64,000 nucleotides of DNA, from positions 1,054,001-1,118,000 of the forward strand of contig NZ_LT629700.1 of the NCBI RefSeq assembly GCF_900103625.1. Direction: 5' to 3'. A model generated the notes under the pieces. It did not search any database, was not told the DNA's origin, and worked only from the letters and a program-made list of their open reading frames with translations. This DNA comes from Corynebacterium mycetoides (GTDB taxonomy: Bacteria > Actinomycetota > Actinomycetes > Mycobacteriales > Mycobacteriaceae). Shown here piece after piece: positions 1 through 64,000 of this stretch (position 1 is the first letter of the stretch; each line of letters opens with the position of its first letter). The translations under genes were made by a program, and so were the position numbers.

Positions 1-1301
1 TCACCCGGGTTCGGCCAGCCCACCCAACCCGCGAGCCGGCGCGCGTACTCCGTCTGGAGCACCGGGTCCGTAATCTCCGCCACCACCGGAACGGTGCGCC
101 GCAGCGCCTGCAACCGGCCCTCGGCGGTGTCCAGGGAGTACGCGCTCAGCAGGGACTGCAGGACGAACTCGTACATGGGCACGCGGCTGGCCACCAGATC
201 CCGCACCGCGGCATCTCCCCTGGCCAGGCGCAGGTCGCACGGGTCCATCCCCTCCGGGGCCACGGACACGAAGCTCTGGCCCGTGAACGCCTGGTCCCCC
301 TCGAACGCGCGCATCGCGGCCTTCTGGCCCGCCTCGTCGCCGTCGAAGGTGTAAATCAGCTCGCCGCGGAAGTAGCTGTCATCCAGCATCAGCCGCCGGA
401 TGACCGCCATGTGATCCTTGCCGAACGCCGTCCCGCACGACGCCACCGCCGTCTTCACCCCGGCCGCGTGCATCGCCATTACATCCGTGTACCCCTCAAC
501 CACCACCGCCTGGTGGCCCTCCGCAATGTGCTTCTTCGCCAAATCCAAGCCGAAGAGCACCTTCGACTTGTGGTAGAGCAGCGTGTCCTGGGTATTCATG
601 TACTTACCCATCGGATCATCGTCGAACAATTTGCGCGCGCCGAAACCAATCACGTTGCCGGCGACGTCCTTGATCGGCCAAATCAGCCGGCGTCGGAATT
701 TGTCAATGGGGCCGCGCCGGCCAAGCGTCGATAAGCCTGCATCCTGCAACTCCTGCACATCAAACCCCTTGCGGAGCAGGTGCTTCGTCAACGTGTCCCA
801 CCCATCCGGCGCGTACCCGCACTCGAAGTGGTAGATCGTCTCCTTGTCGAAGCCGCGGTCCAGCAAGAACTGGCGGCCCACCTCCGCCGCCGGAGTCTCC
901 AGCTGCTCGCGGTAGAACTCGTGCGCCGCCTTATTCGCGGCCAAAAGCCGCGCCCGCGTGCCCGGCTTGACATCGCGCGCGCCCGTCGAACCACCCTGAT
1001 AATTGATGTGGTAGCCGATCTGCTCCGCCACCGCCTCCACGGCCTCCGGGAACGTCAGCTGCTCCATCTCCATCAGGAAGGAGAAAACGTCGCCGCCCTT
1101 GCCCGTGGAAAAACAGTGGTAGTAACCGCGCGCCGGGCGGACGTGGAACGACGGCGTCTTCTCATCCTTGAACGGGCTCAAACCCTTCAGCGAATCATGG
1201 CCGGCGGGCTTGAGCTGCACGTATTCGCCCACAATGTCCTCGATCGGGGCGCGCTCGCGGATAGCCTGAATGTCACTATCCGGAATCCTGCCCTTCGCCA
1301 T
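1..1301 (-). CDS. dnaG: DNA primase DnaG, copy 1 (partial, runs off the left edge)
   Basis: DnaG makes the RNA primers for chromosome replication at the fork. The minus-strand frame is open from the ATG at 1301 to the window edge, giving 433 codons without a stop. It starts MAKGRIPDSDI and carries the CHC2 zinc-binding region, the basic RRRGPIDKFRRR-type stretch and the TOPRIM motifs (VVEGYTDVMA, and TFDGDEAGQKA for the DxD). The protein aligns almost continuously with the complete dnaG at 28416-30353, with mostly conservative changes. At DNA level many third positions differ. The start matches that of the second copy. The C-terminal helicase-interaction domain lies outside the window, so I cannot tell whether this copy is complete. 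The divergent gene is an RNase, as in copy 2. Confidence 0.93.
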   Translation of the reverse strand, partial: MAKGRIPDSDIQAIRERAPIEDIVGEYVQLKPAGHDSLKGLSPFKDEKTPSFHVRPARGYYHCFSTGKGGDVFSFLMEMEQLTFPEAVEAVAEQIGYHINYQGGSTGARDVKPGTRARLLAANKAAHEFYREQLETPAAEVGRQFLLDRGFDKETIYHFECGYAPDGWDTLTKHLLRKGFDVQELQDAGLSTLGRRGPIDKFRRRLIWPIKDVAGNVIGFGARKLFDDDPMGKYMNTQDTLLYHKSKVLFGLDLAKKHIAEGHQAVVVEGYTDVMAMHAAGVKTAVASCGTAFGKDHMAVIRRLMLDDSYFRGELIYTFDGDEAGQKAAMRAFEGDQAFTGQSFVSVAPEGMDPCDLRLARGDAAVRDLVASRVPMYEFVLQSLLSAYSLDTAEGRLQALRRTVPVVAEITDPVLQTEYARRLAGWVGWPNPG

Positions 1302-1337
1302 GCGCTCATCATAGCCACGCGCGCGACATGTGCGACA

Positions 1338-1760
1338 ATGCTGCGCATGGGAGGAACGTCAGGGCTGAACAACCGCTACCTCGGGGTGCTGCTCATCGGG
1401 CTCGTCGGGGCGTCGCTAAGCCTGTTCGGGTACCGGAACTACGCGGAAGGCGGGCCCACCGGCGTCCCCTTCTGCGCGCCCTCTGACGTTCCCGCGCAGG
1501 CCTGGGACACCATCGAGCTTGTCGAACAGGACGGGCCCTACCTCCACCCGGAAACCGACGACAAGCGATTCGGCAACTACGAGGGCGTGCTCCCCGACGA
1601 GGAACTCGGCTACTACCGCGAATACACCGTGGAGACGCCCGGGCTGGGGCACCGCGGCGAACGGCGCATCGTCACCGGCGGGGGCGACGACGGGGAAGTC
1701 GACGAATGGTACTACACCGGCGACCACTACGAAAGCTTCTGCGAGGTCCCCGGCGTGTAA
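1338..1760 (+). CDS. Membrane-anchored or secreted guanyl-specific RNase, RNase Sa/T1 family (no adjacent inhibitor)
   Basis: This predicted 140-residue protein has one N-terminal hydrophobic segment (about residues 14-31), which is a signal or anchor, followed by a microbial ribonuclease domain. The catalytic triad of RNase Sa is recognisable: Glu95 in YREYTVETPG, Arg110 in ERRIVTGG and His130 in YTGDHYESF. Cys46 and Cys135 sit where the RNase Sa disulfide lies. Such enzymes cleave RNA 3' of guanosine. It is divergent from dnaG copy 1 with a 36-bp gap. A close paralogue at 30396-30839 is followed by a barstar gene; here nothing barstar-like follows. The start is uncertain: ATG 1338 and ATG 1347 are both possible, and neither has a clear ribosome-binding site. 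Confidence 0.85.
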   Translation: MLRMGGTSGLNNRYLGVLLIGLVGASLSLFGYRNYAEGGPTGVPFCAPSDVPAQAWDTIELVEQDGPYLHPETDDKRFGNYEGVLPDEELGYYREYTVETPGLGHRGERRIVTGGGDDGEVDEWYYTGDHYESFCEVPGV

Positions 1761-1778
1761 CTGCGGACAACGCGGGGG

Positions 1779-1787
1779 TTATCCACA
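1779..1787 (+). promoter_or_regulatory. Perfect DnaA-box sequence
   Basis: TTATCCACA matches the strict DnaA-box consensus. It lies in the short gap between the orphan RNase gene and the AbiEi/DUF559-type gene, near dnaG copy 1. Only one perfect box was seen and there is no AT-rich unwinding element nearby, so it is not an origin. It may be a chance match or a DnaA-titrating or regulatory site. Confidence 0.35.
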
Positions 1788-1838
1788 GGCTCTCGTCTAT
1801 GGCGCCCGGCTCCTGTCTTCGTGTGCGAGAGTGCCCGC

Positions 1839-2723
1839 ATGGGGGATTTCATGTACGCGTCGGAACTCGTTCGGGCGGCTCGCGCGATGGACGCCGAGCG
1901 GCTGGGCCACGACCACATCCGGCTGGCGGGGGACTACTTCTACCCGCTCGAACAATTCGCGCGCCTGCGCACATACGAGCAGCAGCGCCTCGTGGTGCTC
2001 GCCGCCGGGCTGCGTGCGCGCAAAGCCGTCCTGACCGGGAAATCCGCCGCCCGACTCCTCGGCGGCTGGGCGATGCTCACCGAGCAGCCGGAACCCGTCG
2101 AACTGGCCCTGTGCTCGCGCACCGCACCGCCGCGGTCCAAGACTCCCGTGGGCACCGTGTACCGCCGGGTGCCCCTTCGCGACGACGAAATCCTCGACGC
2201 TTACGGAGCACGATGCACCACCCCGCTGCGGACCACCTTCGATGTCGCCGCGCGTCACGGATTCCGCGAAGGGCTCGTCTGCGCCGACTGGGCGTTGTCG
2301 CAGGCGGGCGTGCGGCTCGCTGACATGCACCGCGAACTCTCCTGTTCCCGTCGCTTCGTTGGAATCGGAACTGTGCGCCGCGTACTAGAGCACGCCACCG
2401 GGATGTCGGAGTCGCCCTACGAAAGCTGGTTCCGCGCTGTGCTCATTGAGCGCCGGATTCCTTTCACGTTCCAGCCCAGCATCGGCAAGTTTCGCCCCGA
2501 CTTCCTTATCAAAGACCTGGTGGCGGTGGAAATCGACGGCAACTCCAAATACGCCGGGCGCGCCGAGGAGGAGCTGCTGCGCGAGAAACGCCGGCAGGAC
2601 GCGCTGACCAACATGGGATTCGTCTTCGCCCGGTTCTCGCCGCTGGAGATTGTGCGTGAGGACGAAAGGGTGATCCGGACGATTCTGCAGTTGGTGGAGA
2701 ACCGTGGGCGGCCGCTTGGGTAG
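1839..2723 (+). CDS. AbiEi-like / DUF559 (PD-(D/E)XK nuclease-fold) protein
   Basis: This 294-residue protein has two parts. The first (about residues 10-185) resembles the AbiEi type of transcriptional-regulator or antitoxin-like protein, with RKAVLTGKSAARLLGG and PLRTTFDVA. The second (about 190-290) resembles DUF559/Vsr-like endonuclease domains, with Glu195 (SPYESWFR), Asp221 (RPDFLI), Glu231-x-Asp233 (VEIDG) and Lys237. That residue set is compatible with an active PD-(D/E)XK site. Such proteins are common and scattered in actinobacteria; their true role is unproven. I chose ATG 1839; ATG 1851, preceded by a G-rich stretch, is an alternative. A relative with a degraded nuclease half occupies the matching place at 31325-32275. 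Confidence 0.7.
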   Translation: MGDFMYASELVRAARAMDAERLGHDHIRLAGDYFYPLEQFARLRTYEQQRLVVLAAGLRARKAVLTGKSAARLLGGWAMLTEQPEPVELALCSRTAPPRSKTPVGTVYRRVPLRDDEILDAYGARCTTPLRTTFDVAARHGFREGLVCADWALSQAGVRLADMHRELSCSRRFVGIGTVRRVLEHATGMSESPYESWFRAVLIERRIPFTFQPSIGKFRPDFLIKDLVAVEIDGNSKYAGRAEEELLREKRRQDALTNMGFVFARFSPLEIVREDERVIRTILQLVENRGRPLG

Positions 2724-3080
2724 GTGTTGGGGGTTTGAAGTGTCCTGGTGTTCGTGTTCTGGTGTGCGTGTTTGACCGGAACGGGTTTAGGAGGCCGGTT
2801 TCGGAGGGTCTTGCTGCTTCCGGTCGAACAGGGCGCCGTGTGCGGCGGTGCGTGTTCGACCGGAACTGGTTTGGGAGGACGTTTTCGGAGGCGCTGGCCG
2901 CTTCCGGTCGAACAGGGCGTGGCGTGGCGGCCGCGAGCGGGGGTGCGGCGGTGCGTGTTCGACCGGAACCGCTGCCAGGAGCCAGTTTCGGGGGCTGAAG
3001 CGTCCTGGTTTTCGTTCCGCTTATTGAACGCCCAACGGGTGGGGGCCCGACCCCTGGAAAGTGGACACAGGGAATTGAAC
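2724..3080. repeat. Imperfect tandem repeat array of 12-bp inverted repeats
   Basis: No convincing gene is present. About 84-bp units repeat around 2765-2845, 2848-2930 and a partial third at 2950-3000. Each full unit contains an inverted repeat whose arms are GTTYGACCGGAA and TTCCGGTCGAAC: 2770-2781 with 2818-2829, and 2854-2865 with 2902-2913. The third unit keeps only the left arm (2957-2968). The array is bracketed by similar sequences containing GTCCTGGT (about 2741-2748 and 3002-3009). From about 3050 the sequence becomes the end of the IS3-family remnant (GGAAAGTGGACAC). Confidence 0.75.
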
Positions 3081-3328
3081 TTATGCGGTCAAGGTGAGTT
3101 TACCGCAGGTGCGGTTTTCGAACTCGAGGGGCGACAGATAATCGCACCATGAGTGTCTGCGCTTCTGGTTGTAGCGCACACACCACGCGAAGACGTCCCG
3201 TCTTGCGTGCAGCAGTGAGTCGAAGCATTTCCGGTTTTGCAGCACCTCGCGTTTCAATGTCGCGTTGAACGACTCCGCTAGCGCGTTGTCTGCGCTGGTT
3301 CCCACCGCTCCCATCGATTGGGTCACCA
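3081..3328 (-). pseudogene. IS3-family transposase, C-terminal remnant
   Basis: The minus-strand frame gives the end of an IS3-family integrase-core (rve) transposase: TQSMGAVGTSADNALAESF, then TLKREVLQ and YNQKRRHSW. The final catalytic Glu lies in the ALAESF stretch. The N-terminal two thirds, including OrfA and the first catalytic Asp residues, are missing. The frame is cut at 3328 by an IS256-family insertion and resumes for about 15 codons at 4769-4815. It cannot be an active transposase. The nearby GGAAAGTGGACAC at about 3055-3067 is probably one terminal repeat of the element. Confidence 0.85.
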
Positions 3329-4768
3329 GAGGGTGTCAGATGGTTTGTGTGTGAGGGATTCCCCTCACACACAAGGAGATGAACCAGAATGACTACCGTG
3401 GCACGACGAAACCCAGAGGACTCCGCAAAGATCAAAGCGATCGAGGAAAAGCTCCTCGCCAATCCTGAGATGGCGAAGCTGATCGACGAGCTCGGCACCT
3501 CCACCACGGATGCCAACGATCTCGTCCGGGGCCTGCTCCAGGCCTCGATCAACCGGGGCCTCAACGCCGAGATGGATGCCCACCTCGGCTACCAGCACGG
3601 CGACCGGAACAGCAAGGAAGCCGCTGGTCAGAACAATTCCCGTAACGGTTCCTACCCCAAGCGGGTCGATTCGAACTACGGACCGGTCGATGTCGCTGTT
3701 CCCCGGGACCGTGACGGATCCTTCCTGCCGACAATGGTGCCCAAAGGATCCCGCCGGCTGACCGACGTCGACGACATGATCATCAGTCTCTATGCCGGTG
3801 GCATGACCGTCCGAGACATCCAGCACCACATGGCCACCGCCATGGGCGTGGACATCTCCCATGAAACAATCTCCGCGATCACCGATGCGGTCCTCGAGGA
3901 GGTCATGATCTGGCAGAACCGCCAACTTGATGAGTTCTACCCCGTGGTCTTCCTCGATGCGTTACGGATCAAAGTCCGTGACGGGGGCCGGGTGGTCAAC
4001 AAATCCGCGTACCTGGCTATCGGGGTGGACATGGAGGGGATCAAACACATCCTGGGTATCTGGCTGGCTAAAGAGGAAGGAGCCTCGTTCTGGGCGCAGG
4101 TGTGTGCCAACCTCGCTACCCGCGGAGTGCACGATGTGTTCATCGTGTGCTGTGACGGGCTCAAGGGTCTGCCGGAGGCTGTGGAAGCCACCTGGCCGGA
4201 TTCGATGGTCCAGACCTGTGTCGTCCACCTGATCAGGGCAGCAAACCGGTGGGTGGCCTATGGAGATCGTAAGGCGGTGTCCGCCGAGTTGAAGAAGATC
4301 TACACCGCCCCCACCGAGCAAACCGCTCTGGCGGCGTTGACGGAGTTCGAGGCCTCCGAGCTGGGGGAAAAGTATCCGCAGTCAGTCAAGGTGTGGCGCG
4401 ATGCGTGGGACCGGTTCATCCCGTTCCTGGAGTTCCCACCGATGGCTAGGAAGGTGATCTACACCACGAACTCGATTGAGTCGATGAACAACGAGCTGCG
4501 TAAAGCCACCCGGAATCGGGTGCAGTTCACCAACGATGAGTCTGCGATCAAAACCTTGTGGTTGATGATCTGCAACATTGAGGACAAACGGGCCGCCAAG
4601 CGTGCTAAGCAGGGCAAACGGGTCGCGGCGACCAGCGGCCGGCTGATCGAGGGCAGTCGGGTGACGAACTGGAAGCAGGCCATCAACCAGATGTCTGTGG
4701 CTTACCCTGACCGCTTCGAGCCCTACCTCTAATAATCACGCCCCACACACAAACAACTTGACACCCTC
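3329..4768. mobile_element. IS256-family insertion sequence (element A), apparently intact
   Basis: The ends are inverted repeats starting GAGGGTGTCA. The left end reads GAGGGTGTCAGATGGTTTGT from 3329, and the complement of the right end (to 4768) reads GAGGGTGTCAAGTTGTTTGT. The flanks are GGTCACCA on the left and GGTCACCC on the right, a near-perfect 8-bp target duplication as expected for IS256. The element splits an IS3-family remnant whose reading frame continues on both sides, so the order of events is readable. Confidence 0.85.
3389..4732 (+). CDS. IS256-family transposase (element A)
   Basis: This full-length 447-residue mutator-type (IS256) transposase has the DDE catalytic core: VFLDALRIKVRDGGRV (first Asp), VCCDGLKGLPEAV (second Asp) and the C-terminal TTNSIESMNNELRK region (Glu). 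The signature zinc/helical C-terminal part follows. A strong ribosome-binding site (AAGGAG, about 11 bases before the ATG) precedes the start. The gene fills the element between the terminal repeats and appears undamaged, so it may be active. Confidence 0.95.
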   Translation: MTTVARRNPEDSAKIKAIEEKLLANPEMAKLIDELGTSTTDANDLVRGLLQASINRGLNAEMDAHLGYQHGDRNSKEAAGQNNSRNGSYPKRVDSNYGPVDVAVPRDRDGSFLPTMVPKGSRRLTDVDDMIISLYAGGMTVRDIQHHMATAMGVDISHETISAITDAVLEEVMIWQNRQLDEFYPVVFLDALRIKVRDGGRVVNKSAYLAIGVDMEGIKHILGIWLAKEEGASFWAQVCANLATRGVHDVFIVCCDGLKGLPEAVEATWPDSMVQTCVVHLIRAANRWVAYGDRKAVSAELKKIYTAPTEQTALAALTEFEASELGEKYPQSVKVWRDAWDRFIPFLEFPPMARKVIYTTNSIESMNNELRKATRNRVQFTNDESAIKTLWLMICNIEDKRAAKRAKQGKRVAATSGRLIEGSRVTNWKQAINQMSVAYPDRFEPYL

Positions 4769-4815
4769 GGTCACCCCTAGCATCGTGCATCGTGAGCTAA
4801 ATGCCTTCGAGGTGG
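4769..4815 (-). pseudogene. IS3-family transposase remnant, upstream fragment
   Basis: On the minus strand this reads approximately TSKAFSSRCTMLGV, which joins in frame to TQSMGAVGTSADN at 3328 when the IS256 element and one copy of the duplication are removed. SKAF followed by GVTQSMG is the usual order in IS3-family integrase cores. Similarity ends near the second IS256 element at 4820, which probably truncated the fragment. Confidence 0.65.
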
Positions 4816-4819
4816 TCAA

Positions 4820-6230
4820 GTCCCGTGTAGTGGTGTAGCCGTCTAGCTTTCGGCTCGGTATGTAGTTCGGGGTTGTGGTTAGGCGGTTAGCTGGTGATGG
4901 TCACCATGGTCGTCTCCTGTGGGGTGCATGAGTTGTTTGGTGTGTTCGAGTGCGGACAGTGACATGTAGCGTTTTTGCTGGATCCAATCGTCGTGTTGCT
5001 CGGCAAGAACCGCCCCGACAAGCCGGATGATGGATTCGCGGTTCGGGAAGATGCCCACGACATCGGTGCGCCGGCGGATTTCCCGGTTTAACCGCTCGGT
5101 GGGGTTGTTCGACCACACCTTCGTCCACACTGGTTTCGGCGCTGCGGTAAACGCCAACACCTCATCGAGTGATTCCTCTAGATAGGCAGCGACCTGCGGG
5201 AATTTCGGTTCCAACAGGTCAACTACCTCACGGGCTTGTCCCCAGGTGGATGCGGCATCGGGTTGCTGGAAGATTGTCTGGAACATCGCAGAGACCATCG
5301 GCCATTGTGTTTTCGGGACTTTCTCGTAGAGGTTCTTCGCGAAATGAGTGCGGCACCGCTGCCACGACGCATCAGGCAGCACTTCGGAGATAGCGTGCTG
5401 AATACCTTCATGGGCGTCACTGGTGACTAAGAAGACGCCGCGAAGCCCGCGGGCTTTTAGATCTTGGAAGAAGCCTTTCCACGACGCGTTGGATTCCGCG
5501 GTGGCGACATGCATGCCGAGCATTTCGCGGTACCCGTCGGCGTTGACCCCGGTGGCAAGCAGTACGGAGCATTTGACCACACGCCCGCCTTCACGGACTT
5601 TGATCGTCAACGCGTCACACGACAGGTAGGCGTACCCGCCGGGATCAAGCGGGCGGTTTTTGAAATCTGTGACCATCTCGTCGAGTTCTTCCGACATGCG
5701 CGAGACTTGAGATTTCGACATATTGACAATCCCAAGTGTTGCCACCAGGTCATTCATCCTGCGGGTGGAAACCCCTTTGAGGTAGCAGGTCGCGATCACA
5801 GTCGATAAGGCGCGCTCGGCCCGTGAGCGGCGCTCTAACAGCCAGTCCGGGAAGAACGCTCCGTGGCGCAGTTTCGGCACCGCCACATCGATCGTGCCCA
5901 CACGGGTATCAAGGTCGCGGTGACGGTACCCGTTGCGGTGGTTGACCCGCTCGGCAGAAGCGACACCATATTCAGCCCCGCAAACGGTGTCAGCTTGGGC
6001 GGAGAGGATCTGGTTGATAAACCCTTGCAGCATCTGCCGCATCAGATCCGGGGAGGCCTGTGCCAGCAGATCGTCCAGATAGGTTGCAGGGTCGATAGAA
6101 TGCGGAGCAGCGGTCATCGTCATGTGCCTTTCGGTGAGATGTGGTAGTTGAGTCGAAAGGTTACTGACGATGGCCGCCCCTATATCTGCCAGGGCCCACC
6201 ATCAGCAAGCGTTACACCACACTAAGGGAC
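4820..6230. mobile_element. IS256-family insertion sequence (element B)
   Basis: Imperfect terminal inverted repeats bound the element: GTCCCGTGTAGTGGTGTAG from 4820, and the complement of 6212-6230, which reads GTCCCTTAGTGTGGTGTAA. No matching 8-bp duplication is evident at the two flanks, so one side may have been rearranged by the adjacent insertions. The element is distinct from element A. Confidence 0.8.
4879..6123 (-). CDS. IS256-family transposase (element B)
   Basis: This complete 414-residue mutator-family transposase is only distantly related to that of element A. The DDE core is visible: LSCDALTIKVREGGRV, LVTSDAHEGIQHAI and the WSNNPTERLNREIRRR region. The N-terminal part carries the family pattern NHRNGYRHRDLDTRVGTI. 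Start at 6123 (MTMTAAP) or two codons later. AAAGG lies 3 bases before the first ATG and 9 before the second, favouring the second. No frameshift is seen, so it may be active. Confidence 0.95.
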   Translation of the reverse strand: MTMTAAPHSIDPATYLDDLLAQASPDLMRQMLQGFINQILSAQADTVCGAEYGVASAERVNHRNGYRHRDLDTRVGTIDVAVPKLRHGAFFPDWLLERRSRAERALSTVIATCYLKGVSTRRMNDLVATLGIVNMSKSQVSRMSEELDEMVTDFKNRPLDPGGYAYLSCDALTIKVREGGRVVKCSVLLATGVNADGYREMLGMHVATAESNASWKGFFQDLKARGLRGVFLVTSDAHEGIQHAISEVLPDASWQRCRTHFAKNLYEKVPKTQWPMVSAMFQTIFQQPDAASTWGQAREVVDLLEPKFPQVAAYLEESLDEVLAFTAAPKPVWTKVWSNNPTERLNREIRRRTDVVGIFPNRESIIRLVGAVLAEQHDDWIQQKRYMSLSALEHTKQLMHPTGDDHGDHHQLTA

Positions 6231-6245
6231 ACTGATAATGGGAGT

Positions 6246-6345
6246 GCGGGACAAGAACCATCCGGAATGACCCACTAACGGACTGGCCACAATCTGATTG
6301 TGTGCTTTCGTTGCGATCTGTCTTCCGGGCTGGTTCTCGCCCCGC
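6246..6345 (+). ncRNA. Candidate IS110 bridge RNA region
   Basis: The region upstream of the transposase folds on paper. GCGGG-ACA-AGAACC (6246-6259) pairs with GGTTCT-CGC-CCCGC (6332-6345), eleven pairs around a 3x3 internal loop. An inner perfect hairpin is CACAATC-T-GATTGTG (6288-6302). IS110-group elements encode a bridge RNA in this 5' non-coding end that guides target and donor choice. That this stretch is such an RNA is inference from position and structure; the exact ends and the promoter are not known. Confidence 0.45.
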
Positions 6346-6507
6346 ACCGCGATCCGGCGATTCGGTCATGACCTCATAGGAGCGTGACCTCTCACCGTGA
6401 GCACCCCGGCAGGTGCCATAGTAGTAGTCCCATCAGTGTCCTGTCTGCTCGAACCCTCGGATCAGCGGCTACCTTCATCACTTCCCTATGCGAAAGCGTT
6501 GACAGCC

Positions 6508-7737
6508 ATGACCACAGACATCGACCTCTCCGCAAGCCCCGTCGCCGGGGTCGACACCCACACCGACACCCACACCGTTGCCGCGGTGACCCCAACCGGC
6601 CGGCACCTGGCCACCGAAACCTTCCCCACCACCAGGCCCGGCTACACACACCTCGCCGAGTTCCTCAGCAAGCACGGTGTCGGCGCCGTCGGAGTAGAAG
6701 GAACCAACTCCTTCGGTGCCGGATTAACCCGGCACCTCATAGACCGTGGCTACACGGTCGTTGAAGTCCTGCGCCCGGCCCGCAGCATTCGACGCCGGGA
6801 CGGGAAATCAGATCCGGTGGATGCCCTTGCCGCCGCGCGACAGGTCCTGACCGGGGAAGGGCTGAGCACGCCTAAAGATTCCACGGGCCCGGTGGAGTCG
6901 TTACGAGCGTTACAGATCACCCGGAAACAGCTGGTGTCCACCACCGCGAAACTCATCACAACGATGAAGTCGTTGCTGGTCACAGCCCCTGATGACATCC
7001 GCACCCGCTACGCCACGATGACCAACCACGCTCTGGTCAACGCGTTGGTGTACTGCCGACCGTCGTCGGATGTTACTGATCCGCGAAATGGTGTGCTGAC
7101 CAGCCTGAAGATTCTGGCCACGACCTACCGCGCATTGCGGGTGCAGTGCGATGAGCTGGAAACCCGGATCGCTGCCCTGGTGTCAGTGATCAATCCCCAT
7201 GTCAGCAACATCGTGGGATGTGGGGCTCTTGTTTCCGCTGATCTGCTGATCAGCATCGGCGATAATCCGGAGCGCATCCACTCCGAAGCAGCGCTGGCGC
7301 ACTTATGTGGAGTGGCTCCACTGCCGGCAAGCTCTGGGCGAACCAACCGGCACCGGCTCAATCGTGGTGGTGACCGGCGGGCGAACTCAGCGTTGTACCG
7401 AATCGCTATGGTGAGGATGAAGTGTGACCAGCGCACCAGGGAGTACGTCGCCCGGCGTACCGAGGAGGGGTTGTCGAAAAGGGAGATTATTCGCTGCCTG
7501 AAGCGCGCGATCGTCCGGGAGATCTACCGGGTCATATGCACCAGGCGCAGTACGTCACAGCCCAGGGATCTTCGTCGGGATGAGTTGAAAGAACTGCGTA
7601 TCGCGAAGCATCTCACCCAGGTGGTTGTAGCGAAGCATTTGGGGTGTGCCCCGGCGAGGATCAGTGACATCGAGACTGGAAAACGCCCGTTGACGGAATT
7701 AGCATCGGCCTACGAAAAATTTCTGAAAAGCGCTTGA
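6508..7737 (+). CDS. IS110-family DEDD transposase with C-terminal helix-turn-helix
   Basis: This 409-residue recombinase has the N-terminal RuvC-like DEDD domain (VAGVDTHTDTHTVAAV near residues 14-29; EGTNSFG; DGKSDPVDALAA). The C-terminal Tnp2 domain carries the serine region (GVAPLPASSGRTNRHRLNRGGDRRANSAL). After the usual family end comes an extra segment of about 50 residues, LRRDELKELRIAKHLTQ to LTELASAYEKF. This looks like an XRE-type helix-turn-helix (LTQVVVAKHLGCAPARISDIE). The start is ATG 6508 (MTTDIDL). An in-frame upstream reading to 6397 exists but would run through the probable regulatory stretch. Confidence 0.9.
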   Translation: MTTDIDLSASPVAGVDTHTDTHTVAAVTPTGRHLATETFPTTRPGYTHLAEFLSKHGVGAVGVEGTNSFGAGLTRHLIDRGYTVVEVLRPARSIRRRDGKSDPVDALAAARQVLTGEGLSTPKDSTGPVESLRALQITRKQLVSTTAKLITTMKSLLVTAPDDIRTRYATMTNHALVNALVYCRPSSDVTDPRNGVLTSLKILATTYRALRVQCDELETRIAALVSVINPHVSNIVGCGALVSADLLISIGDNPERIHSEAALAHLCGVAPLPASSGRTNRHRLNRGGDRRANSALYRIAMVRMKCDQRTREYVARRTEEGLSKREIIRCLKRAIVREIYRVICTRRSTSQPRDLRRDELKELRIAKHLTQVVVAKHLGCAPARISDIETGKRPLTELASAYEKFLKSA

Positions 7738-7841
7738 CACAATATAGGAGCATCGCAACCCTCCGCGGAGGCCGGCCTGCCGGAGGCCCGCAACATTCTG
7801 CCGGCACTGTCTTCGCAGTAGAGCCCCTTCGCTTATCGACG

Positions 7842-7873
7842 AAAGCGCGCGCCCACCAGGTCCCGCGCTTTTT
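7842..7873 (+). terminator. Hairpin with T-run, probable terminator
   Basis: AAAGCGCG (7842-7849) pairs perfectly with CGCGCTTT (7864-7871) around a 14-base loop, and five Ts end at 7873. It lies between the plus-strand transposase and the convergent envelope gene ending at 7892. As drawn it suits plus-strand transcription. Just to its left (7753-7790) are dense GC palindromes (CCTCCGCGGAGG, GGCCGGCC) of unknown meaning. Confidence 0.5.
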
Positions 7874-7891
7874 GTCGTCCCGAAAAGACCC

Positions 7892-8449
7892 TTACCTCCG
7901 CCCAATCTCCCCCGGCGTGCAGATCGGCGACCGCCGAATGAACTCTTCCGGCGCCCCCTGCTCCCGCAGCTTGATGCCGTTGTAGCACCCTTGCCGCATT
8001 CCGCGGTCTGTCACGCCGTCGGTGGGCACGACGGTCCACCTGTCCCCCACGTACCGGAACCGCACAATCCAGTCGGTCTGGTTCGCGGACGCGACCGCCC
8101 ACTGACCGTCGCAGTAGTTCACCACGGTGCCCGTGAAGTGGGGCCACCCCGGCACCAGCCTGTCGAACTCCTGCGCCGCACACGATCCCCGCTTCGGCGC
8201 CGGCGCCGGCAGCCCCGGGATCGCCGGCAGCTGAATCCACCCTTGCTGCACCGCGAACACGCCCGCCGCGCCAACTGCCGCCAGCACGCCAAGCACAATG
8301 CCGGCGATCGCGCCCGGGCTCAGCTCCCCCGAGCTCCCGCTTGCCGACGCCCCCGCCCCAATCTCCTCCGCTGCCCCCACCCCGGGAGCCACAACGGCGG
8401 TAGATGTCAATGCAGCGGCGATACTTAGAGCCAGAACTGTCTTCTTCAT
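7892..8449 (-). CDS. Exported or membrane-anchored protein of unknown function
   Basis: The ATG at 8449 gives 185 residues. A classical signal peptide (MKKTVLALSIAAALTSTAVV, cleavage likely after GVGA) is followed by a second hydrophobic stretch (GAIAGIVLGVLAAVGAAGVFAV, about residues 48-69). A Pro/Ala linker then leads to a C-terminal domain with four cysteines and aromatic residues (CAAQEFDRLV, WDWIVRF-like repeats). I recognise no family. The C-terminal part would face outside the membrane. Ten bases separate it from the upstream gene, so the two may be cotranscribed. A longer in-frame reading to 8617 overlaps that gene and is unlikely. Confidence 0.75.
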   Translation of the reverse strand: MKKTVLALSIAAALTSTAVVAPGVGAAEEIGAGASASGSSGELSPGAIAGIVLGVLAAVGAAGVFAVQQGWIQLPAIPGLPAPAPKRGSCAAQEFDRLVPGWPHFTGTVVNYCDGQWAVASANQTDWIVRFRYVGDRWTVVPTDGVTDRGMRQGCYNGIKLREQGAPEEFIRRSPICTPGEIGRR

Positions 8450-8459
8450 GGCTTCAAGC

Positions 8460-8843
8460 CTAGACCTGGTCTCCTGGCTGGGCTGGAGTTTCATCGCCCC
8501 GTTCAGGTACCGACGGACGCAAGTTCTCCTCCGGAATCCGCGACGGATTCCACGGCGGACTCGCTGGCCGCGGGAACATCGCAATGCCGACCAAAAACAG
8601 GACCGCCGCAATCGCACCGACGACCTTCCACCCGCGTTGCGCCCCCTCCCGGTCGCACCTCAACCACCATCCGCCAGTGAGGATCAGCGCCCCGCCAACG
8701 AGAATGAATGAGTAAAAGTTCGCCGTGGTGCCGTCGACACGGAAGGACGTGATCCACACGATGACGCCGAAGATGACGAGGGCGCCGAAGATCCAGCGGC
8801 GGCGTTCAGGCGAAAGGTTGCGGAAGTTGAAATGCGTGAACAA
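8460..8843 (-). CDS. Small integral membrane protein
   Basis: This 127-residue protein has three likely membrane helices: FGALVIFGVIVWITSF (about 19-34), FYSFILVGGALILTGGWW (about 43-60) and VVGAIAAVLFLVGIAMF (about 73-89). A polar, Pro-rich tail follows. No family is recognised. It lies 11 bases after galU and 10 before the exported protein, all on the minus strand, consistent with a galU transcription unit. Confidence 0.75.
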   Translation of the reverse strand: MFTHFNFRNLSPERRRWIFGALVIFGVIVWITSFRVDGTTANFYSFILVGGALILTGGWWLRCDREGAQRGWKVVGAIAAVLFLVGIAMFPRPASPPWNPSRIPEENLRPSVPERGDETPAQPGDQV

Positions 8844-8854
8844 CGTCTCGGTTT

Positions 8855-9787
8855 CTAGTCGGTCAGATCGGGGTTGTCCGACTCGTAATCGGCAATGATC
8901 GCCTTGATCGCCTTGTACAGCGCCGGACCGTACTTCGGGTGGTGCAAACCGAAATCCACATTCGCCGGAATATAACCACCCGGGTTGCCCAAATCGTGGC
9001 GCTTACCGTCATGAACCACCACATGCACCGGGTGACCCTCGCTAATCATCAACTCAATCGCGTCAGTCAGCTGCAGCTCCCCACCCTTGCCCGGCTCAAT
9101 CCGGCGCAACGCATCAAAAATCCCGCGGTCCAAAAGATACCGGCCCGTCGCCACCAAATTCGACGGCGCCTCCTCCGGCTCCGGCTTCTCCACCATGCCC
9201 ACAACACGCTTCACACTCGCAGCATCCACACCAGCGTCCGGAGCGAGTTCCTCGACGTCGAACACGCCGTAGTTGAACACCTCCTCCGGGCTGACCTCGA
9301 ACGCGCACAACACAGACCCGCCCAAAGCCTCGCGGACCTCGGCCATCTTCTCCATCACACCCGTGGGCAACACAAGGTCATCCGGCAGCATGACAGCCAC
9401 AGCATCCTCATCGGCCTCCAACACCGACTCAGCACACCCCACCGCATGCCCAAGCCCCAACGGCTCATCCTGCACCACAGCCTCAGCATCAATGATCTGC
9501 GCAGCACGAGCAACCTTCTTCGCCTGCTCATCCTTGCCGCGGGCACGCATCGTCGCGCACAACTGCTCGAACTCGCCGAAATGATCCATGATCTCGCCCT
9601 TGCCCGGCGCGGTAATCACAGCCAAACGCTCCGCACCCAACTGCGCGGCCTCTTCAGCGATGAGCTCAATGCCAGGGGTGTCCACAACAGGCAGCAGCTC
9701 CTTCGGCACCGTCTTCGTCGCAGGCAAGAACCGGGTCCCCATCCCGGCAGCAGGCACAATCACCGTCTTCACGCTCGAATTCCGCAT
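8855..9787 (-). CDS. galU: UTP--glucose-1-phosphate uridylyltransferase
   Basis: GalU makes UDP-glucose from glucose-1-phosphate and UTP in the cytoplasm, feeding trehalose, glycolipid and polysaccharide synthesis. The 310-residue protein has the nucleotidyltransferase signature VPAAGMGTRFLPATKTVPKE near the N-terminus, the DEPLGLGHAV stretch, and the GRYLLDRGIFD and LQLTDAI motifs typical of GalU. Length is normal. The start at 9787 has no clear ribosome-binding site; a TACACT -10-like box lies a few bases upstream, so the mRNA may be leaderless. It borders the low-GC polysaccharide island and probably supplies it. Confidence 0.95.
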   Translation of the reverse strand: MRNSSVKTVIVPAAGMGTRFLPATKTVPKELLPVVDTPGIELIAEEAAQLGAERLAVITAPGKGEIMDHFGEFEQLCATMRARGKDEQAKKVARAAQIIDAEAVVQDEPLGLGHAVGCAESVLEADEDAVAVMLPDDLVLPTGVMEKMAEVREALGGSVLCAFEVSPEEVFNYGVFDVEELAPDAGVDAASVKRVVGMVEKPEPEEAPSNLVATGRYLLDRGIFDALRRIEPGKGGELQLTDAIELMISEGHPVHVVVHDGKRHDLGNPGGYIPANVDFGLHHPKYGPALYKAIKAIIADYESDNPDLTD

Positions 9788-10093
9788 AGAGCGTTAGTGT
9801 ATGCGATTGGGTCCCGTCACCAACTGATAAAGAAGCAATAACCTAGCAAACTAACAGCTTAAGGATGAAGGAAGGACGCGTCCCACGGCTTCAATTCCCG
9901 CTACCAATCGGGGGATTCGAAAGCATTAAGTACCGTAATGCGACAATCAGAGGACTCGGCTGGGACCGACATCGCCATCCTGTTAAACCTACATTCACCG
10001 TTCTTAGATAAAATGAGCTAAAGATCGCTCGGGCGGAGGCAACTCCCAGTCTCTACACACCGTAGCTCCACTCTCTAACGAAAGGTGCTAAAA
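9788..10093. other. Intergenic divergent promoter region (galU / heparinase-like gene)
   Basis: I see no coding sequence in these roughly 300 bases. TAAAAT at 10009-10014 could be a -10 box for the rightward gene; no good -35 was found. AAAGG at 10081-10085 is the ribosome-binding site for the gene starting at 10094. From here the DNA becomes visibly richer in A and T than to the left. Confidence 0.4.
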
Positions 10094-12319
10094 ATGAACT
10101 TTAAAGAGTATTGGGACCGCTTCGCAACCAAGATGCCCACTCCGCGACAATGGTCGGTTGATGCCACGGAGAATGGTTATCAGTTGTCGCTCCCCAATAA
10201 CCAAACTGTTGAGGTAGTTCCAGGTAATTGGAATTGGGGCCGAAAATTCCAAAACGATCCGCTTTCGACTAGGCTGTGGTTTGAATGCCTCGCTTGGCTG
10301 CCTGCTTTAGGTTTGGCACATGGCGACTGGGAGTCAGTTTCGGATGCTTTTCGCACGTATGGTCCTTGGATCAGCAAAATTAGCTCTGCAGATGGTTACC
10401 GGCAATATAACAGCCAGGATCATGCCATTGCGGTTCAGCTGAAAGTGGCCGCATCAACATTAGCGCGCTCGACCTTCGACGAAAGAGCAAGGGTTGCCGC
10501 TGAGGCTGCTGAAAAATTTCTCGATGACCTTGCAACCTTTGTCTTCGACCCCCAGTATGTGCAACCGAATAACCACGGCTTCATGGTGGCCAAGTCTTTC
10601 GTGGATGCAGGCGCTGTCCTTTTGAGCCTCAAGCCTGAATCAAAATTAGGAACTCGGTTCCTTAATGAGGGTTTGATCGCCTGCAGTTCGATTCTGAGCG
10701 AAGTTTTCGACGAAACAGGCATTACCAATGAGAATACGCCATTCTATCAGGGGTTTTATCTTCACATGGTTTCCGACCTCATTTCTTTCTGTGAATTCGC
10801 TGAAGTGGGTGAGGAGTATGTGGACGAATGGAAAACCCTAGTTGAAATGGGCACTGAAACATTGCAGCTCATGCTCCGGGAGGATGGAAGTTATCCGCCG
10901 GTGGGAGACGAATGGGGACGCCCCAGTGGTTATGATCCTGCTTTTGGCGAGCTGTTCTCGAAAGAGAATGGTTGTTTTTATTTTAAAGATGACGAGACAA
11001 CCCTCTCAATCATCAGTGGTTGCCGAGGCACCGTACACAAGCAGGCGGACGATACTTCAATCCGACTCGCCCATAAAGGTAAGGATCTATTAGTCGACTG
11101 CGGTCTTCTCTCTTACGATCCGAATGACCCGATCGCCGCAATGATTCAAAGTCAAAGGGGACATTCGGGTTTGTTCTTCCCTCGTTTTGATCGGCACCGA
11201 GGAGTCGAACTTTTCCGCTACGGTACACCTCGGGTACGGAGCGAGATTGACAAGACGGTTACCGCAGACGGCCTAACGAAGATCACTTGCAGGAGCGAGA
11301 TTGACGAAAAGTGGAAGGTTGAACGTGAGTATGTGCTGGAGGAAAACCACATTCGAATTTCGGACCAGTTTGAGGCACCTAACTCCGACGAGTACGCTAT
11401 ACAGCGTTTCGTTTTACACGAAGATTCGCTGATTGAGATTGACGGAAATCTGGTTCGCATCCAGAATGGTGACGTTCGTATGCGGATAACGCTAGAGTCA
11501 GAAGGGTCAATTCGTGTTAAGTGGGGCGTTTCCGGTGACTCTGCGAGTGGCTGGCGGGTACTCGAACCCTACCAAAAAGTTCCGACCCACGTGATCGAAA
11601 TCTCGCCCTCTTACGGGCGTAAGACTATCGAGACATCCGTAGATTGGGGCTCGGCCGAGACCTACGACCACAACTACACTTCTGAACAGTTTACGCTGAA
11701 GAACGAGAATCTTCATACTGTCTGGTCCCAATCCCCCGCGTTACGGGTTCCAGATCGAGAGCTGGAAAACTTCACGGAGTATGAGGGAAGATGGGTTTCG
11801 CCTCGGGCCGAAACCCTGGGGGCTATACAGAGATTAATAAGTATTGTCTCTGAATTTGGTTGCGTTGATCCACGGGTCATCGACTTTTCAGGCAACCCGG
11901 TTGCCACCGGTCTTCTTCTGGCGCGGTCAAACGCGAGAGTCGAAGCAGTTTGCTCCGGGAACGCCACCGAATCGGGGTTGAGACGCATATTGGAACTTAA
12001 CCCGTCCCTACCCCCAATTAGCATCAACTCGCTACCTGCGTTTGCCAGCGTCGATCCGACGGGCCTAATGGACAGCGTGCTCATCGCGGACGCCACGACT
12101 AACGTTGTAGAGTCCGGCCTGTTCCTTCAAGTGACTCAATGCGCACGCCCGATCGTCTTTTTCGGCTCGACCTGGGAGCAGATTGAGTTTCGACTGAGTC
12201 TACCAAATCCGCGCGATTTCGAAATTCTCCACATATCGAACGACCAAGGAGTTATCTACCTTCCGACGAAATCCGACTTCCAAAAGGTTGCAACAGATTT
12301 CATCAGGTCTATTTGGTGA
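10094..12319 (+). CDS. Heparinase II/III-like protein with extra C-terminal domain
   Basis: This 741-residue protein starts at ATG 10094 (AAAGG 9 bases upstream). The first part (about 1-270) is helical with alginate-lyase/heparinase-like patterns (NDPLSTRLWFECLAWL, NNHGFMVAKSF). The middle (about 280-540) has the heparinase II/III beta-sheet character (AHKGKDLLVDCGL, RFDRHRGVELFRYG). The last 140 residues look like a separate alpha/beta domain (PRVIDFSGNPVATGLLL onward). No signal peptide is visible, which is unusual for a polysaccharide lyase. It is the only plus-strand gene of the island. A role in trimming or modifying the island glycan is inference. Confidence 0.7.
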   Translation: MNFKEYWDRFATKMPTPRQWSVDATENGYQLSLPNNQTVEVVPGNWNWGRKFQNDPLSTRLWFECLAWLPALGLAHGDWESVSDAFRTYGPWISKISSADGYRQYNSQDHAIAVQLKVAASTLARSTFDERARVAAEAAEKFLDDLATFVFDPQYVQPNNHGFMVAKSFVDAGAVLLSLKPESKLGTRFLNEGLIACSSILSEVFDETGITNENTPFYQGFYLHMVSDLISFCEFAEVGEEYVDEWKTLVEMGTETLQLMLREDGSYPPVGDEWGRPSGYDPAFGELFSKENGCFYFKDDETTLSIISGCRGTVHKQADDTSIRLAHKGKDLLVDCGLLSYDPNDPIAAMIQSQRGHSGLFFPRFDRHRGVELFRYGTPRVRSEIDKTVTADGLTKITCRSEIDEKWKVEREYVLEENHIRISDQFEAPNSDEYAIQRFVLHEDSLIEIDGNLVRIQNGDVRMRITLESEGSIRVKWGVSGDSASGWRVLEPYQKVPTHVIEISPSYGRKTIETSVDWGSAETYDHNYTSEQFTLKNENLHTVWSQSPALRVPDRELENFTEYEGRWVSPRAETLGAIQRLISIVSEFGCVDPRVIDFSGNPVATGLLLARSNARVEAVCSGNATESGLRRILELNPSLPPISINSLPAFASVDPTGLMDSVLIADATTNVVESGLFLQVTQCARPIVFFGSTWEQIEFRLSLPNPRDFEILHISNDQGVIYLPTKSDFQKVATDFIRSIW

Positions 12320-12375
12320 GCACAAGCCCTCGCCACTCCCGCATCGGGAATGCCGGCGTAGCTAACTTTCGGTGA

Positions 12376-13002
12376 TCAACGGTAATATACGTTCAGGAAA
12401 TTTTCTTTGATTCGCTCGCGAAACACAGGATCACCGGATCCCTTCCCGGAGAAATATTTCCCGATGTACCCATCAATATTTTCGGGCGTGATACGTTTAA
12501 TTGGTTTTGCCGGAACTCCCGCAACGATTGAGCCTGGGCTTACGTCTCCGGTGACTACCGCGTTCGCTCCAATGATGGAGAAATCACCGATCTTGCTTTC
12601 ATGCCCCACGATACGAGCACCTGTTGCGATGTATACGTGATCACCAATTACCGGTGCTCCCCCAAGCGAGACGTTAGTGCCTATAGTGCTCCAGTCTCCG
12701 ATATGCGTCTCAGCATGGAATAAAACGCCAAGCCCACCATAAGCGATATCAGTGCCGCGTCCCACATACACACTCGACGGAAGGTGACAACCATTGATTA
12801 TTCTGTTCAACCGTTCGCACCGGTAGGCGAGTTTGTGATCATTGCGAAGATATGCTTCTCGCCCAATCTGATAAATCTGCAGTGCCCCAAGCTCAAGAGA
12901 ATTAACGAGACCTTCAACATATGTTGACTCGATTCGCGAAAGATGGTATTCCTTGGCCGAGTCGTCGAGCAGGCACTCGATCCGCCCCTCCGGTGTATGC
13001 AT
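12376..13002 (-). CDS. Serine acetyltransferase-like hexapeptide-repeat acyltransferase
   Basis: This 208-residue protein has a helical N-terminal part and a left-handed beta-helix built of hexapeptide repeats from about residue 70 (LPSSVYVGRGTDIAYGG, HIGDWSTIGTNVSLGG, PVIGDHVYIATGARIVG, GANAVVTGDV). It ends in GSIVAGVPAKPIKRI, the classical LbH acetyltransferase closing motif. It resembles CysE but, given its place at the end of a glycosyltransferase operon, it more likely O- or N-acetylates a sugar of the island polysaccharide. AAGGAG lies 11 bases upstream of the start. Confidence 0.8.
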   Translation of the reverse strand: MHTPEGRIECLLDDSAKEYHLSRIESTYVEGLVNSLELGALQIYQIGREAYLRNDHKLAYRCERLNRIINGCHLPSSVYVGRGTDIAYGGLGVLFHAETHIGDWSTIGTNVSLGGAPVIGDHVYIATGARIVGHESKIGDFSIIGANAVVTGDVSPGSIVAGVPAKPIKRITPENIDGYIGKYFSGKGSGDPVFRERIKENFLNVYYR

Positions 13003-13044
13003 CTCTTAATAAACTCCTTTCCCGATCTACACGTCATCCGTCAC

Positions 13045-14994
13045 TTAAGGTACGCTATAGGGAATCGGGAGGGCCATTTTATACAGACGTAAAAATTCCT
13101 TCATGGAGAACCGCGAATTCACGTATTCGTCGCCTGCGAGTCTCTTTTGTTCGAAGACTCGGAAATCACGGCATTCGAGAATGTAGTCTCGCATTTCTCC
13201 AAGTGAAGAGAGGACGTATTCTTCGGGATACATATAGTCTGCACCTTCCCAAGGCCGGAGTAGCGTGATGTTCCCTGAGGCAAAACCTTCCGCAGCAGCC
13301 ACATGTGACCCTTCAGCATCACTCATCGAAAGAACGAATCCTTTATCTGCTAACGCCTCCTTTGTATCAACCCAACCCTGGAATGAAATGTGATCGTCGA
13401 GTCCGTTTCGCTGGATGTATTCTTCGCACTCGCTGAAGTAGGCTCGTTCTTTCGGGTCATTGTAAACCCAGCCCAACTCCTCAGGGCGTCGCCCGAAGAC
13501 CGTCAGGTTATAGCGTGGATCAATGCTGACCAAGCCATTTAGAAGTTCGAGTGCGCGACGATATCCTTTTCTAATTGGAATACTTCCAACCATGACTAGA
13601 TTAAACACTTTGCTCGGGTCACTTGAGCGTTCGTAACTATCCACGTCAATGTAGTTGGGAACGTATCGCACAATTGATCGATCGAAACCGAAGACTCGCT
13701 GTGTTTCCTCGAACATCAAAGGCGCGATCGTAATTATCCTATCGACGTTCTCACGAGTTAGTTGATTGCCATAGTTTTTCGACGTCTCGAACCGATGTAG
13801 ACGAATAGTTAAAGATTGCCGCGGGTTCTTCTTGGCTGAGTACCAGACTGCATTTCCAAGCATCCATTCGCAATGGATTGCGTCAGCCCAATCCAGCAGC
13901 CGCTGGCTCTTTGCGACATCGTGGGTGTCGTGACCATTCCACTCATCCACCTGAATTTGGTAGTGATCGGACAGTTCAGGAATTGCAGGCACGATAAAAC
14001 GGAGATCGTACCCGGCTATTAGAAGCCTGATCTTGATGCTCTCAAGGAATTCTTCGTAGTTCGCAGTGAGCACCAACTCACAAATCTCTCGGAACCGAGG
14101 ACCATAAGTGAAGTTCTCAACTGCGTCCTTATGCAGTTTCAGGAACTCACTGAATCTCAGGAAGTTCTCTCGAGTGAAGCCTCCAGAGTTGAATCGAATC
14201 ATGTTTTGGATAGCAGCCGACAAAGCCGCCTGTCCACGTAATGCAAAGTAGTCAATACCAAGGGGCGATAGTAACTGCGAAGAAGTGGCCCAAGCCGATA
14301 AATGATTCAGCAGCTCTCGATCCTGGTACTGTTGCGTACTTGATTCGACGCCTTGACTCAGCGCAACATGGTAGACGAAGTCAGGCTCGTCCGAATACTC
14401 AACTTTTCCGACGTTCAAGGCGCGGTACAGGAAGATGGCATCTTCCGCAAGCCTCAAATCCTCAGGCCACTTCAAGTTGTGGTCAGCAAGAAAACTCGAC
14501 CGGTAAACGCTGCAGACAGTTGTGCTGTGGTTCTGAACGATTGCTGAGATTCGTTCAGAATCCGATTCGAGATCCTGCCACTTCTCAATGCGATTCATTA
14601 CTTTTCGCTCGTGCCCGTTATCTCTAATCAGAGGCGCTCTAACGAAATCTGCCCCGGTCTCCACCGCAACATTAAGGGCGGCCTGAATGCCGGCCGGTAA
14701 GATCTCGTCGTCCGGGTCTAGATGGAATACGAACTCACCTTTCGACAAACCAAGGGCCACGTTACGAGGCACTGAAGGCGTTCCGGAATTCCCATCAAGG
14801 CGCTCAACCACAACCCAGTCGCGAGTCTTTGCGAAGTCTACAAGTTTTTCGAAGGTGTTGTCCGTGGAACAGTCATCTATGAAAATCACCTCTACTTCCC
14901 CGAGACTTTCCTTTAGGTCGTTTAACGAATTCAGACAACGAGTGAGCTTCGAAGATACGTTGTAACACGGGATGATAACCGACAATTTGGTCAT
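13045..14994 (-). CDS. Two-domain glycosyltransferase (GT2 + GT4)
   Basis: This is a fused glycosyltransferase of 649 residues. The N-terminal GT-A domain (family 2) begins MTKLSVIIPCYN, with FIDDCSTDNT and the metal-binding LDPDDE. A C-terminal GT-B half (family 4-like; VMVGSIPIRKGYRRAL, SFQGWVDTKEALAD, DAEGSHVAAAEG) follows. Together they could add two sugars in sequence. I chose ATG 14994 because a perfect AAGGAGG lies 8 bases upstream; the frame is open 14 codons further. No signal or membrane segment is seen. It is part of the minus-strand island operon. Confidence 0.85.
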   Translation of the reverse strand: MTKLSVIIPCYNVSSKLTRCLNSLNDLKESLGEVEVIFIDDCSTDNTFEKLVDFAKTRDWVVVERLDGNSGTPSVPRNVALGLSKGEFVFHLDPDDEILPAGIQAALNVAVETGADFVRAPLIRDNGHERKVMNRIEKWQDLESDSERISAIVQNHSTTVCSVYRSSFLADHNLKWPEDLRLAEDAIFLYRALNVGKVEYSDEPDFVYHVALSQGVESSTQQYQDRELLNHLSAWATSSQLLSPLGIDYFALRGQAALSAAIQNMIRFNSGGFTRENFLRFSEFLKLHKDAVENFTYGPRFREICELVLTANYEEFLESIKIRLLIAGYDLRFIVPAIPELSDHYQIQVDEWNGHDTHDVAKSQRLLDWADAIHCEWMLGNAVWYSAKKNPRQSLTIRLHRFETSKNYGNQLTRENVDRIITIAPLMFEETQRVFGFDRSIVRYVPNYIDVDSYERSSDPSKVFNLVMVGSIPIRKGYRRALELLNGLVSIDPRYNLTVFGRRPEELGWVYNDPKERAYFSECEEYIQRNGLDDHISFQGWVDTKEALADKGFVLSMSDAEGSHVAAAEGFASGNITLLRPWEGADYMYPEEYVLSSLGEMRDYILECRDFRVFEQKRLAGDEYVNSRFSMKEFLRLYKMALPIPYSVP

Positions 14995-15032
14995 GTCTAC
15001 AGCCTCCTTAAGTCGCGCAATTACCTTGGAGA

Positions 15033-17531
15033 TCAAACAGCTAATACAAGACTCTGGGATCCACTCGCCCTGTCTCTGAGCCAGTTTTGAAGGCTGTTTC
15101 GTCCAACTAGAGCGAATTCAGGATCAGAAATCCTGGTGAACTGAAACTCAGTCTTGTCAGATGATTCTCTGAATACAACAGGCACGTCCACGTATTGAGA
15201 GTGCAACTCTAAGTCTTTGATCTGATTTTTAGTCGGCAGTTTTCGGTCGAGCTGATCAGACATCACAAAAACACCGGCTTCACTCTCGCCGAACAGTTCC
15301 TCTGGATAGGTATGTCCGGAGCGCAATAGTTCAGATGAAACTACCGAGATTCCATCACGGCCGTAGAGACAGAGGGCATCTGCGTAATCCAGCTTTGAGG
15401 CTTTCTCGCTGAGAAGGAGCACCTTCCCCCCATCCCAGTGCCCCGCAAGGCGCAGTGCATCGAATGCGATTTTCGCTGTACGAAGATCGTCTACCTCAAC
15501 GACAATTGGAGGTCTCGAATGACTACGGTTGAATCGAACGCCAGCCACTTCGAGAATGTCTGCGAACCGGTTGCGGTAAGTGTGTGAACTTAGGACGCAC
15601 TTTAAGTTCTCAGAGCGTGCTTGCTTCATAGTCTCTTCGTCTAGGTGCTCCAACCCGTTCGGGTCTCGATCCAGATAGAGCACGTTATCCCCGAAGAACG
15701 AATAGACGCCGCGTGAGTAGTTCGACACCACGAACGTATTGCAGGCCATCAACTCGAAGATGCGCCTCGCGAACATCGTTGTACTTTTCGTCTCCGTGTT
15801 GATCGTCATGCCCACATCCGACTCTTTGAAGACACTAGCCATGCGCGATGCTGGCACGGGAGGTTCAAGGTACGGCTCAAACCGTTCCGGAAATTTCTTG
15901 CTTTCGTCCGTAGAGCCGTAGAAGCGGTCGTAGATCTTAAGATCTCTATCGGATTCACATATAGCGTCGAACATTAGCTCCATGGCTCGACTTCGTTCTT
16001 TGTGATTCGAGTACCAGCTGCCGGCGAAAACTACATCACGGCTCCGGGGACCGTTGTTTATCGGGTTGAACAAGCGAGGCTGAACGGCGAAAGGCAGAAC
16101 CGCGACACTTCTGTGTCCATGCTCCTTTTGGTACCGCTTCACGCATTGCTGATCCGTTGTAAATATATGGTCAAACTTGAGCGCGGTATCAACGAAGTTA
16201 TGCTTCTTGTCGTCGTAGTGGGACGGATCTTCTTTATTCCAGAAGACCGTTGGAATGCTACGTTGTCGGCAATAACTCAAAATGTCAAGAAGGGCCGTTC
16301 GGTTCTCTCCTTTGAAGTTTTCTGAGGCATAAACACGGCCTTTCCAAGGTCGAGCTTCCGAGTCTCGTCCGCTCCATGCGGATTCACAGAGAAAGAGATC
16401 GGGCTGGAACTGGTCCATCTCTTTCTTCCAGTTTGCTACAGAAACCTCTTTGAGGTTGCATTCGTATCTGAAGCTGTTGAACGAGAACTCATCTAGGATG
16501 CAAGCGACTTTAATATCGCGGGGGTCTCGCAGCTCGAACCACTTTTCAGTGAAGCCCCTTTTCACGACCTTAACGGAGTTACGGATGGCCGGCGTTGAGT
16601 CCCATTTGCGTAAGCCGATTTCGAGGACTTTCGCATTTCGGGGCACATTAAACGCAATGCAGTTTTTGGTCTGAGCGCCTGCAGTTGATAGGTATTGGAA
16701 TTCGCCGAATTGGTCGCTAACTGACGAAAGCAGACTGTACTCGATCTTTTCGTCACGGTCGCCCAGAAGAACTGCCGTCACCAATGCTGCTTTAGGATCC
16801 TTCAATTCTTGGCGAGACAATAATTCTAATTCGATCTGTAGGCTCTCAACTCCTTCTAATGAAACTTGGAATTTCAGAAAGTCGTTACCGAGTGCCAAGT
16901 ACTCGTAATTGGGTAGAACTCGATCGACGGTTACGGAGGTTTCTTCTTCGAACTCCCCACGCGAATTCTCCTGCCGTGAATTCGTCTTTTCACTGCACTC
17001 TGCAGCTGGGTTGACTGGCTTGGCGGTATCCGTCATAGGTCTCGAGACGCTTTTCCCGTTATTCGACGAAGTCGGCTCAGTCGCTTTAACAAGCTTCGGT
17101 GCCTTGGCTGCCGCTTGGTTAGTAGCCCCAATAGAAGCGCCAAGCGACGGTTTTAAGGCCGTGATTTCCGTACTTAACTGGTCACCGACACGACCAAGCT
17201 GCTCACCAAACTGCTGCTCTATACGACGAGGCAATTGATCGATCGCTATCGAGAGCTGATCGACAGAGTCTTGCGTCTCTGATCTGTTCGTTCCGGCTTG
17301 CGTCAATGACGAAAAGCCACGTTCCAACCGATCATTAACGCGCTGGCTCTGCTTCTCGTTGCGGGCGCTTTGCAAGATGATCGACGCCGAACCGGCCAGC
17401 GTAGCAATGATCATGAACGCTAACGCGGTCGCTCGAAGGCCTGCGCCCATGAGCACGATTGCCACCAACAAGGCAACAGATGCAACTCCCATCAGCCCTA
17501 TAGAAAGAAGGAAAGTTTTAGGTTTACGCAT
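15033..17531 (-). CDS. Membrane-anchored CgeB/DUF3880-type glycosyltransferase
   Basis: This 832-residue protein begins with two membrane helices (about 7-30 and 33-52). A coiled-coil or low-complexity region follows (about 55-185; repeated short helices, Ser/Lys/Glu-rich). A beta-rich module comes next (about 195-330), then a GT-B-like glycosyltransferase of the DUF3880/CgeB kind (CILDEFSFNSFRYEC, PTVFWNKEDPSHYDD, FTTDQQCVKRY, FAGSWYSNHKERS, LMACNTFVVSNYSRGV). The domain order suggests a membrane-tethered enzyme with the catalytic part in the cytoplasm. AAAGG lies 8 bases before the ATG. The upstream 190 bases (17532-17722) hold no gene. Confidence 0.8.
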   Translation of the reverse strand: MRKPKTFLLSIGLMGVASVALLVAIVLMGAGLRATALAFMIIATLAGSASIILQSARNEKQSQRVNDRLERGFSSLTQAGTNRSETQDSVDQLSIAIDQLPRRIEQQFGEQLGRVGDQLSTEITALKPSLGASIGATNQAAAKAPKLVKATEPTSSNNGKSVSRPMTDTAKPVNPAAECSEKTNSRQENSRGEFEEETSVTVDRVLPNYEYLALGNDFLKFQVSLEGVESLQIELELLSRQELKDPKAALVTAVLLGDRDEKIEYSLLSSVSDQFGEFQYLSTAGAQTKNCIAFNVPRNAKVLEIGLRKWDSTPAIRNSVKVVKRGFTEKWFELRDPRDIKVACILDEFSFNSFRYECNLKEVSVANWKKEMDQFQPDLFLCESAWSGRDSEARPWKGRVYASENFKGENRTALLDILSYCRQRSIPTVFWNKEDPSHYDDKKHNFVDTALKFDHIFTTDQQCVKRYQKEHGHRSVAVLPFAVQPRLFNPINNGPRSRDVVFAGSWYSNHKERSRAMELMFDAICESDRDLKIYDRFYGSTDESKKFPERFEPYLEPPVPASRMASVFKESDVGMTINTETKSTTMFARRIFELMACNTFVVSNYSRGVYSFFGDNVLYLDRDPNGLEHLDEETMKQARSENLKCVLSSHTYRNRFADILEVAGVRFNRSHSRPPIVVEVDDLRTAKIAFDALRLAGHWDGGKVLLLSEKASKLDYADALCLYGRDGISVVSSELLRSGHTYPEELFGESEAGVFVMSDQLDRKLPTKNQIKDLELHSQYVDVPVVFRESSDKTEFQFTRISDPEFALVGRNSLQNWLRDRASGSQSLVLAV

Positions 17532-17722
17532 CTAATAGACCTTTCACCAATCGTCAGTGCCCACTTCGGCGGGTGCCAAACCTTAATACTAGCTGCGTCA
17601 AGAGTACTACAAGTTCCGCACTAGTTTGCACCAGAGAGGACTACCCTCGGGTTGTCTAGCTGCCGACCGGGCGATGAGAACGATTATCCACCAACTTTCA
17701 GTTTGGCGGTCTCCTTGAGCAA

Positions 17723-19759
17723 TCATTTTAAGCCCAGTATTTTCTGCAAAACTTGAGCTGCACTACGGACGTCCCCAAGGTCGGAAATAAAAGCGACGGA
17801 TGAACGCGATAGGGTCGATCCCGGCTCTGCCATTGCCCATATCGGCTGACCTGAACCCTCGTAATCCGCCAGTTTCGAAGGCAGAAAGGGGTTCTTCGAA
17901 AAGCGCGTTCCTGCTGTCACCGCATCAGTTACGAGCAGAACATCAAGCTGTGTGCAGGCATTTAGGAATTGAAGGTAAGGAAGGGGCGAATACGTCCGGA
18001 TTGTAATCGGGGCATCATCCTGGTTCAGAATTGGAGCGTTCGACGAGAAGACGTGCAGAACTACTCGTGATCGATCAGCCGAAGTTAAAGTTTCGGAGGC
18101 TCGAAGGAAATCATCAAGCCCACGGTTTTGGTAGAAATTGCCGAAGTAGCCGATATTGATTTGCGTGGGTTCCAAATTCAGCTCATGGGGTACCGCGAAG
18201 TAGAAAGAGCGGTCAAGAGAAGGTTGGGCGATGACAGAGGACTTAGCGTCGACCATTTCTCGGAATGATGCTGGGTATGACCCAAGCATCAAATCCAGCT
18301 GATTAGAATTAGTAAAGATCAAAGAATCTGCGCGCAGCAGAGTTACCGCTTCCGTTAGATCGAAATGGGTTTGCCATTCAAGGTCAGGCCAAGCCGAATT
18401 GCGCAATGTTCTTGCCATACGCCGGGTTAACCTCGTACGCGGGACGTCCCCCACGCGATCATGACCTTGCGAGTCCCATCGCATAGGGTCCGAAAACTCC
18501 GCTGTCCAGTACACGCGAGGGTGGCGCTGTTTATAAAGTACCCCAGCGACGTGGGAACCCGACCACATTGCTCTCGTATAGAGCTCATCGTAATCGGATC
18601 TTGATACCTTCACAGCCTGTTTAGCGAAGTCTTCAATGCTACGCCAGTCGGAGAAAGAAGGAGGAGACTTAATTACCTTTCTATCCTTTACCAAACTTTC
18701 TGAAACTATCAAACTACTGGGATCCACCTTTCGTACCAAAGACATATCCCCGTGCACGACGTCGACGACTTCCCGCCGCGTTCTGATTCTTTTGGAGATT
18801 ACGTTGGCTGCCGGGTCAGCGAATGGAGGAAAGTTGTACGAGATTATCAACTTCTTGGTCTTGTTTTTTCTCACCTTCCCCCACGGAAGCCCAAAAGCTC
18901 CAAGGAGAACAGCTTGCTCTGCGGCTCGTTCGATCTCGTCCGGATGGCGGTCTAAGTAACGGACAACAAAGTCAAACTGGGCGTCAACAAGTGCGTCAAT
19001 AGCCGAGTGAGCCTCAATCGGTACCTTAATCTGACGCAATGCCGCAATGCATCGGAACCGCTCAGCCACCGAGAAACCAAAACTTTCTGAACGTCGGGAG
19101 ACCGAGTCAGCTCGCATGACCCTGATGTAAGCTTCGTTTTCTGCGGAGGGAGGCACGAAGACTTCCAAGTCAGGTCGTTCAAGTAACTGCGCGTAAAATA
19201 CTACGTCCTCCCCTGATCGCAGACTCTCGTCGTAGCGCAAATTTGCGGCTAGGGCGGAGGGCAAGATCTTGCAAGCATTGAAACCGAGTGCCCAAGGAAT
19301 CTCAATTAAGCGCCTAGTTGAATTAGCGTTCGCTTTTATCCGTAAGTTGAGTGAGTTCGAAAAATCTACTTTTCCACCCACGTCATTGCCTAGGGGCATT
19401 AGCGTCAAACGTCTATCCTCACTGGCCCCCAATGCGGATTCAATAAACCCAACTTCAAGCCAATCGTCTGCATCGACGAAGGTAATGAACTGGTGTTGAG
19501 CACAAGCAAGCGCAATGTTTCTTGCTCGACCAGCACCATCCTCAAGTGATCGGAGAACGCGGATGTTGAGCTCGGGATACTGCTCGACAAAGGAATTGAG
19601 GACCTGTTCTGCACCGTCATCAGGACCGTTCAGAACGAAGATCGCTTCCCACAGCTGAGAGCTCGCGGTCTGGCTTTTTAGGGACTGCAGCAATCTAGGT
19701 AAGGTAGCGCACGCCCGATATGTAGGGACCAAGAGGCTAAGACCATGGAGTTGACTCAT
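17723..19759 (-). CDS. Two-domain glycosyltransferase (GT2 + GT-B-like)
   Basis: This 678-residue protein has an N-terminal family-2 glycosyltransferase: GLSLLVPTYRACATLPRLLQ, VLNGPDD, DGAGRARNIAL, and VDADDW as the metal-binding motif. From about residue 300 (KLIISYNFPPFADPAANVIS) it resembles a GT-B enzyme, with INIGYFGNFYQNRGLDDFL and PFLPSKLADYEGSGQPIWA in the donor-binding half. The architecture parallels the gene at 13045-14994, though the two are not close in sequence. The start overlaps the stop of the upstream gene as ATGA (19756-19759), which indicates translational coupling. Confidence 0.83.
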   Translation of the reverse strand: MSQLHGLSLLVPTYRACATLPRLLQSLKSQTASSQLWEAIFVLNGPDDGAEQVLNSFVEQYPELNIRVLRSLEDGAGRARNIALACAQHQFITFVDADDWLEVGFIESALGASEDRRLTLMPLGNDVGGKVDFSNSLNLRIKANANSTRRLIEIPWALGFNACKILPSALAANLRYDESLRSGEDVVFYAQLLERPDLEVFVPPSAENEAYIRVMRADSVSRRSESFGFSVAERFRCIAALRQIKVPIEAHSAIDALVDAQFDFVVRYLDRHPDEIERAAEQAVLLGAFGLPWGKVRKNKTKKLIISYNFPPFADPAANVISKRIRTRREVVDVVHGDMSLVRKVDPSSLIVSESLVKDRKVIKSPPSFSDWRSIEDFAKQAVKVSRSDYDELYTRAMWSGSHVAGVLYKQRHPRVYWTAEFSDPMRWDSQGHDRVGDVPRTRLTRRMARTLRNSAWPDLEWQTHFDLTEAVTLLRADSLIFTNSNQLDLMLGSYPASFREMVDAKSSVIAQPSLDRSFYFAVPHELNLEPTQINIGYFGNFYQNRGLDDFLRASETLTSADRSRVVLHVFSSNAPILNQDDAPITIRTYSPLPYLQFLNACTQLDVLLVTDAVTAGTRFSKNPFLPSKLADYEGSGQPIWAMAEPGSTLSRSSVAFISDLGDVRSAAQVLQKILGLK

Positions 19760-20310
19760 CGGAATACCTGTAAAAGTTTGTACATGTACGGAATCATCCG
19801 TTTTGGTATGTAGGGTTTAAAGGGCTTCGCCCGCGCGGCTAGCCATATAATCAGATCGCTTCTAGCGGGTTCAGGCATCTCCATCACCTTTGAGTTGCCA
19901 GACTCGACTGGGCGGCCAGACGGTACACAAATCCCTCGGATGAAATCATCCGCGTCGCGGTCTGTTTCTAGAGACCCGACCAACTGCAGTTTGAGAACTT
20001 GACCATCGATAGAACAACCGGAGATTGCGATCGAGTCCCATTCTTCCAGTATGGCGATCGTCACTTCAGGGTATCTTCTATCAAGCCATAGCTGCACATG
20101 ACCCTTGTTAGATAGAATCTCAAAATCGTTGGGGATAAAACCGAGGTATATTACAGTTTCCTTCCGTGCCGCGATCCTCGAGGAGTTTGAACACATGAAG
20201 ACACTCCACTGTGGAATTTCTCCTAAGGACCATGGAAGGACAAAACTCTGGGCAACAAAGACTGGAGCCTCCGTCGATTCAGCCACCTGATTCAAAGACC
20301 GAATTCGCAT
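19756..20310 (-). CDS. Protein of unknown function in polysaccharide operon
   Basis: This 184-residue protein matches no family I recognise. The first 140 residues look like a beta-rich fold with alternating hydrophobic residues (VFVAQSFVLPWSLGEI, TVIYLGFIPNDFEIL, VTIAILEEWDSIAI). The basic tail (FKPYIPKRMIPYMYKLLQVF) could touch the membrane. It is translationally coupled to the glycosyltransferase downstream and 5 bases from the one upstream, so it probably works with them. Confidence 0.65.
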   Translation of the reverse strand: MRIRSLNQVAESTEAPVFVAQSFVLPWSLGEIPQWSVFMCSNSSRIAARKETVIYLGFIPNDFEILSNKGHVQLWLDRRYPEVTIAILEEWDSIAISGCSIDGQVLKLQLVGSLETDRDADDFIRGICVPSGRPVESGNSKVMEMPEPARSDLIIWLAARAKPFKPYIPKRMIPYMYKLLQVFR

Positions 20311-20315
20311 GAAAA

Positions 20316-21605
20316 CTACCTCGTGTTGTTCTCGTAAACGGTTTCAAGAAGCTTCAGGAATGCTGCCGGAGCCGCAACCTCTCGCTCATGCGCAACCCAT
20401 TTTGCCCCGCTTTGAGGCACCTCGAGCAGCTTGGGATTCTGGCTTAGATCCACCCATAGCTGCGCTAGTCCCACTGGGTCGTTGGGCTTGACCACATGCC
20501 CGGCCTGAAACCTGTTCACAATCTCGGCCGCCTCGCCTGAGACAACAGCACAGATGTGTATTCCGTTAGACATTAACTCGTAGGTCTTGGAAGGAATCGC
20601 TGCTTCCAGAGAATGCCAATCGGTTAAATGAACGAGTGCGGTATCTGCCCAATCTAGGTCAGCAGTTAGTTCCTCTGGGGGCTTTTGGTGCTCGAATTGA
20701 ATCGGCGCTGATAGTTCTTGGGCGCGTGAGTTTAAATTGTGCCACGAGTCACCGTCACCTACGAACCGGATAGCCAAGTCCAGGCCAAGTTGATTCTGAG
20801 CAATCTTCGCGGCTTCAATTACGTTATCCAGTCGCTGAGCCCTTCCTAGTGTGCCGGCGTAGAGCACGTTCAACTGGCCCTTAACGCTTGATTGACGTTT
20901 TTGATCGGATCTGAGTACCGAGGGAAACACGTTGCGAACTACCGCGGTTGGAACTCGAGCGCTTTGCTTAAGTTGTTCCTCCAGATAAGACGAGGTTGTG
21001 ACTATCCCATCAGCCTTCTCCAACGCAAAATTCACTACTCGCTTTGTAGTAGCGACTAGCAGCTGGAAGGGGCCTTTAGTGAGCAGCTTCTCGCGTAGAG
21101 ACGGGTGCCCCGTCGCTTGGTTCCACTTAGCGCTCTCCTCAAATAAAGCAGGCCAGGCATCCCGCAAGTCGATGACGTACGGCGCTTGAAGCCTTCGGGA
21201 TGCGAACCAAGTAACCAAAGCTGTTGGTAAGGCTGGAACCGTCCCAATGATGACGTCAGGGCGATAGTCTCTAACCGGACCCGCGCGCAAAACCAATCCG
21301 ACAATCATCGCCATTGAAATCCACGCTTGATTCCAAATACGTTGTGTCAAGCTAGGACCTGAAGGAAAGAATCCCGAGCGGAAAATTCTCACTCCGGAAG
21401 GTTCCTCTTCGACTTTGAATCTGAAACTTAACCCCTCAGCAAGCAGCCACTCCCTCATCGACACTTTGCGCTTATAGTGCGGCGGAGGTGCTATGGCTAC
21501 GACCTCGTGCCCAGTATCCACTAGAACGTCAGACAGCCATTTCCAGCGCCTCTGAGGCACCCCGTTTTCTGGTTGCCAATACTGGGAGATAATGAGGATC
21601 TTCAT
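20316..21605 (-). CDS. GT4-family glycosyltransferase
   Basis: This 429-residue GT-B glycosyltransferase has the WcaI/WbuB-like start MKILIISQYWQPENGVPQRR, an N-terminal acceptor domain (GHEVVAIAPPPHYKR), the GTVPALPTALVTWFAS segment, and a donor-binding half with VLYAGTLGRAQRLDNVIEAA, RFVGDGDSWHNL and PSKTYELMSNGIHICAVVSGEAAEIV. The family usually transfers N-acetylated hexosamines in surface polysaccharide synthesis. Length is normal. Confidence 0.88.
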   Translation of the reverse strand: MKILIISQYWQPENGVPQRRWKWLSDVLVDTGHEVVAIAPPPHYKRKVSMREWLLAEGLSFRFKVEEEPSGVRIFRSGFFPSGPSLTQRIWNQAWISMAMIVGLVLRAGPVRDYRPDVIIGTVPALPTALVTWFASRRLQAPYVIDLRDAWPALFEESAKWNQATGHPSLREKLLTKGPFQLLVATTKRVVNFALEKADGIVTTSSYLEEQLKQSARVPTAVVRNVFPSVLRSDQKRQSSVKGQLNVLYAGTLGRAQRLDNVIEAAKIAQNQLGLDLAIRFVGDGDSWHNLNSRAQELSAPIQFEHQKPPEELTADLDWADTALVHLTDWHSLEAAIPSKTYELMSNGIHICAVVSGEAAEIVNRFQAGHVVKPNDPVGLAQLWVDLSQNPKLLEVPQSGAKWVAHEREVAAPAAFLKLLETVYENNTR

Positions 21606-21717
21606 CTATTCGAGAATCCACCTTGCTGCAACTGCAGGGTTCGTGGTGTGCAAGCGGGTTTCATGCTGGAGCGCTAGCGGGGAAGCTAATCGGCACTTCT
21701 ACGGAAACTGTACTCTA

Positions 21718-22977
21718 TCAACGCCAAAGACCCCGGGTATCGATTGCGATCTTCCCGGTTAGTGAACTTTCTCCGATCTCCTTGAATTCGCGGTGATCGA
21801 CTAGCAGCAGAACGATATCTGCTGACTCCACTGCTTCTTGCGGAGACGCCACGAACTCGAGACTGTTGTGCCCTTGAAGCCCCTCTGGCATCGCGGGCAC
21901 GTTCGGTTCTACAACTTTGATATCTAACGCAGGCTCCGCTCCAGCAAGTTGCTGGACGATGTACATCGCTGGGGACTCTCTCAAATCATCGATGTCCGCC
22001 TTAAAGGAAAGTCCCAACGCGGCTACCACAGGAGACTCCAAGCCGGCAGCGGCTTCCAGTACGCTTTTTACCACGTGATCCGGTTTGGAGTCGTTTGTTT
22101 CTCGAGCGGTTCGGATGAGATTGGATTCTTCTGGCGCAGCAGCCACGATGAACCAAGGGTCGACCGCGATGCAGTGGCCACCCACACCTGGGCCAGGATT
22201 CAGTATGTTCACTCTGGGATGATGATTAGCAATCTCAATTAATTCCCAAACGTCAATTCCAAGCCGATCACAGATAAGGGAGAGCTCATTTGCGAATGCA
22301 ATGTTTACGTCTCGGAAAGAATTCTCGGTGAGTTTCGCCATCTCGGCTGTGGTGGCATCTGTCCTTAGCAGATCTGCACTGCAGAAAGTGGAATACAGCT
22401 GACATGCGAGCTCTGTACCGCTTTCGGTCAAACCACCGATGACCCTATCGTTCGATTCCATTTCCTCCATGATTTTCCCAGGAAGAACACGTTCAGGGCA
22501 ATGAGCTACATGGATAGAGTTCGAGGAGAATCCGTCGTGGGTTAGATCAGGACGTTTCTCCACAACGTACTCAGCCATCAGCTTGGTGGTGCCGGGCGGG
22601 GAAGTTGACTCCAAAACAACCAAAGCGCCAGGTGCCAGATGCTTTGCCATCGCGTCGATTGCACTCTTGATGTACTTGAGATCCACTTCGTGGCCCTCGC
22701 CCTTGAATGGGGTCGGCACGCAAACTATGTAAGCATCAGCCTCCGTCTGCTCAGTCTGCGCCGTGAGTAGCCCTTCATCAACCACTCGCTTCAGAAGCAC
22801 ATCAAATCCAGGTTCAACGAAGGGAACCTCTCCGTTGTTAATTGCTGAGACAAACCCTTCGTTAACGTCAACTCCAGTAACAGGAATTCCCTTAGACGCA
22901 ATGAACGCAGCGGTTGGAAGGCCGATGTACCCAAGCCCAACTACGCATACTTTTCGAAACTGTGTCGTACTCTCCAT
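21718..22977 (-). CDS. wecC: UDP-N-acetyl-D-mannosamine dehydrogenase
   Basis: WecC oxidises UDP-ManNAc to UDP-ManNAcA with two NAD+. The protein shows the N-terminal Rossmann motif (VCVVGLGYIGLPTA), the catalytic loop region STSPPGTTKL, HCPERVLPGKI and NDRVIGGL typical of the WecC branch, the GPGVGGHCIAVDPWF active-site cysteine motif, and the C-terminal LGLSFKADIDDLRESP. ATG 22977 has GAGGAAGG upstream; an in-frame ATG at 23001 is less well supported. It is followed upstream by wecB, which makes its substrate. Confidence 0.93.
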   Translation of the reverse strand: MESTTQFRKVCVVGLGYIGLPTAAFIASKGIPVTGVDVNEGFVSAINNGEVPFVEPGFDVLLKRVVDEGLLTAQTEQTEADAYIVCVPTPFKGEGHEVDLKYIKSAIDAMAKHLAPGALVVLESTSPPGTTKLMAEYVVEKRPDLTHDGFSSNSIHVAHCPERVLPGKIMEEMESNDRVIGGLTESGTELACQLYSTFCSADLLRTDATTAEMAKLTENSFRDVNIAFANELSLICDRLGIDVWELIEIANHHPRVNILNPGPGVGGHCIAVDPWFIVAAAPEESNLIRTARETNDSKPDHVVKSVLEAAAGLESPVVAALGLSFKADIDDLRESPAMYIVQQLAGAEPALDIKVVEPNVPAMPEGLQGHNSLEFVASPQEAVESADIVLLLVDHREFKEIGESSLTGKIAIDTRGLWR

Positions 22978-23069
22978 TGCTAGCGCTGGGTCCTTCCTCA
23001 TAGCCTGGCCAAAGTCTCAATCATCCTTGAGAGTTAAAAGCTAGTTAACTCAAACTCTCATCGATGTTA

Positions 23070-24245
23070 CTAGCTTATCCTTGATGAGGACACTAAAGGA
23101 TCGAACTCGGCCACCCGCTTGCCTACACCCATTAACTCGGCGATTGCGGCTACTGCTCTCTCGGTAGCTTTGCCGTCACCGTATGGATTGACCGCGTTCG
23201 CCATCGAAGCGTAAACAGCAGGCTTGTCGAGAAGATTCGATGTTTCTGCCACGATCAATCCCCGATTTGTCCCTACCAACTTCACCGTCCCAGCTACTAC
23301 TGCTTCCGGCCGTTCGGTATTGTCCCTCAACACTAAGACGGGTTTGCCAAGCGATGGCGCTTCTTCCTGCACTCCTCCCGAATCAGTGAGAACCAAGTAG
23401 GAACGGTTCATCAGTGCGGTGAACTGGTCATACGGTAGCGGATCCGAGATGACGACATTCGGCAAGTGCTCAACTTCGGGGAGTACATTATCCCTTACCG
23501 CCGGGTTCAAATGAAGAGGAAGAACGAACACTACGTCTGGGTAGTTTTGTGCTAGATCCTTCACCGCCCCGCCAATGCCTCGCATAGCCTCAAGGTTTTC
23601 CCTGCGATGTGTAGTGATAAGGACTACGCGTTCGTCGGTGCCCAAGAGCTCACTCAACCGAGCGTCCGAGAATTCGACATCCCAAACCGTCGAAACTTTC
23701 AAAGAATCAATGACGGTATTCCCCGTTACCACTATATCCTTGGATCTAATGTTCTCGCGACGCAGATTCTCCCGCGAATCCTTGGTTGGAGCCAAGTGCA
23801 AACTGGATACCTGGCCAATTATTTTTCGGTTAGCTTCCTCGGGAAAAGGAGAGAGAATGTTCCCAGTCCGAAGACCGGCTTCAAGATGAACGATCTTGAC
23901 ACCTCGGTTGAAACCCGCAAGGGCCGCCACCATAGCTGTAGTTGTGTCACCCTGGGCTATGATCACGTCGGGCCGCTCAGCCTCTATGATCTCGTCTAAC
24001 CCTTCTGCCGCTCGGGCTATGAGCTGGTTCAAGGATTGTCCCGGTTTCATTAGATCTAGGTCGAAATCAGGGACAATATTGAAACGCCGATTAACCTGCT
24101 CTAGCATCTCTTTGTGCTGGCCGGTCGAGACAACCACAGAACTAAAACGCTCATCTTGTTGAAGAGCAGAGATGACGGGAGCGACCTTAATCGCCTCCGG
24201 CCGCGTACCGTAGACGGTCATTACTTTGGGTTTCACGGACTCCAT
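23070..24245 (-). CDS. wecB: UDP-N-acetylglucosamine 2-epimerase
   Basis: WecB converts UDP-GlcNAc to UDP-ManNAc. Family motifs are all present: VMTVYGTRPEAIKVAPVI, VVSTGQHKEML, DVIIAQGDTTT, HLEAGLRTGN, PEEANRKIIGQVSSLHLAPT, TTHRRENL, LPLHLNPAV, DSGGVQEEAPSLGKPVLVLRD and ERPEA. I chose ATG 24245 because AAGGGAG lies 5 bases upstream; an ATG nine codons earlier lacks this. With wecC it would supply UDP-ManNAcA to the island's glycosyltransferases. Confidence 0.95.
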   Translation of the reverse strand: MESVKPKVMTVYGTRPEAIKVAPVISALQQDERFSSVVVSTGQHKEMLEQVNRRFNIVPDFDLDLMKPGQSLNQLIARAAEGLDEIIEAERPDVIIAQGDTTTAMVAALAGFNRGVKIVHLEAGLRTGNILSPFPEEANRKIIGQVSSLHLAPTKDSRENLRRENIRSKDIVVTGNTVIDSLKVSTVWDVEFSDARLSELLGTDERVVLITTHRRENLEAMRGIGGAVKDLAQNYPDVVFVLPLHLNPAVRDNVLPEVEHLPNVVISDPLPYDQFTALMNRSYLVLTDSGGVQEEAPSLGKPVLVLRDNTERPEAVVAGTVKLVGTNRGLIVAETSNLLDKPAVYASMANAVNPYGDGKATERAVAAIAELMGVGKRVAEFDPLVSSSRIS

Positions 24246-24353
24246 ACGGACTCCCTTATCGTCGTGCGCCATAGCGATCCTTGTTTTTTACACTCATCTC
24301 GGCGGGACCTTTACAGGACCGAAACTACATTGTGAACTAGCGAGTGCTGCTGC

Positions 24354-25496
24354 TTAAAACGCATAGTACCCCGTCAAAATCTCCCGAATCTTACTCACAG
24401 ACTCGTAATCTCGACTAGAATACCATCCTAAGCCACCACGCCGTAATCCATCCTCTAACGGACCGCGGAGTGCATCCGGATACTGCTCGTAGAAACGAGG
24501 ATCCGTTTTAAACATGAAATCGAAATCACCTGCCGAAAGTTGGGAGCTAATTTCAGTAGGCACCCCCGAAACTAGCGCCTCAGCCTGCTCAGTCCGGCCG
24601 TACGCAAACAAAAGCAACGCAGTCAGGTCAACGGCAAAATTCTGACCAAATTTGTAATGCACTTTCTGGGAAGTCGGCAGCGGAGGGGCATCGATGCCGA
24701 AACCGAAAATGTCATCAACAAGTTGAGCCAGCGCAATTTTCCGGAAGTACTTCTCTTCTCCGGGACTTGCAAGAGACAATAAAGATTTTGATAAAAGGTC
24801 CGGATTGTGCCGAAGCACAAGGAGGACAGTCCCAACTTCCGAAATACCTGCCACTGGGGCGACACTCTCGTACCCCGCGAGCTTGAAAGGTGGGAACGTG
24901 TGGGCAGCAGAAGCTGGAGCGTTTAACCTCAGCTGCGAAGCTTCCAGAATCGACCCGAAGGCAAAGTAGGGCGATTCGAAGCAATTTGCTAGTAGCAAAG
25001 GACCAATTCCCATAAAGGACCAACTATTCGAGCGCAATCCCGTGGTCACAATATTTGTTTCAATGATCCTTGTGTCGAATTGCTGAAAGAAATTCCGTTC
25101 TCGGGAGAACCGCCCCCCAAAATCCAGAGAGACGAGCTCACAGTCTCCCAACAGGAACTTTGAGGCCAGAGAGTCGAGCCCCCCACTGAAATTGAGAACT
25201 GCATTTGATCCGTCTTTTTTGTTGGGGATGAAATCCAGGCTTCCGGAAGCTTGTACATCGGAACCCGTCCACTCAGCGATTCCCGATACGACACTACTGC
25301 TCACTGGGAAGCCAAAGTCAATTCGATCGAAGCGCGTGCCACATAAAGTGCTCAGAGCAATGGCGAGACTGTCCTCCTCTAGCGGAATCACCTCATCAAA
25401 AACAAAGTTTAATTTTTCTTCACTGCCATCGGTTCCCACCGAGATACTTAGGTGGGTACCATTCCATCGCTCAGGTTGAAACGAAATATGGTTCAT
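24354..25496 (-). CDS. PP-loop ATPase-like protein of the polysaccharide cluster
   Basis: This 380-residue protein carries the PP-loop signature SGGLDS at about residues 104-109 (VLNFSGGLDSLAS), preceded by a beta-rich N-terminal module. A conserved helical stretch follows (SLASPGEEKYFRKIALAQLV). PP-loop enzymes adenylate a carbonyl, carboxylate or amide before adding nitrogen or sulfur, as in QueC and asparagine synthetase B. The placement between wecB and the exporter suggests modification of a sugar, for instance amidation of an uronic acid; this is inference. The ATG at 25496 was chosen over the in-frame TTG at 25505. Confidence 0.75.
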   Translation of the reverse strand: MNHISFQPERWNGTHLSISVGTDGSEEKLNFVFDEVIPLEEDSLAIALSTLCGTRFDRIDFGFPVSSSVVSGIAEWTGSDVQASGSLDFIPNKKDGSNAVLNFSGGLDSLASKFLLGDCELVSLDFGGRFSRERNFFQQFDTRIIETNIVTTGLRSNSWSFMGIGPLLLANCFESPYFAFGSILEASQLRLNAPASAAHTFPPFKLAGYESVAPVAGISEVGTVLLVLRHNPDLLSKSLLSLASPGEEKYFRKIALAQLVDDIFGFGIDAPPLPTSQKVHYKFGQNFAVDLTALLLFAYGRTEQAEALVSGVPTEISSQLSAGDFDFMFKTDPRFYEQYPDALRGPLEDGLRRGGLGWYSSRDYESVSKIREILTGYYAF

Positions 25497-25510
25497 AATG
25501 ACCAAGCCTT

Positions 25511-26347
25511 TTAACTCGAGAAGGTTATCTGGGGGCGGATGTAGTCAGCTCTGATATTTTCGATGTACCCCGCATCCCTTCCGGACTTCACCAATCCAGT
25601 CCACTCTTGGTAGAGCGAGACAATCTCGTCTGAAGATCCATCAGCGATGATTTCGCCGCGATGAACCCACACTGCTCGAGCACAGTTACTCAGAACCTGC
25701 TCCGCCGAGTGAGAAACCAAGAATAGATTTCCCGCATCCTCGAGCAGCTTCGACATGCGCTCACTCGCTTTCTCCGCAAACGCTGCATCACCAGTCGAAA
25801 GGGCTTCATCGACCAACAGAATTTCCGGTTTAACGGCCGTCGAGATAGCGAAGCTCAATCTTGCGCCCTGCCCAGCCGAGTAAGTTTTCAGAGGCCTCTC
25901 GATAGCATCACCGATATCTGCCCAGTTCGAAATATCAGGTTCAAGTTCTTCAGCCTCTGCCCTAGTCATACCAAGCGCTAGACAACCTAGAATTACATTC
26001 TGCCGACCAGTCAAGTAAGGCTGTAGAGCAGGAGAAACTCCAAGCAGCATAGGTTGGGACTTTACAAGCACTTCACCCCGCGTTGCCGTTTCTGACCCAG
26101 CTATAAGTTTTAGGAGGGTGGACTTACCAGAGCCATTTCGCCCGATCACACCGATAGATTCACCCCTCACCGCCACCAAATTCGTGGGCTTTAAAGAATG
26201 AACATAGCGCGGACGTTTCCCCCCGGACTTGCCTCCTGCATCAATTGATTTGCTATCCGTCACGGCATAGATTTTCGTTGCTTCTCGTAGAACTACAGCT
26301 GGATCTTCGACGAACTCAGATCCACCATCCTTAGAATGCCTTGGCAT
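25511..26347 (-). CDS. Polysaccharide ABC exporter, ATP-binding subunit (Wzt/TagH-type)
   Basis: This 278-residue ATPase has Walker A (IGRNGSGKSTLLKL), a Q-loop region (MLLGVSPALQPYLTGRQNV), a signature that deviates from LSGGQ (KTYSAGQGARLSFAI, as is usual in Wzt/TagH), Walker B (ILLVDEALSTGDAAF) and the switch His (LFLVSHSAEQVL). It lacks a large C-terminal substrate-binding domain, so it resembles TagH or the Wzt form used for lipid-linked glycans without chain-end recognition. It overlaps the permease gene by 17 bases. GGAGGG lies 12 bases before its ATG. Confidence 0.92.
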   Translation of the reverse strand: MPRHSKDGGSEFVEDPAVVLREATKIYAVTDSKSIDAGGKSGGKRPRYVHSLKPTNLVAVRGESIGVIGRNGSGKSTLLKLIAGSETATRGEVLVKSQPMLLGVSPALQPYLTGRQNVILGCLALGMTRAEAEELEPDISNWADIGDAIERPLKTYSAGQGARLSFAISTAVKPEILLVDEALSTGDAAFAEKASERMSKLLEDAGNLFLVSHSAEQVLSNCARAVWVHRGEIIADGSSDEIVSLYQEWTGLVKSGRDAGYIENIRADYIRPQITFSS

Positions 26348-27230
26348 AGCGGGGTTCAGCCCTCCAAAAATAGAAAAATCCGAAAGTTAGGGTGCCGAGC
26401 GACCAAGCTAAGAGAATGCCCCAGTCCCGTAGGCTCATCGGATTTGCGTACATTGCTACCTCACGAAACCCCTGAATGAACCGATAAGCCGGATTAGAGG
26501 TGAAAATACTGTAGACGACCGGGTTATCCGCATAGACCTCTACCGAGTAGAAAATGCCTGACGCGAACATCCACCCGCGAGCGAACAATTCGAGCAATAC
26601 CCTGGTGTCCGGCAAGAGCGCTGTAAGTCTTGCCGAAATGAACATTAGTCCGACGCAAAACCCCATAGTAAGGAGATAAAGGGGAACCACTAACAGCAAG
26701 CTCCAAGAGGGAACGAAGGGGATTTGAAACGCTAAAGCCGCAACGATAGCGACCACCATCGCGGGAAACGTGTCATATATATAACGGAGTGAGTTCGAGA
26801 GCACTATCGCGGCGCGAGGGAAAGCGAAAGTCTGGATCATGCTCTTGTTCGCTTCTAGTAGACCGATGCCACCCATGAGCATACGACTGATGGTGCTGAA
26901 GACGGTCATACCAATGATGACGAAACCGACGAAGTTGTCCACCCCTCGATTCGTCCTCAATAGCAGACCGAAAATCGCACCGTAGAGGAGAGCCTCAAGC
27001 ACTGGGCTGGCCACCAGCCAAAAGCGCCACCAATTGTAGTTTCGGGTTGTTCTGAACGCCTTGGCCCGTGCGTCCGCCTTGATGAAATCATCTCGGCGCA
27101 CTAGCTCGCGCATGTAGCTGCCAAAGCCGAGGTTCTGGCGCACTGTCCGAAGTCCTTCACGTCGAACCGTCATAGAAGGCACGGTGACTTCATCAGGTCT
27201 CGGATCTTGTGAATCCGATAACTGAGACAT
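26331..27230 (-). CDS. Polysaccharide ABC exporter, ABC-2 permease subunit (Wzm/TagG-type)
   Basis: This 299-residue permease has six likely membrane helices in the ABC-2 pattern: a first pair around ASPVLEALLYGAIFGLLL and NFVGFVIIGMTVFSTI, then FPAMVVAIVAALAFQIPF, LLLVVPLYLLTMGFCVGLMF, a segment GWMFASGIFYSVEVY, and a final helix LLAWSLGTLTFGFFYFW. It is preceded by a cytoplasmic N-terminus (DFIKADARAKAFRTTRNYNWWRFW). With the ATPase downstream it would export a lipid-linked glycan across the cytoplasmic membrane. It is the first gene of the minus-strand export unit. Confidence 0.9.
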   Translation of the reverse strand: MSQLSDSQDPRPDEVTVPSMTVRREGLRTVRQNLGFGSYMRELVRRDDFIKADARAKAFRTTRNYNWWRFWLVASPVLEALLYGAIFGLLLRTNRGVDNFVGFVIIGMTVFSTISRMLMGGIGLLEANKSMIQTFAFPRAAIVLSNSLRYIYDTFPAMVVAIVAALAFQIPFVPSWSLLLVVPLYLLTMGFCVGLMFISARLTALLPDTRVLLELFARGWMFASGIFYSVEVYADNPVVYSIFTSNPAYRFIQGFREVAMYANPMSLRDWGILLAWSLGTLTFGFFYFWRAEPRYAKAF

Positions 27231-27375
27231 TTAAATCCCTGTCCTCTCGAAGGTTGACCACAATGAGTCTTTCGCCCACACTGTGAGACCTTCTCTCTGT
27301 TCGATTCCTTCCATCGGAAGTATTTTAGCCCCTCAGACCCTGTCGAACGTTTTCCGTCAATGCGTCTAAAATTCC

Positions 27376-28002
27376 CTAGTCCCTGATTGTCGATCGCTCC
27401 CGCTTCTTCCCCTCCGCCCACAACCGGTCTTGTACATCGCCTGGGACGGTGCCGGTGCTGCCGTCGAAAAGGTACGGCGCGCGGTTTTTCAGCTTATCGA
27501 CGAAAGCCTGCGCCACATCAGCGAACGTGAACGCCCCGCGCTGGTCGGCGATCTCAGCATGGAAAAGGACCTGGAGGAGGAGATCGGACAGCTCCTTCTT
27601 CAGCTCGGCGTCGTCTTGGCGGGTGCGCACGGCCTCCGCGAACTCGGCCGACTCCTGCTCGAGGTAGGTGAGCAAACTCTCGTGGGTCTGCGCCCTCTCC
27701 CACTCGCCGCGGCTGCGGGCGACGTGCATCACGCGCTGGGCTTCGTTGATGGGGTCGTGGCGGGATGTGACCTCGATAAGAGGCTCTCCCCTGCTCAGCC
27801 GCTTGCGCACCGCCGGGTCGCCCGGATCGGTGGTGACCAGCCAGCCCTGGCCGGTGGCGTCCTCGCCGCGGACAAGGTCACCAAAGTTCCAGCGGGCCGA
27901 CACCGGCACCTCATCTGTGAAAGCGATGGGGCCCTCCACGCGGATGGCAACGTTGATAGGCACCATGTCCGGCCACCGCGGATCCAAAACCAGAACGCTC
28001 AT
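27376..28002 (-). CDS. mazG: MazG-type nucleoside triphosphate pyrophosphohydrolase
   Basis: MazG hydrolyses (d)NTPs to the monophosphates and pyrophosphate, cleaning the nucleotide pool. The 208-residue protein has a corynebacterial-type N-terminal extension (about 1-70). The MazG helical domain follows, with the Mg2+-binding pattern EQESAEFAEAV and ELSDLLLQVLFHAEIA and the closing KLKNRAPYLFDG. It lies between the exporter genes (145-base gap, no gene seen) and dnaG copy 2. Base composition is high-GC again, so the island ends before it. Confidence 0.9.
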   Translation of the reverse strand: MSVLVLDPRWPDMVPINVAIRVEGPIAFTDEVPVSARWNFGDLVRGEDATGQGWLVTTDPGDPAVRKRLSRGEPLIEVTSRHDPINEAQRVMHVARSRGEWERAQTHESLLTYLEQESAEFAEAVRTRQDDAELKKELSDLLLQVLFHAEIADQRGAFTFADVAQAFVDKLKNRAPYLFDGSTGTVPGDVQDRLWAEGKKRERSTIRD

Positions 28003-28070
28003 GGATTCGATGTTAGTGGCATTTAGTTGCTGCGGAATCCACGGGGAGATGCCGAGCTAAAGAAGCACAT

Positions 28071-28095
28071 CACCCCTCGCGCTAGGCGAGGGGTG
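28071..28095. terminator. Perfect 10-bp hairpin
   Basis: CACCCCTCGC (28071-28080) pairs perfectly with GCGAGGGGTG (28086-28095) around the loop GCTAG. There is no T-run, so it may be a factor-dependent terminator, an attenuator or a leftover from a mobile element. The roughly 410-base stretch 28003-28415 between mazG and dnaG otherwise holds only the doubtful small frame at 28184-28399. Confidence 0.4.
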
Positions 28096-28183
28096 CGGCG
28101 GGGTTGGTTCACCGAATTGGTGAGAGCCTGTTCCAGATCATACTGTCAGGTTTGAAAACAGTTAACTCCAGCACGTCAACAAA

Positions 28184-28399
28184 TTACTCCTTGTCCAAGT
28201 CGCCGGTCTCGCACGCTGCCCTCAGTTCGTCTAGGTGGAAATAACGAGGCGACTTGACGAAAACCGAACCCTGCCCCTCCTTCCTATGGAGAATCGGTGT
28301 GGCCGAGGTACTGTGTGGGACAGACCGTTCAACGGGTTGATCCCTTGGCGGTAGGGCCCAGTTAAACTCCCTCGCTTTTGCGACAGTTGCTGGGCCCAC
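28184..28399 (-). CDS. Doubtful small open frame, possible gene remnant
   Basis: A GTG-started frame of 71 codons lies just downstream of dnaG copy 2. It contains WALPPRDQPVERSVPHS and FVKSPRYFHLDELRAAC and resembles no family I know. There is no clear ribosome-binding site and the frame remains open upstream of the GTG into the dnaG end. It may be a remnant or non-coding. Confidence 0.25.
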   Translation of the reverse strand: MGPATVAKAREFNWALPPRDQPVERSVPHSTSATPILHRKEGQGSVFVKSPRYFHLDELRAACETGDLDKE

Positions 28400-28415
28400 T
28401 TCGGTTCCAAGAGAA

Positions 28416-30353
28416 CTAGCTGCCCCTGAACGCCCTCTCGTTAAGTTCCCGCCGCGCCTGCTCCAGCGCTACCAGGTCCGAGAAGAGCGCGTTGTACGCC
28501 ATCTCGTCGTCGCTGGGGCGCATGCGCTGAAGCTGCGATTTCAGCTGCGCGATCTGGTTGCCCACGCGGACTTCCTGGAGGCGGGAGAGCACCGAATCGG
28601 CGTAGGAGGCGGGATCTGCGGCGTGGATCTCCTCGACGGCGAGCTCGGACACGAAGTTGCGGCCGGTGTCGTCGAGCATCTCGGCGCTGACGGCCGCGAT
28701 CCAGGCCGTGCCGTTGGAGGAGTTGGCGACTGCGCCGCCGGCCTTCGTCATTGCCTCGCGGACGGCGGAGTAGGCGGGGTGGGTGAAGGCGTCCGGGTTG
28801 ATGCCGTCGAAGTAACTGCCGGCCACCGCCGGGTACTGGAGGGCGACTTTGAGGGCTTCGCGTTGGGCCCAGAGGCGGGGGTCGTCGGGCGAGGGGGGCT
28901 GGAAGGCGGGGGCGCCCACACCAGAGCCGCCCGAGCCGGAGCCGGCGGAACCAACAGAAGAACCAGCGGCACCGGCCGCCTGCTCCCAGGCGGAACGCCG
29001 GCGCCCACCAGCCGAGGGATTCTTCGCCTCCTGCCGCACCTGCCGGATTACTTCGTTCGGGTCCGGCCACCCGACCCAACCGGCGAGCTGCCGGGCGTAC
29101 TCGGTCTGCAATGGGGTGTCTTTGATTTGGGCGACGACGGGGACGGTGCGTCGTAAAGCTTGCAGGCACCCCTCGGGGGTGTCCAGCGAGTAGTCCTTCA
29201 GCAGGGACTCGATGACGAACTCGAACATGGGGACGCGGGAGGCGACGAGGTCGCGGACGGCGGCGTCGCCGCGTGCCATGCGCAGATCGCACGGGTCCAT
29301 GCCGTCCGGGGCGACGGAGACAAAAGACTGGCCGGTGAACTGCTGGTCGCCTTCGAAGGCGCGCATCGCGGCTTTCTGCCCTGCTTCGTCGCCGTCGAAG
29401 GTGTAGATCAGCTCGCCGCGGAAGTAGTTGTCGTCCAGCATGAGACGACGGATGATGCTCATGTGGTCCTTGCCGAAGGCAGTGCCGCACGCAGCCACAG
29501 CTGTTTTCACGCCGGCGGCGTGCATGGCCATGACGTCGGTGTAGCCCTCCACCACCACGCACTGGTGGCCGTCGGCGATATTCTTCTTCGCCAGATCGAG
29601 GCCGAAGAGCACCTTGGACTTGTGGTACAGCATCGTGTCCTGGGTGTTCATGTACTTGCCCATCGGATCATCGTCGAAGAGCTTCCGGGCGCCGAAACCG
29701 ATCACGTTGCCGGCGACATCCTTGATCGGCCACAGCAGACGGCGGCGGAACTTGTCGATGGGACCGCGCCGCCCCATTGTCGACAGCCCCGCATCGACAA
29801 GCTCCTGGACGTCGAAGCCTTTGCGCAGCAGGTGCTTCGTCAGTGTGTCCCAGCCTTCGGGGGCGTAGCCGCACTCGAAGTGGTGGATGATGTCGCGGTC
29901 GAAGCCGCGGTCGAGCAGGAACCGGCGGCCCACTTCCGCTTCAGGCTGCTCGAGCTTGGCGCGGTAGAACTCGTGCGCGGCTTTATTCGCCGCAATGAGG
30001 CGGGCGCGGGTGCCGGGCTTCACGTCGCGGGCGCCCGTGGATCCGCCCTGGTAGTTGATGTGGTAGCCGATTTCCTCCGCGACGGCCTCGACCGCCTCGG
30101 GGAAGCTCAGCTGCTCCATCTCCATCATGAAGGAGAAGACGTCGCCGCCTTTGCCCGTGGAGAAGCAGTGGTAGTACCCGCGGACCGGACGCACGTGGAA
30201 TGACGGCGTCTTCTCGTCCTTGAACGGGCTCAGCCCCTTCAAGGAGTCGTGCCCGGCGGGCTTGAGCTGAACGTACTCGCCCACGATGTCGGCGATATTG
30301 GCGCGCTCGCGGATAGCCTCGATGTCACTATCCGGAATTCTGCCCCTAGCCAT
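28416..30353 (-). CDS. dnaG: DNA primase DnaG, copy 2 (complete)
   Basis: This complete primase has 645 residues. The CHC2 zinc-binding domain is at the N-terminus (PFHVRP-like core with HCFSTGKGGDVFSF). The catalytic core and TOPRIM follow (VVEGYTDVMAMHAAG; TFDGDEAGQKAAMRAF). A Gly/Ser-rich linker (about 470-500) leads to the C-terminal DnaB-interaction domain. The start MARGRIPDSD at 30353 matches copy 1; a longer start (ATG 30362) is possible. It lies beside dgt and the conserved housekeeping block, which suggests that this is the resident primase. The RNase/barstar pair is divergent, 42 bp away. Confidence 0.96.
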   Translation of the reverse strand: MARGRIPDSDIEAIRERANIADIVGEYVQLKPAGHDSLKGLSPFKDEKTPSFHVRPVRGYYHCFSTGKGGDVFSFMMEMEQLSFPEAVEAVAEEIGYHINYQGGSTGARDVKPGTRARLIAANKAAHEFYRAKLEQPEAEVGRRFLLDRGFDRDIIHHFECGYAPEGWDTLTKHLLRKGFDVQELVDAGLSTMGRRGPIDKFRRRLLWPIKDVAGNVIGFGARKLFDDDPMGKYMNTQDTMLYHKSKVLFGLDLAKKNIADGHQCVVVEGYTDVMAMHAAGVKTAVAACGTAFGKDHMSIIRRLMLDDNYFRGELIYTFDGDEAGQKAAMRAFEGDQQFTGQSFVSVAPDGMDPCDLRMARGDAAVRDLVASRVPMFEFVIESLLKDYSLDTPEGCLQALRRTVPVVAQIKDTPLQTEYARQLAGWVGWPDPNEVIRQVRQEAKNPSAGGRRRSAWEQAAGAAGSSVGSAGSGSGGSGVGAPAFQPPSPDDPRLWAQREALKVALQYPAVAGSYFDGINPDAFTHPAYSAVREAMTKAGGAVANSSNGTAWIAAVSAEMLDDTGRNFVSELAVEEIHAADPASYADSVLSRLQEVRVGNQIAQLKSQLQRMRPSDDEMAYNALFSDLVALEQARRELNERAFRGS

Positions 30354-30395
30354 GGCGCACATCCTACCGCGCGGGGGTTCGTTTAAAATGAATGC

Positions 30396-30839
30396 ATGTC
30401 TACTGACGGCGACAGTTCGAGCCATTCAGTGGCTCTGCCTTTGATCCTCATCATCGGCCTCATCACGCTCGTGGCCGTCGTGTACTCGATCGTGCACGAC
30501 CCAGACAGCCCGGAGCGCACAGGCACCCCGCAAAGCAACGAGAGCGGGATCAGCGAGTGCGCGTCGATTCCGCCAGAAGCAACAGAGCTTATCGACGACA
30601 TCCACTCCGGCGGCCCCTTCGACCACCCCTCGAACGACGGCAGCCACTTCGGCAATTACGAACAGATCCTGCCGCGGGAGGATTCGGACTATTACCGCGA
30701 ATACACCGTGGAGACCCCCGGTGTGGATCACCGCGGGGAACGCCGCATTGTCACCGGCGGAGGCACCGAGACCGATCCAGACGTGTACTACTACACCGAC
30801 GACCACTACGAATCCTTCTGCGAGGTGACCGTCGAATGA
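30396..30839 (+). CDS. Membrane-anchored or secreted guanyl-specific RNase, RNase Sa/T1 family
   Basis: This 147-residue protein has an N-terminal hydrophobic segment (about 12-33), a linker, and an RNase Sa-type domain. The catalytic Glu102 (YREYTVETPG), Arg117 (GERRIVTGG) and His137 (TDDHYESF) are in place, and Cys55 and Cys142 fit the family disulfide. It would cut RNA after G outside the membrane. The stop overlaps the start of a barstar gene (ATGA at 30836), so toxin and inhibitor are coupled. It is a paralogue of the gene at 1338-1760. Confidence 0.9.
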   Translation: MSTDGDSSSHSVALPLILIIGLITLVAVVYSIVHDPDSPERTGTPQSNESGISECASIPPEATELIDDIHSGGPFDHPSNDGSHFGNYEQILPREDSDYYREYTVETPGVDHRGERRIVTGGGTETDPDVYYYTDDHYESFCEVTVE

Positions 30840-31195
30840 CGCTCGATCCGGCAACTCCGCACGACTCCGACAACACCTCCGCAGACTCGACCACTTTCTC
30901 GAAAACTGTCGTCGTTTCCCGCCCGGTGCACTCCATTGCGGATCTCGGCGTCGGCATCATCGACGCCGTCTACTCCCCCGACAAGCCCGCCACCAACTCC
31001 GCCAGCCCCAGCGCGGAACTTGACCCCGGCCCCGACGCCCGCCCAGTCCCCCGCAACCTCGACGCTCTCGCGGACCTTCTGCGCGAGACCCAGACAGACC
31101 GCCTCGTCGTGACGGACTGGCGCGCATCGGAAGAGCTGACCGGAAAGCTGCTCAACGTCTTCTCCCACGAAGGCGTCACACTCGTGCGGGGATAG
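30836..31195 (+). CDS. Barstar-family ribonuclease inhibitor
   Basis: This 119-residue cytoplasmic protein has an extended N-terminus (about 1-28). A barstar-like fold follows, with an HSIADLGVGI helix, the family hallmark NLDALADLL (74-82), RLVVTDWRAS and LLNVFSHEGVTLV. The Asp corresponding to barstar Asp39 is present (Asp80), while the preceding Trp38 is Ala. Barstars block the RNase active site so that enzyme caught in the cytoplasm is harmless. It overlaps the RNase gene by four bases. Confidence 0.85.
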   Translation: MTLDPATPHDSDNTSADSTTFSKTVVVSRPVHSIADLGVGIIDAVYSPDKPATNSASPSAELDPGPDARPVPRNLDALADLLRETQTDRLVVTDWRASEELTGKLLNVFSHEGVTLVRG

Positions 31196-31210
31196 TGCAT
31201 CCCTCGCACA

Positions 31211-31285
31211 AAACCTGAGTCCGCGCGCTCTAATCACCGCCGGATTGCACATTTCAGTGCGCAAATGAGCTTTGAACTCAGGTTT
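31211..31285. promoter_or_regulatory. Nested inverted repeats upstream of AbiEi-like gene
   Basis: AAACCTGAGT (31211-31220) is the exact complement of ACTCAGGTTT (31276-31285). Between them lies a second, smaller symmetry, GCAC-ATTTCA-GTGC. A related stretch, TTCAGGTTTCG, recurs inside the following gene near 31406. These may be an operator for the AbiEi-like protein or the end of the barstar transcript. Confidence 0.4.
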
Positions 31286-31324
31286 CGAGGAGACTCCTGA
31301 ACTCACCCGGGGTAAACAGGGTGC

Positions 31325-32275
31325 ATGGGGGAAATTCGGGAATGGGTACAGTTCGCTGAACAGGACGTACGGGAGCTCCGGCAGCGATATTTGGAAGAGC
31401 GAATTCAGGTTTCGCGTCAGGATCGCACGATGCCCCCGCCAGGACTTAGCTTCGTGTCTCCGACGAGTGGAATCGCGTCCGATTGGTTTCGCAGCCTCCG
31501 GATGAAGCAGCAATTCGTCGTGCGCGGTGCGGCTGCCGCGAAAGAGACGCGAAAGGCTGTGCTCATCGGTGCCTGGGCGGCCGCGCAATGGGGAATGTGG
31601 TTCGTGCTGCCGAATGATCCGGCGGTGGAATTCACGTTGCCGTCGGGGCATCAACCGTCGAAAAGCATGCTTCCGCCTGGAGTGCGTTTCAGGTCCTTGA
31701 AGCTCCGGGAGGGCGATGTCATGGAACTGGACGGCGTGCGCGTAACGAATCCGCTGCGCACCTACCTCGATCTGTGCCGCATGCGGAACCGTACGAATGC
31801 CTGGCTCGCGGCGGGGTGGCTGCTCGAGCGCGGTATCAGTGCCCAGGAGATCGCGGAGTACGCGGAGAGCTTCGATGGTCCGATGCATCCGAACAGGAAG
31901 CGTCTGGCCGTGTCGCTTCCCCGCCGTGCGCGGGATGTCGGCTCGTTTCCGTATCTGCTCGCGTATGCGCTTCTCGAGCACTCCCCAGTTTCAGTCCGTA
32001 CCCACTGCGAACTGGATGAGATGGGGCACGCGGTTCTGCTCGCTGGGAACGACCTCGTCATCGCCGTCGACGAGGATCCGCTGTGGCGCGAACTGGAAAG
32101 CGAAGGTGACGGCGATGGGTTAGCGCGCAACCGCCGCAGGCGCGAGAGGTGGATTGCCGCGCGCGGATTCCGCAAGCTCTACTTCACTGCCGAAGAAATC
32201 GAGGCGGACCCGGATGGCTTCGTCAGTGAAGTGCTCGGAGCAACGCGCTTGCGGAACCGCCGGCTGACGTATTGA
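31325..32275 (+). CDS. AbiEi/DUF559-like protein with degraded nuclease half
   Basis: This 316-residue protein shares the two-part layout of the protein at 1839-2723: RKAVLIGAWAAA, then PGVRFRSLKLREGDVMELDGVRVTNPLRTYLDL in the AbiEi-like half, and a nuclease-like second half (AYALLEHSPVSVRTHCELD, LVIAVDEDPLW, RRRERWIAARGF). In the second half the RPDF motif is replaced (GHAVLLAGND) and the usual E-x-D with a following Lys is not clear, so catalytic activity is doubtful. Start ATG 31325. Function is unknown. Sequence divergence from the first relative is large. Confidence 0.65.
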   Translation: MGEIREWVQFAEQDVRELRQRYLEERIQVSRQDRTMPPPGLSFVSPTSGIASDWFRSLRMKQQFVVRGAAAAKETRKAVLIGAWAAAQWGMWFVLPNDPAVEFTLPSGHQPSKSMLPPGVRFRSLKLREGDVMELDGVRVTNPLRTYLDLCRMRNRTNAWLAAGWLLERGISAQEIAEYAESFDGPMHPNRKRLAVSLPRRARDVGSFPYLLAYALLEHSPVSVRTHCELDEMGHAVLLAGNDLVIAVDEDPLWRELESEGDGDGLARNRRRRERWIAARGFRKLYFTAEEIEADPDGFVSEVLGATRLRNRRLTY

Positions 32276-32321
32276 GTGTGGCAGGTTCTGTGTCCTTGAG
32301 GCTCTCTCGCTTCTTGCGTTT

Positions 32322-33593
32322 CTAGAGGTAGCCCTCGAAAGATGCGGTCTTCTTCGCGGTGCGCTCGAGGCGGGACTCGGTCATGGACGCGATCTGGTCG
32401 ATGATCACGCGCTCGCGCTCGGCGTCCGTATTGGCCTCGTGCCACCACGCGGCGAACATGGTGTCCAGCGACCCCGGCGCGCCGGCGGACAGGTAGTCGT
32501 AGACGCGCACGATGCGGTTGCGCTGCCGGTCTTGGCGGGCGATGTGGGCGGGCATGTCCATCACGTAGAGGACAGCAACGGTCTTGAGCAGGCGGACCTC
32601 GGCTTCGGCTTCGGGCGGGATGACGAGTGAGCCGTGCATGCGGCCGATGGGGCCGTCGTTGGCGGCCTCCGTCGCGGTGATCACGGCGCCGACATAGCGG
32701 CCGACCAGCTCAGAGGTCATCTTCTTCAGGGTGACGTAGCCGGAAAGCGAGAAGTCGAAATCGGCGGCGGCGGAGACGATGGGGAGGGAACGGAGGCGGG
32801 CGGCGGCGTCGATAAGCTCGTCTGCTGTGCCGCCGAAAGCTTTCGCGCCTTTGGCCGCGAGCGCGGCGAGCTCGACGAGATCCCACAGCACATTCAGATC
32901 GACGCGGCCGGATACGATTCCGTCCTCGACGTCGTGGACGCTGTAGGCGATGTCATCGGAGCAGTCCATCACCTGCGCCTCCATGGGCGGGTTGTTGTCG
33001 GTGTGGCCTTCGCGCAGCCAGGTGAGAATGTGCGCGTCCTCGTCGTACGCCCCGTATTTCCGGTTGATGGTCCCGTCCGGGTTGGTGCGGGTGCACGGGT
33101 ATTTGCACGCGGCATCGAGCGCAGCGCGTGTGAGGTTGAGGCCGAATGATGCTCCGCCGTGAAGAATCTTCGGCTCCAGGCGGGTGAGGATCCGTAGTGT
33201 TTGCGCGTTTCCTTCGAAGCCACCGCATTCCTTGGCGAGCTCGTTGAGGGCGACCTCGCCGTTGTGGCCGTAGGGCGGGTGGCCGATGTCGTGGGTCAGG
33301 CCCGCCATGTCGCACAGGTCCGGGTTGAGGCCGAGGCCCAAGCCGATGCCGCGGGCGATCTGGGCGACCTCGAGCGAGTGCGTCAGGCGGGTGCGCGGAG
33401 TGTCGCCGTCGTGGGGGCCGACCACCTGAGTCTTGTCGGCGAGGCGGCGCAGGGCGGCCGAGTGCATCACGCGGGCGCGGTCGCGGGAGAACGCGTCGCG
33501 GTTGTCGGCGTCCGGGGCGAGCTGGGCGCCCTTCGGGCCTTCTGGGGCGCGGCGCTCTGCGTCGGCATCAGCGTAGGGGTACACGTTTGTCAA
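32322..33593 (-). CDS. dgt: Deoxyguanosinetriphosphate triphosphohydrolase-like protein
   Basis: This is an HD-domain dNTPase of 423 residues, splitting dNTPs to deoxynucleosides and triphosphate. It shows RDRARVMHSAALRRLADKTQV, RTRLTHSLEVAQIARGIG (first His), LTHDIGHPPYGHNGE (HD plus third His) and DDIAYSVHDVEDGI (final Asp). Length suits the family. The next gene starts divergently 41 bp away. Confidence 0.94.
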   Translation of the reverse strand: MTNVYPYADADAERRAPEGPKGAQLAPDADNRDAFSRDRARVMHSAALRRLADKTQVVGPHDGDTPRTRLTHSLEVAQIARGIGLGLGLNPDLCDMAGLTHDIGHPPYGHNGEVALNELAKECGGFEGNAQTLRILTRLEPKILHGGASFGLNLTRAALDAACKYPCTRTNPDGTINRKYGAYDEDAHILTWLREGHTDNNPPMEAQVMDCSDDIAYSVHDVEDGIVSGRVDLNVLWDLVELAALAAKGAKAFGGTADELIDAAARLRSLPIVSAAADFDFSLSGYVTLKKMTSELVGRYVGAVITATEAANDGPIGRMHGSLVIPPEAEAEVRLLKTVAVLYVMDMPAHIARQDRQRNRIVRVYDYLSAGAPGSLDTMFAAWWHEANTDAERERVIIDQIASMTESRLERTAKKTASFEGYL

Positions 33594-33634
33594 GCTTAAC
33601 CTCCGATGTCGCGGGAACGGCTACCCTGGTGCGC

Positions 33635-35665
33635 ATGAAACTGCGCTACTTCCGCATTGTGCTCGCCGCTCCCCTTCTCGCCGCCGGTGTCGGCTGTGCC
33701 GCCGCTCCGGTGGCACTGGCCGCTGCCACTCATATCGACGCCCAGGCGCCGGCCACCAGCCTGCAGCCCGGGCGGCTCACCTCCGTGGTAACGGACGAGG
33801 CCGGGGTCCTCTCCCCCGGCGAGGTCAGCCAGATCGAGTCCGCCGCGCAGCAGGTGGCGGCCGAGAAGCAGAAGACGGTGCGCGTGGTGTACCTCGACTC
33901 CTTCGGCGCGATGTCGGCGCAGGACTGGGCGCAGGCGGCGGTGAACGCCAATGGGTCGAATACAGCGATTGTAGCGATCTCGCCGGCCGAACGCGCGTTC
34001 GCGGTCGACGCCGGCGACATGTGGACCCAGGGCGAGGTGGACGCGATGTACAACGCCGCCTACTCGCGCCTGACGCAGGACGACTGGTCGGGTGCGGCGC
34101 TCGCAGCGGTCGACGCGGCGGCGACGGGCGGCGCTAGTGGGACCGGCGGCACCGGTGACGCGAGCGGCGCCGGTTGGGTCGCGGGCGGCCTGGGCGTCGC
34201 GGCGCTGGCAGGCGGCGGGATCTGGGCGGCGCAGAGGCGCAGCACGAATAAGTCGCGCGAGCGGCAGTTGGCCGACGCGCGCCAGCTCGACCCCACGGAC
34301 ACTGACTCGCTCGGCCGCCTGCCCACGCCGGCGCTCGAGGAACTCGCCCGCGACGCCCTCGTCCACGCCGACGAGTCCATCCGCCAGGGCAAGGAGGAGC
34401 TCGAGCTGGCGACGGCCGAGTTCGGCGCGGACCGCGTGCGCCCCTTCACCTCCGCGATGAACACCGCGAGCACGACGTTGCAGCGCGCGTTTTCCACCCA
34501 TCAGAAGCTTTACGACGCCATCCCGGAAACAGAGCCGGAAAAGCGCGCGATGCTGATTGACATCATTTCGTCGGCGGGCACGGCGAACGAGGCGCTGCGG
34601 GCGCGCTCGGCGGAGTTCAACGAGATGCGCGGCACCCTCATGCGCGCCGACGAGGAGATTGACAAGGTCGTGCAGCGCACCATCGACCTGCGCGCGCGGC
34701 TGGCGCCGGCGCAGGAGACGCTGGAGGGGTTGCGGGCGCGGTACTCGGGGGAGATGTTGGCGTCGATTAGCCCGAACGTCGAGGTGGCGCAGGACTCGCT
34801 GGATGAGGCCGAGAGGCTGCTCGGCGAGGCCCGCGCGGTGTCGAAGCAGCCCGCCGGGCGCCAGGGCGCGCTCGTGGACCTGCTCGCCTCGGCGTCGCAC
34901 GCGGTGGAGGTGTCCGACACCAACCTCGCCGCCATCGAGCACGCCGAGACCAACATCCGCGACGCCAAGGCCAACCTGCCGGCGCTGACGAGTGAGATTG
35001 AGGATGAGCTGCGCGAGATCGCGGAGCTCAAGCAGGCCCGCCAGATCGGGGCGGACATCGACGTCGCCGCGCTGGACACCATTACCGAAGAGGCCCGGCA
35101 GGCGCTGGCGGGCATGGGCAACCGGGCGGAGACGGACCCGCTGTCGCTCTACACCGACCTGACCGATTTGGACTCGCGGATCGACGCTCACATCGACCGC
35201 GCGCGCGGCGCCGCCTCCGACCAGAACCGCCAGCTGCAGGTGCTCAAGCAGCAGCTGCAGGTGGCCGTGACCCAGCTGCAGACCGCAGAGGACCTGATCA
35301 ACTCGCGCGGGCGGATCATCAGCTCGCACGCGCGCACCCTGCTCGCCGAGGCGAAGCGCCAGTACGCGGAGTCGCGCAACCGGGCGACCTCGGACACACG
35401 GGGGGCGATCGACTTCGCGCGCGCCGCCACCGAGACCGCGCGGCGGGCGATCGCCGCCGCCAATGACGACATCCAGCGCTACCAGCAGCGGCGCAACCAG
35501 CAGATGGCCGGAAGCATCGGCGGCAACATGGCCAACGCCATTATCTGGGGCTCGATTCTGTCCGGCGGCTTCGGCGGCGGGAACAACGGCGGGTTCGGGG
35601 GCGGCTTCGGCGGTGGCGGCGGGTTCTCCGGCGGCGGCCCTGTCGGCCGCGGCGGGATGTTCTAG
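33635..35665 (+). CDS. TPM-domain exported membrane protein with coiled-coil and Gly-rich tail
   Basis: The predicted 676-residue protein has a signal peptide (FRIVLAAPLLAAGVGCAAAP) and an extracellular TPM (YgcG-type) domain, about 45-170, with VTDEAGVLSPGEVSQIESAAQQ and VDAGDMWTQGEVD. A single membrane helix lies near 188-207 (WVAGGLGVAALAGGGIW). A long Ala/Glu/Arg-rich coiled-coil region follows (about 220-640), with a Gly/Phe repeat tail (GGFGGGNNGGFGGGFGGGG). Such proteins are suggested to be linked with membrane or photosystem-type repair in other bacteria; the role here is unknown. Start ATG 33635 is chosen for the signal peptide; a longer frame begins at 33587. Confidence 0.85.
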   Translation: MKLRYFRIVLAAPLLAAGVGCAAAPVALAAATHIDAQAPATSLQPGRLTSVVTDEAGVLSPGEVSQIESAAQQVAAEKQKTVRVVYLDSFGAMSAQDWAQAAVNANGSNTAIVAISPAERAFAVDAGDMWTQGEVDAMYNAAYSRLTQDDWSGAALAAVDAAATGGASGTGGTGDASGAGWVAGGLGVAALAGGGIWAAQRRSTNKSRERQLADARQLDPTDTDSLGRLPTPALEELARDALVHADESIRQGKEELELATAEFGADRVRPFTSAMNTASTTLQRAFSTHQKLYDAIPETEPEKRAMLIDIISSAGTANEALRARSAEFNEMRGTLMRADEEIDKVVQRTIDLRARLAPAQETLEGLRARYSGEMLASISPNVEVAQDSLDEAERLLGEARAVSKQPAGRQGALVDLLASASHAVEVSDTNLAAIEHAETNIRDAKANLPALTSEIEDELREIAELKQARQIGADIDVAALDTITEEARQALAGMGNRAETDPLSLYTDLTDLDSRIDAHIDRARGAASDQNRQLQVLKQQLQVAVTQLQTAEDLINSRGRIISSHARTLLAEAKRQYAESRNRATSDTRGAIDFARAATETARRAIAAANDDIQRYQQRRNQQMAGSIGGNMANAIIWGSILSGGFGGGNNGGFGGGFGGGGGFSGGGPVGRGGMF

Positions 35666-36051
35666 CGCATCGTGCGCCGCGTGGGCGTGTCCACAAACGT
35701 CAGCGCCCACGTCATGAACACCACGTCCAGGTCGAGCTCGGCGACGGGGTCGACCTCGAGGCTGCCGTCGGCGCGGCCGCGGGTGCGCGCCACCACGCGC
35801 CCGTGCGCGTCGAGGATCTCGCGGCGCTTCCCGCCGACGCGGTTGAGCGCGTACTGGCGCCCGTCGCAGTCGGCGCGGTAGCGCAGCACCGTCATCCCCG
35901 CCCTGCGCAGGCGGAATTCGGCGCCGTCGGGGGCGACGGCGTGCGCCGGGGAGGTGAGGCGCAGGGAAGCGTCGCCGAAGGTGAGCGTGTCGGGGGTTGC
36001 CTCGGCGTGGGTGCCGGAGGCGTCGACAAGCGAGGCTCCCTCCCAGATCAT
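35662..36051 (-). CDS. Conserved protein of unknown function
   Basis: This 129-residue protein starts ATG 36051, which overlaps the upstream stop as ATGA. It is rich in beta-strand-like segments (TLTFGDASLRLTSP, GAEFRLRRAGMTVLRYRADC, GRQYALNRVG, REILDAHGRVVARTRG), like the LURP/tubby-like 'scramblase-type' beta barrels, but I cannot assign a family. Its stop overlaps the convergent TPM gene by four bases. Coupling to the next gene suggests joint function. Confidence 0.7.
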   Translation of the reverse strand: MIWEGASLVDASGTHAEATPDTLTFGDASLRLTSPAHAVAPDGAEFRLRRAGMTVLRYRADCDGRQYALNRVGGKRREILDAHGRVVARTRGRADGSLEVDPVAELDLDVVFMTWALTFVDTPTRRTMR

Positions 36052-36557
36052 TGGAAGAGGAAAACCACGACGACGAAGATGGAGAGGAAGACGAGGAAGG
36101 CGATCAGCGCGTTGGAGTTGATCATCTTCTTCGTCTCCAGCACCTCGCGGGCCACCCACGCCAGCGCGACGACGTCGGTGGCGGGCAGGTCGGTCTCGCC
36201 CTCGAACTCGACGATGGCGCGGCGCACGCCGTTGTGATCCTGGGTGAACTGGGCGACCTTGTCGCCGCGGGCGTCGTCGACGATCCAGTTCTTGGACCAC
36301 TCGTTGACAAGCGCGTAATGGCGGCCCTCGACATCCACGGCGATGGTCTTGTCGCGCTTGAGGCTCCCCATGGCGCGGACAATCTCCCGGCCGCCGCGGG
36401 TGGCCACTGCCCCCGACTCCGGCGAGGCGACGAGCTCCCATTCCTCGTCGCCCACCTGCGCGCGCTCGTGGGTGAACACGCCGAGGACCTCCGGGCCGTC
36501 CTCGGCCAGGAGCTTCAGGTTGTCCTTGTTGCTGCGATCCCAGCTGACGTAATGCAT
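36048..36557 (-). CDS. Conserved protein with C-terminal membrane anchor
   Basis: This 169-residue protein has a beta-rich soluble part (LKLLAEDGPEVLGVFTHERAQV, TIAVDVEGRHYALVNEWSKNWIVDDARGDKVAQF) similar in style to its partner at 35662-36051. It ends in a membrane helix (ALIAFLVFLSIFVVVVFLF). Start ATG 36557 lies 4 bases after the glyS stop; an ATG at 36572 overlaps glyS. It appears to be part of a glyS transcription unit. Function unknown. Confidence 0.7.
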   Translation of the reverse strand: MHYVSWDRSNKDNLKLLAEDGPEVLGVFTHERAQVGDEEWELVASPESGAVATRGGREIVRAMGSLKRDKTIAVDVEGRHYALVNEWSKNWIVDDARGDKVAQFTQDHNGVRRAIVEFEGETDLPATDVVALAWVAREVLETKKMINSNALIAFLVFLSIFVVVVFLFQ

Positions 36558-36561
36558 GGTC

Positions 36562-37944
36562 CTAGCATCCAATCAGGCGTGCGGCCAGGTAGGACTCGAG
36601 CTCGTCGAGGCTGACGCGCTCCTGCTCCATCGTGTCGCGCTCGCGCACCGTCACAGCGTTGTCCTCCAACGAGTCGAAGTCGAAGGTGACGCAGAACGGG
36701 GTGCCAATCTCGTCCTGGCGGCGGTAGCGGCGGCCGATGGCGCCGGAGGTGTCGTAGTCCACGTTCCAGTGCTGGCGCAGCTGCTGGGCCAGCTCCTCGG
36801 CCGGGCCGGAGAGCTCGGGCTTCTTGGACAGCGGCAGCACCGCGACCTTCACCGGGGCCAGGCGGCGATCCAGCTTGAGCACGACGCGGGTGTCCACACC
36901 GCCCTTGGAGTTGGGGGCCTCGTCCTCGTGGTAGGCGTCAATCAGGAAGGCCATCATCGCGCGGCCCAGGCCGGCGGCGGGCTCGATGCAGTACGGGATC
37001 CAGCGCTCGCCCGAGTCCTGCTCGAAGTAGCTCAGGTCCTCGCCGGAGGCCTCGGCGTGCGTCTTCAGGTCGTAGTCCGTGCGGTTGGCCACGCCCTCGA
37101 GCTCGCCCCACTTGGAGCCGGCGAAGTTGAACGCGTACTCCACGTCCACCGTGCGCTTGGAGTAGTGGGACAGCTTCTCCTTCGGGTGCTCGTACAGGCG
37201 CAGGTTCTCCGGGTCGATGCCCAGGTCGATGTACCACTGCAGGCGGTTGTCAATCCAGTACTGGTGCCACTGCTCGTCCTCGCCCGGCTTGACAAAGAAC
37301 TCCATTTCCATCTGCTCGAACTCGCGGGTGCGGAAGATGAAGTTGCCCGGGGTGATCTCGTTGCGGAAGGACTTGCCCATGTTGGCGATGCCGAACGGCG
37401 GCTTCATGCGCGCCGACGTCATCACATTCTTGAAGTTGACGAAGATGCCCTGCGCCGTCTCCGGGCGCAGGTAGTGCAGGCCTTCCTCGTCGTCGACGGG
37501 GCCGAGGTAGGTCTTCATCAGGCCCGAGAACGCGCGCGGCTCGGTCCAGTTGCCGGGCTGGCCCGTCTCCGGGTCGTTGATGTCCGCCAGGCCGTTGGCC
37601 GGCGGGTGGCCGTGCTTTTCCTCGTAGGCCTCCAACAGGTGGTCGGCGCGGTAGCGCTTATGGGTGTAGAGTGATTCCACCAGAGGGTCCGTGAAGACCT
37701 CGAGGTGGCCCGAAGCCACCCACACCTGACGCGGCAGGATGATGGAGGTGTCCACGCCCACGGTGTCCTTGCGGGACTGAACCATGTGGCGCCACCACTG
37801 ACGCTTCAGATTCTCCTTCAACTCCACGCCGAGCGGGCCGTAGTCCCACGCGGAGCGGGTACCGCCGTAAATCTCACCCGCCGGGTACACCAAGCCGCGG
37901 CGCTTGCAGAGATTTACGACGGTATCAATGTTGCTGGAGGCCAT
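36562..37944 (-). CDS. glyS: Glycyl-tRNA synthetase (single-chain class II)
   Basis: The enzyme charges tRNA-Gly. The 460-residue protein is the eukaryote/archaeal-like dimeric form found in actinobacteria. It shows [35 protein letters not shown] at the N-terminus, class II motif 2 ([25 protein letters not shown]), motif 3 ([14 protein letters not shown]) and the C-terminal anticodon-binding domain ([11 protein letters not shown]). Start ATG 37944 has AGGAG 6 bases upstream. The 190 bases up to the divergent regulator gene hold both promoters and no gene. Confidence 0.96.
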
Positions 37945-38134
37945 AGACAACTCCTACTAATTCAGACGGCAGCGAAAACTAGTTGCCCAGTGTAGCGGGT
38001 CGATATGACAACCGGTTCGATCGCCTAATGGGTGGTCGTTTCCACTAAACAAAGACACGCGTCCAGTATATTTTCTGGTAGCAATAAGGTAGAACTGCCT
38101 GCAGGGATTTTGGTTGAGAAAGGGGCTGAGCGTC

Positions 38135-38611
38135 GTGGACAGAATGCAACCGGGCGATGTTGAACGCACAGCCGAGCTCGTGAGCGCGCTCGATTCTCCC
38201 CTGCGCCTGCAGATACTCCTGCTGCTCAATGACAGCCCCCACGTGGTGCACCAGATCGTGGGCAAACTGGATAAGTCCCAGCCGCTGGTGAGCCAGCACT
38301 TGCGGGTGCTGAAGCGGTGCGCTCTCGTCGACGCCACCCGCTCCGGCCGCGAGGTTGTCTACGCCCTCGCCCAGCCCGAGGTCATCGACGTGATCCACGA
38401 GCTCGCGGACATCTCCGCGACGGCCGCCGAGTCCGCCGAGGCCGCCGGTTCCACCGAGGATGAGCTCGATGAGCTCGCTTTTCGACGCCGAGGCCGCAAC
38501 GAGCGGAACTCCGGTTCGGGCGCCGCCGCAATCATCGATCCCCCCGCCGACGTGCGCCCCGATCAGGACCCCGGCCTGACCCCAAAGACGCCCGGTCCCG
38601 TTCGCGAATAA
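38135..38611 (+). CDS. ArsR/SmtB-family transcriptional regulator
   Basis: This winged-helix repressor of about 158 residues has DSPLRLQILLLLNDSPHVVHQI, the recognition helix KSQPLVSQHLRVLKRCALV and a wing RSGREVVYALA. It is followed 9 bases later by zur; the same SmtB-Zur pair occurs in mycobacteria, where the ArsR member senses zinc and controls the operon. GTG 38135 is favoured because AAAGGGG lies about 9 bases upstream; ATG 38144 is an alternative. The C-terminal tail of about 50 residues is polar and unusual in length. TATATT at 38067-38072 is a possible -10 box. Confidence 0.88.
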   Translation: MDRMQPGDVERTAELVSALDSPLRLQILLLLNDSPHVVHQIVGKLDKSQPLVSQHLRVLKRCALVDATRSGREVVYALAQPEVIDVIHELADISATAAESAEAAGSTEDELDELAFRRRGRNERNSGSGAAAIIDPPADVRPDQDPGLTPKTPGPVRE

Positions 38612-38620
38612 GGTGTATGC

Positions 38621-39040
38621 ATGGCTACCTACTCGTCCACCCCGAAACTCGGGGTGCGCAACACATGGCAGCGCACGGCCGTCGTCGATGCGCTGCGTGA
38701 CATAGACAAGTTCGTCTCCGCCCGGCAGATCCACGAGGAGCTCGAGCGCCGCGGTGAGAAGGTCGGCCTGACCACGGTGTACCGCACCCTGCAATCGCTG
38801 GCCGACGTCGAGGCCGTGGACGTCCTGCAGAACAAGGACGGCGAGTCCCTCTACCGCCACTGCCTGACCGACCATCACCACCACCACCTCGTGTGCACCG
38901 TCTGCGGGCGCAGCGAGGAAATCGAGGGCGGGCCCGTGGAGAAGTGGGCGCAGCTGGTGGCGCAGCGCTACGGCTACCAGCTCGTCGGCCACGACGCCGA
39001 AGTGTTCGGCGTCTGCCGCGGCTGCCAGGCCGCGCGGTAG
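38621..39040 (+). CDS. zur: Zinc uptake regulator of the Fur family
   Basis: This 139-residue Fur-family repressor has a winged helix (RNTWQRTAVVDAL, SARQIHEEL, VGLTTVYRTLQSLAD). The metal-binding part contains HHHHH-LVCTVCG and the second C-x-x-C pair (VCRGCQ). The His-rich loop and the partner ArsR gene support Zur over iron-sensing Fur. It would block zinc-uptake genes when zinc is plentiful. AAGG lies 7 bases before the ATG. Confidence 0.9.
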   Translation: MATYSSTPKLGVRNTWQRTAVVDALRDIDKFVSARQIHEELERRGEKVGLTTVYRTLQSLADVEAVDVLQNKDGESLYRHCLTDHHHHHLVCTVCGRSEEIEGGPVEKWAQLVAQRYGYQLVGHDAEVFGVCRGCQAAR

Positions 39041-39054
39041 TTGGGAATTAGGTT

Positions 39055-39795
39055 TTAGGCGTTGTGCTCGACCGCGCCGCCGAAGCGGCGGTCGCGCTTG
39101 GCGTACTCCAGCACCGCGTCAAACAGGTCGTCCTGGGTGAAGTCGGGCCACAGCTTCTGCTGGTACACCATCTCCGCGTACGCCGACTGCCACACCAGGA
39201 AATTCGACGTGCGCTGCTCCCCCGACGGGCGCAGAAACAGGTCCACGTCCGGCATCTCGGGCTGGTAGAGCCACTCCGGGAAGTTGTCCTCCGTGATGTC
39301 TTTCGCGCGGACCTGGCCGTTCGCCGAGGCGTCGACAAGCGCGCGCACCGCGTCGAGGATCTCCGCGCGGCCGCCGTAGTTGACGCACATCACCAGGGTC
39401 AACCCCGTGTTGTCGCGGGTGAGCTCCTCGGCCGCCTCGAGCTCGCGGATCACGCTGCGCCACAGCCGCGGGCGTCGGCCGGCCCAGAGGATGCGCACGT
39501 TTTTGGCGTGCAGCTCGTCGCGGCGGTTGCGCAGGACGTCGCGGGAAAAGCCCATGAGGAAACGCACCTCGTCGGCGCTGCGCCGCCAGTTCTCCGTGGA
39601 AAACGCGTACGCCGACAGCCACTCGACAGTGCCCAGCTCGATGCAGGCGTCGACGCAGTCCATGAGCACCGCCTCGCCGCGCTTATGCCCCTCCGTGCGC
39701 CTCAATCCGCGCTGCTGCGCCCAGCGGCCGTTGCCGTCCATGACCACGGCAATGTGACGGGGAATGAACTCGGGCGCGATGTCGGGTCTGCTCAT
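39055..39795 (-). CDS. uppS: Isoprenyl (cis-prenyl) transferase, decaprenyl diphosphate synthase
   Basis: The enzyme makes the cis-polyprenyl diphosphate lipid carrier for cell-wall and polysaccharide assembly. The 246-residue protein contains [17 protein letters not shown] (catalytic Asp), [25 protein letters not shown] and [23 protein letters not shown]. The length and motifs are those of UppS/Rv2361c proteins. Seven bases separate it from recO upstream. It ends 14 bases from the convergent zur gene. Confidence 0.94.
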
Positions 39796-39802
39796 TGCTC
39801 TA

Positions 39803-40543
39803 TTATGCCTGCTCCATGATCCGCAGGCTCTTCACGGCCGACTCCACGTGCCACTGCAGGTGGGCGGAGGTGAGCCGGTGGACGTGATCCACCATCTCCG
39901 TGCTCGCCGGGTGGCCGTGCTGGATGAGCCACATCACGTGCAGGGTCTCCGGGTCCACGCTTACCGAGCCCGGCGGGCGGCAGTTGTTGCACACCGCCCC
40001 GCCCGCCGCGGCGTTGAACGCCTTGTGCGGCCCCGGGGCCTGGCAGCTCGCGCAATCGAAGAGGCTCAGCCCCCATCCGGCGTACTCGGTGGCGCGCAGG
40101 ATAAAGGCGTCGAGGACCAGCGTCGGGTGCTGGCCGGACTGGCCGAGGGCGTGGAGGGCGTCGGCGGTGGCGTCGAAAAGCTCGGCCCCCTCGTTGGCAT
40201 CCGAATAGCTCAGCTTCTCCGCGGTCTCCAGAATCGCGCAGCCGGCGGTGTAGCGGTCGAAGTCCTCGATGATGCGGCCCGCGTAGTAGGCCACCGTGTC
40301 CGCGGCCGTGATCGTGGCCAGGTTGCGGCCCGGGTAGAGCTGGACGTCGAGGTCCACGAACGGCTGGATGCGCGAGCCGAAGCGGGAGCGGGACTTGCGC
40401 ACGCCCTTGGCCACCGCGCGGACCAGGCCGTGGGCGCGCGTCAGCAGCACGACGACGCGGTCGGCCTCGGCGAAGTCGTAGGTGCGCACGACGAACGCGC
40501 GGTCGCGGTAGCTCGGCTTGCGGGAGCCTGTTTTAGAAGCCAA
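39803..40543 (-). CDS. recO: DNA repair protein RecO
   Basis: RecO helps RecR load RecA on gapped DNA. The 246-residue protein has the N-terminal OB fold ([35 protein letters not shown]) and the C-terminal zinc-finger domain with four cysteines (CASCQAPG...CNNCR). Length is normal. It overlaps the end of era by 11 bases, giving an era-recO-uppS order. Confidence 0.94.
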
Positions 40544-41456
40544 GGCGGCCGAGCGCTTTCGGGTCGGATTGCCAGTTCTTGAGCACCTTGATGCGCAGGT
40601 CCAAAAACACGTTCTGCCCGAGCAGCTCGATGATCTGCTTGCGGGCGCGGTGCACGATGCCAGAGAGACGGCGCCCGTCGGGGCCCTCGATGATCTTCTT
40701 CTGCCCCGGACGCTCGAGGAACATCACCGCGTAGATCCTCAGCTTGTCGGGGTTGTCGGGGTCCGGGTGCATCTCGTCGATCTGCACGGCCACCGAGTGC
40801 GGCAGCTCCTCGCGCAGGCCTTGGAGCGCCTCCTCGCGGATGAGCTCGGAGATGCGGGTCTCGGTGTCCTCGTCGGTGATGTGGCCCTCGGGGTAGAACT
40901 GCGGTCCCTCGGGCAGCTGGCTGACCAGCAGGTCCAGCAGCACGTCGAGCTGCACGCCGTTGGTTGCGGACACGGGGACGACCTCGCATCCCTCGCCCAA
41001 TAAATCGTGGAGCTCCAGCAGGCGCTCGCCCACGGTGTCCTTGCCCGACTTGTCCAGCTTGGTCACGATGCCGACGATCGGGGTACCCGGCTTCGTCTCC
41101 CGGATCTGCTCCAATATGAAGCGGTCGCCCGGGCCGATCTTCTCGTCCGCCGGAACGGTGAAGCCGATGACGTCGACGTCGGCGAAGGTGTCCCGGACCA
41201 CGTCATTGAGCCGCTCGCCCAAAAGCGTGCGCGGGCGGTGCACACCGGGGGTGTCCACGACGATGACCTGCGCGTCCGGGCGGTTGATGATGCCCCGGAT
41301 GGGGTGGCGCGTCGTCTCCGGCTGGTCCGCCATGATGGCAATCTTCTCCCCCACCAGCGCGTTCGTCAGTGTCGACTTGCCCGTGTTCGGGCGCCCGACG
41401 AAGCTGACGAAGCCGGAGCGGAAGCCCTCAGGCGCATTCATATCCATGCGGGCCAT
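40533..41456 (-). CDS. era: GTPase Era
   Basis: Era is needed for maturation of the 30S subunit and 16S rRNA. The 307-residue protein has G1 (GRPNTGKSTLTNAL), G2 (TTRHPIRGI), G3 (DTPGVHRP), G4 (TKLDKSGK) and a C-terminal KH domain (IIEGPDGRRLSGIVHRARKQI). Start at 41456 could also be ATG two or four codons later. Ribosome-maturation genes ybeY and phoH lie nearby on the same strand, separated by a DUF222/HNH gene and pdxY. Confidence 0.95.
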   Translation of the reverse strand: MARMDMNAPEGFRSGFVSFVGRPNTGKSTLTNALVGEKIAIMADQPETTRHPIRGIINRPDAQVIVVDTPGVHRPRTLLGERLNDVVRDTFADVDVIGFTVPADEKIGPGDRFILEQIRETKPGTPIVGIVTKLDKSGKDTVGERLLELHDLLGEGCEVVPVSATNGVQLDVLLDLLVSQLPEGPQFYPEGHITDEDTETRISELIREEALQGLREELPHSVAVQIDEMHPDPDNPDKLRIYAVMFLERPGQKKIIEGPDGRRLSGIVHRARKQIIELLGQNVFLDLRIKVLKNWQSDPKALGRLGF

Positions 41457-41511
41457 CTTAGCTGCGCCGCCGACATTTCCCCTCCTCGCACACTCTAGTG
41501 TGAAATTAGCA

Positions 41512-41540
41512 CTTGGGTTCTATGTCGGGGTGGGTATAAT
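41512..41540 (+). promoter_or_regulatory. Promoter of the DUF222/HNH gene
   Basis: A perfect TATAAT at 41535-41540 is preceded, 16-17 bases upstream, by CTTGGG/TTGGGT (41512-41518), a modest -35 match. The next gene begins at 41575 with GGGGGGAGGG just before it. This is the cleanest promoter seen by eye in the housekeeping half of the window. Confidence 0.6.
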
Positions 41541-41574
41541 TAAGGGCACACACTTTCGAATGGGGGGAGGGTTG

Positions 41575-43041
41575 ATGGAAAACCTGCGCATGCTTGTCGA
41601 CGTTCACGAGACAACGTTAAACCAGCTCTGCGAGCTATTCTCGGATCCGTCACACCTGCCCCTGGCCGAAATTCACGGGGAGATGGAACGCCTAGAAAAA
41701 GCGTCCGCGAAGAAAGCCTTCGTCGACGCCGCTTTCGCTCATGTGTGCACACGCGACAACGCGGGGCGGCTCGTCGGCGGCAATTGGGCGAGCGACTACC
41801 TCGAAAAAGCGCTCGACATCTCGCGCGCCGAGGCGTTCCGCCGCGTCGACCGGGGCAAGGACCTGTTCGACCCAGCCCCGCCGCGGCCTGATTCGCCACG
41901 GCCTGATTCCCCGGGGGACACTCCGGGGGATGGCTCCCCGGGGGAGGCGCCGCCGTTGTTCCCTCCGGGCGGGGACGCAGGCCGCAAGGCGCGGGAGGAC
42001 AGCCAGGACGTCTCGGCGGAAAAGCAGGACATCATCAACAGCGAGCTGCGCCGGCTGACCAAGGACGCAGCCGGCGAGCGACCCGGCATTTTCGCCCGCG
42101 CCATGGCGGAGGCGAAGACCCGCCCCGCCGACGACCTCCGGGCCGTGGTGCGCCGCATGGTGGACCGCGCCAACCGCAAGCACAAGCCGGCGGGCGACCC
42201 GAACGCAGGCTACGACAAGCGCGGCGTGCACTTCTCCCAGAAGAAGTCCGACGGCACCCGCACCATGAGTGTCGCGCTGACGGACGCCCACTACGCGTTA
42301 ATCAAGGCGCTGCTGGATCAGGGCTCTGGCCCCGGATCCAACGTCGACGCCGACTCCGCCGACGACACCCGCCTGCCCGGGCAGCGCAAGTTCGACCAGC
42401 TGTGGAACATCATGATGCGCTACGAGCACGGGCAGCAGGCGAAAAACCGGGGCGCGGCATCCGTGGTGGTCTCCGTGACGCTGGACGACCTCGCCAACGC
42501 GGACCACACCACCACGTTCATGACCAACACCGGTGCGGAGCTCACCTGCTTCGACCTGGTGCGCCTGGGCATGAGCGGGACCGAGGACTTCATCCTCCAG
42601 GTCGACCGCGCCACCGGCGTGCCACTCTCCCTGGGCAAGGTCCGCCTGGCCAGCGTGGAACAGCGCATCGTGGCGCTCGCCATCCAGGGCGTGTGCGCGT
42701 GGACCGGGTGCTCCGTACCCACATCGGAGGCCGAGATGCACCACATCTTGTCCTACATCCGGGGAGGGAACACGGATGTGGACAATCTCGCCGCGTTATG
42801 TCGCCGGCACCACCGGTGGAACAACGACGCCCGGGACGGATCCCACGGGAAATCGCACGTGGACCGGGACGCGGACTCCGGGCGGATCGGGGTTGTCGGC
42901 CCGGACGGCACCATCGAGTTCAATGAGACCGCCGGGTTCCACGACTCGGCCTGGGCCAAGCTGCGCGCCGCCGGGCGGATCAGGCCGGGCGATGACCCGG
43001 GGCAGCCGCCCGACCCGCCGATGTTCCCCGCAACCGGCTAA
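41575..43041 (+). CDS. DUF222 / HNH endonuclease-type protein
   Basis: This 488-residue protein has an N-terminal DUF222-type helical region. A Pro/Asp-rich low-complexity insert (RPDSPRPDSPGDTPGDGSPG, about 100-120) follows, and the C-terminal HNH domain contains CAWTGCSVPTSEAEMHHILSYIRGG...DNLAALCRRHHRWND. Such proteins (13E12-type) occur in many copies in actinobacteria and are thought to be mobile; target and role are unknown. GGAGGG lies a few bases before the ATG. It stands alone on the plus strand between two minus-strand genes and meets pdxY stop to stop. Confidence 0.9.
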   Translation: MENLRMLVDVHETTLNQLCELFSDPSHLPLAEIHGEMERLEKASAKKAFVDAAFAHVCTRDNAGRLVGGNWASDYLEKALDISRAEAFRRVDRGKDLFDPAPPRPDSPRPDSPGDTPGDGSPGEAPPLFPPGGDAGRKAREDSQDVSAEKQDIINSELRRLTKDAAGERPGIFARAMAEAKTRPADDLRAVVRRMVDRANRKHKPAGDPNAGYDKRGVHFSQKKSDGTRTMSVALTDAHYALIKALLDQGSGPGSNVDADSADDTRLPGQRKFDQLWNIMMRYEHGQQAKNRGAASVVVSVTLDDLANADHTTTFMTNTGAELTCFDLVRLGMSGTEDFILQVDRATGVPLSLGKVRLASVEQRIVALAIQGVCAWTGCSVPTSEAEMHHILSYIRGGNTDVDNLAALCRRHHRWNNDARDGSHGKSHVDRDADSGRIGVVGPDGTIEFNETAGFHDSAWAKLRAAGRIRPGDDPGQPPDPPMFPATG

Positions 43042-43893
43042 CTAGATCCGCTCTACCTGGAACTGCATTCGAGGCTGCGCGTACGCCTCCTGCGACTCCA
43101 CGAGCAGCAGCTCGCGCGAGTCTGCCTCGAACGTGGCAGAAAGCAGGTCGAACACCGACGACGCCGTGCGCGCCAGGGCGTCGGCAGCGTCACCGGTGCG
43201 GATGTAGTTGCCCGTGAATAGTGCCGCCGCCACGTCGCCCGAGCCGTTGCGCTTAAACGGCAGGCGCGGGGTGCGCACGATCCACTTGCCGTTATCGTCC
43301 ACCACGATCATCTCGAGGAAGTTCTCCGGGTCCGCCTCGGGGCGCTCCACCGAGGTGACCAGCACCGTGCGCGGGCCCATGTCGCGGGCGGCGTCGACGG
43401 CGGCGAGGGTGGAGTCCAGATCGAACACATCGGTCTGGGTGAGGTACCCCAGCTCGAACTGGTTGGGGGTGATGATGTCGGCGACCGGAACCACCTTGTC
43501 GCGCAGCAGCGGCGGGATGGTGTCGGCCACGAAGCACCCGGACTTGGCGTTGCCCATCACGGGGTCGCAGGCGTAGACGGCGGACGGGTTCTGCTCCTTG
43601 ACGCGCGCGACGGCGTCGACGATCACCCCGGCGATGTCGTCTCCGCCCTGGTAGCCGGACAGGACGGCGTCGACACGCGAGAGCGCCCCGCGCTCGTCCA
43701 TGCCGTCGATGACGGCCGCGACGTCGGCGGCCGGGATCATCGGGCCCTTCCACGCGCCGTAACCCGTGTGGTTGGAGTAGTTGACGGTGTAGACCGGCCA
43801 CACCTCATGCCCGATGCGCTGCAGCGGGAACACGGCGGCGGAGTTGCCCACGTGGCCGTAGGCGACGGCCGACTGGATGGAGAGAATGTTCAT
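43042..43893 (-). CDS. pdxY: Pyridoxal kinase
   Basis: This 283-residue ribokinase-like kinase phosphorylates pyridoxal to the cofactor PLP. Typical motifs are MNILSIQSAVAYGHVGNSAAVFPLQRIGHEVWPVYTVNYSNHTGYG (broken here as separate blocks of the family start), YACDPVMGN, ITPNQFELGYL and FKRNGSGDVAAALFTG with the anion hole and catalytic Asp. Length is usual. It ends directly against the convergent HNH gene. Confidence 0.93.
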   Translation of the reverse strand: MNILSIQSAVAYGHVGNSAAVFPLQRIGHEVWPVYTVNYSNHTGYGAWKGPMIPAADVAAVIDGMDERGALSRVDAVLSGYQGGDDIAGVIVDAVARVKEQNPSAVYACDPVMGNAKSGCFVADTIPPLLRDKVVPVADIITPNQFELGYLTQTDVFDLDSTLAAVDAARDMGPRTVLVTSVERPEADPENFLEMIVVDDNGKWIVRTPRLPFKRNGSGDVAAALFTGNYIRTGDAADALARTASSVFDLLSATFEADSRELLLVESQEAYAQPRMQFQVERI

Positions 43894-43926
43894 AAAACCC
43901 CATTGTGCACCACAACGGGGCGGGGC

Positions 43927-45255
43927 CTACTCCTGGGCCTGGTATTCGTCGATGACATCGGGGATGTCGATACGCACGCTGCGCACCTTGATCCGCCCCC
44001 GGCGGTCGCGGCCGCCCTCCGCGGTAAACGTCAGCCCGGACAGGGTCACCTCGGCCCCCGGCAGCGGCACGCGGCCCAGCTCGTAGGACAAAAGGCCCGC
44101 GACGGTGTCCACCGCGTCGACGATCTCGTCGTCGAAGGAGAGCTCGTAGCCGATGTCGTCCTGCAGGTGGTCGATCAGGTCATCCAGCGGCAGGCGGGCC
44201 TGGGCGCGGTAGGAGACTCCGCCGGCATCCTCGATGCGCTCGATCGGCGCCATCTCGGCCTCGTCGTACTCGTCGGTGATCTCGCCGACGATCTCCTCGA
44301 GCAGGTCCTCCATGGTCAGCAGGCCGGCCACGCCGCCGAACTCGTCGACAAGGATGGCGATGTGGGTGTTCAACTTCTGCATCTCCTGCAGAAGGACATC
44401 CAGCGGCTTCGACTCGGGGATGAACAGGGGCTCGCGCATGATCTCGGCGATCGGGGTGCCCGGGTCCACGGGTCGGCCCTCGTGGGTGAACATGTCCTTG
44501 AGGTACACCACGCCGAGGATGTCATCGGCGTTCTCCCCGATCACGGGCACGCGGGAGTGGCCCGAGCGCACCATGAGGCGCGTCGCCTGGGCCGCCGTCT
44601 TCGTCGCCTCGATCCAGATCATCTCGGGCCGCGGCACCATCACCTGCTTGGCGTAGGTGGAGGCGAGGTCGAAGATGTTCTGGATCATGCGGTGCTCGGT
44701 GGTCTCCACCACCCCGCGCTCCTGGGCGATGTCGACCATCTCGCGCAGCTCCACCTCGGTGGCGTACGGGCCCTCGCGGAAGTCGCGGCCCGGGTGGAAG
44801 AGGTTGCCCACCCAGATGAGCACGCGCGCCACCGGCCCGAGGACGCGGTTGACCACGACGAGCCACTGCGCCGCCCGCAGCGAGATGGAATACGGGTTGC
44901 GCCTCCCCGCGGTGCGGGCGAAGACCCCGATGATGCCGAATTGGAGCAGGGTGACGGCGGCCACGGCGGCCACGATCGCCCAGAGGTCGGAGTCGATCAG
45001 GTCCGTCGCCAGCATCGCGGCGAACACCGCCGCCGTGACGTCGAGGGCAGTGCGCACCAGGACCAGCATGTTGATCTGGCTGGCGCGCGACTCCACCACG
45101 CGCATCAGGGCGCGCGAGCCCGGCACCTCGTCCTTGAGCATGTTCTCCACGCGCGCCCGCGAGATCGGGGTGAGCGCCGCCTCGATCGAACCGAGCAGGC
45201 CGGACAGCAGCATCGCCACGAGGGCGACCACCGCGTAGGTGATAGTGAACTCCAC
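43927..45255 (-). CDS. CNNM/CorC-type (hemolysin C family) membrane protein with CBS domains
   Basis: This 442-residue protein has four likely membrane helices in an N-terminal DUF21 domain (TYAVVALVAMLLSGLLGS, LWAIVAAVAAVTLLQFGIIGVFA and others). A pair of CBS domains follows (VMVPRPEMIWIEATKTAAQATRLM; IAEIMREPLFIPESKPLDVLLQEM), then a CorC-HlyC C-terminal domain (GGVAGLLTMEDLLEEIVGEI). Members act in Mg2+/Co2+ handling; specificity cannot be told. It follows ybeY by six bases, as is typical in actinobacteria. Confidence 0.9.
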   Translation of the reverse strand: MEFTITYAVVALVAMLLSGLLGSIEAALTPISRARVENMLKDEVPGSRALMRVVESRASQINMLVLVRTALDVTAAVFAAMLATDLIDSDLWAIVAAVAAVTLLQFGIIGVFARTAGRRNPYSISLRAAQWLVVVNRVLGPVARVLIWVGNLFHPGRDFREGPYATEVELREMVDIAQERGVVETTEHRMIQNIFDLASTYAKQVMVPRPEMIWIEATKTAAQATRLMVRSGHSRVPVIGENADDILGVVYLKDMFTHEGRPVDPGTPIAEIMREPLFIPESKPLDVLLQEMQKLNTHIAILVDEFGGVAGLLTMEDLLEEIVGEITDEYDEAEMAPIERIEDAGGVSYRAQARLPLDDLIDHLQDDIGYELSFDDEIVDAVDTVAGLLSYELGRVPLPGAEVTLSGLTFTAEGGRDRRGRIKVRSVRIDIPDVIDEYQAQE

Positions 45256-45261
45256 GGGCGG

Positions 45262-45821
45262 CTAGCCCTCCTTCATGCGGCGGTCAAGATCGTCGCGGTC
45301 GGCGGCCGAGGGGAACGCCTGAGCCCCCGTCGGCTTCGGCTGGTAGGAAACCCCGCGGGCGGCCAGGGCGTCGTACCAGTCGGCCAGGATCTCGTTCTGC
45401 AGGGAGAACATCTCTCGCTCGTCCTCGGGCGCGACGTGGTCGTAGCCCAACAGGTGCAACACCCCGTGGACGGTCAGCAGCGCCAGCTCGTGGCCGAGGC
45501 CGTGGCCCGCCAGCTCCGCCTGCCGGCGATCGAACGCGGGGCAGAGGATGATGTCGCCGAGCATGGCGGGGCCGGGCTGGGCTGCGTCCGGGCGCCCGCC
45601 GCCCGGGGTGAGCTCGTCCATGGGAAAGCTCATCACGTCGGTGGGGCCCTCCAGGTCCATCCAGCGCACGTGGAGGTCGGCCATGGTGGGCTCGTCCACG
45701 AGCGTGACGGTCACCTCGGTGTCCGGGTGGACGTCCATGGCGGCCAGGGCGTACGAGCAGACGTCGACAAGCATCTCCTCGTTGATGTCACCCTCGCCCG
45801 ACTCGTTCAAAACCTCGATGC

Positions 45822-45825
<4 letters not shown>
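45262..45825 (-). CDS. ybeY: Endoribonuclease YbeY
   Basis: YbeY is a zinc-dependent endonuclease in 16S rRNA 3'-end maturation and ribosome quality control. The 187-residue protein has the family signature [11 protein letters not shown] (H-x3-H-x5-H) and DVMSFPMDE. It overlaps phoH by four bases (ATGA-type), and the C-terminal tail is somewhat longer than in enteric bacteria. Confidence 0.95.
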
Positions 45826-46829
<1,004 letters not shown>

Positions 46830-46840
46830 AGTGTGAAACC

Positions 46841-47545
46841 CTACCAGCGCCCGCTCAACGCGCCGATCGCGCACAACGCCGCGAACGCCGCCGACGCCGT
46901 GCGCAGAACCTCCGGGCCGAGCTTGACGGCTTGGGCGCCGAGCGAGTCCAGCTCGTCCGCGCCGATCCCGCCCTCGGGCCCGACGAGGAGGAACAGTTCG
47001 TCGGCGAACTCGACGTCGCGCAGCGGGGTGGCCGCGTCCTCGTGCAGCACGAGCGCCTGCCGGCCCGCGATGAGTTCGCGCACCTGGTTCGTCGTCACCG
47101 GGGCGGAGACCTCCGGCACCCACGCCCGGCGCGACTGCTTGGCCGCCTCGCGCGCGGCGGACTGCCACTTGGCCACCTGCTTGCCCTGCTTGTCCGCGGG
47201 CCAGCGCGCGATAGTGCGCTGGGAAATCCACGGCACGATCGCGTCCGCCCCGCCCTGGACCGCCAAGTCGACGGCGAGCTCGGCGCGGTCCGCCTTCGGG
47301 ATCGCCTGCACCACGGTCACGCGCGGGCGGGGCTGGGCCACCTCGGCCACGCGCACCACGTCGCCGGAGAGGTGGTCCTTGCCGCGCACCTCGCGCACGA
47401 GGATTTCCGCGGCGGTGCCGTGGCCGTCGACAAGCATGATGCGCTCACCCGGGGCGATGCGCTTGACGGTGACGGCGTGGCGGCCCTCCGCGCCGCCGAG
47501 GACGCCGGCGGCCGGGTCGGCGGCGATGAAGTAGGGCAGGCTCAT
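46841..47545 (-). CDS. rsmE: 16S rRNA (uracil-1498-N3)-methyltransferase
   Basis: RsmE methylates U1498 of 16S rRNA. The 234-residue SPOUT-family protein begins [28 protein letters not shown] and carries the knot motifs ([57 protein letters not shown]). Length is normal. Its start overlaps the end of dnaJ by four bases. Confidence 0.95.
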
Positions 47546-48675
47546 CGGCGGAAGCGGCCGCGCATCCGGCCGAAGAAGGAGTCGTCCCGGTTGTGCTCGC
47601 CCTCGCTGGCCACGGAGGCCGTGTGCGGGTGGCCGTCGCGCAGCCCCTCCAAGGCGGCCCGCTCCTCGTCGTTGAGTTCGGTGGGCACGACCACGTCGAT
47701 GTGGGCGATCATGTCGCCGGTCTCCTGGCTACGCAGGCGCGGCATGCCGGCGCCGGCGAGCACGATGCGCTCGTTCGGCTGGGTGCCGGCGGGCACGTCG
47801 ATCACGGCCTCGCCCCCGCCGAGGCTGTCGACCGTCACCGACGTGCCCAGCGCGGCCTCGTACATGGGCACGGTCACGCGCAGGTGCAGGTTGTCGCCCT
47901 CGCGGGCGAACACGGGGTGGGCGGTGGTGTGCACCTCGACGTAGAGGTCGCCCGCCGGTCCCCCGCCGTGGCCGACCTCGCCCTGGCCGGCCATGCGGAT
48001 GCGCATCCCGTCGGCGATGCCGGCCGGGATGTTGACCGTCAGGTCGCGGCGCGCACGCACCCGGCCGTCGCCGGCGCACTTGCGGCACGGGTCCGGGATG
48101 AGCTCGCCGAAGCCGTGGCACTTGGGGCAGTCGCGGGTGGTCATGATGTTGCCCAAAAACGACTGCTGGATCTCCTCCACCGTGCCGGTGCCGTGGCAAT
48201 TGTCGCAGGTCACGGGCTTCGACTTCGACTCGGAACCCGTGCCGGAGCAGACGTCGCACACAACCGCGGTGTCGACGGTGACGTCCTTCTTCACGCCCGT
48301 GAACGCCTCGTCGAGGGAGATGGCGGTGCGCAGCAGCGCGTCGTTGCCGGGCTGCACGCGGGAGCGGGGCTCGCGGCCCTGGCCCGACCCGCCGAAGAAC
48401 GCCTCGAAGATGTCCCCGAAGCCGCCGAAACCGCCCGCGCCGCCGGCGGCGCCTCCCTGCTCCATCGGGTCGCCGCCGCGGTCGACGATGCGGCGCTTGG
48501 ACGGGTCGAGGAGCACCTCCTGGGCCAGCGAGATCTCGCGGAACTTCTCCGCGGCCTCCTCCGACGGGTTCACGTCCGGGTGGTACTTGCGCGCCAGCTT
48601 GCGGTACGCCCTCTTAATCTCCTGCTCGGTCGCCTCACGGTCGACTCCGAGAATCCCGTAGTAGTCACGAGCCAC
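47542..48675 (-). CDS. dnaJ: Molecular chaperone DnaJ
   Basis: This 377-residue type I DnaJ has a J domain with HPD ([13 protein letters not shown]), a Gly/Phe-rich linker ([13 protein letters not shown]), four CxxCxGxG zinc motifs ([32 protein letters not shown]) and C-terminal substrate-binding domains. It assists DnaK in protein folding. Linked directly to hrcA it corresponds to the DnaJ2 of actinobacteria; the DnaK-operon copy is not in the window. Confidence 0.96.
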
Positions 48676-48705
48676 TTTTTGGATACGCCTTTCGTCAAAA
48701 TAACG

Positions 48706-49713
48706 CTATTCACCACGCAGGATCCGGCTGATGTAGCGAGCCACCGTGGCAACTTTCTGAATCGTACCGGGGTAGTCCATGTAGGTGGGACCCACCACCC
48801 CTAGTCCGCCGAACGCCTCACCGGTGCCGTATGCCGTAGTAACGATCGAGGCGCTGGAAAATTCCTCCTCCTCGTTCTCCCTGCCGATGCGCACGCTGAC
48901 GCGCTCGAGCTCTTGGGCCCCGGCAAGCAGCTTGAGCACGACCACCTGCTCCTCCAGCGCGGCGATGACGCTGTAGAGGTCGCCCGTCTGGGTGAGGTTG
49001 GCCGCGCCCGCGATGAGCAGCCTGTCGCTCGGGTTTTCCACCAGCGTGTCAATGAGCACCGCGGTGGCGCGGCGCACCGCGTCGGCGATCTCCGGCGGCG
49101 CGCCGTCGGCAAGCTGGGCGAGCGAGGCCGAGGCCTCCGCCATCGTCTCGCCCACCAGCACCGCGTTGAGGCCGTCGCGCAGCTGGCGCACGCCGGCGTC
49201 GCCGATCGGGGCGTCCAGCTCGACGTTGCGCTGGTCCACGCGGCCCGAGTCCGTGATCAGCACCAGCAGCAACCGGGTGGGGGCGAGCGCGACCACCTCG
49301 CAGTGCTTCACGCGCGAGACGTCGAGGGTGGGCAACTGCACCACGGCCGCCTGGTTGGTGGTCTGGGCCAAGAGCTGCACCGAGCGGCGCAGCACGTCCT
49401 CCAAGTCGGTGCCGTTTTCAAGGAAGTCCATGATCGCGCGGCGCTCCGGCGCGGACAGCGGCTTGACGTCGTGCAGGGCGTCCACGAACGCGCGGTACCC
49501 CTTTTCCGTGGGCACGCGGCCCGAGCTCGAGTGCTGCTGGGCGATGAAGCCCTCGCGCTCCAGCACCGACATGTCGTTGCGGATCGTCGCCGACGACACC
49601 GACAGGTTGTGCCGCTGCACGAGCGCCTTCGAGCCCACCGGTTCCTGCAGGGCTATGTAATCGGCCACGATGGCGCGAAGCACAGCCTGCCTGCGATCTT
49701 CTGCGTCACTCAT
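48706..49713 (-). CDS. hrcA: Heat-inducible transcription repressor HrcA
   Basis: HrcA binds CIRCE operators and represses groESL-type genes. The 335-residue protein has the winged helix ([60 protein letters not shown]) and the C-terminal GAF-like domain ending in [14 protein letters not shown] chose ATG 49713; an in-frame ATG ten codons earlier is less conserved. No CIRCE inverted repeat was seen upstream of hrcA or dnaJ. Confidence 0.95.
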
Positions 49714-49754
49714 GCGCGCCACCTTACCCTCGCTCAGTTTCACCCATCCCGGCG

Positions 49755-50858
49755 TTATTCGGCCGCCAGAATGTCGGTGATGATGCCGTCGGCAATCAGG
49801 CGGCCCGCGTCAGTGACCGCCACCCGCTCCCCCACCGACAAAAGCCCGGCGCGCTCATGCTTATCGACGACCCCCCACGCGCCCGGGTAAATCCACTCGC
49901 GCGGGATGCCCTCTTTGAGCCGCAGCCCGAGCATGATCGACTCGAAGTGCCGCTGGTCCGGGGTCAGGGTCTCCTCGTCGGCGACGGGGAGCTCGCCGGC
50001 GGACAGCAGGGCGCTGTAGCGCTCCGGGCGCTTGACGTTGGAGAAGCGGCGGTCCCCGATGAAGCTGTACGCGCCCGGGCCCGCGCCCCACCACTGGCCG
50101 CCGCGCCAGTAGATCAAGTTGTGGCGGCACTGCCCGCCCCCGCGCGCCCAGTTGGACACCTCGTACCAGCCGTATCCGGCGTCCTCGAGGGTGCGCGAGA
50201 TGATCTCGTAGCGGTCGGCGTAGGCGTCCTCGCTCGGCGCCGGCAGCTCGCCGCGGCGCACCTTGCGCGCCATGGCCGTGCCGTCCTCCACGATGAGCGA
50301 GTACGCGCTGACGTGGTCGACGCCGGTGGACAGGATCGCGTCCAGGGTTTCGCGCACGTCGTCATCCGTCTCCGTCGGGGTGCCGTAGATCATGTCCAGG
50401 TTGACGTGGGTGAACCCGGCGGCAAGTGCCTCGCGCGCGGCGGCGACCGCGCGGCCCGGGGTGTGCCTGCGGTCGAGCACCTTGAGCACCGGGGTGGACG
50501 CCGACTGCATCCCCAGGGAGACACGCGTGAACCCCGCGTCCAGCAGCCCCTCGAAGTAGGCGGGGTCCGTGGATTCGGGGTTGGACTCCGTGGTCACCTC
50601 CGCGCCCGGGGCCAGGCCGACGTGCTCGCGCACCATGTCCATGATGCGGCCGAGGCCCTCCGCGCCCAGCAGCGAGGGCGTGCCGCCGCCGATGAACACG
50701 GTCTCCGCCGGGCGGGTGTCCGCCAGCGCCAGCTCCACCTCCAGCGCTTGCAGGTACGCCTCGTGCGAGGTGTCGACCTCCGTGGGCGTGTAGGTGTTGA
50801 AGTCGCAGTAGCCGCAGCGGGTCGCGCAGAACGGGACGTGGATGTAAAGGCCGAACAT
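49755..50858 (-). CDS. hemW: Radical SAM family haem chaperone HemW (HemN-like)
   Basis: This 367-residue radical SAM protein has C11-x3-C15-x2-C18 (CATRCGYC) at the N-terminus, [20 protein letters not shown] and [15 protein letters not shown]. It lacks the long N-terminal extension and the fourth cysteine arrangement of HemN, fitting HemW, which inserts haem into proteins. It follows hrcA/dnaJ as in other actinobacteria. It is ten bases from the upstream hypothetical gene. Confidence 0.92.
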
Positions 50859-50868
50859 GGCCCCAAAC

Positions 50869-51537
50869 TTACGCGCCCCGGCGGGAACGCTTCGCGGCCA
50901 CCTTGGCCACGACGGCGTCGATGCGCGCGCGCTCGGCGAGAAACGCCGGCGGGTTCGACCCGCGCATGGTGCGGGTGAACGCCGGGTGGTCCACGCAGAC
51001 GGTCTCCACCCAGCCGTCGACGCAGGCCTCCACGAGGTCGCCGACGCGGGCGAAAAGGTGCGGCAGGCTCACGGCTCCCAGCTCGCGGGCGACCATGTCG
51101 GTCTGCTCCAGGGCGTAGGCCACCAGCTCCGTGAGGTGCTGGACGGCGAGCTCCGTGCGGCCGGTGAGCGCGTCGTTCATCGTGCGCACCGAGAACGGCG
51201 CCGTGAGCGGGAAGAGGTCCTCGAACCCGGCGGCGTCGAGAAGCTCGGGCTCCGGGATGCGCTCCTCGGCGGACGCGGAGGCCGAGAGCACCCCCGCCCG
51301 CATGCCCGACGTGAGCGCCTGCCGCAGCCCGATCAGCTCGCCGACGACGCGGCGGGCATCCTGGCGGGCGTCGTCGACAATCTCGGCGAACTCGGCCAGG
51401 CAGTCGTCGGTGAGTTCGCCGTCGTAGTCCGCGATGGCCTCCGCGATGTGCTCGATGTACTCGGCGACCTCGTCGCCGATGTTGTAGATCTCCTGGGTCA
51501 GCTCACGATGGCGCAGTACCGCGGCGGTTTTCTGCAC
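50869..51537 (-). CDS. Helical protein of unknown function
   Basis: This 222-residue protein is almost wholly alpha-helical (AVLRHRELTQEIYNIGDEVAEYIEHIAEAIADYD, LTELVAYALEQTDMVARELGAV), acidic, with no signal peptide. It ends in a basic tail (RIDAVVAKVAAKRSRRGA). I do not recognise the family. It is probably cotranscribed with hemW. The 100 bases before it hold no gene. Confidence 0.7.
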   Translation of the reverse strand: MQKTAAVLRHRELTQEIYNIGDEVAEYIEHIAEAIADYDGELTDDCLAEFAEIVDDARQDARRVVGELIGLRQALTSGMRAGVLSASASAEERIPEPELLDAAGFEDLFPLTAPFSVRTMNDALTGRTELAVQHLTELVAYALEQTDMVARELGAVSLPHLFARVGDLVEACVDGWVETVCVDHPAFTRTMRGSNPPAFLAERARIDAVVAKVAAKRSRRGA

Positions 51538-51638
51538 AGCATGCCCCCTTTTAAAGATCTGGCAACGTCCGGATTAGCTGGCAGGAATGTTAGCGCGCCG
51601 CCCGACCCCAGGCCCGGCGGCGCGCCGGAGGCGGCGCG

Positions 51639-53477
51639 TCAGCGCGCGTACAGCGCCTCGATCTCGCGGGCGAAACGCTGCGAGACGACGTTGCGCTTGA
51701 CCTTCATCGTCGGCGTCATCTCGTCGTCCTGCTCGCTCAGGTCCCGCTCCAGGATGCGGAACTTCTTGATCGCCTCGGCCTTGGACACCGTCGCGTTAGC
51801 CACGTTCACTGCGTCCTGCACCGCCGCTCGCAGCTCCGGGTCCTGGGCGAGCTCGCGTAGCGACGTCGACTCCGCGACGCCGTTGGTCTCCTTCCAGCGC
51901 TTCAGCTCGTCGGCGTCCAGGGTGACCAGCAGGCCGATGAACGGCTTGCCGTCGCCGACCACCAGCGCGTTGGACACCAGCGGGTCCTGGCGGATGATCT
52001 CCTCGAGCGGGCCCGGGGAAACGTTCTTCCCGCCCGCGGTGACAATGAGTTCCTTCTTGCGGCCGGTGATGCGCACGAATCCGTCGTCGTCGATCTCGCC
52101 GAGGTCGCCGGTGTTGAACCAGCCGTCGTCTAGCGCCTCGGCGGTGGCCTCGGGGTTGTTCCAATAGGAGGAGAACACGCCGTCGCCCTTGATCTCGAGC
52201 TCGCCCTCCTCGGACACGCGCACCGAGTACCCCTCGACGGGGCGGCCGACCGTGCCGATGCGCATGTGGACGGGGTTGTTCACGCACGCCGCGGCCGTGG
52301 TCTCGGTCAGGCCGTAGCCCTCGTAGATCGGCACCCCCATGCCGCGGAAGAAGTGGCCCAGATCGGCGCCGAGCGCGGAGCCGCCGGTGATGCCGTACTC
52401 CACCTCGCCGCCCATCGCGTCCTTGAGCTTGGAGTAGACCAACTTGTCAAACACCTTGACCTTGGCCTTGAGCAGGCGGCCGGGGCCCTTGTCCGTGTCC
52501 AGGGCGCGGGAGTAGGCGATGGCGGCCTTCTCCGCGGCGAGGAAGACGCGCTTGCCCACCACGGAGCCGTCGGCGGCCTTGTTGTAGGCGGCGGCGCGCA
52601 CCTTCTCAAACACGCGCGGCACGCCGAGCACCATGTTGGGGTGCGAGCGCTGCAGCTCCACCGTCAGGGTGGAGGTGTCTCCCCAGTGCGACTGGGTGGC
52701 GCCGTACATGGTCAGGGCCAGCGACACCGCGCGCTGCAGCACGTGGGCGAGCGGGAGGAACGTGACAATATGCTTCCCCGGCCGGGCGACCGCGCCGATC
52801 GGGTTGTGCGCCAGCGCGGTGGCTTCGTGGAACCACTGCAGGTGGGTCAGGTTCACGCCCTTCGGGCGGCCCGTGGTGCCCGAGGTGTAGACGATGGAGG
52901 CCAGGGTGTCGTGGGTAATGTCGGCCACGCGGGCGTCGACACGCTCCTGAGCGATATCAGCGCCCTCCTTCTTCAGCTCTTCGAGGCCGCCCGAGTTGAA
53001 CTCGATGATCCGGCCCAGCTGCGAGGGCGAGTCGCTCAGGCGCGGCTGCCCCTCCTCGTTGATGAGGAGGTGCTCCATCACGGACGAGTTCTCCGGCTTC
53101 TCGGTAAACGCGAGCTTGGCGCCGGAGTCCTCCACGATCCACTGGATCTGGTGCGCGGAGCTCGACGGGTAAATGGGCACCGTCACGGCGCCGGCGGCCC
53201 AAATGGCCAGGTCCGCGAGCGACCACTCGTAGCGGGTGTTGGAGTGGATCACGACGCGGTCGCCGGGCTCGATACCGTTGGCGATGAGCCCCTTGGCTAC
53301 GGCGTATATCTCCGCGAGGAACTCCGCCGCCGTAACCTCGGCCCAGTCATACTTGCTGGGCCGGTGGAACAGCACCAGGTCGGGCTTGTCGGTGCACAGG
53401 TCGATAATGGTGGACAGCGCGTTGTCTTCGGGCGCGAGGGTGAAACCGGCCTCGGAAGAATACGTGTTCGTAGTCAT
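51639..53477 (-). CDS. fadD15: Long-chain fatty acid--CoA ligase (FadD15-type)
   Basis: This AMP-forming acyl-CoA synthetase of 612 residues activates long fatty acids. The family AMP-binding motif is VYTSGTTGRPKGVNLTHLQW, followed by YGLTETTAAACVN, DGWFNTGDLGEIDDDGFVRITGRKKELI (A5-A8 region) and the Lys-containing C-terminal domain MTPTMKVKRN. Start ATG 53477 (MTTNTYSS) is preferred over one four codons earlier. It is divergent from malQ. Confidence 0.93.
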   Translation of the reverse strand: MTTNTYSSEAGFTLAPEDNALSTIIDLCTDKPDLVLFHRPSKYDWAEVTAAEFLAEIYAVAKGLIANGIEPGDRVVIHSNTRYEWSLADLAIWAAGAVTVPIYPSSSAHQIQWIVEDSGAKLAFTEKPENSSVMEHLLINEEGQPRLSDSPSQLGRIIEFNSGGLEELKKEGADIAQERVDARVADITHDTLASIVYTSGTTGRPKGVNLTHLQWFHEATALAHNPIGAVARPGKHIVTFLPLAHVLQRAVSLALTMYGATQSHWGDTSTLTVELQRSHPNMVLGVPRVFEKVRAAAYNKAADGSVVGKRVFLAAEKAAIAYSRALDTDKGPGRLLKAKVKVFDKLVYSKLKDAMGGEVEYGITGGSALGADLGHFFRGMGVPIYEGYGLTETTAAACVNNPVHMRIGTVGRPVEGYSVRVSEEGELEIKGDGVFSSYWNNPEATAEALDDGWFNTGDLGEIDDDGFVRITGRKKELIVTAGGKNVSPGPLEEIIRQDPLVSNALVVGDGKPFIGLLVTLDADELKRWKETNGVAESTSLRELAQDPELRAAVQDAVNVANATVSKAEAIKKFRILERDLSEQDDEMTPTMKVKRNVVSQRFAREIEALYAR

Positions 53478-53550
53478 AGTTTCGCACAATACCCGCTGAC
53501 GTCACTCTCGTATCGCGATTGGGTGCCTTTTGGCACAATGTCCTTTTGTG

Positions 53551-55695
53551 ATGAACGTGGACCTCCTCAACTCCCTCGCCGCCTCCTACGGGTTCGGGCT
53601 GAGCTACTGGGCCTCCAACGGTCTGCTCACCGAGCCGCCGAAGACCTCCTACATCAAACTCCTGCGCGCCCAGGGGGTCCCGGTGAGCGACGAACCCACA
53701 GACGAGGAGCTCGACTTCTTCCTGCAGCAGCGTCGCGCCGAAGCGGCCACCCGACCCCTGCCGCCGTGCGTCATCGCCACCGCCGGCCGGGAAAAGCACT
53801 TCAACGTCCACGTCCACGACGGGCACGACGCGCACTGCTGGATCCGGCTCGAGGACGGTGCCGCGCGCGACGCCTACCAGGACGAGAACTTCTCGCCCCC
53901 CTACACCGACACGGACGGGACCGCCTGGGGCGAGGCGACCTTCCACGTGCCGGGCGACCTGCCCACGGGCTGGCACGAGCTGCACTTAGAGTCCGACGAC
54001 TGGGAGGAGACCTGCACGCTCATCGTCGTCCCCAACACCCTGCAGACCAACCAGCGCTTCATCGCGCAGCGCGCCTGGGGTGTCATGGCGCAGCTGTACT
54101 CCGTGCGGTCCTCGCGCTCCTGGGGCATCGGGGATTTGAGCGACCTCGGCGCCCTAGCCGAGATCGTCGCCGCCGAAGGCGCGGACTACCTGCTGATCAA
54201 CCCGGTGCACGCCGCCGAGCCGGAACCCCCGGTGGAGGACTCGCCCTACCTGCCCACCTCCCGCCGCTTTGTCAACCCCCTCTACATCGCCGTGGAGGAC
54301 GTCGCTGAGTGGGACCAGCTGGACGAGGACGTGGCGCGGGAGATCGAGGAGGCCGCGGAACCTCTAAAGGCCACCAACCGGTCCGCGGATCCCATCGACC
54401 GCGACAGCATCTACGCCGTCAAGCTCGCCGCCCTGCGCGAGCTGTTCTACGTGGCCGAGCAGAGCGAGTCGCGCCGCGCCGCGTTCGCGGACTTCGTCGC
54501 CGACGAGGGCGAGGGCCTAGAGGAGTTCGGTGCCTGGTGCGCCGAGCAGGTCGCCGATAACGGGGGTCAGGCCGGCACCCACGCGAGCCGCAGCCCCGAA
54601 CACGACGGGGAGACGGCGCGCTTCTACATGTGGCAGCAGTTCGTCGCCGACGAGCAGCGCCGCGCCGCCCAACAGCGCGCCAAGGACGCGGGCATGGACA
54701 TCGGCATCGTCACCGACCTCGCCGTGGGCGTCCACCCCGGCGGCGCCGACGCGCACACGCTGCGCGACGTGCTCGTCCAGGACGCCTCCGTGGGCGCCCC
54801 GCCCGACCAGTACTCCCAGCAGGGCCAGGACTGGTCCCAGCCGCCGTGGAACCCGCAGGCGCTGGCCGAGCAGGGCTACGCCCCCTGGCGCGACCTGCTG
54901 CGCACCGTGCTGCGCCACTCCGGCGGGGTGCGCGTGGACCACATTTTGGGCCTGTTCCGCCTGTTCTGGATCCCGCGCACGGGCTCCCCCACCGAGGGCG
55001 CGTACATGAACTACGACCACGAGGCCATGGTGGGCGTGCTCGCGCTCGAGGCGGAGCGCGCCAACGCCATCGTCGTGGGCGAGGACCTGGGCACCTTCGA
55101 GCCGTGGGTGCAAGACGTGCTGCGCGACAAGGGGATCCTGGGCACCTCGGTGCTGTGGTTCGAGTCCTCCGAGCCCGAGGGCTCCCCGAAGCGCCCGACC
55201 CAGTACCGCAACCTGTGCCTGACCTCGGTGGGCACCCACGACCTGCCTCCGACCGCGGGCTACCTCAAAGGCGCCCACAACGAGCTGCGCGTCGAGCTGG
55301 GCCTGGTCGAGGAGACCCTCGAGGAGCTCAACGCCGCCGACGCGGTGTGGTCGTCCGCGGTGCTCGACACCGCGCGCGAGTCCGGCGCGTTCGACGGGAC
55401 CAGCCTGGAAAACACCGTCTTCTCCGACCTAGAGCCGGACAGCTTCGGCGACATCGGGGACCTGCTCGTCGGGCTCAACCGCTTCGTCGCCTCCACCCCG
55501 TCGGCCCTGACCTGCACGAACCTGGTGGACATGGTGGGCGATACCCGCATCCAGAACCAGCCGGGCACCAACGCGGAGCAGTACCCCAACTGGTGCATCC
55601 CGCTCGCCGACGGCGACGGCAACGCCGTGCTTCTCGACGATCTGCCCGACAACCCGCTCTTCCAGCGCGTCGCCGCGGCTTCCGAGCGCCGCTAG
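53551..55695 (+). CDS. malQ: 4-alpha-glucanotransferase
   Basis: MalQ (GH77) transfers maltodextrin segments and is linked to glycogen and maltose use. The predicted protein of 714 residues has a long N-terminal accessory region (about 1-150) followed by the catalytic barrel: QLYSVRSSRSWGIGDLSDL, LINPVHAAEP, SPYLPTSRRFVNPLY, VRVDHILGLFRLFWIP (nucleophile Asp), VGEDLGT (acid/base Glu) and SVGTHDLPPTAGYL. The start could be ATG 53551 or the GTG just before. No ribosome-binding site is evident. The stop overlaps the stop of a small convergent gene. Confidence 0.94.
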   Translation: MNVDLLNSLAASYGFGLSYWASNGLLTEPPKTSYIKLLRAQGVPVSDEPTDEELDFFLQQRRAEAATRPLPPCVIATAGREKHFNVHVHDGHDAHCWIRLEDGAARDAYQDENFSPPYTDTDGTAWGEATFHVPGDLPTGWHELHLESDDWEETCTLIVVPNTLQTNQRFIAQRAWGVMAQLYSVRSSRSWGIGDLSDLGALAEIVAAEGADYLLINPVHAAEPEPPVEDSPYLPTSRRFVNPLYIAVEDVAEWDQLDEDVAREIEEAAEPLKATNRSADPIDRDSIYAVKLAALRELFYVAEQSESRRAAFADFVADEGEGLEEFGAWCAEQVADNGGQAGTHASRSPEHDGETARFYMWQQFVADEQRRAAQQRAKDAGMDIGIVTDLAVGVHPGGADAHTLRDVLVQDASVGAPPDQYSQQGQDWSQPPWNPQALAEQGYAPWRDLLRTVLRHSGGVRVDHILGLFRLFWIPRTGSPTEGAYMNYDHEAMVGVLALEAERANAIVVGEDLGTFEPWVQDVLRDKGILGTSVLWFESSEPEGSPKRPTQYRNLCLTSVGTHDLPPTAGYLKGAHNELRVELGLVEETLEELNAADAVWSSAVLDTARESGAFDGTSLENTVFSDLEPDSFGDIGDLLVGLNRFVASTPSALTCTNLVDMVGDTRIQNQPGTNAEQYPNWCIPLADGDGNAVLLDDLPDNPLFQRVAAASERR

Positions 55696-55832
55696 ACCAG
55701 CCCGGCGAGTGCCGCGACGACGACGAGCGCGATCATGACGTAGAGGATCTGCGTCACGCGCGACTGCGGGTACTTGCGACGCTCCTTGGGCAGCCGGGCG
55801 TCCTGGCGGCGCAACTCTTCGGGGTTAGCCAT
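55692..55832 (-). CDS. 46-residue tail-anchored membrane protein
   Basis: The small frame reads MANPEELRRQDARLPKERR, a charged N-terminus, and then one membrane helix (ILYVMIALVVVAALAGLV) at the very end. It overlaps the upstream small gene by eight bases and the convergent malQ stop. Size, tight overlap and clean charge/hydrophobic layout support a real gene. No family is recognised. Confidence 0.6.
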   Translation of the reverse strand: MANPEELRRQDARLPKERRKYPQSRVTQILYVMIALVVVAALAGLV

Positions 55833-55974
55833 GGTCAGGAATCATACCCCTGCCCCGCGCGCCCGCGCACAGCTTATCCACGAGCCACAGCACGGCCGCG
55901 GCGGCCGCGCCCGCGGCCGGCAGGACCACCGCCAGCACGATCGGCAGCTGCAGCCAGGGGGACAGATCAAACAT
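55825..55974 (-). CDS. 49-residue membrane protein
   Basis: The frame begins MFDLSPWLQLPIVLAVVLPA and forms one long membrane helix (about 8-34), then a basic tail (DKLCAGARGRGMIPDHG). Its start overlaps the M3 peptidase stop by eight bases, and its end overlaps the next small gene by eight bases. A three-gene coupled unit is likely. Function unknown. Confidence 0.55.
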   Translation of the reverse strand: MFDLSPWLQLPIVLAVVLPAAGAAAAAVLWLVDKLCAGARGRGMIPDHG

Positions 55975-57949
55975 CAGTACCCATCCCCGTGCCCTCGAGC
56001 CCGCGGCGGACCAGCAGCGGGCGGGTGTCCTTGTCGCGGCCGCGGAACGCGCGGTAGGCGGCGGAGTAGTCGCGCGACGCCCCGCGGCTCAGGATCTCCT
56101 CGCGGAACTTCTCGCCGGTCGTGCGGTTGATGCCCTCGGCCTCCACCAGCTCGTAGCCGTCGGCGTCGAGCGCCTCGGACCACAGGTAGGAGTAGTAGCC
56201 GGCGGAGTACCCGCCCGCGAAGATGTGGTTGAACCAGGTGGACCGGTAGCGCGGCTCGAGGCCGTCGACCGCCAGCCCGTACTCGGCGAGCACCTCGGCC
56301 TCGAAGGCGTCGATGTCGCTGGGGATCTCGCGGTCGAGGGAGTGCCAGGCCAGGTCGATCGCGGCCGCGGCGAGGTACTCGGAGGTGTCGAAGCCCTGGC
56401 CGAACTGCCGCGAGGCGCGCACCGCGTCTAGCATGTCTTCGCTGATCACCTCGCCGGTGTCCACGTGGCGGGCGTAGTTGCGCACGATCTCGGGCGCGAA
56501 CGCGTAGTTCTCGTTGATCTGCGAGGGGAACTCCACCCAGTCGCGGGGCACGTTCGTGCCAGACAGCGACGGGTAGCGCACGTTGGACAGCAGACCGTGC
56601 AGGGCGTGGCCGAACTCGTGGAAGACGGTGGTGACCTCGTCGATGCTCAAAAGGTTCGAGGTCAGCGACATCACGTTGACCACGACGGCCTTGGTGCCGG
56701 CGAGCCGGGACTGGTCCACGAACGAGCTCATCCACGCTCCGCCGCGTTTCGACGCCCGCGCCCGGTAGTCCGTCAGCAGCAGCCCAATTCCCTCGCCGCC
56801 GCGCTCCGGGGCGTCGATCACCTCCCACACGTCGACTTCGTCGCGGTAACCGCGCAGGTCCTCGCGCTTCGTCACCGTGATGCCGTAGAGCAGGTTGGCC
56901 GCGTAGAAGACGCCGTCGACGAGCACCTGCTCGAGCGGGAAGAAATTGCGCAGCTCCGCCTCGTTGACGTTGAGCTCCTCCTCGCGCCGCCGCGCCTGGT
57001 AGTAGGGCCAGTCCGCCCCGTCCACCTCGAAGCCTGCGAGCTCGCCGGCCAGCTTGCGCTCCGCCTCGGCGTTCGCGGCGGCCGCGGGCGCGAGGTCCGC
57101 GATGAGCCGGCGCGCCGCGGCCGCCGAGCCGGCCGTCTCCTCCGCGATGACGTAGTCGGCGTGGGTCTCAAAGCCCAGCAGGCGGGCGCGCTCGAGGCGC
57201 AGCTCGGCGGCCTCGCGCACCAGGGCGGCATTTGAGTCGCGGCCGCGCTGGCGGGAGGCGTCGAAAAGCGTGCGGCGGGCCTTAGGCCGCGTGAGCCGCG
57301 CCTGCAGCGACTGGGTGGTGGGCAGCTCCAGCGGGACGCGGTAGCCGGTGGGCGAGGCGTCGTCGCGGTAGGCCTCCTTCTGCTCGGCGCTGAGCCCCTC
57401 GAGCTCGTCGGCCGTCATGTCGACGGCCAGGGCCCGGGTGTCGGCGAGCAGGTTGCGGCCGAACTCCTCCGAGAGCTGGCTCAGCCGCCGGTTGATATCG
57501 AGCAGGCCGGTCTTGCCGGCGGCGTCGAGAAGCGCGCCGCGGCGCGTGAAGCGGCGCACGAGCAGCTCGTGGAGGCGGCGCGACTCCGGATCGTCGGGCA
57601 CCTCGACGGCGGTGAGCCGCGCGAAGAGCTGCTCGCTCTGGTAGATCGAGTCCATGTGCGCCGAAAGCTTGGGCACGATCCGGTCCGCCACCTCGTCGAA
57701 CTCGTCGGTGGTGTCGGTGCCCTGCAGGTTGAAGAACCACGCCGTCACGCGGTCGAGCGCGCTCCCGGACAGCTCGAAGGCCTCCACCGTGTTCTCCCAC
57801 GTCGGGGTGTCCTGCATGAGGATCTCGGAGATCTCGCGCGCATGCCGGCTGACCGCCTCCTCGAACGCGGGCTCGACGTGCTCCAACCGGATCGCCGCGA
57901 AATCCGGCAGGTTGTACGGCAAGGTGGACGGCTCAAGCAAGGGATTCAT
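55967..57949 (-). CDS. M3-family metallopeptidase (oligopeptidase A / Dcp type)
   Basis: This 660-residue zinc peptidase degrades oligopeptides in the cytoplasm. The zinc motif HEFGHALHGL and the downstream VEFPSQINENY (third ligand Glu) are present. GGYSAGYYSYLWSEALDADGY is the typical C-terminal substrate-binding stretch. There is no signal peptide. Start ATG 57949 (MNPLLEPS) is preferred, having AGGA upstream; the frame is open far upstream but that region belongs to the divergent esterase. Whether it acts as a dipeptidyl carboxypeptidase or OpdA cannot be told. Confidence 0.92.
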   Translation of the reverse strand: MNPLLEPSTLPYNLPDFAAIRLEHVEPAFEEAVSRHAREISEILMQDTPTWENTVEAFELSGSALDRVTAWFFNLQGTDTTDEFDEVADRIVPKLSAHMDSIYQSEQLFARLTAVEVPDDPESRRLHELLVRRFTRRGALLDAAGKTGLLDINRRLSQLSEEFGRNLLADTRALAVDMTADELEGLSAEQKEAYRDDASPTGYRVPLELPTTQSLQARLTRPKARRTLFDASRQRGRDSNAALVREAAELRLERARLLGFETHADYVIAEETAGSAAAARRLIADLAPAAAANAEAERKLAGELAGFEVDGADWPYYQARRREEELNVNEAELRNFFPLEQVLVDGVFYAANLLYGITVTKREDLRGYRDEVDVWEVIDAPERGGEGIGLLLTDYRARASKRGGAWMSSFVDQSRLAGTKAVVVNVMSLTSNLLSIDEVTTVFHEFGHALHGLLSNVRYPSLSGTNVPRDWVEFPSQINENYAFAPEIVRNYARHVDTGEVISEDMLDAVRASRQFGQGFDTSEYLAAAAIDLAWHSLDREIPSDIDAFEAEVLAEYGLAVDGLEPRYRSTWFNHIFAGGYSAGYYSYLWSEALDADGYELVEAEGINRTTGEKFREEILSRGASRDYSAAYRAFRGRDKDTRPLLVRRGLEGTGMGTDV

Positions 57950-57989
57950 GGGCGCCATCCTAGCCCCGCGCCGGGGTAGACTCCTGCCC

Positions 57990-59261
57990 ATGGCTACCGC
58001 AGAAGTCACCTGCCCGGCAGGCACCGTCATCGGCATCGACGACGGGGCCGTGCGACACTTCCACTCCATCGAGTATTCGCGCATCACCGCCCCCTTCGAC
58101 GACGCGACGCCCGCCGAGACGGGCATGCTTATCGACGCCACCGTGGCGCGCCCCGAAAAAACCGCCCTGTCCATCACCACACCGTCGGGCGCCACCGACG
58201 CCGACGATCTGCCCGTCATGGTGTGGATCCACGGCGGCCGCTTCGAGGAGGGCTCCCACGCCGACCCCAACACCGGCGCCGAGGCCTTCGCTGCCCAAGG
58301 GGTAGTCCAGGTGCGCCTCGGATACCGCACCACCCTCGCCGGCTTAGTGCAGTTTCCCGACGACGAGCCCTCCCACTTCCGCGCCGCGCACGACTGCCAG
58401 CTCGCGCTCGAGTGGGTGCAGCGCAACATAGAGGCCTTCGGCGGCGACCCGACGAACATCACCCTGGTCGGCCAGTCCGCCGGCGCGGCGCTCGTGCTGT
58501 GGCTGGCGCGCCGCGACCACTACCGCGGGGGATTCCGGCGCGCGGTGGCGATGTCCCCCGCTTTCCCGCGCAAGGTGTACCGGCTGCGCAGGTCGTCGCT
58601 GCGGGCGTCGCTAAGCATGCCGCTGACCCGAGGGACGCTCAACGACGCGGACCCGGAGCGGCTCGAGCGCGGCTACCGGCGCTTCCGCACCCGCCACATC
58701 ACCGACCTCGCGCTCGGCCCCGGCCCTCTCGAGCCCGCCGAGCTGGCCGACGTCGACCTCGTCGTGACCTCGACGCACGACGAGTTCTACCGCACCGGCG
58801 CCCCCGCCGACTCCGCGGGCATCGGGCCGGCGTGGGTGCGGGTGGCCGGCCGGTTCATGGACCTGCTGCCGGGCCGCGCCGGCGCCTACATCGAGGCGTG
58901 CCGCGAGATCGACCCGGAGCACGTGCTCGGGCGGCTCTTCTCCGACAGCCTCGTGCGGCGCTTCGTCGACCGCGTCTGCGAGGACGCGCCGGGGCGGGTG
59001 TGGCAGGCGGAGTTCGTGTCGCATGAGGGTGCTGCCGGCAGCGTCCCGCACAGCGGCGACCTGCCGTCCCTGTTCGCCCAAGCGCCCCACGCGGCCGGCG
59101 AAGGGCTCAACGGGTGGATGGTGCGTTACTGCACCGACGGCGAGCCGGGCTGGCCGACGTACTCCCCCGGCCGGGTCGCGCTGCGCACCGACGTCAACTG
59201 CGCGCGGCCGCAGCTCGTGGAGGACCCGCTGGGGTACCTGCGCGGCGCGTTTAAGCGTTGA
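57990..59261 (+). CDS. Type-B carboxylesterase / lipase family protein
   Basis: This 423-residue alpha/beta hydrolase has VMVWIHGGRFEEGS (oxyanion region), the nucleophile motif GQSAGAAL, a TSTHDEFYRTG stretch (acid) and GSVPHSGDLPSLF (His), consistent with a carboxylesterase triad. No signal peptide is visible, and the family's usual length is larger, so this is a short member. It is divergent from the M3 peptidase gene and its stop overlaps the convergent lipoprotein gene by 11 bases. Confidence 0.88.
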   Translation: MATAEVTCPAGTVIGIDDGAVRHFHSIEYSRITAPFDDATPAETGMLIDATVARPEKTALSITTPSGATDADDLPVMVWIHGGRFEEGSHADPNTGAEAFAAQGVVQVRLGYRTTLAGLVQFPDDEPSHFRAAHDCQLALEWVQRNIEAFGGDPTNITLVGQSAGAALVLWLARRDHYRGGFRRAVAMSPAFPRKVYRLRRSSLRASLSMPLTRGTLNDADPERLERGYRRFRTRHITDLALGPGPLEPAELADVDLVVTSTHDEFYRTGAPADSAGIGPAWVRVAGRFMDLLPGRAGAYIEACREIDPEHVLGRLFSDSLVRRFVDRVCEDAPGRVWQAEFVSHEGAAGSVPHSGDLPSLFAQAPHAAGEGLNGWMVRYCTDGEPGWPTYSPGRVALRTDVNCARPQLVEDPLGYLRGAFKR

Positions 59262-59814
59262 GGTTGCCTGAGAACGTGACGTTGCCCACGGTGAAGTCGG
59301 CGTCCCACAGCCGGCCCGGCGAGACGTCGAAGGCGTACTTCGCGTTCACGGTCGCGCCCGGGCGCAGCGGCTGATCCAGGCCGATGATGTCCACCCCGGA
59401 CTGCTCGCTCGACCACGGGGTGGCGTTCTGCTCCCCGGAGCCGCCCGTGGAGTAGCGCAACGTCGGCTGCTTCAGCGCGTCCGCCGGCATCGGCACCTCG
59501 GACTTGTTGGTCACTGCCACCACGACGACGGTGCCCCCTTCGGGAGCGCTCGACACGCCCTGCCACTTGTACGTCAGCTCCATCGCCGGGTCGTCCACGG
59601 GATCACCGTCGAGCTCGTCGGTGGTCATCTTGCTCGTGTCCTCGATGCGGAACTCCTCCTGGGGCGCCGCCGTCGGCGTGGTCACCTCGAGAGACGTCTG
59701 CGTGCCGGAGGCTGTACCCGCGGCACCGTCCCCGCCGCCCGTTCCCGCGCACGCGGGCAGTGCCAGCACACACGCGAGTGCTGCGGCGGCGTAGGGGGCG
59801 GTCCGGAAGCTCAT
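59251..59814 (-). CDS. Lipoprotein of unknown function
   Basis: The 187-residue protein has a lipoprotein signal peptide: positive start, hydrophobic core AAAALACVLAL and lipobox LPAC at about residue 22. A low-complexity Gly/Thr linker leads to a beta-sandwich-like domain (ELTYKWQGVSS, VVVVAVTNKSEVPMPADAL, TVNAKYAFDVSPG), similar in style to DUF4352-type telokin-like exported proteins. AAGGAG lies 8 bases before ATG 59814. Anchored at the outer face of the cytoplasmic membrane; function unknown. Confidence 0.8.
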   Translation of the reverse strand: MSFRTAPYAAAALACVLALPACAGTGGGDGAAGTASGTQTSLEVTTPTAAPQEEFRIEDTSKMTTDELDGDPVDDPAMELTYKWQGVSSAPEGGTVVVVAVTNKSEVPMPADALKQPTLRYSTGGSGEQNATPWSSEQSGVDIIGLDQPLRPGATVNAKYAFDVSPGRLWDADFTVGNVTFSGNLNA

Positions 59815-59884
59815 GGATGGTCTCCTTCGGGGCAGTTGCCGGTAATTCTCCCCCACTCTACAACCCGGGTACGATCCATAAACC

Positions 59885-61750
59885 GTGCAACCTTTGTTTC
59901 GCGTTCTTCGTAGCGCGTCGGCGCTGTGGCCCTTCTACCTCCTCGTTGTCGTCGTCTCCTCGGTAGTGGCCGGCCTGGGCCTCGTCGCACCGTTCATCCT
60001 GAAGCGGGCGACCGACACAATCGTGAACGCGCTGGGTTCCGGAAGCGTGGCCGAGGGGGTTCCCCGCCTGCTCGTCTGGCTCGCCGTGGCGCTGTTCGTC
60101 GCCGAGGCGCTCAGCTGGGTGCTGCGCAACGTCAGCGGGTACGTAGGCGACGTCATGGTGGCGCGAATCCGGCAGATCTTGTCCACCCGGTACTTCGCCA
60201 AACTCCTATCCCTGCCGCAGAGGTACTTCGACAGCCAGGTCACCGGCACCATCATCGCGCGACTGGACCGCTCGATCGCGAACATCACCATGTTCATCCA
60301 ATCCTTCGCCAACAGCTTCCTGCCCATGCTGCTGCAGGTCGCCGCGATCCTGGTCATCACGTCCCTGTACTACTGGCCCCTGACCATCCTGCTCGCGGCC
60401 CTGTTTCCGCTGTACGTGTGGCTCACGGCGCTGACGTCGAAACGCTGGCAGAAGTGGGAGGGGGACAAAAACGCCGAGGTGGACGAGGGCAACGGCCGCT
60501 TCGCCGAGGTCGTGGGCCAGGTGAAGGTGACCAAGTCGTTCCTGGCCGAGACCCGCGAGCTGAACAAGTTTGCCACCCACTACGGCCGCACCGTCGAGCT
60601 GACCCGGCCCCAGTCGCGGTGGTGGCACTCCATGGACGCCGTGCGCGGCATGGCGATGAATGCCCTCTTCCTAGGCATCTACCTCATCTTGTTCGAGCGC
60701 ACCCTCCACGGACACTTCACCGTCGGCGACATGGTCATGCTCGTGCAGATGGTCACCATGGCGCGCCAGCCCGTGACCATGATGAGCTGGATGGTCGACT
60801 CCGCGCAGCGCGCCGTGGCGGGCTCGCGCGACTACTTCAAGGTGATGGACGAGGAGGTCGAGCCCACCGCCAATAAAGAGATCGTCGCCGCCACTGCGTC
60901 GTCAGGCGTGCCGCGCGTCAGCGAAGTCACGCACGCGCCGCTTAACCCCGCCGAGCCGGTCATCGCCTTCGACAACGTCAGCTTCGCCTACTCCCCCGGC
61001 GAGCCGGTGCTGCGCGACATCACGTTTTCCGCGCGCGAGGGCGAGAAGATCGCGCTGGTCGGCGAGTCCGGCGGCGGCAAGTCCACCCTGGTCAACCTGC
61101 TGCTGGGCCTCTACCCCATTCAGCAGGGCACGATGACGCTGTGCGGGCGCAATCTGGACGAGATCGGCGTGGAGACCCTGCGGGCGTCGACAGGCGTGGT
61201 GTTCCAGGAACCCGCGCTGTTCTCAGGCACCGTGCGCGACAACATCGCCTACGGCAAGCCCGACGCCACCTTCGAGGACATCGTCGAGGTGGCCAAACGC
61301 GCGAACGCCCACGAATTCATCCTGAAGTTCAAGGACGGCTACGACACGGTGATCGGCGAGCGCGGCCTGCGCCTGTCCGGGGGCCAGAAGCAGCGCGTTG
61401 CCGTCGCACGCGCCATGCTCAAAGACGCCCCCGTGCTCATCCTCGACGAGGCCACCTCGGCGCTGGACACCAAGAGCGAGCGCGCGGTGCAAGCCGGCCT
61501 CGACGAGCTGATGAAAAACCGCACCACCATTATGATCGCCCACCGGCTGTCCACCATCGCGGATGTGGACACCATCATCACGCTTGACGACGGCCGCGTC
61601 GACGAGATCGGCTCCCCGGCCGAGCTCGCCGTCTCCGGTGGCATCTACTCCGAGCTGCTGCGGCTCACCGCGTCCTCGAGCGCGGCGGACCGGGCGCGGC
61701 TCAAGGCGTTCGGGTTCCAGGTGGACCCGGCGGAGGAGGCGGATTCCTAA
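59885..61750 (+). CDS. ABC transporter, fused permease and ATP-binding protein
   Basis: This 621-residue half-transporter has a six-helix exporter-type membrane domain (about 1-310; LYLLVVVVSSVVAGLGLVAPFIL-like first helix) and a nucleotide-binding domain with Walker A (GESGGGKSTLVNLLLG), the signature LSGGQKQRVAVARAML and Walker B (VLILDEATSALD). The substrate is unknown; it probably works as a homodimer. The GTG start at 59885 lies about 10 bases after a TACGAT -10-like box, so the mRNA may be leaderless. Confidence 0.9.
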   Translation: MQPLFRVLRSASALWPFYLLVVVVSSVVAGLGLVAPFILKRATDTIVNALGSGSVAEGVPRLLVWLAVALFVAEALSWVLRNVSGYVGDVMVARIRQILSTRYFAKLLSLPQRYFDSQVTGTIIARLDRSIANITMFIQSFANSFLPMLLQVAAILVITSLYYWPLTILLAALFPLYVWLTALTSKRWQKWEGDKNAEVDEGNGRFAEVVGQVKVTKSFLAETRELNKFATHYGRTVELTRPQSRWWHSMDAVRGMAMNALFLGIYLILFERTLHGHFTVGDMVMLVQMVTMARQPVTMMSWMVDSAQRAVAGSRDYFKVMDEEVEPTANKEIVAATASSGVPRVSEVTHAPLNPAEPVIAFDNVSFAYSPGEPVLRDITFSAREGEKIALVGESGGGKSTLVNLLLGLYPIQQGTMTLCGRNLDEIGVETLRASTGVVFQEPALFSGTVRDNIAYGKPDATFEDIVEVAKRANAHEFILKFKDGYDTVIGERGLRLSGGQKQRVAVARAMLKDAPVLILDEATSALDTKSERAVQAGLDELMKNRTTIMIAHRLSTIADVDTIITLDDGRVDEIGSPAELAVSGGIYSELLRLTASSSAADRARLKAFGFQVDPAEEADS

Positions 61751-61773
61751 GGCGCCGGCTGGCGCGGTGCGCG

Positions 61774-61894
61774 TGGTGGCCTTCGGTGCAAACCGGGATA
61801 TCCACAAGGGGATATATCGCCGTTGCGAAATTTTTGCTGCACGGCCGACGGCGATATATCCCCTTCTGAGTGTCCCGATTGAGATGGGGGCCGC
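61774..61894. repeat. 121-bp direct repeat, copy A, with perfect 18-bp inverted repeat
   Basis: The unit contains AAGGGGATATATCGCCGT at 61806-61823 and its exact complement ACGGCGATATATCCCCTT at 61848-61865, with a 24-base loop. It lies just after an ABC transporter gene. The sequence recurs 177 bases further on with two base changes. A partial echo of the repeat start is seen between the two copies, at about 61898-61919. Confidence 0.9.
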
Positions 61895-61950
61895 GGTGCG
61901 CGTGGTGGTCTTCGGTGCGACGGCGTTCGGCGACCTGCGGCGTGCGGAGA

Positions 61951-62071
61951 TGGTGGCCTTCGGTGCAAACCGGGATATCCACAAGGGGATATATCGCCGT
62001 TGCGAAATTTTTGCGGCACGGCCGACGGCGATATATCCCCTTCTGAGTGTCCCGGTTGAGATGGGGGCCGC
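61951..62071. repeat. 121-bp direct repeat, copy B, with perfect 18-bp inverted repeat
   Basis: This second copy has arms at 61983-62000 and 62025-62042. The hairpin arms are identical to those of copy A; the two differences lie in the loop and the trailing flank. The 378-base stretch 61751-62128 between the ABC transporter and aecD contains no gene, only these repeats. Confidence 0.9.
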
Positions 62072-62128
62072 AGACCGCGAGAATAGATATCGCGCCGCGG
62101 CCGGGGTCGGTGACTACCGTGGGGCAGC

Positions 62129-63256
62129 ATGGAGTTTCCCGACCTCGCCACACTGAAAGCCCGTGGCACCCGCAAGTGGACGCAGTACGACGACGACGTG
62201 CTGCCCCTGTGGGTCGCCGAGAGTGATTTCCCCACCGCCCCGGCCGTCAAGGCCGCGATCCAGCGCGCGGTGAACAACGAGACCTTCGGCTACACCCCGG
62301 CCCCGCAGGCCCAAGAGCTGCCGAAGGTGCTGGCCGACTTCTACCGGGAGCGGTTCGGCTGGCGCCCGGACGAGGACAAGATCTTCCCCGTCCCGGACGT
62401 GGTGCGTGGCATCCTGCTGGCGATAGAGTACTTCACCGAGGGCGACGTCATCGTGCCCGTGCCCGCCTACCACCCCTTCCTGGAGATCGCGGAGACCGCG
62501 GGACGAAACCGGGTCGAGGTCGGCAGCACCGGCGGGCTGGACCTGATGGAGGTCGAGGCGTCGTTTCGCAATGGCGCCGGCTCGATCATCATCACCAACC
62601 CGTTCAACCCCGGCGGATGGATCTTCGAGGAGGAGGAGCTCGACCAGATCTGCGCGATTGCCCGTCGTTACGGAGGGCGCGTGCTTGTCGACGAAATCCA
62701 CGCCCCGCTCGTCTACGACGGCGCCCACGTCTGCGCCGCGAAGAACAACCCCGACGTGTGCATCACGGTGACCGCGGCCTCCAAGGCGTTCAACGTCGCC
62801 GGGCTCAAGTGCGCGCAGATGATTTTCTCCAACGACGCCGACGTCGAAGTGTTCCAAGGATTGACCGGCGTGGCGAAGGACGGCACGGGCACCCTCGGCA
62901 TCATCGCCGCCGAGGCGTGCTACCGCGAAGGCGGGGACCACCTCGACGCGGAGGTGGAGCTTCTGCGGGCGAACCGGGACTGGCTCGTCCACACGCTGCC
63001 GAAGAAGATCCCCGGCATCGCGTTCGATGTCCCGGCGGCGACGTACCTGATGTTCCTCGACTTTTCGGGGACGAAGCTCGCTGACCCGCGTCCCGCCGCG
63101 TGGCTGCGTCGTCACGCGAAAGTGGCGCTGAACGAGGGCGCCTCCTTCGGACCCGGCGGTGAGCACAAGGCGCGCCTGAACTTCGCTACCAGCCCCGACA
63201 TCCTGCGCGAGGCGGTCGAGCGCATCTCCACGGCGGTGAACAACCTTTCTGGATAA
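62129..63256 (+). CDS. aecD: C-S beta-lyase (AecD / MalY-PatB family, cystathionine beta-lyase)
   Basis: This 375-residue PLP enzyme of the MalY/PatB branch (aminotransferase fold) splits cystathionine and related thioethers to homocysteine, pyruvate and ammonia. The sequence begins [20 protein letters not shown] and [12 protein letters not shown], as in corynebacterial AecD. Further motifs are [48 protein letters not shown] (Schiff-base Lys) and ARLNFATSP (carboxylate-binding Arg). Length is normal. Confidence 0.9.
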
Positions 63257-63267
63257 AGTTGGTCACC

Positions 63268-64000
<733 letters not shown>

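Follow-up and report, generated by a model that had tools for sequence, protein, structure and literature searches.

The genome of Corynebacterium mycetoides, a single 2.27-Mb contig (completeness 99.96%, contamination 0.75%), carries two full-length, intact copies of the primase gene dnaG. The two copies are very probably xenologues and are not duplicates made within the genome—the import of a surface polysaccharide locus together with its housekeeping flank from another Corynebacterium probably doubled the primase instead of replacing it. Here "the window" is the 64,000-nucleotide stretch that was analysed (positions 1,054,001 to 1,118,000 of contig NZ_LT629700.1), and the G and L numbers are our handles for the genomes and rows compared. 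We have high confidence in the account as a whole: a segment of the G009/G171 group, a hybrid dgt at its right end, insertion sequences (IS) at its left end, and a native block that was kept. The features discussed are listed in Table 1.

Two primase genes of different ancestry

The first-pass annotation of the window reported two diverged dnaG copies, and both are present, with 80% amino acid identity over 645 aligned columns and 77% nucleotide identity. At this divergence (dN 0.14, dS about 1.0) they are not one locus assembled twice, as the annotation had argued. Copy 1 is truncated by the window edge only; the suggested extension to the left recovers a complete open reading frame of 628 residues (G000:C1:1053415-1055301) that has no internal stop and includes the C-terminal DnaB-binding domains. 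Each copy contains the zinc ribbon, the DNAG_N/Toprim catalytic core, and both DnaB-binding domains above the Pfam cut-offs, and each passes the TIGR01391 dnaG cut-off. Of 248 columns without variation across 36 relatives, all are conserved in copy 1 and all but one (R396C) in copy 2.

Primase had been taken to be normally single-copy, and this holds for the genomes searched: dnaG was matched in 241 of 242 Corynebacterium genomes, and two complete copies were seen in the window genome only, a count that a second copy inside a draft-genome gap would escape (7 of the 242 fall below the 90%/5% quality mark). A match was absent in G048 and only partial in G154 and G204. With copy 2 as the query, 15 of the 242 genomes gave more than one match, the window's own included; all 15 and two more were rechecked, and the 14 others proved to be one gene aligned in pieces, fragments, a match both weak and partial (G032), and a remote primase (G199, 33%). 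Querying with copy 1 gave more than one match in 32 of the 242 genomes (three matches in the window genome), 20 of which lie outside the copy-2 list and have a single match to copy 2; three of these 20 were re-examined (G053, G080, and G037), and the matches in G037 are two pieces of one gene. G187 was considered as a second case and rejected. Next to its intact gene lies a short piece of the dnaG C-terminus, with unrelated open reading frames between; by eye this piece resembles the C-terminus of G187's own dnaG, and we take it to reflect a local insertion accompanied by a partial repeat. Among the literature entries listed, the abstract openings describe no second dnaG, no xenologous primases, and nothing of this neighbourhood.

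The dnaG tree was built from 30 of the 241 other genomes, two named outgroups, and both window copies, without four rows (L086, L087, G022, and G099). The two copies branch apart in this comparison, which the annotation had proposed as a check. Copy 1 shares a starred five-row set with G094, G140, G095, and G146 (its grouping with G140/G146/G095 has support 91/77 and is not starred), and copy 2 falls in a starred set of 11 rows made up of itself and ten donor-side rows. Constraining both copies to one clade is rejected (delta lnL 129, p-AU 0.00012); a strict clade of copy 2, G009, and G171 is not recovered, and the AU test does not reject it (p-AU 0.156). An old tandem or segmental duplication in this lineage, followed by divergence, would suit the shared orientation of the copies and their several doubled neighbours. 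It retains hardly any probability, since the clades of the two copies differ and outside relatives fall between them, RNase Sa-2 shares 100% identity with its G009 counterpart but 54% with RNase Sa-1, one dgt was found, and the OGG-like gene is single. For dnaG itself, the tree and AU test rule out duplication within the genome; of the two origins first offered, old duplication or transfer from a relative, transfer is the one that stands.

The ancestry of the region is mosaic. The native set, which groups with G140/G146/G095, consists of copy 1, eno, mazG1, RNase Sa-1, and DUF559-1 (nearest to copy 1: G140, 89-90%). The foreign set, of the G009/G171 type, comprises copy 2, mazG2, RNase Sa-2, the DUF559-position gene, and roughly three quarters of dgt. 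Synteny across 20 relatives places eno (97-95%) and the TPM-domain gene (84-78%) closest to G140/G146/G095, and RNase Sa-2, the DUF559-position gene, and dgt closest to G009 (100%, 94%, and 94%). The nucleotide profile averages about 95% identity to G009 from 29.4 to 33.25 kb (39 bins of 100 bp, 83-100%) and, beyond about 33.5 kb, resembles the host. Copy 2 is 99% identical to G009 over residues 1-340 and 82% over residues 341-645. The 3' half of dnaG2, mazG2, and the polysaccharide genes are not G009-like, and the imported segment is found end to end in no sampled genome; the donor may therefore be unsampled, or there may have been several donors or events. One replicative DnaB gene was found in the genome, 0.5 Mb away, and is closest to G140 (91%, versus 81-83% for the donor clade), so the chromosome belongs to the G140 clade. 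The transfer would have run into this chromosome. The other DnaB match is weak and is presumably RadA-like.

The view that a neighbourhood and not a lone gene was doubled is borne out, and the set is larger than claimed, since mazG is also in two copies (65% amino acid identity). An RNase Sa-type gene (PF00545) does lie divergent from each dnaG; for RNase Sa-1 we chose the ATG at 1338 as the presumed start. The DUF559-type gene described after each copy is confirmed at copy 1, where the Pfam cut-off is passed, but not at copy 2, where the gene has no Pfam or NCBIfam match at E<=0.001 and is 34% identical to DUF559-1 over 119 residues. Beside copy 1 lies an OGG-like gene that has no counterpart at copy 2; the mazG2-dnaG2 gap of 413 bp is too small for it. 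No second dgt was found in the genome. Neither the place of mazG within the duplication nor the polysaccharide cluster as the inserted material was picked up in the first-pass annotation.

Table 1. Features of the window, in window coordinates.
Feature	Position	Strand	Details
dnaG copy 1 (native), 5' part	1..1301	-	rest beyond window edge, to G000:C1:1053415
RNase Sa-type gene 1 (native), divergent from dnaG copy 1	1338..1760	+	PF00545; 89% to syntenic G140 gene
DUF559 / MTES_1575-type gene 1 (native)	1821..2723	+	PF04480 above cut-off; 60% to syntenic G140 gene
IS pile at left join	2995..7756	.	ends defined by 91-100% copies elsewhere in genome
IS3-type remnant	3041-3327 and 4769-4813		split by Mutator-family element
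Mutator-family (IS256-like) element	3329-4768		transposase family match
Second Mutator-family element	4814-6232		transposase family match
IS110-family element	6227-7756		transposase family match
galU2 (presumed name), second UTP-glucose-1-phosphate uridylyltransferase-type gene	8855..9787	-	PF00483; G229 87%, G059 86%
Surface polysaccharide cluster	10085..27230	.	GC 51% vs 68% in flanks
ABC ATPase, Wzt-like	25511-26347		within polysaccharide cluster
Wzm-like permease	26331-27230		weak galactan Wzm/RfbD match, far below cut-off
mazG2 (imported)	27376..28002	-	PF03819; 76% to G059, 68% to G009, 65% to mazG1
dnaG copy 2 (imported)	28416..30353	-	645 aa
RNase Sa-type gene 2 (imported), divergent from dnaG copy 2	30396..30839	+	PF00545; 100% aa (147/147) to G009
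Gene in DUF559 position at copy 2 (imported)	31325..32275	+	94% to G009
dgt, sole copy found, hybrid	32322..33593	-	donor type at residues 115-423 (99% to G009); G140 closest at residues 1-97 (86%)
Most likely right crossover interval in dgt	33250..33302	.	no site separating G009 from G140; donor-type run stops at 33249
TPM-domain gene (native), marks return to host sequence	33587..35665	+	84% to G140 vs 57% to G009

The two edges of the imported segment

At the right join, dgt is a hybrid that stays in frame, and no IS element is present there. The top six matches of dgt residues 1-97 all lie outside the donor clade, and identity to G009 drops from 97% to 87% at 33.3 kb. Informative sites are almost all donor-type at 33100-33249 (32 of 33, with one neither), divided at 33303-33499 (12 host-type, 12 donor-type, 5 neither), and largely host-type at 33500-33699 (41 host-type, 13 donor-type, 9 neither). 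Judged from these sites, the right edge is a homologous crossover inside dgt, most likely between 33,249 and 33,303; the evenly mixed sites beyond it make the crossover less sharp than one interval, and its outer bound lies at about 33490. A switch of ancestry inside a shared gene is expected of interspecies homologous import, and it is present in dgt.

At the left edge the exact join is masked by the IS pile, in which the names IS3-type (for the remnant) and IS256-like (for the Mutator-family element) are our assumptions. The small genes at 7.8-8.8 kb had no match in the regions of relatives that were compared. The first-pass annotation asked that a chimeric contig joined at the IS elements be excluded first, and such elements are indeed present at the left join. 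Such an artefact would consist of G009-like contaminant contigs joined to the host at the IS elements and at the clade-invariant dgt stretch; the left edge is made of elements repeated elsewhere in the genome, and the sequence at or next to the right edge is conserved. We consider it very unlikely—the assembly is one contig with little contamination, two independent misjoins would be needed, one of them yielding an intact, IS-free hybrid dgt with its frame kept, the search for a second dgt found none, and the donor-type segment differs from the sampled genomes with which it was compared.

The import can be pictured as follows. The recipient would have shared the gene arrangement typical of its clade, eno - mazG - OGG-like - dnaG - RNase Sa - (DUF559) - dgt - TPM. 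A chromosome piece from a Corynebacterium of the G009/G171 group, perhaps in a single event, would have entered with polysaccharide genes and a donor flank ordered mazG2 - dnaG2 - RNase Sa-2 - DUF559-position gene - dgt. Its right end would have recombined homologously in dgt, most likely in the stretch identical between the clades, to give the hybrid gene; its left end may have been joined through or beside insertion sequences just downstream of native DUF559-1. Because the left join falls beyond the native mazG-dnaG-RNase Sa-DUF559 block, towards dgt, the cell would have kept that block and become merodiploid for it. Integration of a circular donor molecule by a Campbell-type single crossover would leave direct repeats flanking the insert, and homologous blocks in direct orientation do flank it; however, a reciprocal hybrid dgt would then be expected beside DUF559-1, where IS elements lie instead, and with one dgt found, later loss of the second would be required, which makes this route extremely unlikely. 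The IS elements at one end could also recall a primase carried in by a plasmid, phage, or transposon, but copy 2 is a chromosomal dnaG of the ordinary kind, placed in the usual gene order of the donor clade, and the segment ends with a homologous crossover in dgt; the probability of a mobile-element origin is close to nil.

A polysaccharide locus beside dnaG

The imported segment holds a polysaccharide cluster at a place where the genus often keeps such genes, and selection for these genes may have favoured the import. The cluster includes heparinase-II/III-like and hexapeptide transferase genes, several glycosyltransferases, wecC, and wecB, in addition to the Wzt-like and Wzm-like genes; on its far side, galU2 has its best matches in the donor clade and is 81% identical to the native galU at C1:117775. 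Bearing on whether the import displaced an earlier cluster of the recipient, the window genome has one wecB; its sister G140 has a cluster beside ppx, but wecB had no match in G146 and G095. The best 12 of 138 literature entries on Corynebacterium Wzm/Wzt show nothing on this locus.

Linkage was assessed with the glycosyltransferase at 17723-19759, counting matches of at least 420 bits and leaving out weaker partial ones; whole clusters were mapped in few of the genomes. Thirty genomes besides the window's matched (G161 as two adjoining pieces). In 20 of the 25 that could be judged the homologue lies within 50 kb of dnaG, measured between nearest ends from positions read by hand, and in 20/20 it is on the 3' side (G061, G062, G153, G158, G135, G032, G156, G185, G150, G115, G069, G116, G097, G004, G209, G027, G036, G092, G173, and G037). 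Five have both genes on one contig further apart (G044, G121, G068, G142, and G063), four have them on separate contigs (G075, G155, G161, and G050), and one, G048, has no dnaG match. The closest glycosyltransferase matches are just 47% identical (G061 and G062), too distant to point to the donor of the cluster.

Comparison systems and the consequences of two primases

Three known systems share features with this import. In homology-facilitated illegitimate recombination, incoming DNA is joined by homology at one end and illegitimately at the other (PMC3240628, abstract), which resembles a right end made by homologous recombination and a left end that may have been joined in another way; however, the abstract concerns small linear DNA and the segment here spans tens of kb, and the IS elements at the second end could reflect homologous IS-IS recombination. 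Streptococcus pneumoniae merodiploids formed by natural transformation likewise have an essential gene in two copies with IS-derived repeats bordering it (PMC3784515, abstract), but they are tandem duplications of the recipient chromosome, whereas here the copy comes from another species. Serotype switching in S. pneumoniae proceeds by long recombination tracts, and a part of these also involve pbp2x and pbp1a in the flanks (PMC4380333, in part); a polysaccharide locus moved with flanking genes in both cases, but there the flanks were replaced, and here a flank including primase was added.

Both primases may be expressed and load on the single DnaB. That two working primases of different origin act on one DnaB, with the helicase-binding half of copy 2 adapting to the foreign helicase or taking a separate role, is an idea we consider rather unlikely. 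It draws on dN/dS values of 0.13-0.17 between the C-terminal domain of copy 2 and five donor-clade rows (0.05-0.13 among those rows), and on a longer linker together with the one change at an invariant site. Host-clade pairs reach 0.18 in the same domain, and an unsampled donor of the 3' half would also explain the numbers, since dS is raised there too. Gene conversion of this domain towards the host was considered and rejected: 4 of 13 copy-2-specific positions carry a host-clade residue, no clear excess.

The region shows how a normally single-copy replication gene can be doubled—dnaG adjoins a variable surface-polysaccharide locus and shares its recombinations—and offers a natural setting in which to see whether one DnaB can serve two DnaG alleles. 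The 3' side of dnaG may be a site where Corynebacterium surface-polysaccharide loci are exchanged; dnaG, mazG, and dgt could therefore mislead species trees of the genus.

Two primase genes and the selection that seems to act on them

Copy 1 encodes 628 aa and is complete in the genome, being cut solely by the window edge; copy 2 is also complete, at 645 aa. The two are 80% identical as proteins and 77% as DNA (dS ~1.0), and each carries a zinc ribbon and a catalytic core along with both DnaB-binding domains—the genome has one gene for replicative DnaB. With copy 2 as query, dnaG was matched in 241/242 genomes of the genus, with more than one match in 15; after a recheck of all 15, two full-length genes were found in the window genome alone. 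Copy 1 as query gives more than one match in 32/242, and those not among the 15 give one match with copy 2.

Both copies look to be under purifying selection: dN/dS is 0.08-0.10 when copy 1 is compared with G140, G146, and G095 (other Corynebacterium genomes) and 0.09-0.16 when copy 2 is compared with G009, G171, and G229 (on the donor-clade side). Two pairs within the donor clade, G009-G171 and G171-G229, stand at 0.03-0.05. Copy 2 has a longer linker and one substitution at a position invariant across 36 relatives. Its C-terminal domain gives 0.13-0.17 against five donor-clade rows (row-row pairs, 0.05-0.13); because the values with G059, G112, and G186 are 0.08, 0.18, and 0.04, and the host clade spans 0.08-0.18 in this domain, the raised ratio is a hint and no more.

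Ancestry of the copies and their flanks

By sequence affinity, copy 1 is the native gene and copy 2 most likely comes from a different, G009-clade source. The nearest named relatives by dnaG are Corynebacterium, and in a 34-row dnaG tree copy 1 falls in a starred five-row set with G094, G140, G095, and G146 (support 99/96), copy 2 in a starred 11-row set (100/99) whose ten other members include G009, G171, and G059. Forcing both into one group is 129 log-likelihood units worse (p-AU 0.00012). Copy 1 with G140, G146, and G095 alone has support 91/77; a group of just copy 2, G009, and G171 is absent from the best tree, yet not rejected (p 0.156).

Gene order near dnaG, mapped by tblastn in 20 relatives, is commonly eno - lyz-like - mazG - (OGG-like) - dnaG - RNase Sa - (DUF559) - dgt - TPM-domain gene (TPM), where a gap means that the fetched stretch ended or the gene is absent; mazG and the OGG-like gene are inverted in G134, G135, and G161, and dgt is ~8 kb more distant in G010. 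In our genome the left side is closest to G140 (eno 97%, mazG1 77%, dnaG1 89%, RNase Sa-1 89%, DUF559-1 60%), unlike lyz, for which G095 and G146 are nearest. TPM on the right is also closest to G140 (84%), and the DnaB gene, 0.5 Mb distant, agrees with both sides—its top match is G140 at 91%, with the donor clade at 81-83%.

The copy 2 segment resembles G009, with RNase Sa-2 at 100% and both dgt and the DUF559-position gene at 94%, and DNA identity to G009 over 29.4-33.25 kb averages ~95% (range 83-100%, 39 bins of 100 bp). The nearest relatives of dnaG2 are in the same clade, G059 scoring slightly above G009. The donor was not G009 itself, since other clade members match mazG2 and the 3' half of dnaG2 equally well or better.

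Edges of the segment and its probable route

Positions of the features discussed (window coordinates unless a contig is named; C1, contig of the window)
Feature	Position	Strand	Remarks
dnaG copy 1	1..1301	-	runs past window edge
Inverted repeat units	2724-2994		short, 3' of DUF559-1; type TTCGACCGGAAC / CTTCCGGTCGAAC (by eye)
IS pile	2995-7756		between DUF559-1 and foreign part; IS3-type remnant, two Mutator-family and one IS110-family element
IS110-family transposase frame	6397-7737		C-terminal helix-turn-helix domain (HTH_3) at its end
Two small overlapping frames	7892-8843		membrane or secretion features by eye
Cargo cluster			between edges; glycosyltransferases, wecB, wecC, ABC ATPase, Wzm-like permease (weak hit)
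Glycosyltransferase used as query	17723-19759
dnaG copy 2	28416-30353	-
Right crossover (most likely placement)	33249-33303		upper limit ~33490
Native galU	C1:117775
Repeat-like stretches	C1:743993; C1:1776559		resemble 2724-2994
Second IS pile (L178)	C1:1567674-1571474		IS3 remnant, both Mutator-family elements, IS110; order differs
G187 dnaG locus (L171)	C12:889-1152 and 3063-5006		degenerate C-terminal dnaG fragment adjoining intact dnaG

The right edge lies within dgt, most likely at 33249-33303, placed there because the sites separating G009 from G140 switch type and identity to G009, 97% up to 33.3 kb, is 87% past it. Such sites are donor-type in 32/33 cases (neither, 1/33) at 33100-33249, absent at 33250-33302, mixed at 33303-33499 (host-type 12, donor-type 12, neither 5), and mostly host-type at 33500-33699 (41 vs 13 donor-type, neither 9). 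Dgt residues 115-423 are 99% identical to G009; for residues 1-97 G140 is nearest (86%), and none of the top six matches comes from the donor clade. After a single Campbell crossover in dgt, two dgt genes would be expected, but no second was found in the genome, and the one present has an intact frame.

On the left, each IS type of the pile has copies or close relatives elsewhere in the genome. In the sister G140, DUF559-1 and dgt are spaced by just 0.3 kb, repeat-rich by eye. The two small frames beyond the pile had zero Pfam hits and were unmatched in the relatives' regions compared.

The import was probably homologous in dgt on the right and IS-associated on the left. A donor segment made up of polysaccharide genes plus the adjoining mazG-dnaG-dgt flank would have entered, its right end recombining inside dgt. 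IS elements 3' of DUF559-1 would have been the site or the means of the left join, which would have left the native mazG-dnaG-RNase Sa-DUF559 block in place, hence doubled. The left join may have been illegitimate, or may reflect transposition or homologous recombination between IS copies. Our main doubt, to which we give a slim chance, is that contaminant sequence was misassembled into the contig at both edges. The window spans bases 1,054,001-1,118,000 of one 2,266,370-base contig (completeness 99.96%, contamination 0.75%).

The component processes are known: one-sided homologous integration (PMC3240628), merodiploidy with bordering IS repeats (PMC3784515), and capsule switches whose recombinations can extend into flanking genes (PMC4380333). 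Among the literature matches listed, we found no replicative primase doubled through such import.

Polysaccharide genes on the dnaG 3' side

The 17 kb cargo cluster has a GC content of 51% vs 68% in the flanks. A further galU-type gene also lies between the edges, and its G059 and G229 counterparts share 86-87% identity with it (native galU, 81%). Of 242 genomes searched with the glycosyltransferase query, 30 besides ours have a strong match. The homologue and dnaG share a contig in 25 genomes and are no more than 50 kb apart in 20 of these (chance expectation roughly 4%, from a 100-kb span in 2.5 Mb), with the homologue 3' of dnaG in 20/20. G171, of the donor clade, has a different cluster with wecB immediately after mazG, and G140 and G135 have clusters past ppx, also 3' of dnaG. 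From this linkage and these clusters, polysaccharide genes seem to lie often on the 3' side of dnaG in the genus, a layout that the putatively imported segment shares.

The G187 locus resembles an insertion island at the 3' end of dnaG. Other ORFs lie between the fragment and the intact gene, one of which looks ATPase-like by eye, and part of a Mutator-family IS lies at the contig end.
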